Shown: piece by piece, positions 1-64,000 of the stretch | Layout of the letters: each line of letters starts with the position of its first letter | Numbering within the stretch: position 1 is the stretch's first letter | From: Climacium dendroides | Lineage: Eukaryota; Streptophyta; Bryopsida; Hypnales; Climaciaceae | NCBI GenBank assembly: GCA_950106755.1 | Contig: OX467087.1 | Span: forward strand, 20,402,047-20,466,046 | Length of the DNA: 64,000 bases | Reading direction: 5' to 3' | Made by a program: the position numbers and the translations under genes | The notes under the pieces: generated by a model | Told to the model about the DNA's origin: nothing | The model's database searches: none | What the model saw: the letters and a program-made list of their open reading frames with translations, nothing else

Positions 1-65
1 TTCCCCGTTTGTCAGCACCTTCGCATTGCCAAATTTTCGCACCGTACTCACGAGGCGTCGTCCTC

Positions 66-2153
66 ATGAGCAACTTTTCTCGCTCCCGCCGATTGCTACC
101 ACTTCTGCACCGCATCACAACAGGCGGTCAATCTTTCAGTCCCAAGGCACCCCTCCACTTGGAGCGATCCCTCTCAACCTCAAGTTTGCGTGTCCTTAGC
201 GAAAATGTTGGATCATTGCCATGCTCGTGGCTATGGAGCCGCGCCAATTTCGCACGGTCCAAGTTTGCCAGCGGTTACACGGCACTTGCGCCCAAGAAAT
301 TGGAGCACATTATGAAGATCGAGACTGTGATCTTCTCGCCACCGGAGGAGATTGCCGTGATTTGGAATGATGTATGTCCGATAATTCTTCTCTCAACCCT
401 TTCGTTTTGAAGTATTGATTTTTCGTCGCGTCTGATATTTAGGTTGACGAGGCTGTGGAGAGCGGCAGTAATGGATTATCAACATGTGTGGTTCTTGATT
501 CCTGGAAGTAGATACCGTGCAGCGATGTGAAAATCCGTTGTTATCAAGCATTCGCAGGGTTTAATGCTGGGGGTTAAGGTTGAGAATTAGGGTTTCGAGC
601 ACTAGTTGTGAAATGTGGTGTTCATTAAGCATCGCTATCAAATATGGGTCTCCCGCTCTATGCTGCAAGATTACGTGTCCACCAGAATGAGCATTCTACC
701 GTAGTAACTGAAATCGTTCCATGTATTTGAATGCTTTGGTTCATTCTTATGAATTGCACTTCTCCCTCTTGGATGTCGAGGTTTTCTAATCGGATCGATT
801 TGGGGCGTGGTTAGTATCATATTGGAAGAGGACATATAAGTGCCGTCATGGGGAGTGAGCTGTACAAAGCCTTTGAACAAAGGGCTAATGAGTGGTAAAG
901 ATCTTAAGCCTTGGAAATGTGATTTCTGGAGTATTGTCCTTCTGATACAATGTAGACTTGCCATTTCTTTCTAGTATTTCGTGATCCTCGTCGTTACTGA
1001 CCTACCTTGCGTATAATCGTGCAGCAAATGTTACGAAGTATTTCATTCGCTAATGGTCTGAGTGATTTTCCCTTCGTCCTGTGCGCAGTCCACTTTTTGT
1101 GTTGCCTTTGAGGAAAGGCACTGGATTCATTTCCGTTGTTGTGCAAGGTACATATTATCTCCTCATTAAACATTACTTAATTAGGTACTAGACTTTGTGA
1201 GCTTTGTTTCGTTAGTTGAGGTCAAACTCAACTGTAAATCATCCTGAAATCCAAAATGGAGCTTGAATGTGAAATCTGAGAATGACAAAGTACATCACAT
1301 GGCATACCGGCAGTCATTTGACACTTATTCTGAAAATTCTACAAATGATCTAAATGACTTAAACTTTTCTATATGTACGTATAGTGTCCATACATCTCCC
1401 ATAAAAAATTTAGATCAAAGTACTTTTCTATCCCTGACCCAGTTGGAGTTGACTTTGAAAGACTCATTAAGGTTAAATAGGTTTGAGGTGTAAACATCAA
1501 GCACAATATGAATAGTACCCACAACGTTCCCGTGAATGCTGAGGGGCCCTTATGTGCTCCGATTTGCTTTCAGTTTTGAAGCGTCGCCTGCCACTTCACT
1601 ACCTCAAGGATTTAGGACCATCTGGTTATGTGGCAATTTCTTTTACTATTGCAGTGTATTAAGGTTTGGCTCCGTGTCTGACGGCGGGCTTGGGGCGACT
1701 CTGTGACAGCTCAAATGCCTTATATGCTCTTCACGGCTTTGGAAGACTACAGAGCCCGAGGGACTGAGGCTTCTCCGTACTTCACCGTTACCCATTTCAC
1801 TGAGCTAGTTCCCACCAAGGGTCTAGTGTTGGTGAGGGGTGACATTGTTTTCACCAGCAAGCTCTCTGATGACGAGGTATGCTTTTGGTTGGTTTTCACT
1901 AATTGCAAAGTTCCACCACAAGTGTGCCTGGTCTCTCGAGATTTATCTTGTTCAAATAATAGATTCTCCTCAGGCTTATGTTTTCGACTGACATTCCTTG
2001 ATTGGAATGCAGGCGGAAACACTGTTGAAGACAGCACACTCGTTCTACATTAACGACGACAGATACAGGAAAGTAAGGCGTTTCAACAAAGACAGTAAAG
2101 ATTTTGACTTTAAGGAGGTTTTACAAGAGCTTGACATCCCACTTCAGGGATAG
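66..2153 (+). CDS. ATP11: Mitochondrial F1-ATPase assembly factor, ATP11/ATPAF1 family
   Basis: Five exons joined by hand: 66-371, 815-894, 1089-1147, 1710-1876 and 2013-2153. All introns are GT-AG and the frame stays open, giving 250 residues. The family chaperones the F1 beta subunit during ATP synthase assembly in the mitochondrial matrix. Seen: an Arg/Ser-rich presequence-like N terminus, the family-typical WND-YH-RGHI stretch across the exon 1/2 join, CPLFVLPLRKG across the exon 2/3 join, MLFTALEDYRARG in exon 4 (about residues 154-166), VLVRGDIVFTSKL, and a C-terminal FDFKEVLQELDIP. Exon 2 lies in no long ORF and was found from its protein sense. An in-frame ATG at 9 could give a 19-residue longer start; the window edge prevents a decision. 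The next gene downstream, PWD, is on the same strand but unrelated. Confidence 0.88.
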
Positions 2154-3282
2154 CAGTAGCGACTTCGAGAGTATGCAAGGAATTTTTATTTATCCTAATC
2201 GGTTCTCGGCAAAGAGACCAATAATAACAAGGTTCAGGAACAGAACTAATTTTCCCGCATCCGAAGCCCTCAATTATGAAGTGTCAGGAGTTTGCATGAA
2301 ATTGTCACATTATGTCTGTCTTGGACACAATGGTGTCATTGAAGAATGCGTCCTTCTGAGAATATTTGCTTGAATTTCTTGTGTTCAAATGCAGGATGAA
2401 ATTCTTTGTAATACCAACCAGTGATCATTGCATAACTTGGTATTGGAAGGTCGGAAACTATGAGTCCACTCCACCCGTTAGGTTACTCTTTCGAATTGGT
2501 TGCTAATTTTTCAGAATCCTCCATGGAATCATCGTCTGCAAATTTTCTGCTTGCATGGTCCTGGGCGGAGTCAATGGATCACTGACACAGCCATCGTAAC
2601 AATATCAGTACGAACAATACATGGTAATTAGCCAAAGTAGAGTGTGAAATCCAGTATTAACGTAACCAATTTTAAATATTGGACCTCATACTTGAAAATT
2701 TTTGAAGAGTGAAAATGAAGAGTTTTACATGTTCAAATAAATATTTTTATAACTAACACATGCGTGTTCTACATCAATCTAAGGAGATGAATTTTTTTCC
2801 ATTTCGAGTGTACTTTCAACTAAATCATCCATCAAATTTAATCTAGTCATTTCAAACTGATGAAATGAAGCATTTCCAGTTGCCTCCCCCGCCGGGAACA
2901 AGGGACGAAGAGAAGCAGAGATTCAGAGAATAACTTCCAAGTGGTCGTGACTTCGCGACATTGGACCGCGCAGTCCCGCGCGCGGTTACATGCATTGTCA
3001 CCCCAAACCTCGCCATGTGGAGATTCGCCACCAGTCCATGTCGGGAGATGGGAGCCCTTCCCCTTCTGTCAGCTGTGGATAGCCCCCGATCACGCCCATA
3101 CTCATACGAGCACGCGCTACAACAACTGGTGCAACCATCACCTCGCAGATTTGCCTTCAACCGATCGCAACTACAAAAGCCCGCCAAACCCTAATCCCGA
3201 TAGTCCTCAATCGAAGCGACGATGGTGCTCTCCCGTGGACTCATCGCAAGCTTCGTCGCAAAGTCGTTATAGGTCTTTCACC
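2154..3282 (+). other. Intergenic: ATP11 3' region and PWD upstream region
   Basis: No convincing gene is seen. The first 700 bases are AT-rich and probably hold the ATP11 3' UTR and intergenic DNA. From about 2880 the composition becomes GC-richer, as expected of the PWD promoter and 5' UTR. The PWD frame is open upstream to 2941 but has no ATG before 3283, so the longer frame is not evidence for an extended protein. Confidence 0.6.
3222..3272 (+). promoter_or_regulatory. Upstream ORF in the presumed PWD leader
   Basis: A 16-codon ORF (ATG at 3222, TAG at 3270-3272) ends 10 bases before the PWD start codon in a different frame. If it lies in the transcript it could lower translation of PWD. 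The transcript start is unknown, so the regulatory role is inference. Confidence 0.35.
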
Positions 3283-6200
3283 ATGGCCGCGACCATGACG
3301 TGGCTCGAATGCGGGCTGCGAGGGGGGTTGAAGAAGGTGGGTTCGTTGCAATTTGCGGCAATTGATGATCATGGCAGGCAATTGAAGGGGAAAAGGACGA
3401 GGACGAAGACGAGGACGACGACGGTGCAGCAGCAACAGCAACATGGGGCGCGTGATGGTTCGATGGTGACGTGTGAGAAGAAGGTGAAAGTGCGGCTGCG
3501 AATTGATCATCAGGTAATTATTCTGGAGAAATTTTGAGTCGAATTTGTTGTTTTTCGAGATTTTTTTAATTGGTTTTGCATTGATGTTATTGTTTGGGTA
3601 TTGGTTGTGCTTTTACTTGAAATAGAGAATTGTGGGATTGTAAGCTCAAGATTTGATTTCATGTCGGTGATTTGGGACTAGGTGCAATTCGGTGAGTCGC
3701 ACGCCATTTTGGGTTCGGCTCCCTGCACTGGCGCCTGGCAGGATCGTGTGCCGTTGCAATGGACGGAGTCCGGGTGGGTGGTGGAGTTGGAAGCGAATCC
3801 GGAGGAGACTTTTGAGTACAAGCACATGATCGTCACCCACAGTGGCGACGTCGTGTGGGAGGGCGGCCCGAATCGCATTCTGTCGTTGCCCAACGAGGGG
3901 GAGTTTGAAATTGTCACTCATTGGGATTGCACTGATGAGGATCTTCAATTAGGGCTTGGGAATGTTCATGTGGTTCGCGAGGAACATGAGCAAGCGCAAG
4001 CTCGCGGAGTCGATTCTGTGCACAGGCTAGAGGAGATTTGCAGTTTTGCACAGCGATGGCAGGGAGGAGGGGAGAGGGCGGAGAAGTGGGATACCAGGGG
4101 TTTGGACGGAGCAGCATTACAGATTGTCGAAGGGGATCAATACGCCCGCAGTTGGTGGCAGAAGTTGGAATTCGTGCGCACGATTTTGAATGGCGAGCTT
4201 GCGTCCCAGGACAGGCTGAGAACGCTCGTGAACATCGCGGTGTATCTCAAGTGGATCAACACAGGACTAATCGCGTGCCGGGAGGATGATCAACATGATT
4301 CACCCAGCAAGCCCGCTGAAATCTCTCGGGGGATCTTCATGGCGCTGGAACATATTTATTCTGAGCGCGACGTGAGCTTGCGGGAGCTTGTGGTGGTCCG
4401 GAAGATTCACCCCTGTTTGCCATCTTTGAAGCCTGAATTCACCGCGTCTGTTCCCTTGACGAGAATACTCGACATGGACGACATCCCCGAAGAATTGAAG
4501 CAAGAGATTAAACACAAATTGCAGGAGAAGTTGTATCGTAGCGCTGGGCCGGAAGATTTAGTCACCGCAGAGGGGATGCTTGCGCGGATTACGAAAACGC
4601 CGGGAGTGTACAGTCAAGCGTTTGTGAACGAGTTCAAGAGTTTCGTTTCGGAGCTCAAGGAATTCTTCAACGCCGGAAGTTTGATCGAGCAACTGGAAGC
4701 TCTGCGCCCTTCCATCGACAAAGACTATCACGCCATTTTGGAGCATTTTCTTTGGAGCAAGGACCGGTTGGAGGCCCTGGACAAGATCAGCGGCGCCAAC
4801 ATTGTCGAGCCTTTGTTAGATACGATCCACGCATTAAACAATTTGCGTAAGATTTTGGCGAAAGGTTTAGAAAGCGGGCTTCGCATGGACGCATCAGTCG
4901 AAGCGATGGCCACTCGGCAGAAATGGCGCCTTGCCGAATTGGGGTTAGAGGATTACTCGTTCCTGTTCGTCAGCCGCATGGTGAATGCCTTCGAAGACCG
5001 GGGGGGAGCGTCGTGGTTAGCCGAGGAAGTTCGGAGCGGAAAAGTGGCGCAATGGACACCCGCGTTGACCAGCCTTGCGATGGGAATCCAGCAACTAGGG
5101 TTATCAGGGTTAGAGCTTCCGGAATGCATCGCAATCAACAACGAGCTTCTGGCATGGTCTGCAACAGCAGTCGTCTCCGCATTCGACGCGAAAGACACCA
5201 AAGCATGGGCGCTTCGACTCAAAGCCACTGTCAACCGTGCTCGCCGGCTCGCTTCAAGCTACTCCGACACTGTGTTGCAAATCTACCGCTACCCTGGCTA
5301 TGTCGAAACCCTAGGCAACGCCTTCGGCATCCCAGAAGACACCATGAAAGCCGACGCCGAAGCGGATATCCGAGCAAGCGTAGTCTTCCAAGTATCAAGA
5401 CTCTGCTCTCTCCTTCTCAAGGCGATCCGAGGGCTTGTTGGAGGCGATGGATTCGACGCCATTATGCCGGGAAGAGCTGCAGGCATGCTCGTTGAAGTTG
5501 ATCGAATTGTACCTGACGCTTTACCATCGTCCATCACGGGGCCTCTCATCCTCCTGGTGAAGAAGGCAGACGGCGACGAAGACGTCAAAGCGGGTAGCGC
5601 AAATGTTGCAGGAGTCGTTCTCCAACACGAGCTTCCCCATTTATCCCATTTAGGTGTCCGCGCTCGTCAAGAGAAAGTTGTGTTCGTCACTTGCGACGAC
5701 GAAGACAAGATCGCAACTCTACGTCCATTGCTGAACCGGCCTGTGGAGTTTGTGGCATCCTCTGAATTTGTGCACATCAGACCATACGAGCTTGTTCCGC
5801 CGAAAGAAGAAACGAAGTCACAATTGAAGGAGACTTTGGTGAATGACGAGGTCGGCCCTTCTTTCATCAGGCTAACAACTTTATCCAAAGTTGCGGATCC
5901 CATACACCACTTGGCCATTCAAAGCCCCGTCGGAACGGTTCTTGATTTCACAGAAGCTACAACCGAAAATTCTGGCCCCAAAGCAGCTGTCTGCGGCGCA
6001 TTAACTCTCTTAACAGAGCAGGCAAGGACGGTGCACAGCGATCTGGGTGTCCCCGCCGCCTTTCGTGTTCCCCGCGGGAAGGTGATTCCCTTTGGCGCTA
6101 TGGAGGACGCTCTTGCCCAAAGCTCCTCGTTTGAATCTTTTCACACCCTCGTTGAAAGAGTCCAGACAGCCGCACTAGCCGATTTGGACCCCATTTGCAA

Positions 6201-6936
6201 CGAGATCCGATCTCTTCTCAGTTCGCAACGCGTTTCGAACTTCGTTTTGGACGCCCTTACCTCATCTCTCCCATTTTCGGCTTCCACCAGGCTGATCGTC
6301 AGGTCCAGTGCGAATGTGGAAGACTTAGCAGGGATGTCAGGCGCAGGGTTGTACGAGTCAGTAGCAAACGTGAAGCTTTCAGAACCCGAAAGCTTCATTA
6401 AAGCCATTTCCCGAGTGTGGAGTTCCTTGTTCACAAAAAGGGCGGTTCTGAGCCGCCGCATTGCAGGAGTGCTGCAAAGAGACGCCACCATGGCCATCGT
6501 GGTCCAGGAGCTTCTGTCCCCGAAGCTCAGCTTCGTCTTGCACACGGTGAGTCCCATCGATCACAACACAAAGGTGTTGCAAGCGGAGTTGGCGGTGGGG
6601 TTGGGGGAGACGCTGTCGAGTGGCACCTGGGGGACGCCGTGGCGCCTGGCTGCTGATAAGTTCGATGGAACGGTGAGGACGCTGTCTTTTGCGAATTTTA
6701 GTGAGCAGGTTGTGGTGGTGGGCAACAAGGAAGCTGCGGATGGAACAGTGGGGAAGCAAGTGGTGGATTACAGCAGTCAAGCGCTCTCGAAGGATTCTGT
6801 GTATCGGGAGCAAGTTGGGCAGCGTTTGGCTACCGTGGGATTCTTCCTGGAACAGCAATTCCGTCAGGCGCAGGACATCGAGGGGTGCATTGTTGGGGAC
6901 GAGGTTTACATTGTGCAATCACGGCCGCAGCCTTGA
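3283..6936 (+). CDS. PWD: Phosphoglucan, water dikinase (chloroplast)
   Basis: Two exons, 3283-3513 and 3682-6936 (GT-AG intron of 168 bases), give 1161 residues; the Arabidopsis enzyme is about 1200. PWD/GWD3 transfers the beta-phosphate of ATP to the C3 position of glucosyl units in starch already phosphorylated by GWD, opening granules to degradation in the plastid. Seen: a basic Thr/Arg- and Gln-rich N terminus that may be the transit region; a CBM20 starch-binding domain from about residue 68 (VRLRIDHQVQFGESHAILGS, then WVVELE and YKHMIV); the phosphohistidine motif LPHLSHLGVRARQ with the predicted catalytic His at about residue 733; and a C-terminal nucleotide-binding domain with RSSANVEDLAGMSGAG (from residue 951) and a terminal VYIVQSRPQP. 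No lesion is seen. The start is the first in-frame ATG after an open leader. Exon 2 is unusually long and intron-free. Confidence 0.95.
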
Positions 6937-8745
6937 ATTGAACCACTTTCTCTCTCTTTTTAGAAGACGACTCTCATCTGTATTCTATCTGTGCCAGGCC
7001 TGTAGATAATTATGTACTGGGGGGTGTCAAATCTCGCAATACGTGCTCCGCAATTTTGCAGGTTTGTTACCAAATTGGGCACAATGCGATTACTAGTCCC
7101 CATTGGAGAGTTTTGGAAGGCGATCCTGAAATCACCTTCTGCGGTCAGCTCTTGCACCCCCGAATTGTGACCCTTGTTTGGATGTGTGGCTGTGATCTGT
7201 ACGAATGGGTAACGTACTGAAGTTACCAAACCTCCACTCCACACCTTCATGCTCTTAAGCCACCTTCATTTCTACAAGTTGAAAGCAATAAGTTTCAGAA
7301 AACAAGAAATTTCTACATCTTAGACCACTTCCAATTGCACAGGGTTCAAGAAAGAAAACAAGAAATCTACACCTTTGATTGGTGCAATAATCATCTTTTT
7401 GTTCACTGTCAACTTTAGAGTATTCCGATCAATAAGAATGAACATGGAGAAGTTGCTCATGTGGTTTGTGGGACATGATGAAAAGAAAATCGAGATAACA
7501 AGGTTTCAAGCTACTGTACATCGAATTGAGTTCGGTAATAAGGTTTCAAGCTACAGTACATCACATTGAGACAACAAGGTTCTGGCTACTGTTGCCAGAA
7601 TCTTCCCAAATTATTACTCCCCATGTTTCTGAAAAAGACCGGAGTTTCCTTCGTGTTTTACAAAGGAAACACAGGGCTTTTTCAGAGACAGAGGTGGTAC
7701 TTACTTCACAGCCGCTAGACAAACTGCTCCAATTTCGAAATGTCTTTGAAGGGGATTGGACCCTTGTTAACTCAATGGTGGTAGAGTTCCTTTGAAGTTT
7801 TCTATTTCACCTCTGGTTGCACATGATTGATGTTGATTCAAATTTTCAGCCTGTTCCTGTGACCTGTGCCATGTGAAGTGACCCGCTGGCACGGAAGATT
7901 GGAGATCAAGCAGAAAAGACTCCCAGCAGGGTCAAATATATGTGGGCAGAGGTGGAGATACATTCAGAACTACCGCAAATCAATTGCACAGAACGATTGA
8001 TTTGAACATTATTTGTTCAGGAGAAACTGGGACTTTTTTTTCTCCTTTTGAAAGAAAGCAAAACAAGACACTCCATTCTTACAGACAACCGAGATGATCC
8101 TGTGACGAATGCTCAATTCACCATACCCTCAGCTGAAACTGGAACTCCCGGCATATACTAAAGCCAGTCATCCTGCGGTGCAGAAAGTCGAGTTTCTTGG
8201 ATTCGTCTGTAAGTAGCTCGTCATTAATGTAAACAGTAACTGCATGCAATATTTAATGTTGGTATCAGGTAGGGATAAGCCTCATTATGACTTCACAAAG
8301 TCAAGTTAGTCCACCTGCGTCTAATGCTCGACATCACAATAGGTCAAGGTTCATGTTAGGGTTTAAGGTACAAACGTACGTTTTAAATGTGACAAACGTA
8401 ACCTAAATTACAACGTCTCATTAAGTGCAACAAGTCTTTGAATATGCATGGCCGCGATTGATGGAGTCGCAAGCACAAGACCACAAAAGAAATGAAAAGA
8501 CTGAAGGGAATAGATACTGCGAACAAACCTTCACATAATTAAATACAAAGTGTAATTCAAAGAAGGGACTCTTGGAGTCATCCGGTCCCTTGTATACACC
8601 TCTAGCAATCAAACTAAAAGGCTATAATCATGCTAGATCTTTCCTGTGAAAGTCGTAGAAAATTTATATCTGAACTCAACTCAAGCCACGCCATGGGCAC
8701 CAAATCATCGAACTCATCACTGGTTTCTTTTCAACGTTGATGCAT
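6937..8745. other. Intergenic between convergent PWD and ferredoxin genes
   Basis: This holds the 3' ends of two convergent genes, so both 3' UTRs must lie here. The small ORFs present (for example around 7375-7795) resemble nothing recognised and are short. A three-unit minisatellite at 7495-7589 is listed separately. Confidence 0.55.
7495..7589 (+). repeat. Short tandem repeat, about 2.5 units of 35-40 bases
   Basis: The core AAGGTTTCAAGCTAC followed by GTACATC occurs at about 7499 and again at about 7540. A shortened third unit (AACAAGGTTCTGGCTAC) follows at 7573. Units differ by point changes and small indels. No function is evident. Confidence 0.6.
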
Positions 8746-9528
8746 TCAATAAAACTGTTCTTCTTGGTGCGTTAGTATGACACAATCTGATGTCGGATAA
8801 GCAGAACACAAGAGAGCGAAGCCCGCTTCCAGTTGTGACTCATTAAGGAAATTCTGAGACTCCTGGTTCAATGTTCCTGACTTGAGAACTGCGAGACAAG
8901 AAGAGCAAGCGCCCGACCGGCAGATGTGAGGTAAATCTATGCCTTGCTTTTCAGCTGCATCCAAAATGCATTCGTCTTCAGAGACCTGAACCTTCTTATC
9001 CCCCTCGGGGGTGATCAATGTCACCTGCAAAACGTATCAACAAATCCGATCAGCCTAAGTTCAATGCACTAAATGGTTACTCCAATCCTTCATCCATACA
9101 AGGGACGGTGACACGGAGTTGAAATCCTTCATGTAAAATTTCGCATTCATTTATTCTTGAACGCGATTATTCCAAATGTTATTTTTGACAAAGTCTGCGC
9201 CTAACTTCTCCAAAACTCAAAAAACTTGCTTCAAAGAATAAACAATTTACTACCAGCAGCGCGCGTACGTGCTTCGTGCCGAAATCCAGTAAATTAAATA
9301 CAAAATTGGCAATGCAGATGTACTAATAAAATAGACATTGACGATCAAACTACTCGCCTGGTACGAGGCTGCGGTGACAGTTGTCTTCGCACGAAGAGTC
9401 CTGCTTCCAATGCTCCTCGTCAAAGCCAGTTTCGTCGATGAAGGCTTAAAACTCGAAACCAAGAATGTAGGCCGTGAAGCGACTGCACTGCTTGGCACGG
9501 CAATCGCTCCCAGTGCTAAAGTTGCCAT
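8746..9528 (-). CDS. Plastid 2Fe-2S ferredoxin, precursor
   Basis: Two exons on the minus strand, 9528-9358 and 9024-8746, give a 149-residue precursor. Ferredoxins of this family carry electrons from photosystem I or from NADPH via FNR to plastid enzymes. Seen: a Ser/Thr/Ala/Arg-rich N terminus of about 54 residues typical of a chloroplast transit peptide, then the start VTLITPEG, the cluster ligands Cys92, Cys97, Cys100 and Cys130 in the CX4CX2C...C pattern, and the family C terminus HQEEQFY. The loop reads CRSGACSSC instead of the common CRAGSCSSC, and SDCVI near the end resembles root-type ferredoxins, so a non-photosynthetic isoform is possible. The frame joins only if intron 1 uses a GC donor (CAG|GCGAGT at 9357). 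It is convergent with PWD. Confidence 0.88.
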
Positions 9529-10157
9529 ATCCTCAACTATATTGCAGAGGCACCGTACGCACAAACAGAAAAAAAGACAAAAACTGATGGCAACCTACAC
9601 GCACGAAGTGCAAGATGAGCTAGTGTGCGAACACAATGTAGCTGGCAATGAAGCTCAATACGCTATGCGAAGTTCACGAGAAGGGCGTGTTTCAGAAAAA
9701 TCGGACGATGTCAGAAAGACAACGAATAGAAATGGAAAAATCGGCCGGGGCCAGAGGCTCAAGTACAGAAACGAACGTCGCCAAGCAGAGTCAGCAATGA
9801 CGTCGAGACAGTTCCAAGTGGAAGTGAAGAGTCAGCTCTCGGGGCTGTTGAGTCGGGTGATGAAACTCAGAGAACGAATGCCGTCGATCACCTTCGGCCA
9901 GGGATGGATGGCAACGACGGTGGGGATGCTAACGGCGACGATACAATTGACGGCGACAGTCCTCGACGGCGATTCTTGGTCATGGGGGGCTCTTTATTCT
10001 GGGAGAAGTTGAGCCCGAGACCGTGACCCGTCCAAGATCTGAGGTCCACCGTGTTACTAGGAAATCAGGTGAAACTCCGGGTGCAACTTCCGGTGTGTCA
10101 CTGCCGCTGACTCGGATACAATGGAATTTTTTTTTGGTAATCACCAAATTCCGAACT

Positions 10158-10290
10158 GACCCCCAACTGAAATTTTTTATTGTACACATGATAAAATTAG
10201 CAGATTTTGAATTCATATTTGCAGTGAGAGGTCCCTAATGAGCTTGAAGAGGTGTAGTAGACAAATTAATCAAGCACAAAATAGGGGGTC
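10158..10290 (+). repeat. Dispersed repeat, copy 1 of 3
   Basis: This segment, about 130 bases, shares an ordered series of blocks with 19416-19545 and 19664-19795: ATGATAAAATT, GAATTCATATTTGCA, a GAGG-type block, GAGCTTGAAGAGGTGTAG and a poly-G-ended AAATAGGGGG. Copies are roughly 70-80% alike by eye. It is probably a fragment of an old mobile element; class unknown. Confidence 0.6.
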
Positions 10291-11187
10291 TTTTTTTTTA
10301 CATGCACTTCTGGAATGACTTTGGAGGGACAAGCAAGATCTAGGTGAATTGACCCCCTTATTGCCCCACCTTGGGTGGATGGATGGATAGATGAAGGAGT
10401 CAGTTTCTTATCCTCCCAATTGTTTGTTCTTTTGGCCCCACTAATTCACTTCCCGGGTTGTCCAACTCCAATTGTAAATGCTTAAATCTGCCTAGAGTTG
10501 AGTCACCTCCTCTGTTGTCAATAAAGTTCAAGAATCTCTTTTTCCTCTCTCCTATTTGTTGCACAAGCATGCTCCTCCTCACACATCTACAAACTACTCT
10601 TCTTCATTGTTTCTTGAAGCAGGATTTCATGGTTATGCATCTTGATTATCGACTAAAGAAAATATTGCATGACCTATCCAACTTCACTCTTAGAAGGGGA
10701 AAAAAAAATTCTCATGAACTTCATGTGTCCTAACCCTTAAATGATGGATTGGTGACCGTAGAAATCATCCATTTTGATATCATGGAAATCATTGGCAAAA
10801 AAAAATCCAAAAACATTCATTTGAAGTCAAAGTAATCTAAGAGATCTCCCCTTTTCACACATGATTTTAAAGATGAATAGTTGCACTTCTATCCTACACT
10901 AAAAGATTCTTTGGCATCCATTGGCCACCAAACATTCACCTCAATACAAAAAGGTTAACCCTTGCAATTAAATTTTCTTTATGAAAGCAGAACATGCTTG
11001 AATGATGACTACTTCATAAGTAAAATCTTATGTTTTAAACTCTATGGGCAAACATGCTAAATCCAAAACCTTGTAGATACCCACTCAAGTATAAGCTAGA
11101 ATAATAACAAGCTTTGCAATTAAACCCAACAAACAAATTTGCCATCGCATTCAAATCAATCAACAATTAGTTGCCTAAGAAGCAAGG

Positions 11188-11420
11188 TTTTTTTCATTTT
11201 TAATGAAGACCCAAAGTGGTGTTATAAAATGTTATGGTGGTGCTCCAAATTTTAGTAGTCACCTACATATTGGATAGAAAATATGACATTCATACATATC
11301 ACATATCTCTAATTCTATTTTCATCCACAAATTAGCAATTTTATCCAGATTTTTTTTATTTAAAAATTTTTTGGCAAAAAACTTCATGATTTTTTGCCAA
11401 TTTTTAGCTAAATTTCTTTT
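11188..11420 (+). repeat. Dispersed repeat related to 43974-44232
   Basis: Blocks such as TTTTTAATGAAG, AAAATGTTATGGTGGTGCTCC, GATAGAAAATATGACATT and TCTATTTTCATCCACAA recur in the same order in the palindrome spacer at 43974-44232. The stretch just before it (10805-10950) also resembles 44325-44460 and 29285-29400. So material from the repeat-rich region also lies in the gene-rich part. Confidence 0.6.
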
Positions 11421-11714
11421 AGATGCAATCTACTACAAAGAAGCTAAGCCAAAATAACAACTACTGAGTTGTGAAACTTTATGATTGGAGTACAACAAAT
11501 GAATCTTTGTTCTTGTTTACTTTTTTGTTCTCTTTTAGAAAGATTCCAGCAATGCCCTCTTACTTTTTTTTATTTCTAGCTAAAGAGCAAGTTACATAGC
11601 TCTTGTTGAGTTCTCTCTATAAACTTAGATTTAGTCTAGTGGGTTTTTTTCAACTATGCATCCATTGTCACATTTTTGGTATTCTTGGAAAGCTCTTTGC
11701 AAGGATGGGTGTAT

Positions 11715-12063
11715 GGACTTTGTTGATGTTTGAACCTATAGTGTGAAAGTTATTGAATTTCAAAAAAAATCTTAATTAAAAAATTAAAAAATTACTTTTG
11801 TTTTCACTTTGGCAATGATAATAGGCAAACTAGTCCATGTCTTAAATAATGGCTGTTATTTTTGTTTATTTGTTTGTTATACTAAGATCTCTAGAATTGT
11901 GCATGCACCAATCGCATCTTTGGTGATAGGCTTTGTTTCACAGCATTTAAACCTACAATGTGAAAGTCATGAATTTTTGAGTTTTTTTAATTAAAAAATT
12001 AAAAACTTACTTTTACTTTTGTTTTGGCTGTGGCGATGGCACAGGGCACACTAGTCTGTATAA
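11715..12063 (+). repeat. Local direct duplication, two units of about 130 bases
   Basis: Unit 1 (about 11715-11845) and unit 2 (about 11928-12063) both read GACTTTG/GGCTTTG, a TTTGAACCTA-like block, GTGTGAAAGT/ATGTGAAAGTC, TTAATTAAAAAATTAAAAA, then ACTTTTGTTTT and CAAACTAGTC/CACACTAGTC. They are separated by about 80 bases. This is a diverged tandem copy of unknown origin. Confidence 0.6.
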
Positions 12064-12719
12064 AGAAATAAGCAAAAATATATGAAAAAAGAAAAGAGAA
12101 AGGATTCAGGCACTATGGGGTTGATACCAACATTATGAAGGTGCATGATCTTGACGAGGCATTCATACTTTACAATCTTGCAATGGATTGTGATTCAACA
12201 TGTTACATAGGCACAATTGTAGGTGACACGATATTGAAAAGGGGCAAATTTTCTTCCCAGCACCATCAAGGCCGGTATTCCAGAATTCAAGGAGCAAGAG
12301 CTGAAAGTCGGAAGTGCCAAGCTCATACGGAAGAACAAAATACCATTGCCCCTCATGTGGCAATGGCTTCAGTGAGAGAATATATTCACTTATTTTGCAC
12401 ATCTATAATGGTACTACTATACATGTACATACCAACCTACTCAACCTTCCTCACTTCCATATAGATGTCAGCTTGTGCAGATACAGTGCCTCCTCTACTT
12501 TGGTCCACTGGCCTAGAGAAGTTTGAGGTTGGCAAGAAATTGGTACTCCAGTAATACTGTTCTTAATTATAGCCACATCACGGTAGTCAACTAGAATTCA
12601 AAACTCCTTGACAATGTACAATCATGGGAAGAAACAGGCTAAGTTCATAGCATCCAAATGAATACAGCGGAAGCTGATGATTCCTCACCTCATCTGAACT
12701 CTTGAATTCCATAAGCTCT

Positions 12720-14036
12720 CTAGTACTTCTTTGTCACCTTCGACAACAGTATCTTCCCGAGAGCAGGCAAGACGGTTTGAGCAGTACCGAGGCCGCTGTC
12801 TGAAACAGAGAACACCTTCTTGTAACTGGGCCGTTTCTTCACCTCTTCGTAGTAGCGTTTGACGTTTGGCCGAGGATCGATAAACTCCTTCTCTTTGTTA
12901 CAGTTATACATTCTGTACAACACCGGAGTGAAGATAGCATCGGCAGCTGTATATTCATCCCCGGCAATAAATTTCTTGGATGCAAGAGAGGCTTCTGCTT
13001 CATCCAGTAGGGCTATGACCTGTTTCAGGTTCTTCTCGACGGCAGCTTTGTCATTTGGCTCTGCCAATGCTGCCTCCATTTTCGAAATCTTCTGCTTGTA
13101 CAACTCAGCCATGTCAGGATGGCGCTTCGCATTTGCCTCTGCCACTTTGATTTTGTACTGCGTACTAAATTTGACCACTCCTGCAGCTCCGGAATTAACT
13201 GCTGAAAACAGATTACCATCCCAAGGATCTACTTTCTGCAGCCATTCTTCAACAACGGCCCTGTCAACAGAATCTCCGCCAAGAGGAGTCCCCTGCTTGT
13301 CTGCCCACCGAATGATATCAGCAGATTCGGTAATCTTCTCATCTCCAACTACAAGAGTCGGGGCTGACCCAGCTGGGTTGAGTTTCAGATACCAAGGTTC
13401 CAGAGACTGGCCATTAAAGAGGTCAATCTTCTTCTCAGTATACTGTGGTCAGCCAACACTGTATGAGTGAGGGAATAGATTGAACAAGTCATAATAACCC
13501 ATGCGCTAACAACGATAAACACCCATGGAATTCCACAAATTCCTGCACCAAATACACGAGTTCAATACTGATGTGACATAAAAGGTGACCCCCACGTCTA
13601 TGGCATAAACAAAACGAACAAACTGTCTTACCTTGATGCCCTTCTCCTCCAAAGCAAGCTTTGACTTGGCAGGGTTGAATGCAAGCGGGTAGGTGTAAAA
13701 GATTGCAGAACCTGCAGTGCAATTAGGAAAGTAGTCGTCAATGGCGAGCTCAAATCCATTTCGCTATTCCGTTCAAAGCTTTTGTAGCCTGTAGTTTCCA
13801 ACCGCAAGTATCGTCCGATAACGAGAAGGAAGCGCAAATATTCTATTGATTCCATGGTCTATTTGTCACAATTGCTTTCGGAGCTAGGTATGAAAGCAGG
13901 ATTGTTCCTATAAAAATCTCGCAATCGATGTATCAAAACCAAAACATCCTCCATCATATTATGCACCGTTAATAGTTCAAGAAACCACGATGACATGAAA
14001 TATACCCGTTGCAGGTGCTCCAGATGTCTCCGCCAT
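12720..14036 (-). CDS. Glutathione S-transferase-fold protein
   Basis: Three minus-strand exons, 14036-14006, 13711-13632 and 13442-12720, all GT-AG and in frame, give 277 residues. The N-terminal thioredoxin-like half reads AIFYTYPLAFNPAKSKLALEEKGIKYTEK, then NPAGSAPTLVVGDEKITESADIIRWAD, which is the cis-Pro and ES(A)D-type glutathione-binding region of GSTs. The helical half holds FIAGDEYTAADAIFTPVLYR, the conserved N-capping/hydrophobic staple region, and ends RPSYKKVFS...KVTKKY, resembling the plant TCHQD class. No Ser or Cys sits at the usual plant catalytic position near AFNPAKS, so enzymatic class and activity are uncertain. The start is the only ATG that joins exon 2 in frame, with good context (GCCATGG). 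Confidence 0.85.
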
Positions 14037-16115
14037 GGCAGCTGCGCACAAGAGGAGCCAAAACGCTACGCAATTCCACACAAGTGTCCAACCAGAATTC
14101 CCTGCGAACACATACAAAGCGATCAGCCCTCTACTGAAAAGCAAATGGTCGCCAATAATATCTAATAAAGATACTGAATCTCGGCACAGACTCATACTCA
14201 CCGAAAGCCATCACAACAAAGAACAGTCGCCAAACCAAGTCGCAAGTTCCGATCGCGAAGACATAAACACTATACAAAAGCTATAACCATGCGCAAATCC
14301 CTGAATCTTCAGAGTAACAGCTTTGATGGCTGTTACAAATTGTAAAGGACATAGTTATGACAGAGTGCCCTTTCCAGGGCTTTCTCCTCCAGGAAGATCG
14401 ATTCGCTTCACTCTAAGTACATCTCTGTAAGCTTAAGCCGCTCTCTTTGATCTGACCTCAAAGATGCATGAACGGTGTTTTCATCTCCAGAACGCTAAAC
14501 CTTCAACTAATTTCGGCTAGGGTTAGAGCGAGAGTGCCATTGCCACTCTCGCACACGCTACAGTCCAGCGAAGGACTATCAAGAACGAAAAATGGACACA
14601 AGACGCAACTCAATTTCGAGACTAGTACCTTCGTGAAGTCCAGTACATGAAATCGTAAATCCCGACCACGCAATTACTAGCGAAGATAACGAAAATCAAA
14701 ACACAACCACCAGCAGCAGGGCGCACAAACACAACAGACACAACAGAAGTAGTGCGCCAAAAGCTTCCGTTAGTTCCAAACCGGTTTCCAATTCTCACCT
14801 GGCTCCTGCTCCGCAAAGGGCTTTACAAATCAGACTAGGGAAGTACACACGATCCGGAACGCGAGTGATGCCCGAGATCTTGAAGCAGAGTACGTCGAGC
14901 AGCCAGCTGTGGCACCGTACAAGTAGAAACGACTCTCTCAACTCTGTTCTCCTCAGTCCCTCCCTCCTCCCAATGATGGCGGAAATGCAGAAAAAGATGT
15001 GGCTAAGAATCGGCAATTTCGTCCTGACCCGCGCAAAGAGGTTTAGATGCTTGTGCGCCTCAGTATTTTATATTATTATTTCAAAACGTCATTTCGTTCG
15101 AATCTTCCAGATGAATTGTCAGATCTTGTCAGGTACTTAAGTTATGGCCCTGAGATCTGTTTCCCCTATTATCGGAGCTCTTCAATCTGCAGGAACGTGT
15201 TGGCCTTCCTTATGACTGTACACTTCATGAACCATATTCTCTCAAGGAATCAAGTTCGAGAACCTCCTCACTTCCTATCGCAGTTTGAACATTCTTCGAA
15301 CATTTTTCAATCACATCTGAGAAGTTACAGCTCAAGAGCACAGGATGATGAAAATGAGTAGACACAAAACGGGGAATTAATTAGCATTAACGAAGTCCAA
15401 AACACTAGAATCTGGAATAGTAGACCGTAACAGTGACAAGATTTCTGAAATCCTCCCGCCTTTTCCTTAGGGCTCAACAATCGTCGTGAAAGTTGACGAA
15501 AATCTTCGTTCTACTGGTTGGGGAAAGCGAAGCTGTAATGCACTGCACGGGCAGAACTTCAGTCTTCGCGGAAAATCTATTAGTAACCGTACCTCAAGCT
15601 AGAGATTTCAATTAACAACAGAACTCCCGTGAAGAAGATCTGTGCAAAAATGTCGACAAATTCGTACATCTTGATCATGATCCCCTTGCGATCAAAAGAT
15701 CTTTAGATTAGCCACTAGCCAAAGCCAAGAAACGATATCACTAGGCTGTACCTAATTTCTTCTCGAGTGCAGGTTTTGGGTCTAACAATCTGACTGGATC
15801 TTCTCTATTTAGTAGATGCACATCTGCGTTTTCGAAACTGGCAGGAAATAGCAAATTGGATTCAGGTTTGAGCAGAAAGTTGGAGGTCCCTGGAGAAGAT
15901 GAGGTATTCCAATATGTACGATGACCTTCCTCTGATGGTGAAGCCGACCTCCCCTGTTTTGTAAATTAGTGACGTCCGAGTGCCAAAACTAAAGAGCAAT
16001 TCTTCCTACTGAACATTGACTATCCCATCACCTGGTTGATTCTATCGCCAGCCATAATGCAGGCAAGATTCGCCGAAGTTGAGATTAATGCCACGCTAAA
16101 GTTAGGGTTCTGTAA
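14037..16115. other. Intergenic: upstream of GST, downstream of BBD
   Basis: Both flanking genes are on the minus strand, so this holds the GST promoter and leader and the BBD 3' UTR. ORFs here are under 105 codons, mutually overlapping and without recognisable motifs. I see no RNA gene or mobile element. Confidence 0.5.
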
Positions 16116-17412
16116 CTACGATTGCATTTGCCGCGATGATGAGTTCTGACTCCTGAACTGCTGGAGCTCATCGCGCAGCTTGGCTGCATCGATGAACCTC
16201 TCCTCTACAGCTGCAATGTACATGTTCCGCAGAATGATGAACTCTTTTGCATCTTCACAATCTCCGGAGAGTGGGGTGTCCATGTCCTTGATGACTTGCC
16301 CGTTGATGACCATGCTCGAGGGAAGCTTCGAGGGTTCACTGACGATGCGGACACCATCTCCAACGGCTAGGTTCTTGTTAACCTGCACACCCGGTGAGTG
16401 GATGAAATGACCAGATGAAAAACAGCCTGACTGAGCTGTACCAGCTCCAAGGTTGCGTTCTGCCAGAAATTTTGAATTCCCGTGACGAAGGAAATGTTCG
16501 GTACTCGGAAACGGGGAAACGAAACATTCTCTTTGTCAGCCTACTAATCAGTCAAAATTTGGACGTTTTTCAATTTTCGACTTTGACAGAGTCTTTGAAA
16601 ACAGACTCGGAAGACAAGCAGTGTAAGGCAATCAGAAACGCTGTCGAAAACTTGTAAGAATGGAAATCTTCTGTCCTCTGGTAACTAAATCATATGGTTA
16701 CCTGAATGGGTATGTTGCATCGCACGGCGAGGTTGACTGCGTCAGAGGGGCGGATGTCAAGGCTGACGGGAGGTGCATTGCTATCACTAACTTTGACAAG
16801 ATAAACTCTGGCAAAGTACGTTTCATTCACTCGTTTCGTCACGCGAACAAGCTTCGCGCGGTATCCCGAAACCTCCAGCATCTTGCACATGACTTGGTAA
16901 ACCGTCGGGCGGGCGATCTGTACGTTTCTCACGGCGTCCAAGAGCATCGTGCTGGGCAATTCGAGCACGACGATGGGGAGGAGCAGGTTGGAACCGTCGC
17001 TGAGTTGCAAAACGATCGCCGGTTGCGAAGCGTAAACAGGGATCGCACTTCCAGGTTTGGTATTGTTGTGCGCGCATTTGAGAACCTTCCCATCCCGCAT
17101 CTTGATGAAGCAGCCATATGGACCGCTCCGGACTTCGAGCGCTTCGACAATTTTACAATCCGCGTAATCGTCGTCGTTGTCGCTGAAATTCTCAGCCATG
17201 CTCTCGTTGTTGAACGACCTGCTCGAGTTGAGCTTAGACGAAGTGGCAGCTTTCATAGCACCAGGGTATGGAGCACAGCGCGTGGCAGAGCAGCCCAGGG
17301 TCGTGGTTCGCAAGAGAGCGTGGTTTCGTGCCACAGAGCATGGAGCGAGGTGATTTCTTTGGTGGAACCCGACCGAGTGCAACAAGCTCATGGCGATGGC
17401 AGGCGCTGCCAT
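16116..17412 (-). CDS. BBD: Bifunctional nuclease, BBD family (DUF151 plus UVR motif)
   Basis: Two minus-strand exons, 17412-16702 and 16382-16116 (GT-AG intron of 319 bases, phase 0 after IPIQ), give 325 residues, about the length of Arabidopsis BBD1. That family is reported to have RNase and DNase activity and a role in basal defence and abscisic-acid responses. Seen: an N-terminal basic and Ser-rich stretch, an acidic segment (ENFSDNDDDYADCKIVEALEVRSG), the DUF151 core (ARPTVYQVMCKMLEVSGY, ETYFARVYLVK, SLDIRPSDAVNLAVRCNIPI), and a C-terminal UVR motif (DAKEFIILRNMYIAAVEERF...AAKLRDELQQF, residues 281-315). The first Met at 17412 was used; a second in-frame Met follows at codon 8. The long plus-strand ORF 16660-17457 is its antisense shadow. 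Confidence 0.92.
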
Positions 17413-17956
17413 TTTTCCTTGTTAGATCTGCCAGGGGATTGCAGCAGCCTGCGCTAGCTAGAGCATTACTGCAAAAAAGTTGAAACATTAGAGCAAACAC
17501 CACACGATAACGTTCGGAAGATTGTGAGCTTCGTGATCAACAGAACAGGTGCAACGAAATAGACTAGGTACCGCGAAAGTAGAGTTTCGTTAGAAGAAAT
17601 AAAACATAGAGGCAAAGGAGTGGCAAGGATGTTATTTCCATAATAAGGCTGCTCATTCACATTCTCAGACGTAACTTCAATGTTGAACCTCGATCAAGGA
17701 TAGAAAAGACGAACAACACCGTAATGCTAAAGAACCTGGATAAGATTATGAGATATAACCAGCTCTCCATATCTAAGAACCTTTAATACAAAAATGAACT
17801 TCATTGTCACATTGCTCGAGGGACGCCTACGGTAAGTCCATGGCGGCTCTTGTGAAATTAACATCGTGCTACTCGTACAACTAACTCCAAGGGTGGACGC
17901 GAATGTCCAAAACGGAAAATGTATGACCAAATGCAGCCATCGCATCGGGGGAGTTA

Positions 17957-18030
17957 AGGGAGACTTTCCATGCCGATGATCCGCTACACCACCAGACAGA
18001 CAACAGAGTGAGCACATGGAAAGTCTCCCT
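17957..18030. ncRNA. Candidate hairpin, perfect 16-bp inverted repeat
   Basis: AGGGAGACTTTCCATG near 17957-17972 and its exact complement at about 18015-18030 face each other across a loop of about 42 bases. Outside the perfect stem about 10 of the next 18 positions still pair. The geometry would suit a small plant miRNA precursor or a structured leader of the BBD gene, but no known miRNA is recognised. The hairpin is seen; the RNA role is inference. Confidence 0.25.
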
Positions 18031-19415
18031 CATGACACGCCTTGCCATTGCACTACATCTCTCCAACACAAACACAACCTCCGTCACCGGCGCAATTCAA
18101 AGATCATTCCACGAATACCACAAACAAAAATCATCCCTGCATCCACAGGAAGTCATTTCTCTGAGGCAAATTAAATGCAAAGCCGGCAAGGAGAGATCTA
18201 ACTAATTGTCCACAAATCCTCGCATACACACGGATCTCAATGCAACAAGTCCTCCTCCCAAAGGCACGCACCACGAAAACCCTACCAGATTTCAGGTCAA
18301 AGTAGGCAAAGAGGTGCACCTCCAGGAACGAGGAAGGAGCTGAATTGCGCCGGGAAAATGAAACTTTCGCCCAGGGGAACTTCAAAACAGAGGCCTATTG
18401 CTCACTCTACCCAAACGCTTCAATTCTCCCCAAGGCTGGCTGGCTCACGCGCCGTGAGTCTTGATTTTCAAGCTATTGATGCCGCGGATAGAAATGCAGA
18501 CAGGCAAGGAGACGTACGAACTAAGTATCTAGAACAGTGACGATCTAGCTCGTTAATTACCTGTCCAAATCGCTTCAAACCAAGACAGGGAATGATCTGT
18601 TTAGAGTGGATGAGGCAGCATATATAACAAGCAGGTGCAAATTGGGAGATCGAGTCTGCTGCAAGTACGTAACTGACAAGCAAACCGCGAGAGTGGAAGA
18701 ATCGTGCAACTGCTATTAAGTTATTAAGCTTACTGTGGGGATTCCCGCTCACTTATGGAGACCACCGGCGCTCGTGCGTTGATCGGAGAGACAGTGGGAG
18801 ATGCTTCAAGAGGACCCAATTGTGGAGACGCAACTCAACGACCCATCTGTATGTCCACTATCTTGAAGCATTCTTTTAGTGCATAAGACACTGATTTGCA
18901 ATGGTCATACTGGGCAAGTTGTAATATACTGTGCAGAGTCAAGACCAATATATCCAGAACCAATGAATCCAGAACCTGTGAATCCTCAGTGTAAGCATCC
19001 TTGATGAGATGTATGAAACAGGCACAGCTTGAAGAGTTCCAGAACTTACAGTAGGACCCTTCTATAACTGGTGAATAATGTTATGATGGGAGGAGCTCAG
19101 ACTAAATTACCTCCTTCACTATTTCACCTATGAACTCTTTTACGGAACCGGCACCTCATCCTGTAGCTGACTGGACAGAACACCTTTTCATCCACTCAGC
19201 ACTTCCTAGCTGGATGGACAGCTTCAAGGTCGTGTGTCTGCTGTCACTATTCCGTCGGTTCCCATGCGCTCCTCCGGTCCTTGGCACGAGCCTCCTCTTC
19301 CCACAATGTGCCTGCAATGTGCCAAGCGACCTCCCTTATTGCACACCAGCCCAGTTGTTAGCCCCTTGTTACCCATTGAATGTATTGCCCCGTGTTTTTT
19401 ACCCCTGCAGAAAAC

Positions 19416-19545
19416 ACTGAAATTTTTTATTTGCCGCACATGATAAAATTTGTAAATTCAGAATTCATATTTGCATTCAGAGGCTCCAAATTAGCTTGAA
19501 GATATGAAGAAATACAAAATTTAAGCAGCACAATATGGGGAGCAT
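19416..19545 (+). repeat. Dispersed repeat, copy 2 of 3
   Basis: Shares the blocks ATGATAAAATTTG, GAATTCATATTTGCA and TTAGCTTGAAGA with the copies at 10158 and 19664. It is preceded by a TTATTGCACACCAGCCCAG-type block that is also found before copy 3, so the repeated unit here is about 250 bases. Confidence 0.6.
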
Positions 19546-19663
19546 TTTTTGCATTTATCCTTAAATGGGGCAATAGCTGGGTCAATTCTCCCTCACCCTT
19601 TATTGCACGCTAGCCCAGTTTTAGAATGCCCAACCCCTTTCATTGGCTAATTCCCCCCATGGA

Positions 19664-19795
19664 AAATGCTGGAATTTTATATTTGTAGCATATGATAAAA
19701 TTTGCAAATTTTGAATTTATATTTACAATTTGAAGGCTCCAAATGAGCTATAAGAGGTGTAGAAGATAAATTAATCCAGCACATAATAGAGGGAC
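19664..19795 (+). repeat. Dispersed repeat, copy 3 of 3
   Basis: Lies about 250 bases after copy 2 in the same orientation, with GAATTTATATTTACA and AAATGAGCTATAAGAGGTG in place of the copy 1 blocks. Copies 2 and 3 form a diverged tandem pair. Copy 1 is a lone relative 9 kb upstream. Confidence 0.6.
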
Positions 19796-20863
19796 TTTCA
19801 ACTTTGTTCTTACAATAAGGTGGGTAAGGTTTTCTACTCTTAAAGTGACCTGTTAAAAATTGATTTCATTTGGAGGAAGATAAAAACTTTGAAACTTTGA
19901 AACTTTCAATAAATTTTTGTAGGAAGAAAAATAGAATTGGCATTGAGCCCAAGCAAGCCGATTCATTGATTTTTTGAACCTTTGTAAAATTAGTTACAAA
20001 ATTTTGAAGTTAAAATGCAAGGGTCACTAAAAGAAAACCCCTCCTAAAACATACATTGTTGGTCTGTTGAAGAATGTAAAATGTACCTCTATGTTAATAG
20101 TCGCTTTTAGAACAAAGTTGTTTTTAGTGCACACTACCTTTTACTAGAAATTGCACTTGCCATCATCACTTTGTATACATCTCCAACAAAATAAATATGT
20201 ATATGTGTTGAAAAAAATGATTTTAGAACATTTACCAAAAAAAGATTTTGATCTTTTGTAATTTTTGTATACAAAATCCAAATGCCACCTTTTTTGGTGC
20301 TTTGGAACCTCCTTCTATTTGCCAACAAGAAAATATTAAATTTTGACTAGTCTAAGAATAGTGAGTAGGCATAGTGAAAAAATGGCATTTTTAGAGGTAC
20401 CCACCTTAAAAACAAATACATGCATTATCATAGCTTTAGGAACCAATGACAATTAACCTTTAGCCTCTAAGACTCATGGAGTCTACTAGGTGCATTAGGA
20501 ATGATTTTTGTGATTTTTTGCTAGAGCTATAGAAAATGAATGAAGTTTATCCAAGTGCATTGAAATATATATACATACATATATACATACACGAGAACGA
20601 AGCCTGTTGCAATGCAATACGACAAGGGTGCAATGAGAAAATGGGATGAGAAAAGTGGGATGAAAGTGTGACCAGAGTGCGATTAGGATTTTGTGTAATG
20701 CTAGAAGAATCATAGTCATGCATTCACATTTCACAGGAAAGTAAAGATATCACAGCAATGAAAACAATTGATGAAATTAGTAAATGAAACTACTAGATGA
20801 AAACATGACCATTTTTGTGACAACAGGTTGTAACAGAGTCGTAACGGTCTGCACTTAATAATT

Positions 20864-20900
20864 TATATATATATATATACACATACATACATACATACTT
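20864..20900. repeat. TA and CATA microsatellite
   Basis: A run of TA dinucleotides passes into ACATACATACATACATAC. A similar ATATATACATACATATA patch lies at about 20566-20592. These are simple-sequence DNA. Confidence 0.8.
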
Positions 20901-21689
20901 GTGTATATATGTATATATGATTATCAAGAATATGACTATCACAATAATTTAATGCCCTATGATTCTCATGCAAGGTTCTAGTGAAAATTAGTTTAGGCAA
21001 AGATGGAAAAAAACTAAAACTTGCAAAAATGAAGATCTTATGTCTATTTTCTCTTTAGCCATAATTCATTTTGCCTAAGAAGTTCTATCTACATTCATTA
21101 TCCTACAAAAGAGTTAGACATTAAAATCATGACATAAGATATTAAAGTGCACATGATTATAAAATAGAAGTACATATTGTCCCATCTAGTTTTGTCAAGA
21201 AGGGTTTTGTCAAAGTGTTACCAATATGGCTTTACATTGCCCTTGAGATATGTCTCCAACTTTATACATAGCACAACATGGGTGCAAAGTAATAAACCTT
21301 TTGGTGATTTTTTTATGGACTTGCTGTAATTTAGCTCAGCAAATGAAAGCAACCAGTATAATTTCTCAAAGCACTGCGGGATTCACTCAGGCAGCCTTGA
21401 ACTTGTTCGATTCCTCACTAAAAGATCACTTATCGGTGTCACAATCACTTCACGGGTGAGATTCATGCACAGGAGGAAACGCAGGAAACACCAAAGTGAT
21501 ACACGGGAATACAAACAAAATTTCCACTCCCCTTCTCTGAATTACAGATCGGGAATAATCCCGGATCCCGGAAAGAGGTAAGACGGGTACATACACTGAA
21601 TTCCGGGCAGGGTTCCTTGCGGTCTTACCGTGATTCTTCTCAAGAAATTTTGCAGAACATAGATCTGCAGGTACGCTTAGGTATATACT

Positions 21690-23876
21690 CACAATCACCA
21701 ATGAGCATCCCAAACAAAATCATGGTTTGGAAGTCAAGATGCAGTTCCAGATTCCAGGACAAGCAGCATATATGCAAGGAACCAATTCAAACAGACTGTC
21801 CAGAGGCCCGGAATAACACGTGCTTGCAATTCCTTCAGTTTTTCCAATCGATCGATCACGTGCGAGATCGGAAATCGAGATATAAATATTACCATCAAGC
21901 GAAGCAAAGACAACTGAAGACGTCCAGGACGACAAGAACCAAACTCACAAAGTACCGAACTAGTCAAGAGCCAAATCTCGGGATCCAATACAAACTTGCC
22001 CACTCAGACACCGGCCGAACCTTACCTTCAGCATGATCGAACAACCAAATGACATGCAAACTCTCGACTGCTCAAACTACGAGCTACAACTTCACGCTAT
22101 GAATCCAAACCCAGCCTGCCGACGGGAACTGCACACGCGGCCTGGCCACTGCAGTCTCCTGGGGGAAGGGTGTGGGTGGGACAATCCCACCCTCCGGCAA
22201 CGGAACTCCATAGCGGACATCGTCCATGCTTGGCCTCGTCACCATGACGAAGTCGAATTCTGGATCCTGCTCTTGCGTCTGGTCGTGGTCCACTTCCACG
22301 GCTGCGATGTCGATGAGGCCTTCAACCCCGGGGGCCACAAGTCCCGCCGCTGGGGCGGAAGCGGGTCGAGAGGGCCTGGAACGGATCGGAGTCGGCGTCC
22401 TTGGGCGTTGTGTAGCAGCGGAAGAAGGAGATGAAGAACGAGGTCCATGAGAGCGCTCGACCAGAAGCCTTAAATATTCGAGATCGGTAAGTTCCTCATG
22501 CTCGGACTCCATAGCTTCCCGATCCATGGTGACCTACCTGCAATACATGCATCACACAGAAGGAATTCCTCAGTAACTAAACACGTCCGGCTTTCCAATT
22601 CCCTGGAAATCCCAACAACGCAATGGTCCCCGGCCTTTCCTAACTGCATCACCACAAACTCTTCACTTGTGTTCGCGATCGAAATGCGCCTAATGTTTCC
22701 GGAAAGTTCTGTGGTTGCAGGGCTTGAAACTACCGTATGTGAATTAGATACTAGTTGGAGTAAACATTTCAAGGTGTCTCATCTTGTTCTCCAATTATTC
22801 CTATTGCAGAGACGACTTTGCTTGGACAATCTTGAGTGATTAGTGAAGCTGATTGGGAACCCGGCTAGCCTTTTTGTGAACATCTGCGTGACCCTCGCAT
22901 ACTTCAGCAAATTCAATGGGGTGACCACTAATTGATTAATTGGCAAACAATCTAAGGACTACTCCGCTGAGGAGTTGACGGATGATGAAGCTATGGCTGG
23001 TCGGACGCCATGGACAAGCTTGCATAATCAGAAACTTCACTGGATCCAAACTGAATTCCGTTACGTGCTAGAAAGCTGGCTTCGCAAGGCATGCAAGAGC
23101 TTGAGGATGCAAGTATGAAAAGAAAAGTCTGGATCGCAAGCAATGGAGTGAGGAGCTTACCAAAGCTTACACACAGCAAGTGCTCAGAGTGTGCGTTCAG
23201 AAGGGTCCGCAATGCATTTGGCTTGTTGCTCACATTGCCTCCCTCTTCTATAGTGAGTGTTCCCATGCGAGAATTCATGTGAAACTTTTTTCAATTTAAT
23301 TTGCCTCCTTTTCATCCAAAATAACTCCTTTTATTGTGTAATGAACTCTTGTAGCACTTGGATGTTAGGATGAAATGGTAGGTGAGAGGTGAGCTCATTG
23401 GTATTAATTATTCTTAGGCGTAGGCGTGACGCAAGAAGAGATACTGGTTGAGAAGATCTCGGAGAGGATCCTTTGATGCTCTTGTAGATAAGTAAAAAGA
23501 ACGTTTGATACAGGATTCATTGATAAAGGATCCTTTGATATTTAGTGATAATTAGATATTTATGAAGAACATCTTTTTGGATATTGAAAGAAATCTTTGT
23601 ACATTACTAGAAAATTCTGGTGATTATTTTTTTCTCAACCGTTTTGATCCCGTGACTCTATATCGTCCAATGAAATGTTTACAAAAGTGTATTGAGTGAA
23701 ATGATTCCAAAGGTCTTTTAAAACTCTAACTTGAATTCAATGTAAGAATTTTTTTTGACACAGGTCTAAGTTTGTAAATATTAGTGGAAATTTTTAAACT
23801 CAATCATTGTGAATAACTAGAAAGCTCCTTTGACTTTTTGACATTTAATTCATAATTTTAAGTAACTCTTGGATGG
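21690..23876 (-). repeat. Repeat module, copy A (inverted relative to copies B and D)
   Basis: Read on the minus strand, this module follows the same order as 32.7-35.2 kb: an AT-rich block with AAAGACCTTTGGAATCATTTCACT, then AAAGGATCCTCTCCGAGATC, CACCTCTCACCTACCATTTC, CAAGTGCTACAAGAG, a GC-richer leader-like block (ACATTGCC..., ATCCAGACTTTTCTTTTCAT), the MDRE coding region and its 3' flank. Identity is about 80-90% by eye in the GC-richer part. Positions from 23460 on also belong to the left palindrome arm. The low-coordinate edge near 21690 is where similarity to copy B fades. Confidence 0.7.
22084..22527 (-). CDS. Unrecognised repeated gene, MDRE family, copy A
   Basis: The ORF encodes 147 residues from an ATG in strong context (GGTCACCATGG), with a possible splice acceptor (TATTGCAG) 10 bases upstream. 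The first 56 residues are conserved in copies B and D: MDREAMES, an acidic HEELTDLEYLRLLVERSHG helix, then a Ser/Pro/Arg-rich linker (SSSPSSAATQRPRTPTPIR). The remainder is Pro- and acid-rich with GLIDIAAVEVDHDQ. No domain is recognised, no signal peptide or membrane segment is seen, and function is unknown. Conservation of the start region across three diverged copies, and a composition richer in GC than its surroundings, favour a real or recently real gene. The last 60 residues differ completely from copy B, so the C terminus is not fixed. Confidence 0.45.
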   Translation of the reverse strand: MDREAMESEHEELTDLEYLRLLVERSHGPRSSSPSSAATQRPRTPTPIRSRPSRPASAPAAGLVAPGVEGLIDIAAVEVDHDQTQEQDPEFDFVMVTRPSMDDVRYGVPLPEGGIVPPTPFPQETAVARPRVQFPSAGWVWIHSVKL

Positions 23877-24873
23877 CGGCAAGAGAGACCAAATGATTTA
23901 GGGAGTGTTTTGCTAAAGCTATAGATTCATTACTATGAGAACTCTGAAATGAAACGATCTTAGTTGTTGATTTGAAAAAATGATGGCTACTAACTAGTAC
24001 CACTAACTATTTGCAAGTACTGTAAAAGTACTATTTCAATTGGCAAAGAAGAGATAGTTTGTCAAAAAAAAAAAATACAACTAGGTATAAATTAATAATA
24101 ATTTATTAGAAAGTCATGAACAAAAAAACTTAAAACTAACCATTTGAAAAGATTTGATAGTGATCACATTTCACCAAAAGATGGAAATCAAAACCATCTT
24201 CAATGTTCAAAAGTGCATGCGGAAAAGAGACCTATTGGTATGAATATGGAGGTCATAAAATAATATATTTTAAAATTTTCTTATCCAAGTACATGTCTGT
24301 CCATTGTGGAAATAGACCACAAAAATTTCATCACTAAATCCTTAATTTTTAGTACCCCCTAGTATGAAAAACCCATAAACCTTGAAGTGTGATTGATGAA
24401 CTAAATTTAAATTTAAATATAAAATAATTTTTGAATTTTTATGAAAAATAAGGGATTCGAATACTATCAAGTTAGCCATCTCCAATAAAATTTTAAGGTA
24501 ATTACAATCATGCTTCAAAAGTTATAGCGGATGATAAGAGAGTCACTTTTATTGTAACAAAAATAATACCGGTCCTTCTTGCAACCACCCTGTTAATTTT
24601 TAATTCCATATTTCTTCATAAAGAGGTCTATTTGAAAGTATGCATGAATTTTTTTTTTATATTCCTTTAGATAAGTGGAAAGAAAATTTAACGTAGATCT
24701 TTAATAAATTTACTGTAGGCCAAACAAAAAACTTACCAATGGCAATAACTTAACTACTTGTAGGCTCGTTCGTAGTTTCAGTAAGACCCATGCTATACTC
24801 TTTGCCTTTTATATGCAATTAGAAAATAGACATGCAGTTCAATGCATTGCAATTCAAATATACATAATAGACT

Positions 24874-25581
24874 CTAATTGACAAACAAAGGCACATCAAG
24901 AGCATGGACATTATTACAATTGAAAGTAGAGGACCTCACTGCTATACCATCCTTTCTTGTTCTTCCCCTTTTGCCCATGGTGGTGTAATCCTTGACATAA
25001 ACACGAGCATGCACCATTTTTGTAGTCTTGGCTTTTAGCACTTCTAATCCGACACACTCATATCCAAAATTTGGGAAGTGCTCACATGGACAAACAGTTC
25101 CAACATAAGCATTTTTTGTTTTGTAGGTGACGTCAATTTCTCTACCTGCCTTTATCACTACAAAAAAGCAATGGTATAAATGACTTGTCCACAATGACTG
25201 CAAGCACAACAATGACCACAAAGTCATTGATTTGTAGTCATTGTGGATAAGAAATGACTACTACAATCATTGTAGACAAGTCATTTATATCCTTGTATTG
25301 TTGTAGTGTATGTATTAACTGGTCTACTTAGTTTCTTCTCCACAAAAGTCCCAGTTGTCATAGCAACATCAATTTTTCTTTGCTTGTGCCGTCTTCCAAG
25401 TTTGTCCCCACTCTCTAGAAAATGACCCTCTTTCATAAGTGCCATTTTTGACCAAGGATTCTAATAGGGGACAACAAATGGTCTTCCTTACGAGCTCCAT
25501 GGTTGAAACTACATTTTTGAGAATCTTGGAGTTTGCACTAAAATCTAAAGTTTTAATAAATTTTTCCATTTTTTTGAGTTG
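24874..25581 (-). pseudogene. Unrecognised broken coding region split by a CACTA miniature element
   Basis: On the minus strand two protein-like pieces face each other across a 153-bp insertion. The upstream piece (25569-25369, containing MEKFIKTLDFSANSKILKN and FSREWGQTWKTAQ) shifts frame into IDVAMTTGTFVEKKLSRPVN. After the insertion comes AGREIDVTYKTKNAYVGTV...PNFGYECVGLEVL and a Lys/Arg-rich MGKRGRTRKDG, ending in stop at 24874. The frames do not join when the insertion is removed, so this is a pseudogene or an unrecognised spliced gene. The first piece recurs, decayed, at 43700-43790. I do not recognise the protein. Confidence 0.4.
25156..25308. mobile_element. CACTA-type miniature transposon
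   Basis: It starts CACTACAAAAAAGC and ends as the complement of CACTACAACAATAC, with the terminal repeats extending imperfectly for about 43 bases through ATAAATGACTTGTC. The 3-bp target duplication TAT stands at 25153-25155 and 25309-25311. CACTA termini with a 3-bp duplication define the CACTA (En/Spm) superfamily. At 153 bp it encodes nothing and needs a transposase from elsewhere. Confidence 0.82.
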
Positions 25582-26102
25582 TACTCTCTCTGTCCCCAAT
25601 GATTTACTTGTTGAATAAGATGTATCTACTTTAGACTAAATTTAACTTTTTTAAGAGCCACTTCGTGCTATAAATAGAATTTGGTATATTCCTATTGTCC
25701 TAAGAACTTTGAGTTTTGAAGACTTTTTCAAAAAAATGGCTTCGGAGTACTAAAAAGTAGAATTCGGAGGGCATTTTTGAGGAGCATTGGTGGGCAATTG
25801 TTGAGTGTAAGGTCATCATTTTGTGGGCAATTAATACAAGACCAAGACCTTGGATGGACTTCTATTCCACCTCCTAGAGCTTTATTTCCTTCAACTAGTC
25901 AACATTGAAAGAGATTCAAAAATAAAATTAATTGACCCCTTCAATCAATTCATTTGTCTTTTGATTGATGATTGCATGGATGTAGGGAGAACTACTACTT
26001 GGAGTTGTTTTGTTTGTCTTAGAAAGCAATCAAAAGTTGAATCTAAACAATTTACAATGTCACAAAGTCTAACATGGAGATCATTTTGGGACGGAGGAAG
26101 TA
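25582..26102. mobile_element. Stowaway-like (Tc1/mariner) element, degenerate
   Basis: The left end TACTCTCTCTGTCCCCAATG and the complement of the right end (TACTTCCTCCGTCCCAAAAT) match the plant Stowaway terminus (CTCCCTCCGTCCC type) with TA at each border. The left end abuts the broken gene exactly where its relative at 43700 loses similarity, supporting insertion. The interior (25650-25850) belongs to a repeat also seen at 32150-32340 and 46080-46270, so this may be an old family with three copies. Confidence 0.5.
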
Positions 26103-26735
26103 ACCATCTAAATTCAAACTAGCTAGACATGTTGTGGATAATATGGCAAACATAGCATGGTTACTTATGAATTGAACTTAGGTTATAATGTTTGATGATA
26201 AGGATGTTAATTCCTAAAAACTCACTAAAAAGTCTATTTTTCTTTTTTAAAACTTGGATAGACACTATTGACTTTATAAATTGAAATTTTACATGAATTT
26301 ATTATGGTAGTTTCAATAGTTGTTATTATGTGAGCTAAGAATTATGAACACATAAAAATAGAAATCTATACACACAATGTGAGCCTTTAGGGTTCAAGAA
26401 TCGAATAAGTTGGATATCAATGCATGTGCAAGACTGCCTAAATATTATAGTGCTTTAGGATATTCTAATTGCTTTAATTTCATGAGCAAAATTACATGAA
26501 GTCCATAATTATGTGGAATTTCAAGTGTTTTTGAAATAGAAACTCAGTGGATAATTATCAATAGGGCTATGCAACATAATAAGTCATTGTAGACATACTT
26601 ACTCATTTATAATAACTTGTAATATATTCTTTTCGATAGAAAGTTCTTTTGAAAACATAATAAAATTTATAATAAGTCCTTAAATTCAATGACCTTCTTG
26701 TCCTCACATCCTTGCATAATAAAATGCTTTATTTG

Positions 26736-27143
26736 TCACTTACTATATGTTTTATCTAATTGCAAATAAATAAATTTTATACCCAAAATACACATTCTAA
26801 GAGCTTTCAATGCTTTCTTTCCAATGAGATCAGAGTCATAAGTGATTAAGTCATAGTATTTTGTAAAATAGGACATATTAAATCTCTTTACAATAAATGG
26901 TAGTTGCTTCTTTGGACAAGTGTTGAAATGGGAGCTAGCTATATGGGGTAACAACTCTTGTATAATACATGGGGGCATCAATTTAATAGTATAATCACAC
27001 CTTCTTGACCAAGCACAATTTGCAATAGAATGAAAAGTTGGTGAACAAAGAGAAGAGCCAATAGGGTTATAGGAATCATTTTTGGATGAAGAAGGTGTAG
27101 CAAATCTATTTTGTGTGTCATTGGTGGAGACGGTCATCAACAA
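26736..27143 (-). CDS. Unrecognised ORF, 135 residues
   Basis: This is the longest intact ORF in the AT-rich part of the arm, duplicated exactly at 60317-60724. It has a Ser/Asn-rich N terminus (TNDTQNRFATPSSSKND), then CDYTIKLMPPCIIQELLPHI and a basic, Tyr-rich end. No motif, signal peptide or membrane segment is recognised and there is no diverged homologue in the window to test conservation. It may be chance or a fragment of a transposon protein. Confidence 0.25.
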   Translation of the reverse strand: MLMTVSTNDTQNRFATPSSSKNDSYNPIGSSLCSPTFHSIANCAWSRRCDYTIKLMPPCIIQELLPHIASSHFNTCPKKQLPFIVKRFNMSYFTKYYDLITYDSDLIGKKALKALRMCILGIKFIYLQLDKTYSK

Positions 27144-27218
27144 AAAATGATAACAATGATGATGAAATCGGAAGTGGAGTTAGGGGTGACAAAATCAACT
27201 TGTTTTTATAGTAAATAA

Positions 27219-28001
27219 CTAGCAATTAGCTACACATTCATCATTAGAATTTCATTAGAATTTTTATATATTAGATAGAATGCAAAGTAAGAATTTCAAT
27301 AAATCTTTAGATAAAAATGACTAAAATCTTCATATAATTTTTTTTTATAAATAAGCATATACTGAAATAAATAATAAAAATTTAATGAATGATGAATGAA
27401 ATACATGCAATGATGAATACGATAAAAGATACACATACATTAAATGCATTAGAAATTTGACTCAATTGTTACAGCAATCCAAATAGAAAAATTTAAAGGA
27501 AAAACTTGTAAATGTCAAAAGCTTCGTGAACAATTTAATTGTTGTGAAATCTAAAATTGGTTCAATCGAATAAATTTCTCAAATCATTTGGTAGTAGCAA
27601 TAGAAAATAGAAAATTGAAATTAGAAGCTCAAAGCTCACAAAAGCACAAAATCATAGAAATGCAAAAGAAGTATAAAGCCAAAAAAAGCAATGGAATTGG
27701 TACCTTTATGATATCACCATATTGATTCTCTTTAATATCACCTCAATTGCAACGACTATATTATTTCTATAATATCATCCTTTGTAAAAAGTGATATTAC
27801 AGAGGTGATTGTGAACTCCTACTCTATTTCAGTAATATCACATTGTGTGAAAATATGATTTCTATGTATGCATGATTGGAAATGTTTTTATAAAATAAAT
27901 AAAATTGATACAATGAATGCATAGCATAGCAAGCACAAGCCCCTAGTACTAAAGGTAGCATTTGTGATAGTACAGAGGGACTTATGATTTTCGTAGTATG
28001 A
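27219..28001 (-). mobile_element. Non-autonomous Helitron, copy 1
   Basis: On the minus strand it begins TCATACTACG and ends TAGCTAATTGCTAG, flanked by A on the 5' side and T on the 3' side, with no target duplication. TC at the start, CTAG at the end, a terminal hairpin (TAGC...GCTA) and insertion between A and T are the Helitron hallmarks. It is about 85% like the element at 29761-30508 along its length and carries about 95 extra bases of GATATTA-rich repeats (27700-27800). It has no Rep/helicase, so it is non-autonomous. Confidence 0.72.
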
Positions 28002-29375
28002 TGATGTACCACTGTTCTCCACAACATCTACAAAAATCTACTTTTTTGGACTAGCTGCCTGTTGACATCTTCATTTTTTGTAGAACACCATATGTTAGTA
28101 GTCAAATGCAAGCAAAAACGTAGGTTTTTTGTAATGCAAGAGAGTATATTTAACTCACAAAGTCTTCTACACATCCATTCTTGAGCACTAGAGGAGAACA
28201 ATCAAGGACAAGAAGGTTTTATAGCAAATATATATTGTGCCAAATGGGAGCCACGATGTCCTTATTCTTTAGAGAATGGGCTTGTAGTGAAGAAGGTGTG
28301 ACTATTGCTAATAAGAGCAAAACAAACTACATACTTCAAATTTGTTAATTATTAATCATCTTAAAATATTAGAAGAAGACAAAGCTAGTGTTCAAATTTC
28401 AAGCTAACAAATTCCAATACCAATTTGACTAGTAGTAATACTGGTATGTGTACTACTTCACGTTAGGTCAAAAACATGAAAACCATGAAAGTATGACCAT
28501 TCCTTAATTTCTATTAAAATCCAATTTTACCAACTACTTTTTATGATAGAATTCTAGATAGTATTGATGCATAGCAAGTTTTCCAAGAATGATGTCCAAT
28601 GTGATTAAGGTTTGCAATGTTCATGCATGTGATACTATCAATGTCCAATTTGATCTTGGTGAGGGGAAATCAAAGAATTTAATTCTTGCATCACCACATA
28701 GGCTACCTAAATGTCAATTAATCACTAAATGCTCCATTAAAATAGTTAGGTGGTGAATGGTCATGGATACTAATACATAACTTCTTAAGCATGAATAATC
28801 AAATGCAATGAATGCCATAGTGAAGTCAAATAATTGACAATATTAGATCATGGATCTTTTCACAAGATAATGAAATCCAATGTTTTAGTTTAAGTTTTTG
28901 GACCAATGATTATACATGTGGCCTTTCTTTTAAGTAGGTTCTTAGTTCCATGCTTCTTCATTTGGGGGGCTTGAATTGAAGGAGTCCAATTCTAAACATA
29001 AAATTTTGATTATGTAACTTTTGTATGTAGTTTTTGTATGTGCTACATCTATATGATGATTGAAATGAGGTTTTGAAAACTTTGTGGCAATGGTATGTAG
29101 GATCATGACTAGTCTACAATTTTAAACCTCTTTTCTACATACTTAAGCTATTCATTTTCATTTAGGCAAGTAGACATTAAATTGACGCCCTCACAACTAA
29201 TAAAACCTTATTAGACAAGCTAGTCACCATAGAAGTGTGGAACTCATTTTTGCAAGTCTTGCATAAACCATTTGCTTCAAGACGTCCAAAAACACTCATT
29301 AGGGGTCAAACTAATGTGCAAGTTCTCCCCTTTCTACAAAAAATCCCCAAAGATGAATATTGCTCTTCTATCCTT

Positions 29376-29591
29376 CACTAGAAGAAACCAAAATTTTTGA
29401 TGTCTAAGGGAACGGATTTTAGGTGACGTTGAAGAAAACAACCCATGTTTTTCTGACAACAATTATCTCCACTGGACATCATTATTGACATGAAAAATAT
29501 AGGTTGTTTTTTTCAACGTCACCTAAAATCCGTTCCCTTTGACGTCGATTGTTTTTTTGAATGTCACCTAAAACAAGGTTTTCTTATAGTG
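29376..29591. mobile_element. CACTA-like miniature element with internal fold-back
   Basis: The termini CACTAGAAGAAACC and (complement) CACTATAAGAAAACC fit the plant CACTA consensus, and CTT stands on both sides (29373-29375, 29592-29594) as a 3-bp duplication. Inside, about 48 bases from 29407 (AAGGGAACGGATTTTAGGTG...) are nearly the complement of 29490-29541, so the centre can fold into a long hairpin. The related site in the spacer (44412) lacks this insert, though flanking bases there also resemble CACTA, so the exact left border has some doubt. Confidence 0.65.
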
Positions 29592-29760
29592 CTTCAAAGA
29601 TTCATTGACAAAGGACTTTTGTGGTAACATTCAAGGATTTAGAAATAAGCAAATCTAATCATTTTAAAAGAACTTCGAGGGTCTTGATTGCTCTCCATTG
29701 TTTGACAAAATTCTCTTATTATAAATTCTTAAAATGACTTTTTGGTGGTCAAAACTATTA

Positions 29761-30508
29761 TCATACCACTAAAATCATAACTCCCTCTATAATATCACAA
29801 ATGCTACCATTAATACAAGGGGCTCATGCTTGCTATGCTATGCATTCATTGTATCACATATTAGTAAAATTTTGATATATTCGAATAGAATGCATGATAA
29901 TGATTTCAATAAGTCTTTAAAATAATTTTCTTAAATATTTTATACAAATGTTTTCAATTATGCATACATAAAAATCGTATTTTCACACAATGTGATGTTA
30001 TAGAAATAGAATAGCAGTTTGCAATCATTGCTTTTCTTGGCTTTATATTTCTTTTGCATTTCTATAATTTTGTGCTTTTGTGAACTTTGAGCTTTTGATT
30101 TCAATTCTCTATTGCTACTACCAAATGATTTGAGGAATGTATTAGATTGAACCAAATTTGGATTTCACAACAATTAAATTGTTTACGAAGCTTTTGAGAT
30201 TTACAAGTTTTTCCTTTAAGTTCTTCTATTTGAAAGCCATTGTTTGTAACAATTGAGTCAAATTTTTAATGAATTCTAATGTATGTGTATCTTTTACCAT
30301 ATTCATCATGCATGTATTTCATTCATCATTCATTAAATTTCTTTGGTTTATTTTAGTATATGCATATTTATAAAAAAATTACATCAAGATTTTGTCATTT
30401 TTATCTAAAGATTTATTGAAATTCTTGCTTTGCATTCTATCTAATACATAATAAAATTTAATGAAATTCTAATGGTGAATATGTAGCATAGCAAGCGCAA
30501 ACCGCTAG
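29761..30508 (+). mobile_element. Non-autonomous Helitron, copy 2
   Basis: It starts TCATACCACT after an A, ends AGCGCAAACCGCTAG before a T, and has no target duplication. The stem AGCG/CGCT at the 3' end replaces TAGC/GCTA of copy 1, a paired change that keeps the hairpin. The spacer copy of this locus (44580-44610) reads straight through CAAAACTATT..GATTGATA, giving an empty site that fits insertion between A and T. No coding capacity. It lies in opposite orientation to copy 1. Confidence 0.8.
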
Positions 30509-31249
30509 TGATTGAGATAAAATTATAGCATTTGATTCTTCAAAATGTCTTTTTTCCTACTAAGTACAATCTTACAACCTACATAATAAATAAAAGAGTT
30601 AGTACCTTCTTCATGAATTAGAAAAGTTAAGAAAATGCCTACCTTAAGAGTGTTTCCAAGGCAGATTGAATTCACTTGACCCTTGTGACTTTATCCCATT
30701 TAAATTTGGAAATGAAATTCAAGTTAGTAGAAGATGTTGTATTTAACTAAAATTTAATTCATGGGACCATCAAATGCACATTTGGGTTTGTTGTAAGAAA
30801 CAATGCCAAATTGCCAATTCATTTTGTGCTTGAAAGGATAGTAGTAAGCACTATGACCTTCTACAAAATAACTAAATTAGAAATTGAAAATAAAGAAAAC
30901 TAGGATTTTCTCTATCAATAATGTATCTTCAAAATCTTGACATTAGAATAAAATTCTAACTTAATGTATTAGTTTGGATTTAATTGATATTTATCATAGT
31001 CAATAATTACTTGCCAAACCAAAAATCTAGTATGATCCCAAACTAATGTAAAGGAAAGAACTTTGAGTATGATAAATGCATCACTATCTCTATTAAAGTT
31101 CTTTTTAATTATTCCCAAGGATATCAATTATCAAAGGATCTTATGAGGCATTTTTTCTCGTATACCAAACTATTCAAGGCAAGCTTCACAAAGGTCTTGA
31201 AAGGCTTTTTTGAGGATCAAAGCCTAAAAATTTGAATTGGTCGTTGAAC

Positions 31250-31690
31250 AAGTGAAGTTCAAGAGTCATTTGCAATGGTTCCAAAGACTTTTCTATGATA
31301 TCCACAAACTAAGAGTTGTGTCAAAAGGTTTTTGCACTTAGTATTCACAATTGAAGAGTATCAAAGGACTTCTAAGGCACTTTTTCTCATTGCATTATAT
31401 ATACTTATAAGGTCAATACCAATGACTTCACTTCTCCACCATTTAATTCCAACATCCAAGTATAAAAAGAAAATACTAGATGAAAAAATGTGTTATTTTG
31501 TTTTTATGAAAAGGTGACGTATTGAAAGGAAAAAACAAAGACCAATGAAAATGATCAATACTTCAAGTGAATTTTACAAAGCCGCACATACCCTCATCAC
31601 CTTGCCACAAAGCCGCATATACCCTCTATCATCACCTTGCCACAAACACAAATGAATACCTTAACTGGTGCAAGTTTGAATTTGATCCCT
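31250..31690 (+). repeat. Intra-arm inverted repeat, member 1 (partner 35270-35650)
   Basis: CAATGGTTCCAAAGAC..., ATATCCACAAACTAAGAGTT, CCAACATCCAAGTAT and CACCTTGCCACAAA...AATGAATACCTTA occur here in the plus direction and at 35270-35650 in the complement. Within it, 31581-31650 holds a short tandem duplication of AAAGCCGCA(C/T)ATACCCTC..CACCTTGCCAC. Another plus-direction copy is at 45240-45680. Confidence 0.65.
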
Positions 31691-34122
31691 TCTTTTCAGT
31701 AATAGTGGGACCCAAACCTCCATTTTGGAAGAAGAGAACTTGAAATCAAAAATGCCAAACCATGTTTCAACTTATATTTCACTCATTTAAGAAATCAAAT
31801 GAAGTCCCCGACAAGGTCAAGTGAATCTGAAGAAAAAGTTCTGAGTTCGCCAATACTTTCTTAATGATTTTGTCAATAATGAGCAAGTCCATTATTTATT
31901 ATATCAGATGCAAGATCATAATAGGAAAGAAGACATTTTGAAAATTCAACTCTTGAAGTTTTTATCTCAATTATGATAGTTTGGGGCACTCATAAATCAT
32001 TTGAAAAACTTATAATAATAGAATCTTATCACATAGAAAGGAGTAATCAAACCTTCTACTTTTGTTTTTCTAAACTACTTCCTCAGTTCCTCAATCCCCA
32101 AATGATCTTCTTCTTTGATGAAATGTCCCTAAATAAAGTTAAAGGTTACATGAAAAAAACCATTTCATTTTGTAGGTAGAATTTAGTATATTCCTAGCAT
32201 CTTAAAAACTTCAAGATTTACAATGCTTTTCAAATTTTAGTCTTGGAATATTAAAAAGTAGAAATGTTTGGGCAATTTTAAAGAGTATGGGTGGACTACA
32301 AAATTTTGAGTGCAAGGTTGTCATTTTGTAGGAGATATTGAAGGTAATTTTACAAAATCCTTATTTTTCATAATGTTTATTGGCTACTTCTTTTCAATAT
32401 AACTAATGTAGAAACTATTATTAGTAATTTTAAAAAGAATCAATCCATTGAAAATAACCAAAATCATTGGAAATGTGAAGAAACATATTTTTCTAAGTTT
32501 CCATCTTCTTCAAGTTTTAAAAGGGCCAAGGATAAATTTTTCAAAAACTCAATAAACTTACCAATCAAAAGATCATCTAGTCATTAATTTTCCATAATTC
32601 TAAAGATTTTTCTATGATATCTATATATGAAGATCTATGCTAAATATGTTCTTTTCACTCTTATCTACAATAGTATCAAACAATCTTCTCATGCCATTTT
32701 CTACTGCATACTTTCTAATAGACCCTTCTACAAAGAAATGTGGATTAATGATTAAGAGTTAAAATACTTTCTAATCATTCTCAATCAATGATTCTAAAGG
32801 TTTTCATTGGTATCTACAAAGCCCCGTGTCAAAAATTTCTTAATTATCCTCAAGTTAGAGTATTAAAAGACCTTTGCAATCATTTTCATTAATTGCACTC
32901 ATGTGAAAACAATTTCTATGGCTAGGGTCAAGGGATCAAAACACTTTAGGGCCAAACAATCAAAAAACTTTTAGTGATTTGTAAAGATTTCTTCACACAT
33001 CTATGAATGAAGACCTGGCTGTCCAAGACGTTCTTTTCACTCACTTGCCAAGAGCATCAAAGAATCCTCTTTGAGATCTTCTCAACCCCTATCTCTTCTT
33101 GCGTCACGCCTACGCAAACGGTTCATTAATATCAATGACCTCACCTCTCACCTACCATTTCATCCCCGCATCCAAGTGCTACAAGAGCTCATTACAGGAT
33201 AGAAGGAGTTATCTTGGATGAAAAGGAGACAAATCCAATTGAAGAAAAGTTTCACTCAAATTTTTGCATGGGAAAACTATAGAAGAGGGAGGCAATGTGA
33301 GCGGCGAACCAATTGCATTGCGGACACTTCCTGCTCCCGAGAGTCTCCCTCTTCTCTGCTGTGGCTCTTGCTCTTGTTCACGTTTGAACGCAAGCTCTGC
33401 GCACCTGCATTGTGTAAGCTTTGCTAAGCTCCTCACTTCATTGCTTGCGATCCAGACTTTTCTTTTCATACTCGCATCTTCTATGTCTTGCAATTGCATG
33501 CCTTGCGGTTCCGATTGCTCCAGCTGCGATTTGCGTGGCTTCTGTTGATCATCCTTGATGTATTGAGTTAGCTTTGTAGCGGGTAATGGAGTTCAGTTTG
33601 GATCGAGTCATGTTTCTGATTATGCCAGCTTTGTCCATGGCGTCCGACCAGCCATAGCTTCATCATCCGTCAACTCCACGGCGAAGTAGTCCTTCGACTG
33701 TTTGTCAGTTAATCAATTATTGGTCAACCCATTTGCTGAAGTATGTGAAGGTCACCCAGATGTTCACCCAAAGGCTAGCCGGGTTCCCAATCAGCTTCAT
33801 TCACTCTTGTCAAAGCACAGTCGTTCGTTTGTGCCATAGGAATAATTGAAGAACAAGATGAGACACCTTTTAATTTGTTACTCTAGCTAGTTCCTTAGTT
33901 ACTTACGGTAGTTTCAACCCTGCACCCACACAACTTTCCGTAAAAACTAGGCGCATTTCGATCACGGACACAGGTGAAGAGTTTGTGGTTGTGGAGTCAG
34001 GGAAGGGGACCATTCGATGCAGGTTGCATCATTTTGTTGTTGGGATTTCCAGGGAATTGGAAAGTCGGAATAATTACTGAAGCATTCCTTCTGTGAGATG
34101 CATGTATTGCAGGTAGGTCACC

Positions 34123-34716
34123 ATGGATCGGGAAGCTATGGAGTTCGATCATGACGAACTTACTGATCTCGAATGTTTACTGCATCTGCTCCAGCTCTCT
34201 CATGGATCTCGATCTTCAGTTCCTTCTTCCGTTGCAACACGCCCCCCAAGGACGCCGACTCTGCTCGAGCTCTCTCATGGATTTGGTTCTTCAGCTCCTT
34301 CTTCCGCTGCAACTCGCCCCCCAAGAACGCCGACTCTGCTCGAGCTCTCTCATGGGTTTGGTTCTTCAGCTCCTTCTTCCGGTGCAACACGACCCCCAAG
34401 GACGCCGACTCGGACCCTTTCCAGGCCCTCTCGATTGTCACGAGCCTACCCCCCACCCGCTTCCGCCCCCTTGGGACTTCTGGCCCCCTGGGGACTTCTA
34501 GCCCCCGGGCTTGAACGCCTCATCGATGTCGCAGCCATGGACGTGAACCATGACCAGCCAGCAGAAGGCAGACGACGCGACCAAGAGCAGCAGCTATGGA
34601 CCTGGCCGTGGCCGTGCGAAGTGAAGCTCATGTCGGAATACTGGGTTTGGTCGGAATACTGGGGTTGGGTTTTACTGTATCCTCTTCCACCCTGGGGCTT
34701 CAAACCCAGAGAATAG
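34123..34716 (+). CDS. Unrecognised repeated gene, MDRE family, copy B
   Basis: The ORF encodes 197 residues. The ATG lies in the same strong context as copy A (GGTCACCATGG), 10 bases after a TATTGCAG acceptor-like site. MDREAMEFDHDELTDLECL matches copy A with conservative changes. The Ser/Pro linker is expanded into three 25-residue units (LLELSHGFGSSAPSS...RPPRTPT). Then follow Arg/Pro-rich residues, a GLERLIDVAAMDVNHDQ block that aligns with GVEGLIDIAAVEVDHDQ of copy A, and a Trp-rich C terminus (WPWPCEVKLMSEYWVWSEYW) unrelated to copy A. No known domain and no function assigned. Since it lies in the palindrome arm, an identical second copy exists at 52744-53337. Confidence 0.45.
   Translation: MDREAMEFDHDELTDLECLLHLLQLSHGSRSSVPSSVATRPPRTPTLLELSHGFGSSAPSSAATRPPRTPTLLELSHGFGSSAPSSGATRPPRTPTRTLSRPSRLSRAYPPPASAPLGLLAPWGLLAPGLERLIDVAAMDVNHDQPAEGRRRDQEQQLWTWPWPCEVKLMSEYWVWSEYWGWVLLYPLPPWGFKPRE
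34186..34410 (+). repeat. 75-bp tandem repeat, three units, within MDRE copy B
   Basis: Units 34186-34260, 34261-34335 and 34336-34410 each run from CTGCTC(C/G)AGCTCTCTCATGG to GACGCCGACT or AACGCCGACT. They are in frame (25 codons). Copies A and D have only one unit, so the expansion happened after those copies separated from B. Confidence 0.9.
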
Positions 34717-35269
34717 GACGGATTCGGGGTCTCACGAGCTAGCTCTAGTTCGCCATGCCGAACGCTTCTTCGACTGTTTGTTGTGCAAGCGTGGAGGCAG
34801 AGTTGTAGGTCGTAGTTTAAGCAGTCGAGCTTCTGCATGTCATTTGGTTGTTCGATCATGCTGAGGGTTCGGCCGGTTTCTGAATATGTATTGGATCCCG
34901 AGGCTTGGCTCTGGACTAGTTTGTTACTTTGTGAGTTTGGTTCTCGTCGTCCTGGACCTCTTCAGTTCTGTTCGCTCGATGGTAATCCATCTATTTCGAT
35001 TTCCGATCTTGCACATGATCGATCGATTGGAAAGAAAGACTGAAGCGATTGCACGTGTTATTCGATCGGAGCCTCCGGACAGTCTGTTTGAATCGGTTCC
35101 TTGCATTCCTTGCATATATGGTGCTTGTCCTGGAGTCTGGAAATGTAACTTGTCTTCGAAAGGATGATTTTGTTTGGGATGCTCACTCGCGACTGTGTCA
35201 ACCTCTACCAGCCTGCATTTTGCATTTTGCCTTTGATGTCTGTGCATGATTTTCTGGACAAGAATTAAG

Positions 35270-35650
35270 GTATTCATTTGTTTTTGGGGCAAGGCGATGA
35301 GGGTGTCATGAGATGTTGTGGGGTTTACTTGAAGCATTTATCAATTTCAAACTCCTCTGAATATCTCATTTTGGGGGGATACACCACCTTTCTTCTCTAA
35401 AATAACTCATTTTGTCAGCTATTATTCTTTTATAGTACTTGGATGTTAGAAATAAATGGTGATGAGTTATAAAATCAATATTGACTTTGTAAGTGTGCAT
35501 GACACAATGAGAATAAATGCATGAAAAAATCCTTTGATGCTTTTGTGAATAAGTGTAAAGAGCTTTGGACAAAACTTTTAGTTTGTGGATATCACAAAAA
35601 AGTCTTGAGAACCATTGCAAATGACCAAGAGGGATCTTTCAATTTTTTGT
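35270..35650 (-). repeat. Intra-arm inverted repeat, member 2 (partner 31250-31690)
   Basis: Read on the minus strand it repeats the block order of 31250-31690 (ATATCCACAAACTAAAAG, CTAACATCCAAGTACTATAA, AATGAATACCTTAATTC in mirror order). It joins the 3' flank of the MDRE module to AT-rich DNA, so a module border lies here. Confidence 0.65.
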
Positions 35651-36519
35651 TCAATGACCAATTATATCCATCATCAACCTTGACCCTTTCGATGCTTGGT
35701 TTTGTTAAAAAATTTCACTTATTGTGTAATTTTGAAATTACAATAGTAGAAGTAAATATTCTAATTATTTTAATTTTCTACTTTTAGTTTTTAATTTAAT
35801 CTTAGGGATGCACTACCTAGAATGTTCATGCATTATTAATTTAGCGAATTTATGTACGACTATCTTTACTATAATTTTTGAATTCAACTTATTTCCTATA
35901 TTCTATCTTTAAATTTCTTTAAATAAAATTGTGTTAATGTTTTGATACCCTACGTTCATTATAACTAAAGAACAATTGCTTGTTTTTTACAAATACTTGA
36001 TGAAATCGAAATGGAATTTATTAGTAATAGTTGTGCACACATATAAAGGTATATTGTAGAAAATAAGAATTGGAACATTTGAAAATGATAACCAAGCAAA
36101 CACCACTTTGAAACACAAATGCAATATAATCATGATATTGTTTGAATAAAATGTTTTTGCATTTGCAGTATTGCAACAATATATTTAATGAACAAATTAT
36201 TTATAAAAGCATGCATATTTCAATATTGAAAGAGGATTGTTGTAATGCACTAATTATACATCATTACAATATTGAAGAGTGTATTTGATGTATACTTTCA
36301 TTATTAATAAGTAGTAAAAAAATTTCAATATTTTGCAATCAAGATTGCAATATTAGATAACAAAGTATTTGGAAATTTTGATTTGGTAGCAATATAGTAT
36401 TGCATGTAGTGTTCACTTCATTTATATTTTAACAACTAATAGAATTTTTAGTATATCAAGACTATTATGAGGAATTTTGTCAAAATGGCGATATTTTGTC
36501 TACCATTTTCAGAGTGCCT

Positions 36520-37006
36520 GGTTTGTACCATAATAAGTAATCTAGAACAAATATACATTTCAAAAATCTTGGATTTTTTTATATTTCAAAAATCTAAGGC
36601 TAGCATAGATTTCAGAGCGGGTAGTTTGAATTGTGAAAGTGCCATGTATAACCCTTGTAGATTTCAAACATTTAAAAATGACATAGATTTAAGAAATTTA
36701 GCATAGTTGTGAATTTTAGACTACCTAGTCTAAACTACAAAAATTGCTAAAGTTACAAAATTTTGCCATTTTAACAAAATTGTCCATCCATTTAAACATT
36801 AACACAACACTAAATGTTTATTGTAACAGTTTTGTTTGAGCCATTCAAATTGTTTTTTTCCCAAATAATGGTGGAGTGAATTCAACTTCATCCAGAATCA
36901 AATCATCTACTGCTTTTCATCCACTGTCTATGCATATTGTTGTCTTGCAAAGTTCATTAAACCACCTTTTAGATATTATGCCAAACTTATATTCTTAAAA
37001 GTTAAA
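36520..37006 (+). repeat. Diverged inner edge of the palindrome, left side
   Basis: The inverted pairing with 50195-50940 continues past the identical arm but with rising divergence: mismatches at 36520, 36595 and 36692, then 5 in the next 100 bases, then about 18 in 215 bases up to GTTAAA at 37001-37006, after which similarity stops. It lacks the 251-bp insertion present on the right side. Confidence 0.85.
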
Positions 37007-40000
37007 GATATAGTTAATTTGGACCTTCTTACTTTTTATTTATTTTTTAAGTATGAGATATTTTTAGAATTTTCTAAAAATTGCCTACTTTATTCTAAAT
37101 TTTTTATTAAATTCTAAGCCCTTAACCTAACGATTAACTTCTACTTCCTACTTGGCTACTTCTACTGAAATCAAAAATCAAAAGAAAATGGTTTGACTAA
37201 CATACCTGCATTGACAGTCCCATCATTGCAAATAACAACCATGATAGTCTTGTAGTAGCCATTAATACTCTCCATCATGCCCAATAAATTGGAAGGGTTC
37301 AGTTTTGAAATATTGTGTCAATTAGTTTTTCTCTACAATTTAATCCCATACTCATTCCTATAGAACATGTTAGTTTTTGAGTGTTTTTGATACTTCATAT
37401 GATCTTTAGTAGTACTTGAACATTCAAACCATCCTAATATGTCCTAAGTCAAAATCAAATATTTAAAATACTATTCCCCAATTGTTTATCAATTTTCCTA
37501 TTAGTTTAAAATTTGGTTTTGTCCACTTCTATTCGGCTTATCAAGCTTAATAAAACAACACTAACCAAGATCCTAGTCACATAGCCACTAGTGGAATCCA
37601 ATTACATAACTAACCAACAAATTAGATGAATAGTAAAAGGAATCAAAGACTCAAACAAACTCGTAAGGGTCAACTCGTACTAAATGCAAATATTCTCTCA
37701 AAATATCTTTTTCCTCCAACACTCCAAATTCTCAAGACTATTGGTTTCCTTTTCCATCGCCACATGGCACGATGCAATTGGGTGGACACTCGGCACTTGT
37801 TCTTGTGTTCTTGTATTTGTTCCCCTTGCTTGACTATTCTTCAAGCTATCCTTCTACTTCGGCCTCTAGATCCAAATCGGATATTTGATTTTTTAAAACT
37901 AATTTTATAAAAAGCAAATAATTTTGGTTTTATAAAAAAACAAATAAAATTGGTCATAAAAACTACTAATGAAAACTAATCCTAGAGCTTAATTAACACT
38001 ACAGTCCTAACTTAAAAATCAATTTTTATGGGTTTTGGGGACTTTCTATAAAAAATTAAGTTTCATTAGTACACTCCTAATCTCTAATGATTTTGGGTTT
38101 GGGGATTTTTTCTCAAATCAATTTCTATTTAAAGGCAAATTCTATCTAATTGTGGAAAATTCTACAACACTATATGAAATAAATAAAGATGAGAGAGATG
38201 TCACTATCTTGAAGGAAAATGAAAAGGGGAAGATGAAAAGACCTACAAGCTTTGAATACTCAAGGCAAATATTCACCAACCAAATTGTACCTTTATGATA
38301 GTACTTGGATAGAAACCACAAGTTTGAATTTCTACCTCAAATAATAGCCCTTGGCCACATGAATCGGGTTACATGAAAATGGTTTGGTAATTTAATTCTT
38401 TTGGCCCAAATTTTCCAAAGTCAAAGCTTTGCTATGTGGGAGCAACCCCACACAAAACTTTGTGGAAACGGAAGGTATCCCCCAAGGTTTTAAAGTATTT
38501 TTTCAAAGTAAGGTTTATTTATTTAGAGGTTTAACTAGGGATTTAAAAATGATACACCAATACTTTGCTATATATTGAATTTTGGCCAAATTTAGTTTAG
38601 GAAACTTCTCGAAAAGCCAAAGCTTCACCACCTTAAATTTTCCAAACTTAGTACCTATTGCAATTCCCACAATGTTGAGTTAGCACGTGGTTGAAGGCCA
38701 AAGGCTCTAGGTAGATGCCACCAAATTGGGGAATCTCACACAAGGAGCTAGTGTAGTGTCATGGAATGATTTAAAAGGAAAATAACTTAAAAAGACTAAC
38801 TATAGTAGGACTTTGAGAGGCTACCACAAACAAGTCTCTCCAGATGACTCAAAACTTAAGAAACATAAAGAATTAGGAGGACCAAACCTCCCAAAGTCAA
38901 ACTTAGAAGGACTTAATTAAAGACAATTTTTAAGGTTCCCAATTAATGGCATTGCTAGAATTTAGCTAGGATATCCTTAGGTGTTAGTACAAACTTTAAA
39001 ATAGAGTTAGAAATCAAGGGTTTGGGGGACAAAACCTCCCACTATTCAAGCAAAATTAGTTTGGAGGACCAAACTTCTAAAGGAAAAGAAAGCAAATCAA
39101 CTTGAAGGGACCCCCGCGTCCTCCAAGAAACGTTCCTACAATGGGGAATATGAGAAAAGGCTTAAACAAACAAAGAAAAGAACATAAAAATGGCCAAATT
39201 GGCCTTGAACACCAATCCAACAAAGTGATGGTGGTTTTGAAAACAAGAAAACGGGTTACCGGACACAATGGAAGACAAGCCTTATATACTTGCTCAAGGC
39301 CTCCTATTTTCTTGTCTATTGGTTTATATTTTCCTAATTTACGTAGATAGTTTTGTAAATCACCTAAATATTTTGAAAGCTAATCCTAAATAACCTAAAG
39401 ATATTTTCAAAAATACTCTTTGTTTCATCTTGGATTTCTCTAGAAACAAGTTGCATTTTGTATTTGAGATCTTGCCCAAATCAAATCCTTGATTTTCCCG
39501 AAGATATTTCTAAAACTACCTTTAATTTACTGCTAATTACACTAAAAAAAGTCAAACCTATTGTTGGACCCTCTCTATCTTTTAGGAAACAACTCTAAAT
39601 CAAAAACTAGTTGTGCCATTGTGTTCAAAAGGTCCAAATTAGCTTGCAAACTCCATACCCCTACATCTAGGCCATTTCAACTCATAGAAACCACTAATAG
39701 TAATTCCAAAAAAAATTTCAACTATTGGAATTTGCATTTTTCAAAGAAACTAACAAGCTAGGGTTGTCTAGAAGGTTTGTGGGAGTAAGAAAAAACCCTT
39801 TATTTGCAACAGTAGGGCACTGTAAACTCTTGGTATGCCGGTCAATTTGCCACTAACTTGTACATTTTCTTGGAATTTGATGTCGTTGCCGGTTCTAGTA
39901 CTTGCCAATGTTAGAATGATTCCAAACTTGATGAGGTGCTTTACTAGCAGAAATAAACCATCCTAATTTTTAGTGGGATTTTATCACAACATGGGTAATT

Positions 40001-40667
40001 TCTAGGAATTTATGAATATGTTTAAAGGCAGTTGATTTGCCATGGAGTCATCGTAGCATTTTAGAAAAATACGAAACTTTTTTTAATTAACTTCTAGGAA
40101 GTTTCCAAAATCAAAGTGCAAGTTCAATTCTATCTTTGCACTATTTATAAGGAGTTTAAAATTAATTACACCTTTATATTTTCCACCCAAGGAAAAAATC
40201 ATTCTCATACCAAGGAATCTTAGAATAATTAGCTCTAATGTTAACCTCTTAGTATGCTCTTAAGCTAAAAACACCTCTCCCTTTGTTTCATTTGCATTCT
40301 AGCTCAACATCCCCAAAATTACCTATAGATAGGAAATGACTAATGCAAATTCTTTACAAATTTGAATAGTAATTTTTTCTAAATTCTCTAAACCTAAATA
40401 GGATTGTTTTCATTTAGATGAGTTAGCACATGCACTTTGTAGGACTAGTTTTAGCATGGCACAAGATATTAGAACTAGCTAACTCTTTGACCCTAAATTC
40501 TCTCAAAATCAATTAATCAACTATTCAAACTCTTTATTTGACTTTAGAAATGGAAAGCAAGGTATTTTAAGCATTTCATATTTCTCCCAAATCTCACTCA
40601 AATTCTCTTCCTATACTTTTTTTCAAATAAATATGCTCAAAACTAGACAAAATTAAAAAAAAAACTT

Positions 40668-40969
40668 CATCACAAAGTTTAAACCTTATTACGGTTTGTC
40701 AACAATTATTATGTGGTTATGGTTGTTTAATGGGTTTGCATGTTAATTACAATTTATCGCATCTTTACAATGCATTACTTTGCATCATTATTGCATCGTT
40801 ACAATGCATTACTTGCAATTGCATTGTAATGATGCACAAAATTGCATTGTAATGATGCACAATATTGCATTGTAATCATGTGATAAATTGTAATTAACGT
40901 GTAAACCTATGAAACAATTATAACCACATGCTAACAATTGACAAATCGTAAGGTTTAAACTTTGTGATG
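40668..40969. mobile_element. Fold-back miniature element
   Basis: CATCACAAAGTTTAAACCTT at 40668 is matched by its exact complement ending at 40969. Pairing continues imperfectly inward for about 110 bases (ATGTGGTTAT, TTAATTACAATTTATC). The centre holds three GCATTGTAATGATGCAC-type repeats. Long imperfect terminal repeats and no ORF fit a foldback or MITE-type element. Superfamily is undetermined and no clear target duplication was found. Confidence 0.65.
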
Positions 40970-43699
40970 TTGAGTTCTAAGTGTCAATTTGAGGGCTCAC
41001 ATAAGCTGGCTTGCATATACCAAAAGAAACTTTAAATACATATTATTTTATATCCTCCACACATGTACTAATAGGGCTCCCTTACGCATGTACTTCTAAA
41101 TATTGATGTTGGTTATGAGATCATTCTTTTAGTGAAATATCTTTATCATAAGTAATGGCCCACTAAAGATAATTGATAGTAAACACTCCAACATCATGTA
41201 TAAATTTTAGTTTCACTTTTAGAAATGGGATGAAAACTTTAGGTCAAGTGAATTCAAGTAGACAATTTCAAAGTATGTACTTTTAATTTTTTTAATTTAC
41301 AAAGAGGGAACCAATTTTTTATTATATAGATTGTAACTTTATAAGATTAGAGTAGGAAAGAAGACATTGAGAAGAATCAAATATTATAATTTTATATAAA
41401 TCATTATGATTGTTTTGGGCACTAGGGGGTCATTTTAGGAACTTATAATAACATAATTTTTTCAAATAGAGTGGAGTTATCAAGCCCCCCTATTTTATTT
41501 TAATTTATTAGATTTTTTATTTCTCAATCTTTAAATGATGCCATAGACATTATTGTTGATGTATGATAGAAAATCCTTCTATGTAGAATCAGAGAGCAAG
41601 CGTTTATTTTTTGGAATTTTATGTGACTGGAAGAGGTCTTGTACATTAATTTGACCTCCAATGAGTGCTTTTGGGCTTTTTAAAGAAATTGGTTCACAAA
41701 ATACTCCAAAGGATGAGTTCCACATTGTCCATTAATTTTTATTCTCTAACAAATCCAAATGTAGAATCTTTTAGTTAATTGGTATAAATTCATTCCAACC
41801 AATTGCAAGTTTGATGTGACTGAGTTTGATGTGGCTAAGCTCACAAAGATTTTTAAAAATTTTAGAAAAAAAATTGTGTATCTCATAATTTATATTATAT
41901 TAGTCAATATGTTGGAAAATTCGTCAATAAAAATTTCACGCTCATCTTTAAATAAGTAATATAAGATTCATGAAAGATGGTAAGATGGTACTTATAAGAC
42001 AAAAGATGGTACTTCATGAAAGAAAAACCTATTGTAAATGCCTAACATCTTTGACAAGAAATTGAGGATTAAAAATTGTAATGGAGATTTTGAATTTTAA
42101 TGGCAAAAGTGTTTTAATTTATATCATTTTTTATGTTTTTATTTGGAATTTTTGAAGATTGAGATAAAAAAAACAAGTAAATGACTTTATATGTTTCCCT
42201 ACTTTCAATGTCTACAAAGTAAAAAACCTCATAACTTTTATCTCACTCTTCAAAATTCAATGGTTCAAATTTTGTTGTATAGGTGTCAATCTATAAAATA
42301 AATCAAAGTACTAAAATAGTAGTTTCTAGAATACATCATTAGTTGTTTGCTTTGACATTATAATTGCAATATTTATTGTAATGATGTGAAAAAAAAACTT
42401 CACATGTAGATTGTAATGGTTAGAATTCATCATAATGAATTTATGAAAAAAAATTCAGATTATGAAGTCTATAGAAGGTATCCAAGCTTTCAATAAAAAT
42501 TATACTTTAGTAAGTTCTTTAGGGAAAAAACCCTAATGATCAAACATAATAATCTAAGTTTAATCCTTAACTCCTAAATGCCCAAGGCTTGTTTTGAGAT
42601 CCTATGAATTTGCTCTAAATTGAACAAAAAGCGAACATTTTGATAAGTTGTATCAATTTTTTTTAAATTGTAGCCATACAAATTCAAACTACACATGTTA
42701 GAGATGATGTAGGAAAGGAAAACCCAACAATTTCACTTATGAATTGAAAGATTATAATGTTTGATTATGAAGGTGTTAAAACTATGAAAATCTTTCAACT
42801 TTCTTTTTAGTGACCAATTTTAAGGGCCTAACATGCATAACCCCAATCAATTTATAGCTTCTCAAAAAATCTACTCTACAATTTTTTTAAATGAATTTCT
42901 AATGTGATTTTTTTTAAGGTCTAATGTATTTAAGGCTCATTTCTAAGAGCCCTCAACACTATGGAAAGTCAAGATTGCAATGGACACCTTTGCACAAAGT
43001 CATTAAAAGAAAAATCATAATCAATCATTTTCAAAATCAGATTTGGGATGCTAAAACTACACTTCAAAAAGAATGTCCTAAAAATAGCACACAAGTTAGG
43101 TTTTTGTTTAACTTCAAAGTTTTGTTGACACTAGAATTTGGTGCCTGGGGCATTTAGGGGTTAAATGGTCTTACTATGTTTCACAAGGGAGGTAGAGTCA
43201 ATCAAATACTTTCAAATACTTCAAATACTTTTAGAGTTAATGAAACGTTTCTTGTTCTTTCCCTAAATAACAAGATAATTCCCTCAAAATACCATGTATA
43301 GAAGGGGTGAGAATTTTAATATTTATATACATAATTCTATACTTTGTACTAATTAATTTAGTATAATATATATTATTGTACATTATATTGTATAGTCTTG
43401 TACATTACAAAAACATATTGTATATTAGTATACAAAACCATTTTGTCATACTTCTTATCTTATACAAATGAAGTATGAACCGTGGATTTGTATGGTAGGG
43501 ACTTGTCTGTTATAATTCATAGGTGATTATTATACTTCATAGGTGTTTGTTACATTTGCACTTTACCACATGGTGAACTCATATTATCCTTCCATAAACA
43601 ATAGAATGTAGAATATGTAATACACTTTACTTTATGGTACATTGGGTAAAGTTTTTTTTACCTTCTTTGTGTTTGTCATCTTTTCCATAGAACATTTAT

Positions 43700-43790
43700 T
43701 TTGAACTTGAATGGTTACAATTCAAAAAAATCGATGAAACTCATCAAAAGTCTAGAATTTTGTTTAATTTAGTGCAAACTCCAAGATTCT
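43700..43790 (+). pseudogene. Fragment of the unrecognised broken gene of 24.9-25.6 kb
   Basis: AATTCAAAAAAATCGATGAA...AGTCTAGAATTTTGT and AGTGCAAACTCCAAGATTC closely resemble the complement of 25500-25575. It is about 90 bases long and decayed. It shows the original gene was present in more than one copy before the palindrome formed. Confidence 0.55.
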
Positions 43791-43973
43791 CAAAAGAGGC
43801 CTTGTGCATTTGGGGTTAATTGCAATGATGACTTCCTTTGCAATCTTTGTACACATTGACATGTATAAGGTTCATTTCCAACTTTGAAAACTTGAGGTAC
43901 AAGACTATAATTTGATGAAACCCTTAAAAATACCCTGATAAAATGTAAATGAATGGACTAGTCACTATGGTTT

Positions 43974-44232
43974 TGTTTTTTTATTTTTAATGAAGTGCCA
44001 AAGTGCATCGGTATAAAATATTATGGCGGTGCTCCTAATTTCAGCATTCATCCAGACATCCACATATTTGATAGAAAATATCATTTGTATATATTGCATG
44101 TCTTTAATTCTATTTTCATCCACAATCTTACAATTTCATCCAATTTTCTTTTTGATAAAAGTTTTCTAGCATGAAATTTCATTGATTTTTGCCATTTTTT
44201 AACCTAATTATATTTCTCTAGTGCAATGTGAC
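43974..44232 (+). repeat. Dispersed repeat related to 11188-11420
   Basis: It has the blocks TTTTTAATGAAGTGCCAAAG, GGCGGTGCTCCTAATTT, TTGATAGAAAATATCATT and TCTATTTTCATCCACAA in the same order as at 11188. It sits directly before repeat module D. Confidence 0.6.
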
Positions 44233-44294
44233 ATTATAGAAAGCCAAAAAAAAGCCTTAGTAACCATGATTGGGAGCATAGTATTCATCCTTTC

Positions 44295-47200
44295 AAGGTG
44301 TAAATCATTTGCTTCAAGAAGCCCAAGAACACTCGTTGGAGGTCAAGCTAATGTACAAGACCTCTCCTTTCCACCAAAAATTTCAAAAGATGAATATTTG
44401 CTCTTCTATCCTACATAGAAGGATTCTTTGTCATCCATCAAAAAAATTCTTTGGCAACATTCAAGGGTTAAGAAATAAGAAAATCTAACCATTTTTTTAA
44501 AACCTTGGAGAGTCTTAATTGATCCCCTTTGTTTGAAAAAAATTCTCTTCTTGTATACAAATGTTTAAAATGACTTTCTAGTCACCAAAACTATTTTGAT
44601 TGATATAAAAATTATAGTATTTGATTCTTCAAATTGTCTTCTTTCCTATTAAGTGTGATCTTACAACCTACATAATAAATAAAAGAGGTACCCTCTCAAT
44701 GAATTAGAAAAGTTAAGAAAATACCTACCTTAAAAATATCTTAAAAGTACCTTAGAAGTACCTTTAAATGCATATTTGGGATTGTTGTAAGAAACAATGC
44801 CAATTCATTTTGTGTTTGAAAGGATAGTAGTAAGAGTACTATGACCTTCTATAAAATAACTAAATGAAAAAAATATTAAAAAGAATTAGGATTTCCTCTA
44901 ATAATAATTTATCTTCAAAATTTAGATATAAGAATAAAATTCTAATTAATTTATTAGTGTGGATTTAATTGGTATTTATCAAAGTCAATCAAAAGTCTAA
45001 TATGATCCTAAACTAATGTAAAAGAAAAACTCTAAAAATGAGAAATGCATGAATATTTGCATTAAAGCTCTTTTCAATTATTCCCAAGAATATCAATTAT
45101 CAAAGGATCTTATGAGGCATTTTTTCTTGTATACCAAACCGTTCAAGGTCAAGCTTCAAAAGGGTCTTGAAGGGCTACATCAAGGACCAAAGAATAAAAG
45201 ATTTAATCGGTCATTGAACAAGTCAAGCTCAAAATTTTGTCATTGGCAATGGTTCCAAAGACTTTTCTATGATATCCACAAACTAAGAGTTGTGTCAAAA
45301 GCTCTTTTCACTTAATGATTGACAAGAATATCAAAGGATTTCTGAATCATTTTTCACATTGCCTCATGCATACTTATAAGGACAATACTGATAACTTTAC
45401 CTCTCCACCAACATTAAGTATAAAAAGGAATACTAGATGGAAAAATGTGTTATTTTATTTAGATGAAAAGGTGACTTGTCCAAAGGAAAAAGTAAAAAAC
45501 AAAGACAAATGAACATGATAAATGCTACAAATCGTAAACCCCATATACTAGTCTCATCACACCCTCATCACCTTGCCACAAACACAAATGAATACCTCAA
45601 TTGGCGCAAGTTTGAATTCGATCCTTTATTTTTGGTAATAGTAGAACCTACATCTCCATATTGGAAGAAGAGAATTTGAAATTAAATGCACCAAATCATA
45701 TTTCAACTTCAATTTTACTAAGTTAGGAAATTGGATCAAGCTCCCAACAATGTTAATTCAATGAGGTTGAAAAATGAGAAAGTTTTGAGTTAGATGGTAA
45801 TTTCTTAAATTTTTAGTCCATAATGAGGAAAGCCGTTTTTTTTATTATGTAGGATATAAGATCATAGTACTAAAGAAGACATTTTGAAAAATCAACTTCC
45901 ATAATTTTTATATCAACTACAATAGTTTTGGGCACTCATAAATCATTTAAAAAATTTATAATAATAGAATTTTTCAAAAAGAGAAGAGCAATTAGACCTT
46001 CTAAACTTAAAAAATAAGTTCTTCACTCCCCAAATGGTCTTCTTCTTTGACAAAATGTTTGACATTAAGGCTAAAAATAACATTTAAAAACTTGTTTCAC
46101 TTTATATGTAGAGTCAATGAATTCCCAACATCCCCAAAATTTTGAGATTTATAGTGCTTTTCAAACTATACTTTTGGAATATTGAAAAGTGGAAATGTTT
46201 AGGAATTTTCAAGGAGCATGGGTGGGCATTTAAATTTTGAGTGCAAGATTGTCATTGTGTAGAAGATGTTGAAGGTAATTTTACAAAATCCTTATTTTTC
46301 ATAATATTTATTGGCTACTTCATTCCAAAATAACTCATATAAAAATTCTTTTTAATAATGATAATGAAGAAACATACTTTTCTGAAGTTTCCATCCTCTT
46401 CAAGTTTTAAAATGGCTAAGGATAAACTCTTCAAAACCTAATAAACTTAACAACCAAAAGATCACTAATTTGCCATGCTTCTAAAGATTTTTCTATGACA
46501 TCTATAGACTAAGACCGTGACTAAGACCTATGGTAGTCTTATGGTAAATATGTTCTTTTCACTCTTATCTACAAGACTATCAACAATTTTTTCATGTATT
46601 TTCTTTAGCTTACTTTCTAATAGACCTCTCTATGAAAGGATATGAATTAATGATTAAGAGTTACTTAAAATTTTGAATCAAGGGTTAGAGAGTCAAAGAT
46701 ACTTTTTAGGCATTCACAATGAATGATATAAAAGGTTTTCATTGGTATCTACAAAGACAAGAATTTCTCTCAAATATCCTCAAGTTAGAATATTAAAAGA
46801 CCTTTGCAATCATTTCACTTCATACAATTTTGTAAACATATTTTTTGGCTAGGGTCAATGGATCAAAACAATTTAGGGTATAACAATCAAAAAACTTTTT
46901 AGTGGTTTGTGGAGATTTCTTGAGATATCTATGAATGAAGACCTCGCAGAGCAAGATGTTCTTTTCACTTATTTACAAGAGCATCAAAGGATCTTCTCCG
47001 AGATCTTCTCAATTGCTATCTCTTCTTGCGTCACACCTACGCAAACAATTGATTAATGCCAACGACCCCACCTCTCACCTACCATTTCATCTCCACATCC
47101 AAGTGCTACAAGAACTCATTACAAGATAGAAGGAATTATTTTGGATGAAAAGGTGACAAATTCAATTGAAAAGAGTTTCACTAAAATTCTTGCATGGAAA

Positions 47201-49090
47201 CACTATAGAAGGAGGCAAAGTGAGGGGCGAGCCAACTGCATTGTGGGCACTTCCTCTAGTCCCAAGAGTCTTCCTCTTCTCTGCTCTAACTCTTCTTCTT
47301 GCTCTCGTTCATGTTTGAACGCAAGCTCTATGCACCTGCTTTTGTGTAAGCTTGCTAAGCTCCTCACTCCATTACTTGTGATCCAGACTTTTCTTTTCAT
47401 ACTTGCATCTTCAAGCTCTTGCATGCCTTGCGGTTTTGATTGCTACAACTATGATTTGCATGGCTTCTGTTCATCAAACAATCTTCTCATGCATTTTCTT
47501 AGGCATACCTTCTAATAGAACTGTATATGAAGGGATATAGACTACAACTTAAGAGTTACTTAAAATTATAAATTAAGGGTCAAAGAGTCAAAGAAACTTT
47601 TTAGTCATTGACAACCCAATTCACAATGAATGATTCTAAAGATTTTCACTAATATCTACAAATATAAACCCATATCAAAAGTCCTTCTCATATATCTTCA
47701 AGTTAGAGAATTAAAAGATCTTTGGAATTATTTTTACTCTATATACTTTATAAACATTTTCTTTATATAGGGTTACAAGATCAAAACTGATTAGATCAAA
47801 CAATCAAAGGAATTTTTCAATAATTTACAAATATTTCTTTGTATATGTCTACAAATCACTACACAATATCAAAGGATCTTGTGTCAATCGTTCTATTTGC
47901 AACCGCAACCTCGTTTATTTGCCAGAGCATCAAAGGATCCTCTCCAAGATCTTCTCAACCACTATTTCTTCTTGCATCATGCCTATTAATTAATACCATT
48001 AACACCACCTCTCACCTACCATTTCATCCCAACATCCAAGTGCTGCAAGAGCTCATTACACAATACAAAGAGTTATTTTGGATGAATAAGTGACAAATCC
48101 AACTGAAAAAAGTCTCACAAGAATTCTCGCATGGGAAACTGACCATAGAACAGGGAGGCAACGTGAGCGGCGAGCCAACTGCATTCTGAACACTTTCTCC
48201 TTAGAGTTTCACTCTTGTATTCTGCGGCTATTGCTCTTGTGCACGTTTGAACGCTCTGCGCACCTGCTTTGTGTAAGCTTGGTAAGCTCCTCACTCCATT
48301 GCTTGCGATCCAGACTTTTCTTTCCATACTTGCATCTTCAAGCTCTTGCAAGCCTTGCGAAGCTAGCTTTCTAGCACGTAACGGAATTCAGTTTGGATCC
48401 AGTGAAGTTTCTGATTATGCAAGCTTTGTCCATAGCACCTGACCAGCCATAGCTTCATCATCCGTCAACTCCTCAGCGAAGTAGTCCTTACATTGTTTGC
48501 CAATTAATCAAGTAGTGGTCACCCCATTGAATTTGCTGAAGTATGCGAGGGTCACGCAGATGTTCACAAAAAGGCTAGCCGGGTTCCCAATCAGCTTCAT
48601 TAATCACTCAAGATTGTCCAAGCAAAGTCGTCTGTGCAATAGGAATAATTGGAGAACAAGATGAGACACCTTGAAATGTTTACTCCAACTAGTTTCTAAT
48701 TCACATACGGTAGTTTCAAGCCCTGCAACCACAGAACTTTCCGTTTAAAATCAGGCGCATTTCGATCACGGACACAAGGTGAAGAGTTTGTGGTTATGGA
48801 GTTAGGAAAGGGGACCATTCGATGCAGGTTGATAGTTGCGTTGTTGGGATTTCCACGGAATTGGAAAGCCGGACGTGTTTAGTTACTGAGGAATTCCTTC
48901 TGTGTGATGCATGTATTGCAGGTAGGTCACCATGGATCGGAAAGCTATGGAGTCCGAGCATGAAGAACTTACCGATCTCGAATATTTAAGGCTTCTGGTC
49001 GAGCGTTCTCATGGACCTCGTTCTTCAGCTCCTTCCTCCTCTGCAACACAACGCCCAAGGACGCCGACTCGGATCCGTTCCTTGTTGAAA
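44295..49090 (+). repeat. Repeat module, copy D (older copy of arm segment B)
   Basis: It follows 29262-34430 in order and orientation but is diverged and lacks the Helitron and the CACTA-like element. It ends abruptly at about 49082 within the MDRE gene, where sequence switches to unrelated AT-rich DNA. It is therefore an older duplication than the near-identical arms. Confidence 0.7.
46590..48365 (+). repeat. Tandem duplication of about 0.88 kb inside module D
   Basis: 46590-47475 and 47490-48365 share order: TCATG(T/C)ATTTTCTTAG, AATTAAGGGT(C/T)A, AAAGACCTTTGGAAT-type block, AAGAGCATCAAAGGATC, CACCTCTCACCTACCATTTC, CAAGTGCT(A/G)CAAGA and ATCCAGACTTTTCTTT. Copy B has this segment once. The second unit continues into the MDRE leader, the first does not. 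Confidence 0.65.
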
Positions 49091-49096
49091 AGGTGA
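48932..49096 (+). pseudogene. Truncated MDRE-family gene, copy D
   Basis: It has the same GGTCACCATGG start and TATTGCAG site. It encodes 54 residues, MDRKAMESEHEELTDLEYL..., almost identical to copy A for 50 residues (SHGPRSSAPSSSATQRPRTP), then LLKR and stop where the module breaks off. Loss of the C-terminal half makes it a likely pseudogene. Confidence 0.6.
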
Positions 49097-50194
49097 TATC
49101 TTGCTTCTTTACTTAAATATTAAAAAAAACTATAGAAATAGTAATTTTAGAGTAGAAGTTTTGGATTAGGATTAATTAAAAGATAATTAAGAAGAACCTT
49201 TTGGAAGCCACTAAAGAATATTCAATAATTAGAACCTCTCATGCCATCTTCTAAAGATTCTAAAACCAATTTACACATGAAAACTAATTCATTTAAAAAA
49301 AACATAAGGTGCATGAAGTTTGGAATTAAGTTTCGATGAAGTTTTTAATCTTTGACTAGGAAGGTATCTTTAACTAGGAAGGTCCAAATTCAGTGTCTCT
49401 TACCATTTTGAAAAGGAAAAATTATGCTCTACAGATTAGGTTAAGTTATCTTTAATTTGATCTAAGTTTCATTTTCAAATTCAATGCTTGGCTTGGTTAG
49501 CCAAGGCCTTGGATTTCTAACTTTTAACGTGTTTTGAGTGATTTAGATTCATTTTATGTTCTACAATATTACAAATAGAGTGTCCATTGCTTAGATTGCA
49601 TTAATTGGACTAGAATTACACATCTCCTAAAATAATTCAAATAAAAAAAGTCATAAGAATTTATATGTATGTTTTGACTCAAGGGGTGGAATTAAAATCA
49701 CTCACAAATCTCAAAAGACAAAATAAAAATTTTCCATTTAAAAAAACTTTATGATGAAGAGATTTCACTAAAAGAATGACCTCATAATCATCTTCAATGT
49801 TCAGAAGTGCACATGTACACAAGGGAGCCCTATTAGTACACATGTGGAGGACATAAAATAATATTTTCTTAAGGTTTTATCCCGTATGCAAATGCCCATC
49901 TAACGAGGGAATAACCCACATCAATGTTAGGTCTATATCATTATCTTTGAACACTCCACACTAGTAAAAATCTCCAAAGTAAACTACAAAATCTGACAAA
50001 TTAACTAAGTTGAAAGTTGAAATTTAATTATAAGATGTTTTTTTAATTTTTTCAAAAATAATGAATCTCATTATTTACTTCCAATTCGCCATCTTCAAAT
50101 AAATTTCAAGTACATTAGCTTCATTTTCTAAAAGTTATGGTCAATGACCACTCCAACAATCCAATTGTACAATAGCTTTGCAAGAAAAAAAAAT
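49097..50194. other. Right part of palindrome spacer: AT-rich, no gene recognised
   Basis: No ORF above 60 codons is of interest. 49741-49870 is a relative of 24125-24260 (CATCTTCAATGTTC, GGAGG(A/T)CATAAAATAATAT) and an inverted relative of 41.02-41.17 kb. Otherwise nothing is seen. Confidence 0.5.
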
Positions 50195-50940
50195 TTTAAC
50201 TTTTAAGAATATAAATCTGGCATAATATCTAAAAGGTGGTTTAATGAACTCTGCAAGACAACAACATGCATAGACAATGGATAAAAAGCGATAGATGATT
50301 TCATTACGGATGAAGTTGAATTCACTCCACCATTATTTGGGAAAAAACCAATTTGAATGGCTCAAACAAAACTATTACACTATACATTTAGGATTGTGTT
50401 CATGTTTAAAGGCCATATTCGTTATATTGAGACTTTTGGTAGTCTCATTTTTATCCTCGACTCGAAGATAAATCATAATAACTGTTCAATTTTAAGACTA
50501 TTTCGTAAGTTGAGATTTCAATGTGTTAATATATATAAAAACCTTTGATTTCCTAAAGGTTGCAGACTCATCTTATCCTCGACTTGAGGATAAATCACTA
50601 TAACTGTTTTAGGGTTGTAGTCTTAAAATGTGCAGATTGTCTCATTTTAACGAATAAGGCCATTCTAAATGGATGAACAATTTTGTTAAAATGGCAAAAT
50701 TTTGCAACTTTAGCAATTTTTGTAGTTTAGACTAGGTAGTCTAAAATTCACAACCATCCTAAATTTCCTAAATCTATGTCATTTTTAAATGTTTGAAATC
50801 TACAAGGGTTATACATGGCACTTTCACAATTCAAACTACCCGCTCTGAAATCTATGCTAGCCTTGGATTTTTGAAATATAAAAAAATCCAAGATTTTTGA
50901 AATGTATATTTGTTCTAGATTACTTATTATGGTACAAACT
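50195..50940 (-). repeat. Diverged inner edge of the palindrome, right side
   Basis: Complement of 36520-37006 with about 92-98% identity, interrupted by a 251-bp insertion at 50411-50661. The 81-codon ORF that crosses this edge differs from its left mirror only at its last residues, marking where the arms stop being identical. Confidence 0.85.
50411..50661. mobile_element. MITE-like element present only in the right edge
   Basis: It starts GGCCATATTCGTTATATTGA and ends as the complement of GGCCTTATTCGTTAAAATGA, so the terminal repeats match at 20 of 23 positions. The mirror position in the left edge (near 36790) reads straight through, giving an empty site. Two internal direct repeats (ATCCTCGACT(C/T)GA(A/G)GATAAATCA) lie at about 50450 and 50580. 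The flanks TTTAAA and TCTAAA may be a small target duplication; superfamily is uncertain. Confidence 0.75.
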
Positions 50941-52743
50941 AGGCACTCTGAAAATGGTAGACAAAATATCGCCATTTTGACAAAATTCCTCATAATAGTC
51001 TTGATATACTAAAAATTCTATTAGTTGTTAAAATATAAATGAAGTGAACACTACATGCAATACTATATTGCTACCAAATCAAAATTTCCAAATACTTTGT
51101 TATCTAATATTGCAATCTTGATTGCAAAATATTGAAATTTTTTTACTACTTATTAATAATGAAAGTATACATCAAATACACTCTTCAATATTGTAATGAT
51201 GTATAATTAGTGCATTACAACAATCCTCTTTCAATATTGAAATATGCATGCTTTTATAAATAATTTGTTCATTAAATATATTGTTGCAATACTGCAAATG
51301 CAAAAACATTTTATTCAAACAATATCATGATTATATTGCATTTGTGTTTCAAAGTGGTGTTTGCTTGGTTATCATTTTCAAATGTTCCAATTCTTATTTT
51401 CTACAATATACCTTTATATGTGTGCACAACTATTACTAATAAATTCCATTTCGATTTCATCAAGTATTTGTAAAAAACAAGCAATTGTTCTTTAGTTATA
51501 ATGAACGTAGGGTATCAAAACATTAACACAATTTTATTTAAAGAAATTTAAAGATAGAATATAGGAAATAAGTTGAATTCAAAAATTATAGTAAAGATAG
51601 TCGTACATAAATTCGCTAAATTAATAATGCATGAACATTCTAGGTAGTGCATCCCTAAGATTAAATTAAAAACTAAAAGTAGAAAATTAAAATAATTAGA
51701 ATATTTACTTCTACTATTGTAATTTCAAAATTACACAATAAGTGAAATTTTTTAACAAAACCAAGCATCGAAAGGGTCAAGGTTGATGATGGATATAATT
51801 GGTCATTGAACAAAAAATTGAAAGATCCCTCTTGGTCATTTGCAATGGTTCTCAAGACTTTTTTGTGATATCCACAAACTAAAAGTTTTGTCCAAAGCTC
51901 TTTACACTTATTCACAAAAGCATCAAAGGATTTTTTCATGCATTTATTCTCATTGTGTCATGCACACTTACAAAGTCAATATTGATTTTATAACTCATCA
52001 CCATTTATTTCTAACATCCAAGTACTATAAAAGAATAATAGCTGACAAAATGAGTTATTTTAGAGAAGAAAGGTGGTGTATCCCCCCAAAATGAGATATT
52101 CAGAGGAGTTTGAAATTGATAAATGCTTCAAGTAAACCCCACAACATCTCATGACACCCTCATCGCCTTGCCCCAAAAACAAATGAATACCTTAATTCTT
52201 GTCCAGAAAATCATGCACAGACATCAAAGGCAAAATGCAAAATGCAGGCTGGTAGAGGTTGACACAGTCGCGAGTGAGCATCCCAAACAAAATCATCCTT
52301 TCGAAGACAAGTTACATTTCCAGACTCCAGGACAAGCACCATATATGCAAGGAATGCAAGGAACCGATTCAAACAGACTGTCCGGAGGCTCCGATCGAAT
52401 AACACGTGCAATCGCTTCAGTCTTTCTTTCCAATCGATCGATCATGTGCAAGATCGGAAATCGAAATAGATGGATTACCATCGAGCGAACAGAACTGAAG
52501 AGGTCCAGGACGACGAGAACCAAACTCACAAAGTAACAAACTAGTCCAGAGCCAAGCCTCGGGATCCAATACATATTCAGAAACCGGCCGAACCCTCAGC
52601 ATGATCGAACAACCAAATGACATGCAGAAGCTCGACTGCTTAAACTACGACCTACAACTCTGCCTCCACGCTTGCACAACAAACAGTCGAAGAAGCGTTC
52701 GGCATGGCGAACTAGAGCTAGCTCGTGAGACCCCGAATCCGTC

Positions 52744-53337
52744 CTATTCTCTGGGTTTGAAGCCCCAGGGTGGAAGAGGATACAGTAAAACCCAACCCCA
52801 GTATTCCGACCAAACCCAGTATTCCGACATGAGCTTCACTTCGCACGGCCACGGCCAGGTCCATAGCTGCTGCTCTTGGTCGCGTCGTCTGCCTTCTGCT
52901 GGCTGGTCATGGTTCACGTCCATGGCTGCGACATCGATGAGGCGTTCAAGCCCGGGGGCTAGAAGTCCCCAGGGGGCCAGAAGTCCCAAGGGGGCGGAAG
53001 CGGGTGGGGGGTAGGCTCGTGACAATCGAGAGGGCCTGGAAAGGGTCCGAGTCGGCGTCCTTGGGGGTCGTGTTGCACCGGAAGAAGGAGCTGAAGAACC
53101 AAACCCATGAGAGAGCTCGAGCAGAGTCGGCGTTCTTGGGGGGCGAGTTGCAGCGGAAGAAGGAGCTGAAGAACCAAATCCATGAGAGAGCTCGAGCAGA
53201 GTCGGCGTCCTTGGGGGGCGTGTTGCAACGGAAGAAGGAACTGAAGATCGAGATCCATGAGAGAGCTGGAGCAGATGCAGTAAACATTCGAGATCAGTAA
53301 GTTCGTCATGATCGAACTCCATAGCTTCCCGATCCAT
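52744..53337 (-). CDS. Unrecognised repeated gene, MDRE family, copy B' (mirror)
   Basis: Identical to the 197-residue ORF at 34123-34716, in the right arm on the other strand. The three-unit 75-bp repeat is mirrored at 53050-53274. If the gene is real, the palindrome doubles its dose and provides a template for arm-to-arm correction. Confidence 0.45.
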   Translation of the reverse strand: MDREAMEFDHDELTDLECLLHLLQLSHGSRSSVPSSVATRPPRTPTLLELSHGFGSSAPSSAATRPPRTPTLLELSHGFGSSAPSSGATRPPRTPTRTLSRPSRLSRAYPPPASAPLGLLAPWGLLAPGLERLIDVAAMDVNHDQPAEGRRRDQEQQLWTWPWPCEVKLMSEYWVWSEYWGWVLLYPLPPWGFKPRE

Positions 53338-56300
53338 GGTGACCTACCTGCAATACATGCATCTCACAGAAGGAATGCTTCAGTAATTATTCCGACTTTC
53401 CAATTCCCTGGAAATCCCAACAACAAAATGATGCAACCTGCATCGAATGGTCCCCTTCCCTGACTCCACAACCACAAACTCTTCACCTGTGTCCGTGATC
53501 GAAATGCGCCTAGTTTTTACGGAAAGTTGTGTGGGTGCAGGGTTGAAACTACCGTAAGTAACTAAGGAACTAGCTAGAGTAACAAATTAAAAGGTGTCTC
53601 ATCTTGTTCTTCAATTATTCCTATGGCACAAACGAACGACTGTGCTTTGACAAGAGTGAATGAAGCTGATTGGGAACCCGGCTAGCCTTTGGGTGAACAT
53701 CTGGGTGACCTTCACATACTTCAGCAAATGGGTTGACCAATAATTGATTAACTGACAAACAGTCGAAGGACTACTTCGCCGTGGAGTTGACGGATGATGA
53801 AGCTATGGCTGGTCGGACGCCATGGACAAAGCTGGCATAATCAGAAACATGACTCGATCCAAACTGAACTCCATTACCCGCTACAAAGCTAACTCAATAC
53901 ATCAAGGATGATCAACAGAAGCCACGCAAATCGCAGCTGGAGCAATCGGAACCGCAAGGCATGCAATTGCAAGACATAGAAGATGCGAGTATGAAAAGAA
54001 AAGTCTGGATCGCAAGCAATGAAGTGAGGAGCTTAGCAAAGCTTACACAATGCAGGTGCGCAGAGCTTGCGTTCAAACGTGAACAAGAGCAAGAGCCACA
54101 GCAGAGAAGAGGGAGACTCTCGGGAGCAGGAAGTGTCCGCAATGCAATTGGTTCGCCGCTCACATTGCCTCCCTCTTCTATAGTTTTCCCATGCAAAAAT
54201 TTGAGTGAAACTTTTCTTCAATTGGATTTGTCTCCTTTTCATCCAAGATAACTCCTTCTATCCTGTAATGAGCTCTTGTAGCACTTGGATGCGGGGATGA
54301 AATGGTAGGTGAGAGGTGAGGTCATTGATATTAATGAACCGTTTGCGTAGGCGTGACGCAAGAAGAGATAGGGGTTGAGAAGATCTCAAAGAGGATTCTT
54401 TGATGCTCTTGGCAAGTGAGTGAAAAGAACGTCTTGGACAGCCAGGTCTTCATTCATAGATGTGTGAAGAAATCTTTACAAATCACTAAAAGTTTTTTGA
54501 TTGTTTGGCCCTAAAGTGTTTTGATCCCTTGACCCTAGCCATAGAAATTGTTTTCACATGAGTGCAATTAATGAAAATGATTGCAAAGGTCTTTTAATAC
54601 TCTAACTTGAGGATAATTAAGAAATTTTTGACACGGGGCTTTGTAGATACCAATGAAAACCTTTAGAATCATTGATTGAGAATGATTAGAAAGTATTTTA
54701 ACTCTTAATCATTAATCCACATTTCTTTGTAGAAGGGTCTATTAGAAAGTATGCAGTAGAAAATGGCATGAGAAGATTGTTTGATACTATTGTAGATAAG
54801 AGTGAAAAGAACATATTTAGCATAGATCTTCATATATAGATATCATAGAAAAATCTTTAGAATTATGGAAAATTAATGACTAGATGATCTTTTGATTGGT
54901 AAGTTTATTGAGTTTTTGAAAAATTTATCCTTGGCCCTTTTAAAACTTGAAGAAGATGGAAACTTAGAAAAATATGTTTCTTCACATTTCCAATGATTTT
55001 GGTTATTTTCAATGGATTGATTCTTTTTAAAATTACTAATAATAGTTTCTACATTAGTTATATTGAAAAGAAGTAGCCAATAAACATTATGAAAAATAAG
55101 GATTTTGTAAAATTACCTTCAATATCTCCTACAAAATGACAACCTTGCACTCAAAATTTTGTAGTCCACCCATACTCTTTAAAATTGCCCAAACATTTCT
55201 ACTTTTTAATATTCCAAGACTAAAATTTGAAAAGCATTGTAAATCTTGAAGTTTTTAAGATGCTAGGAATATACTAAATTCTACCTACAAAATGAAATGG
55301 TTTTTTTCATGTAACCTTTAACTTTATTTAGGGACATTTCATCAAAGAAGAAGATCATTTGGGGATTGAGGAACTGAGGAAGTAGTTTAGAAAAACAAAA
55401 GTAGAAGGTTTGATTACTCCTTTCTATGTGATAAGATTCTATTATTATAAGTTTTTCAAATGATTTATGAGTGCCCCAAACTATCATAATTGAGATAAAA
55501 ACTTCAAGAGTTGAATTTTCAAAATGTCTTCTTTCCTATTATGATCTTGCATCTGATATAATAAATAATGGACTTGCTCATTATTGACAAAATCATTAAG
55601 AAAGTATTGGCGAACTCAGAACTTTTTCTTCAGATTCACTTGACCTTGTCGGGGACTTCATTTGATTTCTTAAATGAGTGAAATATAAGTTGAAACATGG
55701 TTTGGCATTTTTGATTTCAAGTTCTCTTCTTCCAAAATGGAGGTTTGGGTCCCACTATTACTGAAAAGAAGGGATCAAATTCAAACTTGCACCAGTTAAG
55801 GTATTCATTTGTGTTTGTGGCAAGGTGATGATAGAGGGTATATGCGGCTTTGTGGCAAGGTGATGAGGGTATGTGCGGCTTTGTAAAATTCACTTGAAGT
55901 ATTGATCATTTTCATTGGTCTTTGTTTTTTCCTTTCAATACGTCACCTTTTCATAAAAACAAAATAACACATTTTTTCATCTAGTATTTTCTTTTTATAC
56001 TTGGATGTTGGAATTAAATGGTGGAGAAGTGAAGTCATTGGTATTGACCTTATAAGTATATATAATGCAATGAGAAAAAGTGCCTTAGAAGTCCTTTGAT
56101 ACTCTTCAATTGTGAATACTAAGTGCAAAAACCTTTTGACACAACTCTTAGTTTGTGGATATCATAGAAAAGTCTTTGGAACCATTGCAAATGACTCTTG
56201 AACTTCACTTGTTCAACGACCAATTCAAATTTTTAGGCTTTGATCCTCAAAAAAGCCTTTCAAGACCTTTGTGAAGCTTGCCTTGAATAGTTTGGTATAC

Positions 56301-56951
56301 GAGAAAAAATGCCTCATAAGATCCTTTGATAATTGATATCCTTGGGAATAATTAAAAAGAACTTTAATAGAGATAGTGATGCATTTATCATACTCAAAGT
56401 TCTTTCCTTTACATTAGTTTGGGATCATACTAGATTTTTGGTTTGGCAAGTAATTATTGACTATGATAAATATCAATTAAATCCAAACTAATACATTAAG
56501 TTAGAATTTTATTCTAATGTCAAGATTTTGAAGATACATTATTGATAGAGAAAATCCTAGTTTTCTTTATTTTCAATTTCTAATTTAGTTATTTTGTAGA
56601 AGGTCATAGTGCTTACTACTATCCTTTCAAGCACAAAATGAATTGGCAATTTGGCATTGTTTCTTACAACAAACCCAAATGTGCATTTGATGGTCCCATG
56701 AATTAAATTTTAGTTAAATACAACATCTTCTACTAACTTGAATTTCATTTCCAAATTTAAATGGGATAAAGTCACAAGGGTCAAGTGAATTCAATCTGCC
56801 TTGGAAACACTCTTAAGGTAGGCATTTTCTTAACTTTTCTAATTCATGAAGAAGGTACTAACTCTTTTATTTATTATGTAGGTTGTAAGATTGTACTTAG
56901 TAGGAAAAAAGACATTTTGAAGAATCAAATGCTATAATTTTATCTCAATCA

Positions 56952-57699
56952 CTAGCGGTTTGCGCTTGCTATGCTACATATTCACCATTAGAATTTCATT
57001 AAATTTTATTATGTATTAGATAGAATGCAAAGCAAGAATTTCAATAAATCTTTAGATAAAAATGACAAAATCTTGATGTAATTTTTTTATAAATATGCAT
57101 ATACTAAAATAAACCAAAGAAATTTAATGAATGATGAATGAAATACATGCATGATGAATATGGTAAAAGATACACATACATTAGAATTCATTAAAAATTT
57201 GACTCAATTGTTACAAACAATGGCTTTCAAATAGAAGAACTTAAAGGAAAAACTTGTAAATCTCAAAAGCTTCGTAAACAATTTAATTGTTGTGAAATCC
57301 AAATTTGGTTCAATCTAATACATTCCTCAAATCATTTGGTAGTAGCAATAGAGAATTGAAATCAAAAGCTCAAAGTTCACAAAAGCACAAAATTATAGAA
57401 ATGCAAAAGAAATATAAAGCCAAGAAAAGCAATGATTGCAAACTGCTATTCTATTTCTATAACATCACATTGTGTGAAAATACGATTTTTATGTATGCAT
57501 AATTGAAAACATTTGTATAAAATATTTAAGAAAATTATTTTAAAGACTTATTGAAATCATTATCATGCATTCTATTCGAATATATCAAAATTTTACTAAT
57601 ATGTGATACAATGAATGCATAGCATAGCAAGCATGAGCCCCTTGTATTAATGGTAGCATTTGTGATATTATAGAGGGAGTTATGATTTTAGTGGTATGA
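56952..57699 (-). mobile_element. Helitron copy 2, mirror copy
   Basis: Mirror of 29761-30508; CTAG at 56952-56955. Because it is identical and in the same place in the arm, it was present before the inverted duplication and is not an independent insertion. Confidence 0.78.
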
Positions 57700-57868
57700 T
57701 AATAGTTTTGACCACCAAAAAGTCATTTTAAGAATTTATAATAAGAGAATTTTGTCAAACAATGGAGAGCAATCAAGACCCTCGAAGTTCTTTTAAAATG
57801 ATTAGATTTGCTTATTTCTAAATCCTTGAATGTTACCACAAAAGTCCTTTGTCAATGAATCTTTGAAG

Positions 57869-58084
57869 CACTATAAGAAAACCTTGTTTTAGGTGACATT
57901 CAAAAAAACAATCGACGTCAAAGGGAACGGATTTTAGGTGACGTTGAAAAAAACAACCTATATTTTTCATGTCAATAATGATGTCCAGTGGAGATAATTG
58001 TTGTCAGAAAAACATGGGTTGTTTTCTTCAACGTCACCTAAAATCCGTTCCCTTAGACATCAAAAATTTTGGTTTCTTCTAGTG
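57869..58084. mobile_element. CACTA-like miniature element, mirror copy
   Basis: Mirror of 29376-29591, starting CACTATAAGAAAACC at 57869, with the same CTT flanks in complement. Confidence 0.63.
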
Positions 58085-59458
58085 AAGGATAGAAGAGCAA
58101 TATTCATCTTTGGGGATTTTTTGTAGAAAGGGGAGAACTTGCACATTAGTTTGACCCCTAATGAGTGTTTTTGGACGTCTTGAAGCAAATGGTTTATGCA
58201 AGACTTGCAAAAATGAGTTCCACACTTCTATGGTGACTAGCTTGTCTAATAAGGTTTTATTAGTTGTGAGGGCGTCAATTTAATGTCTACTTGCCTAAAT
58301 GAAAATGAATAGCTTAAGTATGTAGAAAAGAGGTTTAAAATTGTAGACTAGTCATGATCCTACATACCATTGCCACAAAGTTTTCAAAACCTCATTTCAA
58401 TCATCATATAGATGTAGCACATACAAAAACTACATACAAAAGTTACATAATCAAAATTTTATGTTTAGAATTGGACTCCTTCAATTCAAGCCCCCCAAAT
58501 GAAGAAGCATGGAACTAAGAACCTACTTAAAAGAAAGGCCACATGTATAATCATTGGTCCAAAAACTTAAACTAAAACATTGGATTTCATTATCTTGTGA
58601 AAAGATCCATGATCTAATATTGTCAATTATTTGACTTCACTATGGCATTCATTGCATTTGATTATTCATGCTTAAGAAGTTATGTATTAGTATCCATGAC
58701 CATTCACCACCTAACTATTTTAATGGAGCATTTAGTGATTAATTGACATTTAGGTAGCCTATGTGGTGATGCAAGAATTAAATTCTTTGATTTCCCCTCA
58801 CCAAGATCAAATTGGACATTGATAGTATCACATGCATGAACATTGCAAACCTTAATCACATTGGACATCATTCTTGGAAAACTTGCTATGCATCAATACT
58901 ATCTAGAATTCTATCATAAAAAGTAGTTGGTAAAATTGGATTTTAATAGAAATTAAGGAATGGTCATACTTTCATGGTTTTCATGTTTTTGACCTAACGT
59001 GAAGTAGTACACATACCAGTATTACTACTAGTCAAATTGGTATTGGAATTTGTTAGCTTGAAATTTGAACACTAGCTTTGTCTTCTTCTAATATTTTAAG
59101 ATGATTAATAATTAACAAATTTGAAGTATGTAGTTTGTTTTGCTCTTATTAGCAATAGTCACACCTTCTTCACTACAAGCCCATTCTCTAAAGAATAAGG
59201 ACATCGTGGCTCCCATTTGGCACAATATATATTTGCTATAAAACCTTCTTGTCCTTGATTGTTCTCCTCTAGTGCTCAAGAATGGATGTGTAGAAGACTT
59301 TGTGAGTTAAATATACTCTCTTGCATTACAAAAAACCTACGTTTTTGCTTGCATTTGACTACTAACATATGGTGTTCTACAAAAAATGAAGATGTCAACA
59401 GGCAGCTAGTCCAAAAAAGTAGATTTTTGTAGATGTTGTGGAGAACAGTGGTACATCA

Positions 59459-60241
59459 TCATACTACGAAAATCATAAGTCCCTCTGTACTATCACAAAT
59501 GCTACCTTTAGTACTAGGGGCTTGTGCTTGCTATGCTATGCATTCATTGTATCAATTTTATTTATTTTATAAAAACATTTCCAATCATGCATACATAGAA
59601 ATCATATTTTCACACAATGTGATATTACTGAAATAGAGTAGGAGTTCACAATCACCTCTGTAATATCACTTTTTACAAAGGATGATATTATAGAAATAAT
59701 ATAGTCGTTGCAATTGAGGTGATATTAAAGAGAATCAATATGGTGATATCATAAAGGTACCAATTCCATTGCTTTTTTTGGCTTTATACTTCTTTTGCAT
59801 TTCTATGATTTTGTGCTTTTGTGAGCTTTGAGCTTCTAATTTCAATTTTCTATTTTCTATTGCTACTACCAAATGATTTGAGAAATTTATTCGATTGAAC
59901 CAATTTTAGATTTCACAACAATTAAATTGTTCACGAAGCTTTTGACATTTACAAGTTTTTCCTTTAAATTTTTCTATTTGGATTGCTGTAACAATTGAGT
60001 CAAATTTCTAATGCATTTAATGTATGTGTATCTTTTATCGTATTCATCATTGCATGTATTTCATTCATCATTCATTAAATTTTTATTATTTATTTCAGTA
60101 TATGCTTATTTATAAAAAAAAATTATATGAAGATTTTAGTCATTTTTATCTAAAGATTTATTGAAATTCTTACTTTGCATTCTATCTAATATATAAAAAT
60201 TCTAATGAAATTCTAATGATGAATGTGTAGCTAATTGCTAG
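59459..60241 (+). mobile_element. Helitron copy 1, mirror copy
   Basis: Mirror of 27219-28001; here the element reads in the plus direction from TCATACTACG to TTGCTAG. Confidence 0.7.
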
Positions 60242-60316
60242 TTATTTACTATAAAAACAAGTTGATTTTGTCACCCCTAACTCCACTTCCGATTTCATCA
60301 TCATTGTTATCATTTT

Positions 60317-60724
60317 TTGTTGATGACCGTCTCCACCAATGACACACAAAATAGATTTGCTACACCTTCTTCATCCAAAAATGATTCCTATAACCCTATT
60401 GGCTCTTCTCTTTGTTCACCAACTTTTCATTCTATTGCAAATTGTGCTTGGTCAAGAAGGTGTGATTATACTATTAAATTGATGCCCCCATGTATTATAC
60501 AAGAGTTGTTACCCCATATAGCTAGCTCCCATTTCAACACTTGTCCAAAGAAGCAACTACCATTTATTGTAAAGAGATTTAATATGTCCTATTTTACAAA
60601 ATACTATGACTTAATCACTTATGACTCTGATCTCATTGGAAAGAAAGCATTGAAAGCTCTTAGAATGTGTATTTTGGGTATAAAATTTATTTATTTGCAA
60701 TTAGATAAAACATATAGTAAGTGA
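60317..60724 (+). CDS. Unrecognised ORF, 135 residues, mirror copy
   Basis: Identical to the ORF at 26736-27143. No motif recognised; may be chance. Confidence 0.25.
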   Translation: MLMTVSTNDTQNRFATPSSSKNDSYNPIGSSLCSPTFHSIANCAWSRRCDYTIKLMPPCIIQELLPHIASSHFNTCPKKQLPFIVKRFNMSYFTKYYDLITYDSDLIGKKALKALRMCILGIKFIYLQLDKTYSK

Positions 60725-61357
60725 CAAATAAAGCATTTTATTATGCAAGGATGTGAGGACAAGAAGGTCATTGAATTTAAGGACTTATTATAAATTTTAT
60801 TATGTTTTCAAAAGAACTTTCTATCGAAAAGAATATATTACAAGTTATTATAAATGAGTAAGTATGTCTACAATGACTTATTATGTTGCATAGCCCTATT
60901 GATAATTATCCACTGAGTTTCTATTTCAAAAACACTTGAAATTCCACATAATTATGGACTTCATGTAATTTTGCTCATGAAATTAAAGCAATTAGAATAT
61001 CCTAAAGCACTATAATATTTAGGCAGTCTTGCACATGCATTGATATCCAACTTATTCGATTCTTGAACCCTAAAGGCTCACATTGTGTGTATAGATTTCT
61101 ATTTTTATGTGTTCATAATTCTTAGCTCACATAATAACAACTATTGAAACTACCATAATAAATTCATGTAAAATTTCAATTTATAAAGTCAATAGTGTCT
61201 ATCCAAGTTTTAAAAAAGAAAAATAGACTTTTTAGTGAGTTTTTAGGAATTAACATCCTTATCATCAAACATTATAACCTAAGTTCAATTCATAAGTAAC
61301 CATGCTATGTTTGCCATATTATCCACAACATGTCTAGCTAGTTTGAATTTAGATGGT

Positions 61358-61878
61358 TACTTCCTCCGTCCCAAAATGATCTCCATGTTAGACTTTGTGA
61401 CATTGTAAATTGTTTAGATTCAACTTTTGATTGCTTTCTAAGACAAACAAAACAACTCCAAGTAGTAGTTCTCCCTACATCCATGCAATCATCAATCAAA
61501 AGACAAATGAATTGATTGAAGGGGTCAATTAATTTTATTTTTGAATCTCTTTCAATGTTGACTAGTTGAAGGAAATAAAGCTCTAGGAGGTGGAATAGAA
61601 GTCCATCCAAGGTCTTGGTCTTGTATTAATTGCCCACAAAATGATGACCTTACACTCAACAATTGCCCACCAATGCTCCTCAAAAATGCCCTCCGAATTC
61701 TACTTTTTAGTACTCCGAAGCCATTTTTTTGAAAAAGTCTTCAAAACTCAAAGTTCTTAGGACAATAGGAATATACCAAATTCTATTTATAGCACGAAGT
61801 GGCTCTTAAAAAAGTTAAATTTAGTCTAAAGTAGATACATCTTATTCAACAAGTAAATCATTGGGGACAGAGAGAGTA
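61358..61878. mobile_element. Stowaway-like element, mirror copy
   Basis: Mirror of 25582-26102. In this orientation the TACTTCCTCCGTCCCAAAAT terminus is read directly at 61358. Confidence 0.48.
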
Positions 61879-62586
61879 CAACTCAAAAAAATGGAAAAAT
61901 TTATTAAAACTTTAGATTTTAGTGCAAACTCCAAGATTCTCAAAAATGTAGTTTCAACCATGGAGCTCGTAAGGAAGACCATTTGTTGTCCCCTATTAGA
62001 ATCCTTGGTCAAAAATGGCACTTATGAAAGAGGGTCATTTTCTAGAGAGTGGGGACAAACTTGGAAGACGGCACAAGCAAAGAAAAATTGATGTTGCTAT
62101 GACAACTGGGACTTTTGTGGAGAAGAAACTAAGTAGACCAGTTAATACATACACTACAACAATACAAGGATATAAATGACTTGTCTACAATGATTGTAGT
62201 AGTCATTTCTTATCCACAATGACTACAAATCAATGACTTTGTGGTCATTGTTGTGCTTGCAGTCATTGTGGACAAGTCATTTATACCATTGCTTTTTTGT
62301 AGTGATAAAGGCAGGTAGAGAAATTGACGTCACCTACAAAACAAAAAATGCTTATGTTGGAACTGTTTGTCCATGTGAGCACTTCCCAAATTTTGGATAT
62401 GAGTGTGTCGGATTAGAAGTGCTAAAAGCCAAGACTACAAAAATGGTGCATGCTCGTGTTTATGTCAAGGATTACACCACCATGGGCAAAAGGGGAAGAA
62501 CAAGAAAGGATGGTATAGCAGTGAGGTCCTCTACTTTCAATTGTAATAATGTCCATGCTCTTGATGTGCCTTTGTTTGTCAATTAG
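61879..62586 (+). pseudogene. Unrecognised broken coding region, mirror copy
   Basis: Mirror of 24874-25581, with the protein pieces on the plus strand and the same CACTA miniature element in the middle. The shared lesion shows it was already broken before the inverted duplication. Confidence 0.4.
62152..62304. mobile_element. CACTA-type miniature transposon, mirror copy
   Basis: Mirror of 25156-25308, with the TAT-derived duplication (ATA in this orientation) on both sides. Confidence 0.8.
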
Positions 62587-64000
62587 AGTCTATTATGTAT
62601 ATTTGAATTGCAATGCATTGAACTGCATGTCTATTTTCTAATTGCATATAAAAGGCAAAGAGTATAGCATGGGTCTTACTGAAACTACGAACGAGCCTAC
62701 AAGTAGTTAAGTTATTGCCATTGGTAAGTTTTTTGTTTGGCCTACAGTAAATTTATTAAAGATCTACGTTAAATTTTCTTTCCACTTATCTAAAGGAATA
62801 TAAAAAAAAAATTCATGCATACTTTCAAATAGACCTCTTTATGAAGAAATATGGAATTAAAAATTAACAGGGTGGTTGCAAGAAGGACCGGTATTATTTT
62901 TGTTACAATAAAAGTGACTCTCTTATCATCCGCTATAACTTTTGAAGCATGATTGTAATTACCTTAAAATTTTATTGGAGATGGCTAACTTGATAGTATT
63001 CGAATCCCTTATTTTTCATAAAAATTCAAAAATTATTTTATATTTAAATTTAAATTTAGTTCATCAATCACACTTCAAGGTTTATGGGTTTTTCATACTA
63101 GGGGGTACTAAAAATTAAGGATTTAGTGATGAAATTTTTGTGGTCTATTTCCACAATGGACAGACATGTACTTGGATAAGAAAATTTTAAAATATATTAT
63201 TTTATGACCTCCATATTCATACCAATAGGTCTCTTTTCCGCATGCACTTTTGAACATTGAAGATGGTTTTGATTTCCATCTTTTGGTGAAATGTGATCAC
63301 TATCAAATCTTTTCAAATGGTTAGTTTTAAGTTTTTTTGTTCATGACTTTCTAATAAATTATTATTAATTTATACCTAGTTGTATTTTTTTTTTTTGACA
63401 AACTATCTCTTCTTTGCCAATTGAAATAGTACTTTTACAGTACTTGCAAATAGTTAGTGGTACTAGTTAGTAGCCATCATTTTTTCAAATCAACAACTAA
63501 GATCGTTTCATTTCAGAGTTCTCATAGTAATGAATCTATAGCTTTAGCAAAACACTCCCTAAATCATTTGGTCTCTCTTGCCGCCATCCAAGAGTTACTT
63601 AAAATTATGAATTAAATGTCAAAAAGTCAAAGGAGCTTTCTAGTTATTCACAATGATTGAGTTTAAAAATTTCCACTAATATTTACAAACTTAGACCTGT
63701 GTCAAAAAAAATTCTTACATTGAATTCAAGTTAGAGTTTTAAAAGACCTTTGGAATCATTTCACTCAATACACTTTTGTAAACATTTCATTGGACGATAT
63801 AGAGTCACGGGATCAAAACGGTTGAGAAAAAAATAATCACCAGAATTTTCTAGTAATGTACAAAGATTTCTTTCAATATCCAAAAAGATGTTCTTCATAA
63901 ATATCTAATTATCACTAAATATCAAAGGATCCTTTATCAATGAATCCTGTATCAAACGTTCTTTTTACTTATCTACAAGAGCATCAAAGGATCCTCTCCG

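Follow-up and report, generated by a model that had tools for sequence, protein, structure and literature searches.

The window, a 64,000-nucleotide stretch of the moss Climacium dendroides (C35:20402047-20466046), contains two long inverted arms, here called A and R, on either side of a spacer, with recognisable genes in the left flank. When 10 + 60 open reading frames (ORFs) were compared with Pfam, strong matches were confined to the three left-flank genes; all other matches were weak (E 0.0006 and above), with Taq-exonuc (E 0.0006) and IQCJ-SCHIP1 (E 0.006) appearing in the 60-ORF scan. The flanking GST and BFN proteins have best matches of 92% and 94%, and their named relatives come from Ceratodon (74 and 75%), Physcomitrium (73 and 64%) and, for BFN only, Sphagnum (53%). 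These relatives identify the locus as moss DNA, in agreement with a first-pass annotation that had taken it for nuclear plant DNA. The nearest named Ceratodon relatives of the two proteins carry 2G and 6G tags, and M758_6G021500 and M758_6G021300 are near neighbours by number. We read these tags as numbered autosomes, in which case the flanking genes look autosomal in Ceratodon. No tRNA gene was found in the window at the threshold used and no Rfam family at the gathering score; with a contig of 33.5 Mb, this is not the profile of a plastid inverted repeat.

The arms gave little sign of coding content. The best arm ORFs, 34117-34713 and 22087-22533 (the latter in repeat unit U1, described below), had no Pfam match at E ≤ 0.1 and no NCBIfam match. 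The U1 ORF had no PDB match, and no homologue of 34117-34713 was present at E ≤ 0.001 among 718 candidates from a search of 5.8 billion proteins. In an alignment of U1 with unit U2 judged by eye, most changes in the shared ORF start alter the residue, and the version in unit U3 stops soon past this start.

Extent and identity of the arms

The first-pass annotation had proposed that positions x and 87460-x are complementary over 23460-36519 and 50941-64000. All of the tested sites pair in this way (13,050/13,050, 23470-36519), while ten neighbouring coordinate sums gave only 28-32% pairing, and a match by chance is excluded. Pairing is free of mismatches over 13,060 bp (23460-36519 versus 50941-64000) and, going inward from 23460, first fails at 36520, exactly at the inner edge first described. 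The reported run of 12 A is present at 24064; the same stretch has three other A/T runs of at least 8 and no C/G run of at least 7.

Extension past position 64000, which had been advised as a way to find the outer border, placed that border beyond the window; the earlier limit was merely the window end. Arm A spans 21314-36794 (C35:20423360-20438840, + strand) and arm R spans 50666-66146 (- strand, 66146 being C35:20468192), of which 50666-64000 lies in the window. The spacer between them (36795-50665, 13,871 bp) includes their inner flanks and U3. Each complete arm is 15,481 bp, and the two differ by 8 substitutions and no gaps (99.95% identity). Seven of the 8 substitutions fall in the innermost 275 bp. 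The eighth, at position 23418, is alone in the outer 15,206 bp and lies just outside the range first noted, where R carries the derived state as judged by the paralogues aligned at that site. From there to the outer end, over 2,104 bp (21314-23417), A and R are identical. Large inverted arms of more than 99% identity are a feature shared with palindromes of the sex-chromosome type.

Homology continues past 36519 into a diverged inner edge, at 36520-37006 in A (+) and 50195-50940 in R (-), where A, R and the nearby copy B show roughly star-like divergence. Identity between A and R drops stepwise, from 97.5% over 36520-36794 (7 differences in 275) to ~91.7% beyond 36794 as far as 37006/50195 (18 in 216), and homology then stops. 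The edge falls inside a dispersed repeat of ~320 bp (36466-36787). R alone carries a 255-bp insert (50411-50665) with imperfect inverted ends (26 bp, 84.6%) that looks MITE-like.

We consider it improbable that an assembly artefact placed a single true arm twice, even though the identity is perfect over 13 kb and the arm length equals that of many single long reads. The inner flanks of A and R differ at 25 sites and by the insert, which means that both inverted loci are real at that point, and one substitution separates the arms themselves. The inner flank of R is an older homologue of B, and ~98 bp of its outer flank match a fourth copy, C. Haplotype duplication is also less likely if the sequenced moss tissue was haploid. 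A hairpin read would give a mirror copy with a near-zero spacer and no flanks of its own; here the flanks are diverged and the 13.9-kb spacer does not fit.

A local cluster of older copies

The first-pass annotation had overlooked the third and fourth copies, as well as where the arms really end on the outer side and how they diverge at the inner edge. B is an older, partial inverted copy beside the arms (66262-80016, - strand), and C is a direct copy (+) 193 kb from A, with pieces 81-91% identical. Identity between A and B changes by segment from 84.8 to 100 (2,081 columns), 95.4, 99.2 and 87.6%. The perfect tract, at 33276-35356 (+) in A, is 2,081 bp long and matches B 75246-77326, which lies outside the window, and R 52104-54184 at every position. 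Its G+C is 0.496, against 0.26-0.31 in its surroundings, and its divergence is 22% from U1 and 14% from U3. A segment of the spacer, 37023-40263 (+), is 96.4% identical to B 68070-71325 in inverted orientation and contains a perfect 559-bp tract at 39666-40224. With mismatches treated as independent, 0 of 20,000 shuffles matched the 2,081-bp run inside the high-identity part, and likewise 0 of 20,000 matched the 559-bp run in the remaining part.

Similar steps appear among the repeat units. U1 (21690-23870, -) lies within arm A, inverted relative to U2 (32767-35197, +), the stretch of the same arm collinear with it, and U3 (44301-49081, +) lies in the spacer. In 150-bp bins, U3 is 89-98% identical to U1 over 48250-49081 and 70-87% in the adjoining sequence. 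The U2 of A is 96-98.5% identical to the U1 of C over 33100-33700, and after 34100 it is nearer to the U2 of C. Several levels of divergence are displayed together in the cluster, at about 80%, 90%, 96% and 100%.

A search with a 711-bp core found 8 near-full copies, only at C35:20424435-20628959, within the cluster. In a local control of 324 kb, with cluster limits set at 21300-80100 and 211000-227500, 9 of the 55 repeat pairs of at least 800 columns lay wholly outside the cluster, none of them above 973 columns or 91.6% identity. The arms include short dispersed repeats, as would suit a nest of dispersed elements or a giant transposon whose terminal inverted repeats are long, but we find such an origin scarcely credible. 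The 60 ORFs of at least 75 codons between 17.2 and 51.0 kb include no transposase, reverse transcriptase or integrase domain, and the one arm piece tested had full or near-full matches only at A, R and C among the matches listed. Searches with one piece of the arm and one of the core thus did not find the dispersed full-length copies of a TIR or LTR transposon, and the ORFs did not show its element proteins.

The flanks bear on the relative age of A and R. Sequence at 49080-50093 (+), in the inner flank of R, is a direct 93.6% copy of B 71527-72526 and is absent at the corresponding place in A (37020/37023); over 49080-50410 as a whole, R is 93.6, 89.0 and 86.9% homologous to B. On the outer side, 66147-66181 falls in a 169-column match to C (95.9%) and 66179-66241 matches C over 63 bp (98.4%); together they make up the ~98 bp common to R and C. 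Within this flank, 66195-66241 has an additional 87% match at 91165-91211. Beyond it, 66242-66825 matches C at 80.6% but A 41147-41724 better, at 87.9%. Homology between A and C ends at 21314, and the flank of A at 19000-21313 matched no other copy apart from a simple-repeat-like match of 60-75 bp. R appears to be an old copy, because it has an inner flank in common with B and ~98 bp of outer flank in common with C, whereas the end of A is a sharp junction with DNA absent from the other copies. A plain new inverted duplication of A into a place that held no earlier copy is very improbable. It would account for the near-zero divergence of A and R, and the outer-flank match of R to C is short and may have another cause, but the 1.3-kb inner flank of R shows old homology to B and to the inner edge of A, so an earlier copy already stood at this place.

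Probable homogenisation of the arms

In this one sequence the copies are old yet the arms have been homogenised, as seen in the divergence at the inner edge, the age of R's inner flank and the perfect tracts within diverged alignments. Identity between copies that differ in divergence shifts in sharp steps along collinear alignments. On these sequence patterns, we somewhat favour a local repeat cluster that trades sequence by ectopic homologous recombination, in which the last event copied ~15 kb, probably from R to A. This event would have begun when a broken end within A's inner flank paired with its inverted homologue, the inner flank of R. Copying of R would then have run outward for ~15.2 kb, in a long-tract manner like break-induced replication, and the copied end would have been joined to unrelated DNA at 21313, turning arm A into a near-perfect mirror of R. 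The shorter tracts would reflect the same traffic, namely the 2.1-kb and 0.56-kb tracts of A and B and the exchanges of U1 with U3 and of the U2 of A with the U1 of C. The direction is judged from one outer junction and the ~98 bp common to R and C, which an R-C exchange could also have supplied. A single long copy is favoured by the sharpness of the outer edge, and several events are suggested by the step to 97.5% at the inner one.

A less likely, though still appreciable, possibility is a palindrome at steady state. Arm A, including its end at 21314, would then be old, and the likeness of A and R would be maintained by numerous short conversions between the arms, as Y palindromes are. The conversion-like tracts of 0.5-2.1 kb in the cluster and the stepwise fall of identity at the inner edge are consistent with this. 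However, 21314-23417, where conversion should reach least, is without difference, and decay is seen at the inner edge and not at the outer. Of the three origins first offered for the palindrome (duplication, conversion or artefact), recombination between pre-existing copies is thus supported by B, C, the mosaic identity and the flanks of R; a fresh duplication to a copy-free place is contradicted and an artefact unlikely.

Palindromes in other genomes

The first-pass annotation placed large palindromes mostly in animal Y chromosomes and plastid genomes. This is too narrow, as a published account describes palindromes W.P1 and W.P2 with gene conversion among arms on the W chromosome of the willow Salix purpurea (PMC7023750). 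As in the moss, the willow locus has long arms (~20 kb, averaging >99%), several arm copies in both orientations and a partial extra copy, the pre-arm (PMC7023750). The W.P1 spacer is 3.6 kb in the paper's table or 2.6 kb in its text, against 13.9 kb in the moss (PMC7023750). The willow cluster is female-specific with named genes, whereas no domain-bearing gene was found in the moss arms and their neighbours look autosomal in another moss. In the ampliconic palindromes of the human Y, intrachromosomal gene conversion likewise keeps the arms nearly identical (PMC7023750). Unlike the moss palindrome, these are much larger, have testis genes in their arms and lie on a non-recombining chromosome. 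Inverted duplications in yeast can form by foldback priming at double-strand breaks (PMC10622511). Synthesis that proceeds from a break along an inverted template likewise yields a mirror copy, but the yeast end folds on itself, whereas the template supposed for the moss lies 14 kb away in an inverted copy that already existed. Among the papers listed in the literature searched, mostly without subscription papers, none was seen to describe a comparable moss palindrome, which shows little. Inverted repeats also figure in a paper on the sex region of Populus, with 19 mentions.

The moss palindrome is a further case of the known palindromes with gene conversion, as in the willow W and the human Y. 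The usual explanation for palindromes with arm-to-arm conversion is that they rescue genes on chromosomes without crossing-over. Mosses are amenable to experiment through homologous recombination. We take the arms to be passengers of recombination. More speculatively, ordinary autosomal low-copy clusters in recombination-proficient mosses may build palindromes, extend them and make their arms alike through long-tract copying, while the converted core drifts to high G+C; palindromes kept alike by recombination would then be no special adaptation of sex chromosomes. A local cluster without recognised genes, whose neighbours have Ceratodon relatives tagged with numbered chromosomes, would suggest that recombination mechanics alone can build palindromes.

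Extent and inner edge of the palindrome

The first-pass annotation described an exact inverted duplication in which position x pairs with 87460-x. This pairing held at all 13,050 of the 13,050 positions tested, and sums adjoining 87460 gave pairing of only 28-32%. The 12-A run that had been singled out is present, at 24064, and going inward the first mismatch is 36520, as claimed. The window occupies C35:20402047-20466046. With 200 kb of flank added to it, the left arm (A) spans 21314-36794 and the right, inverted arm (R) 50666-66146, and they differ by 8 substitutions and no gaps over 15,481 bp. Seven of these substitutions fall in the innermost 275 bp, nearest the spacer; the outer 15,206 bp contain one, at 23418. 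Since the repeat units U2 (in the arm) and U3 (in the spacer) and an older inverted partial copy beside R (B) share A's base there, with one further paralogue gapped, the new base is carried by R. By hand arithmetic at the Arabidopsis substitution rate of 7e-9 per site, this single outer difference corresponds to about 4,700 years or generations (Poisson range roughly 120 to 26,000). The whole A-R alignment comprises 15,693 columns with 26 differences, and its longest identical run, 13,101 columns, was matched by none of 20,000 shuffles of those differences.

Past 36794, A-R homology continues for ~212-216 bp with 18 differences before the sides diverge fully, and at this edge R holds an insert of 255 bp whose ends are imperfect inverted repeats. 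Private changes in A, R and B numbered 5, 2 and 8 over 36520-36790 (271 sites) and 7, 9 and 9 over 36791-37006 (210 sites), which is the pattern of three lineages apart for some time rather than of a copy and its source. Divergence steps up from 0/13,060 to 7/275 (Fisher p = 1.5e-12) and from 7/275 to 18/216 (p = 0.006), with cut points set after the data were seen. The edge sits within a roughly 320-bp dispersed repeat. Upon searching the genome (412.6 Mb, 123 contigs), 42 of 46 inner-edge matches were confined to this repeat; beyond it only A, R and B were recovered among the matches reported (40 of 1008 candidates scored).

Further copies and the order of the arms

B (66262-80016) is inverted relative to A and partners 30569-41724, while a direct copy, C, lies at 214641-227299, its pieces of at least 300 columns being 81-91% identical to A. 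Arm piece 25300-26700 gave full or near-full matches at A, R and C only, and 37 of its 41 matches were short dispersed repeats inside the piece (40 of 1133 candidates scored). A search with the core at 33560-34270 gave 16 matches, eight near full length and every one on this contig within 20424435-20628959 (9 of 9 candidates scored), with identities of 100% in A, R and B, 91 and 89% at two places in C, 84% in U3 and 83% in unit U1 of either arm. As far as this search sees, the core family is restricted to about 204 kb. An ~870-bp dispersed element lies beyond the window at 72524-73391, 111516-113264 and 211316-212199; arm A has related sequence within 27229-28005 and 29757-30509, and B has the element at a site where R is without it. 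Another element beyond the window, at 152367-153192, pairs in inverted orientation with itself (872 columns, 72%).

The inner flank of R, 49080-50410, is directly homologous to B (93.6, 89.0 and 86.9%). Its outer flank matches C at 66147-66181, inside a 169-column match at 95.9%, and at 66179-66241 (63 bp, 98.4%); 82 bp between these matches occur in C only, and 66195-66241 is also 87% like 91165-91211. The next stretch, 66242-66825, is weak evidence, as it is closer to A 41147-41724 (87.9%), where it is counted as the start of B, than to C (80.6%). A-C homology ends at 21314, and A's outer flank, 19000-21313, showed no likeness to any copy except simple-repeat-like 60-75 bp inside C. Judging from these flanks, of which R's inner flank is the best evidence, R's place already held a copy when the two arms turned identical, and the outer junction of A is probably the derived one. 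Misassembly would have to mimic two inverted loci, each with its own diverged inner flank, one of them common to B; we consider it unlikely, keeping a small probability for it, as assemblers struggle most with perfect arms this long.

Mosaic identity among the copies

The best segmentation of the A-B alignment gave 84.8% identity over 30569-33275, 100% over 33276-35356 (2,081 columns), 95.4% over 35357-38928 and 99.2% over 38929-40224, followed in order by 87.6%, a poorly aligned 43.5% and 89.0%. None of 20,000 shuffles reached the 2,081-column perfect tract within the high-identity part (largest 573), nor the 559-bp perfect tract in the remainder (largest 390). Selection accounts poorly for the perfect block, as this block differs from U1 by 22% (373/1676) and from U3 by 14% (129/929). 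U1 and U3 agree at 89-98% over 48250-49081 but 70-87% over 47500-48250; A's U2 matches C's U1 at 96-98.5% over 33100-33700, and past 34100 is closer to C's U2 than to C's U1. Identity that shifts in steps like these along collinear alignments is the signature of gene conversion. G+C of the 33276-35356 tract is 0.496, compared with 0.26-0.31 in the DNA flanking it in both A and B, and is also raised in the U1 (0.45) and U3 (0.39) stretches; biased conversion or an old exon may account for this G+C-rich core. Three 75-bp tandem repeats at 34185-34411 and at 53049-53275 are in frame within an ORF for which a homologue search gave none, and are absent from U1. A 302-bp foldback element (76%) occupies 40668-40969, where A-B identity collapses.

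Origin and setting of the palindrome

The asymmetry between a homologous, stepwise inner edge and an outer edge that breaks off abruptly into unrelated DNA is in keeping with one long copying event. This would begin with pairing of inverted homologues at the inner edges, proceed by break-induced-replication-like synthesis of A's arm on R as template, and end by joining to unrelated DNA, leaving A's sharp outer edge. Possibly, an older arm A was instead kept like R by repeated short conversions. Both are plausible given the facile homologous recombination reported for Physcomitrella (PMC4990234).

The source of the window is moss. Left of A are a glutathione S-transferase (GST) gene (12723-13448; 74% Ceratodon, 73% Physcomitrium, best match 92%) and a bifunctional nuclease (BFN) gene (16693-17421; 75% Ceratodon, 64% Physcomitrium, 53% Sphagnum, top match 94%, among the best 120 of 489); by Pfam scan, 3682-6933 also holds an ORF resembling glucan water dikinase. 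Ceratodon M758_6G021500 (GST) and M758_6G021300 (BFN) lie close together going by tag number, and on that basis the 12723-17421 neighbourhood seems retained on Ceratodon chromosome 6. The closest Ceratodon matches of both genes carry 2G tags (for BFN, among the best 120 of 489); GST relatives further removed are tagged 2G and 3G. Going by their names, these tags probably denote numbered chromosomes, hence autosomes.

The palindromes described for the willow W have a 20-kb sequence in four arms at >99% identity and a pre-arm that is partial, and they show signs of conversion (PMC7023750). The moss palindrome works like the willow W palindromes, a placement made by mechanism and not by sex-chromosome class.
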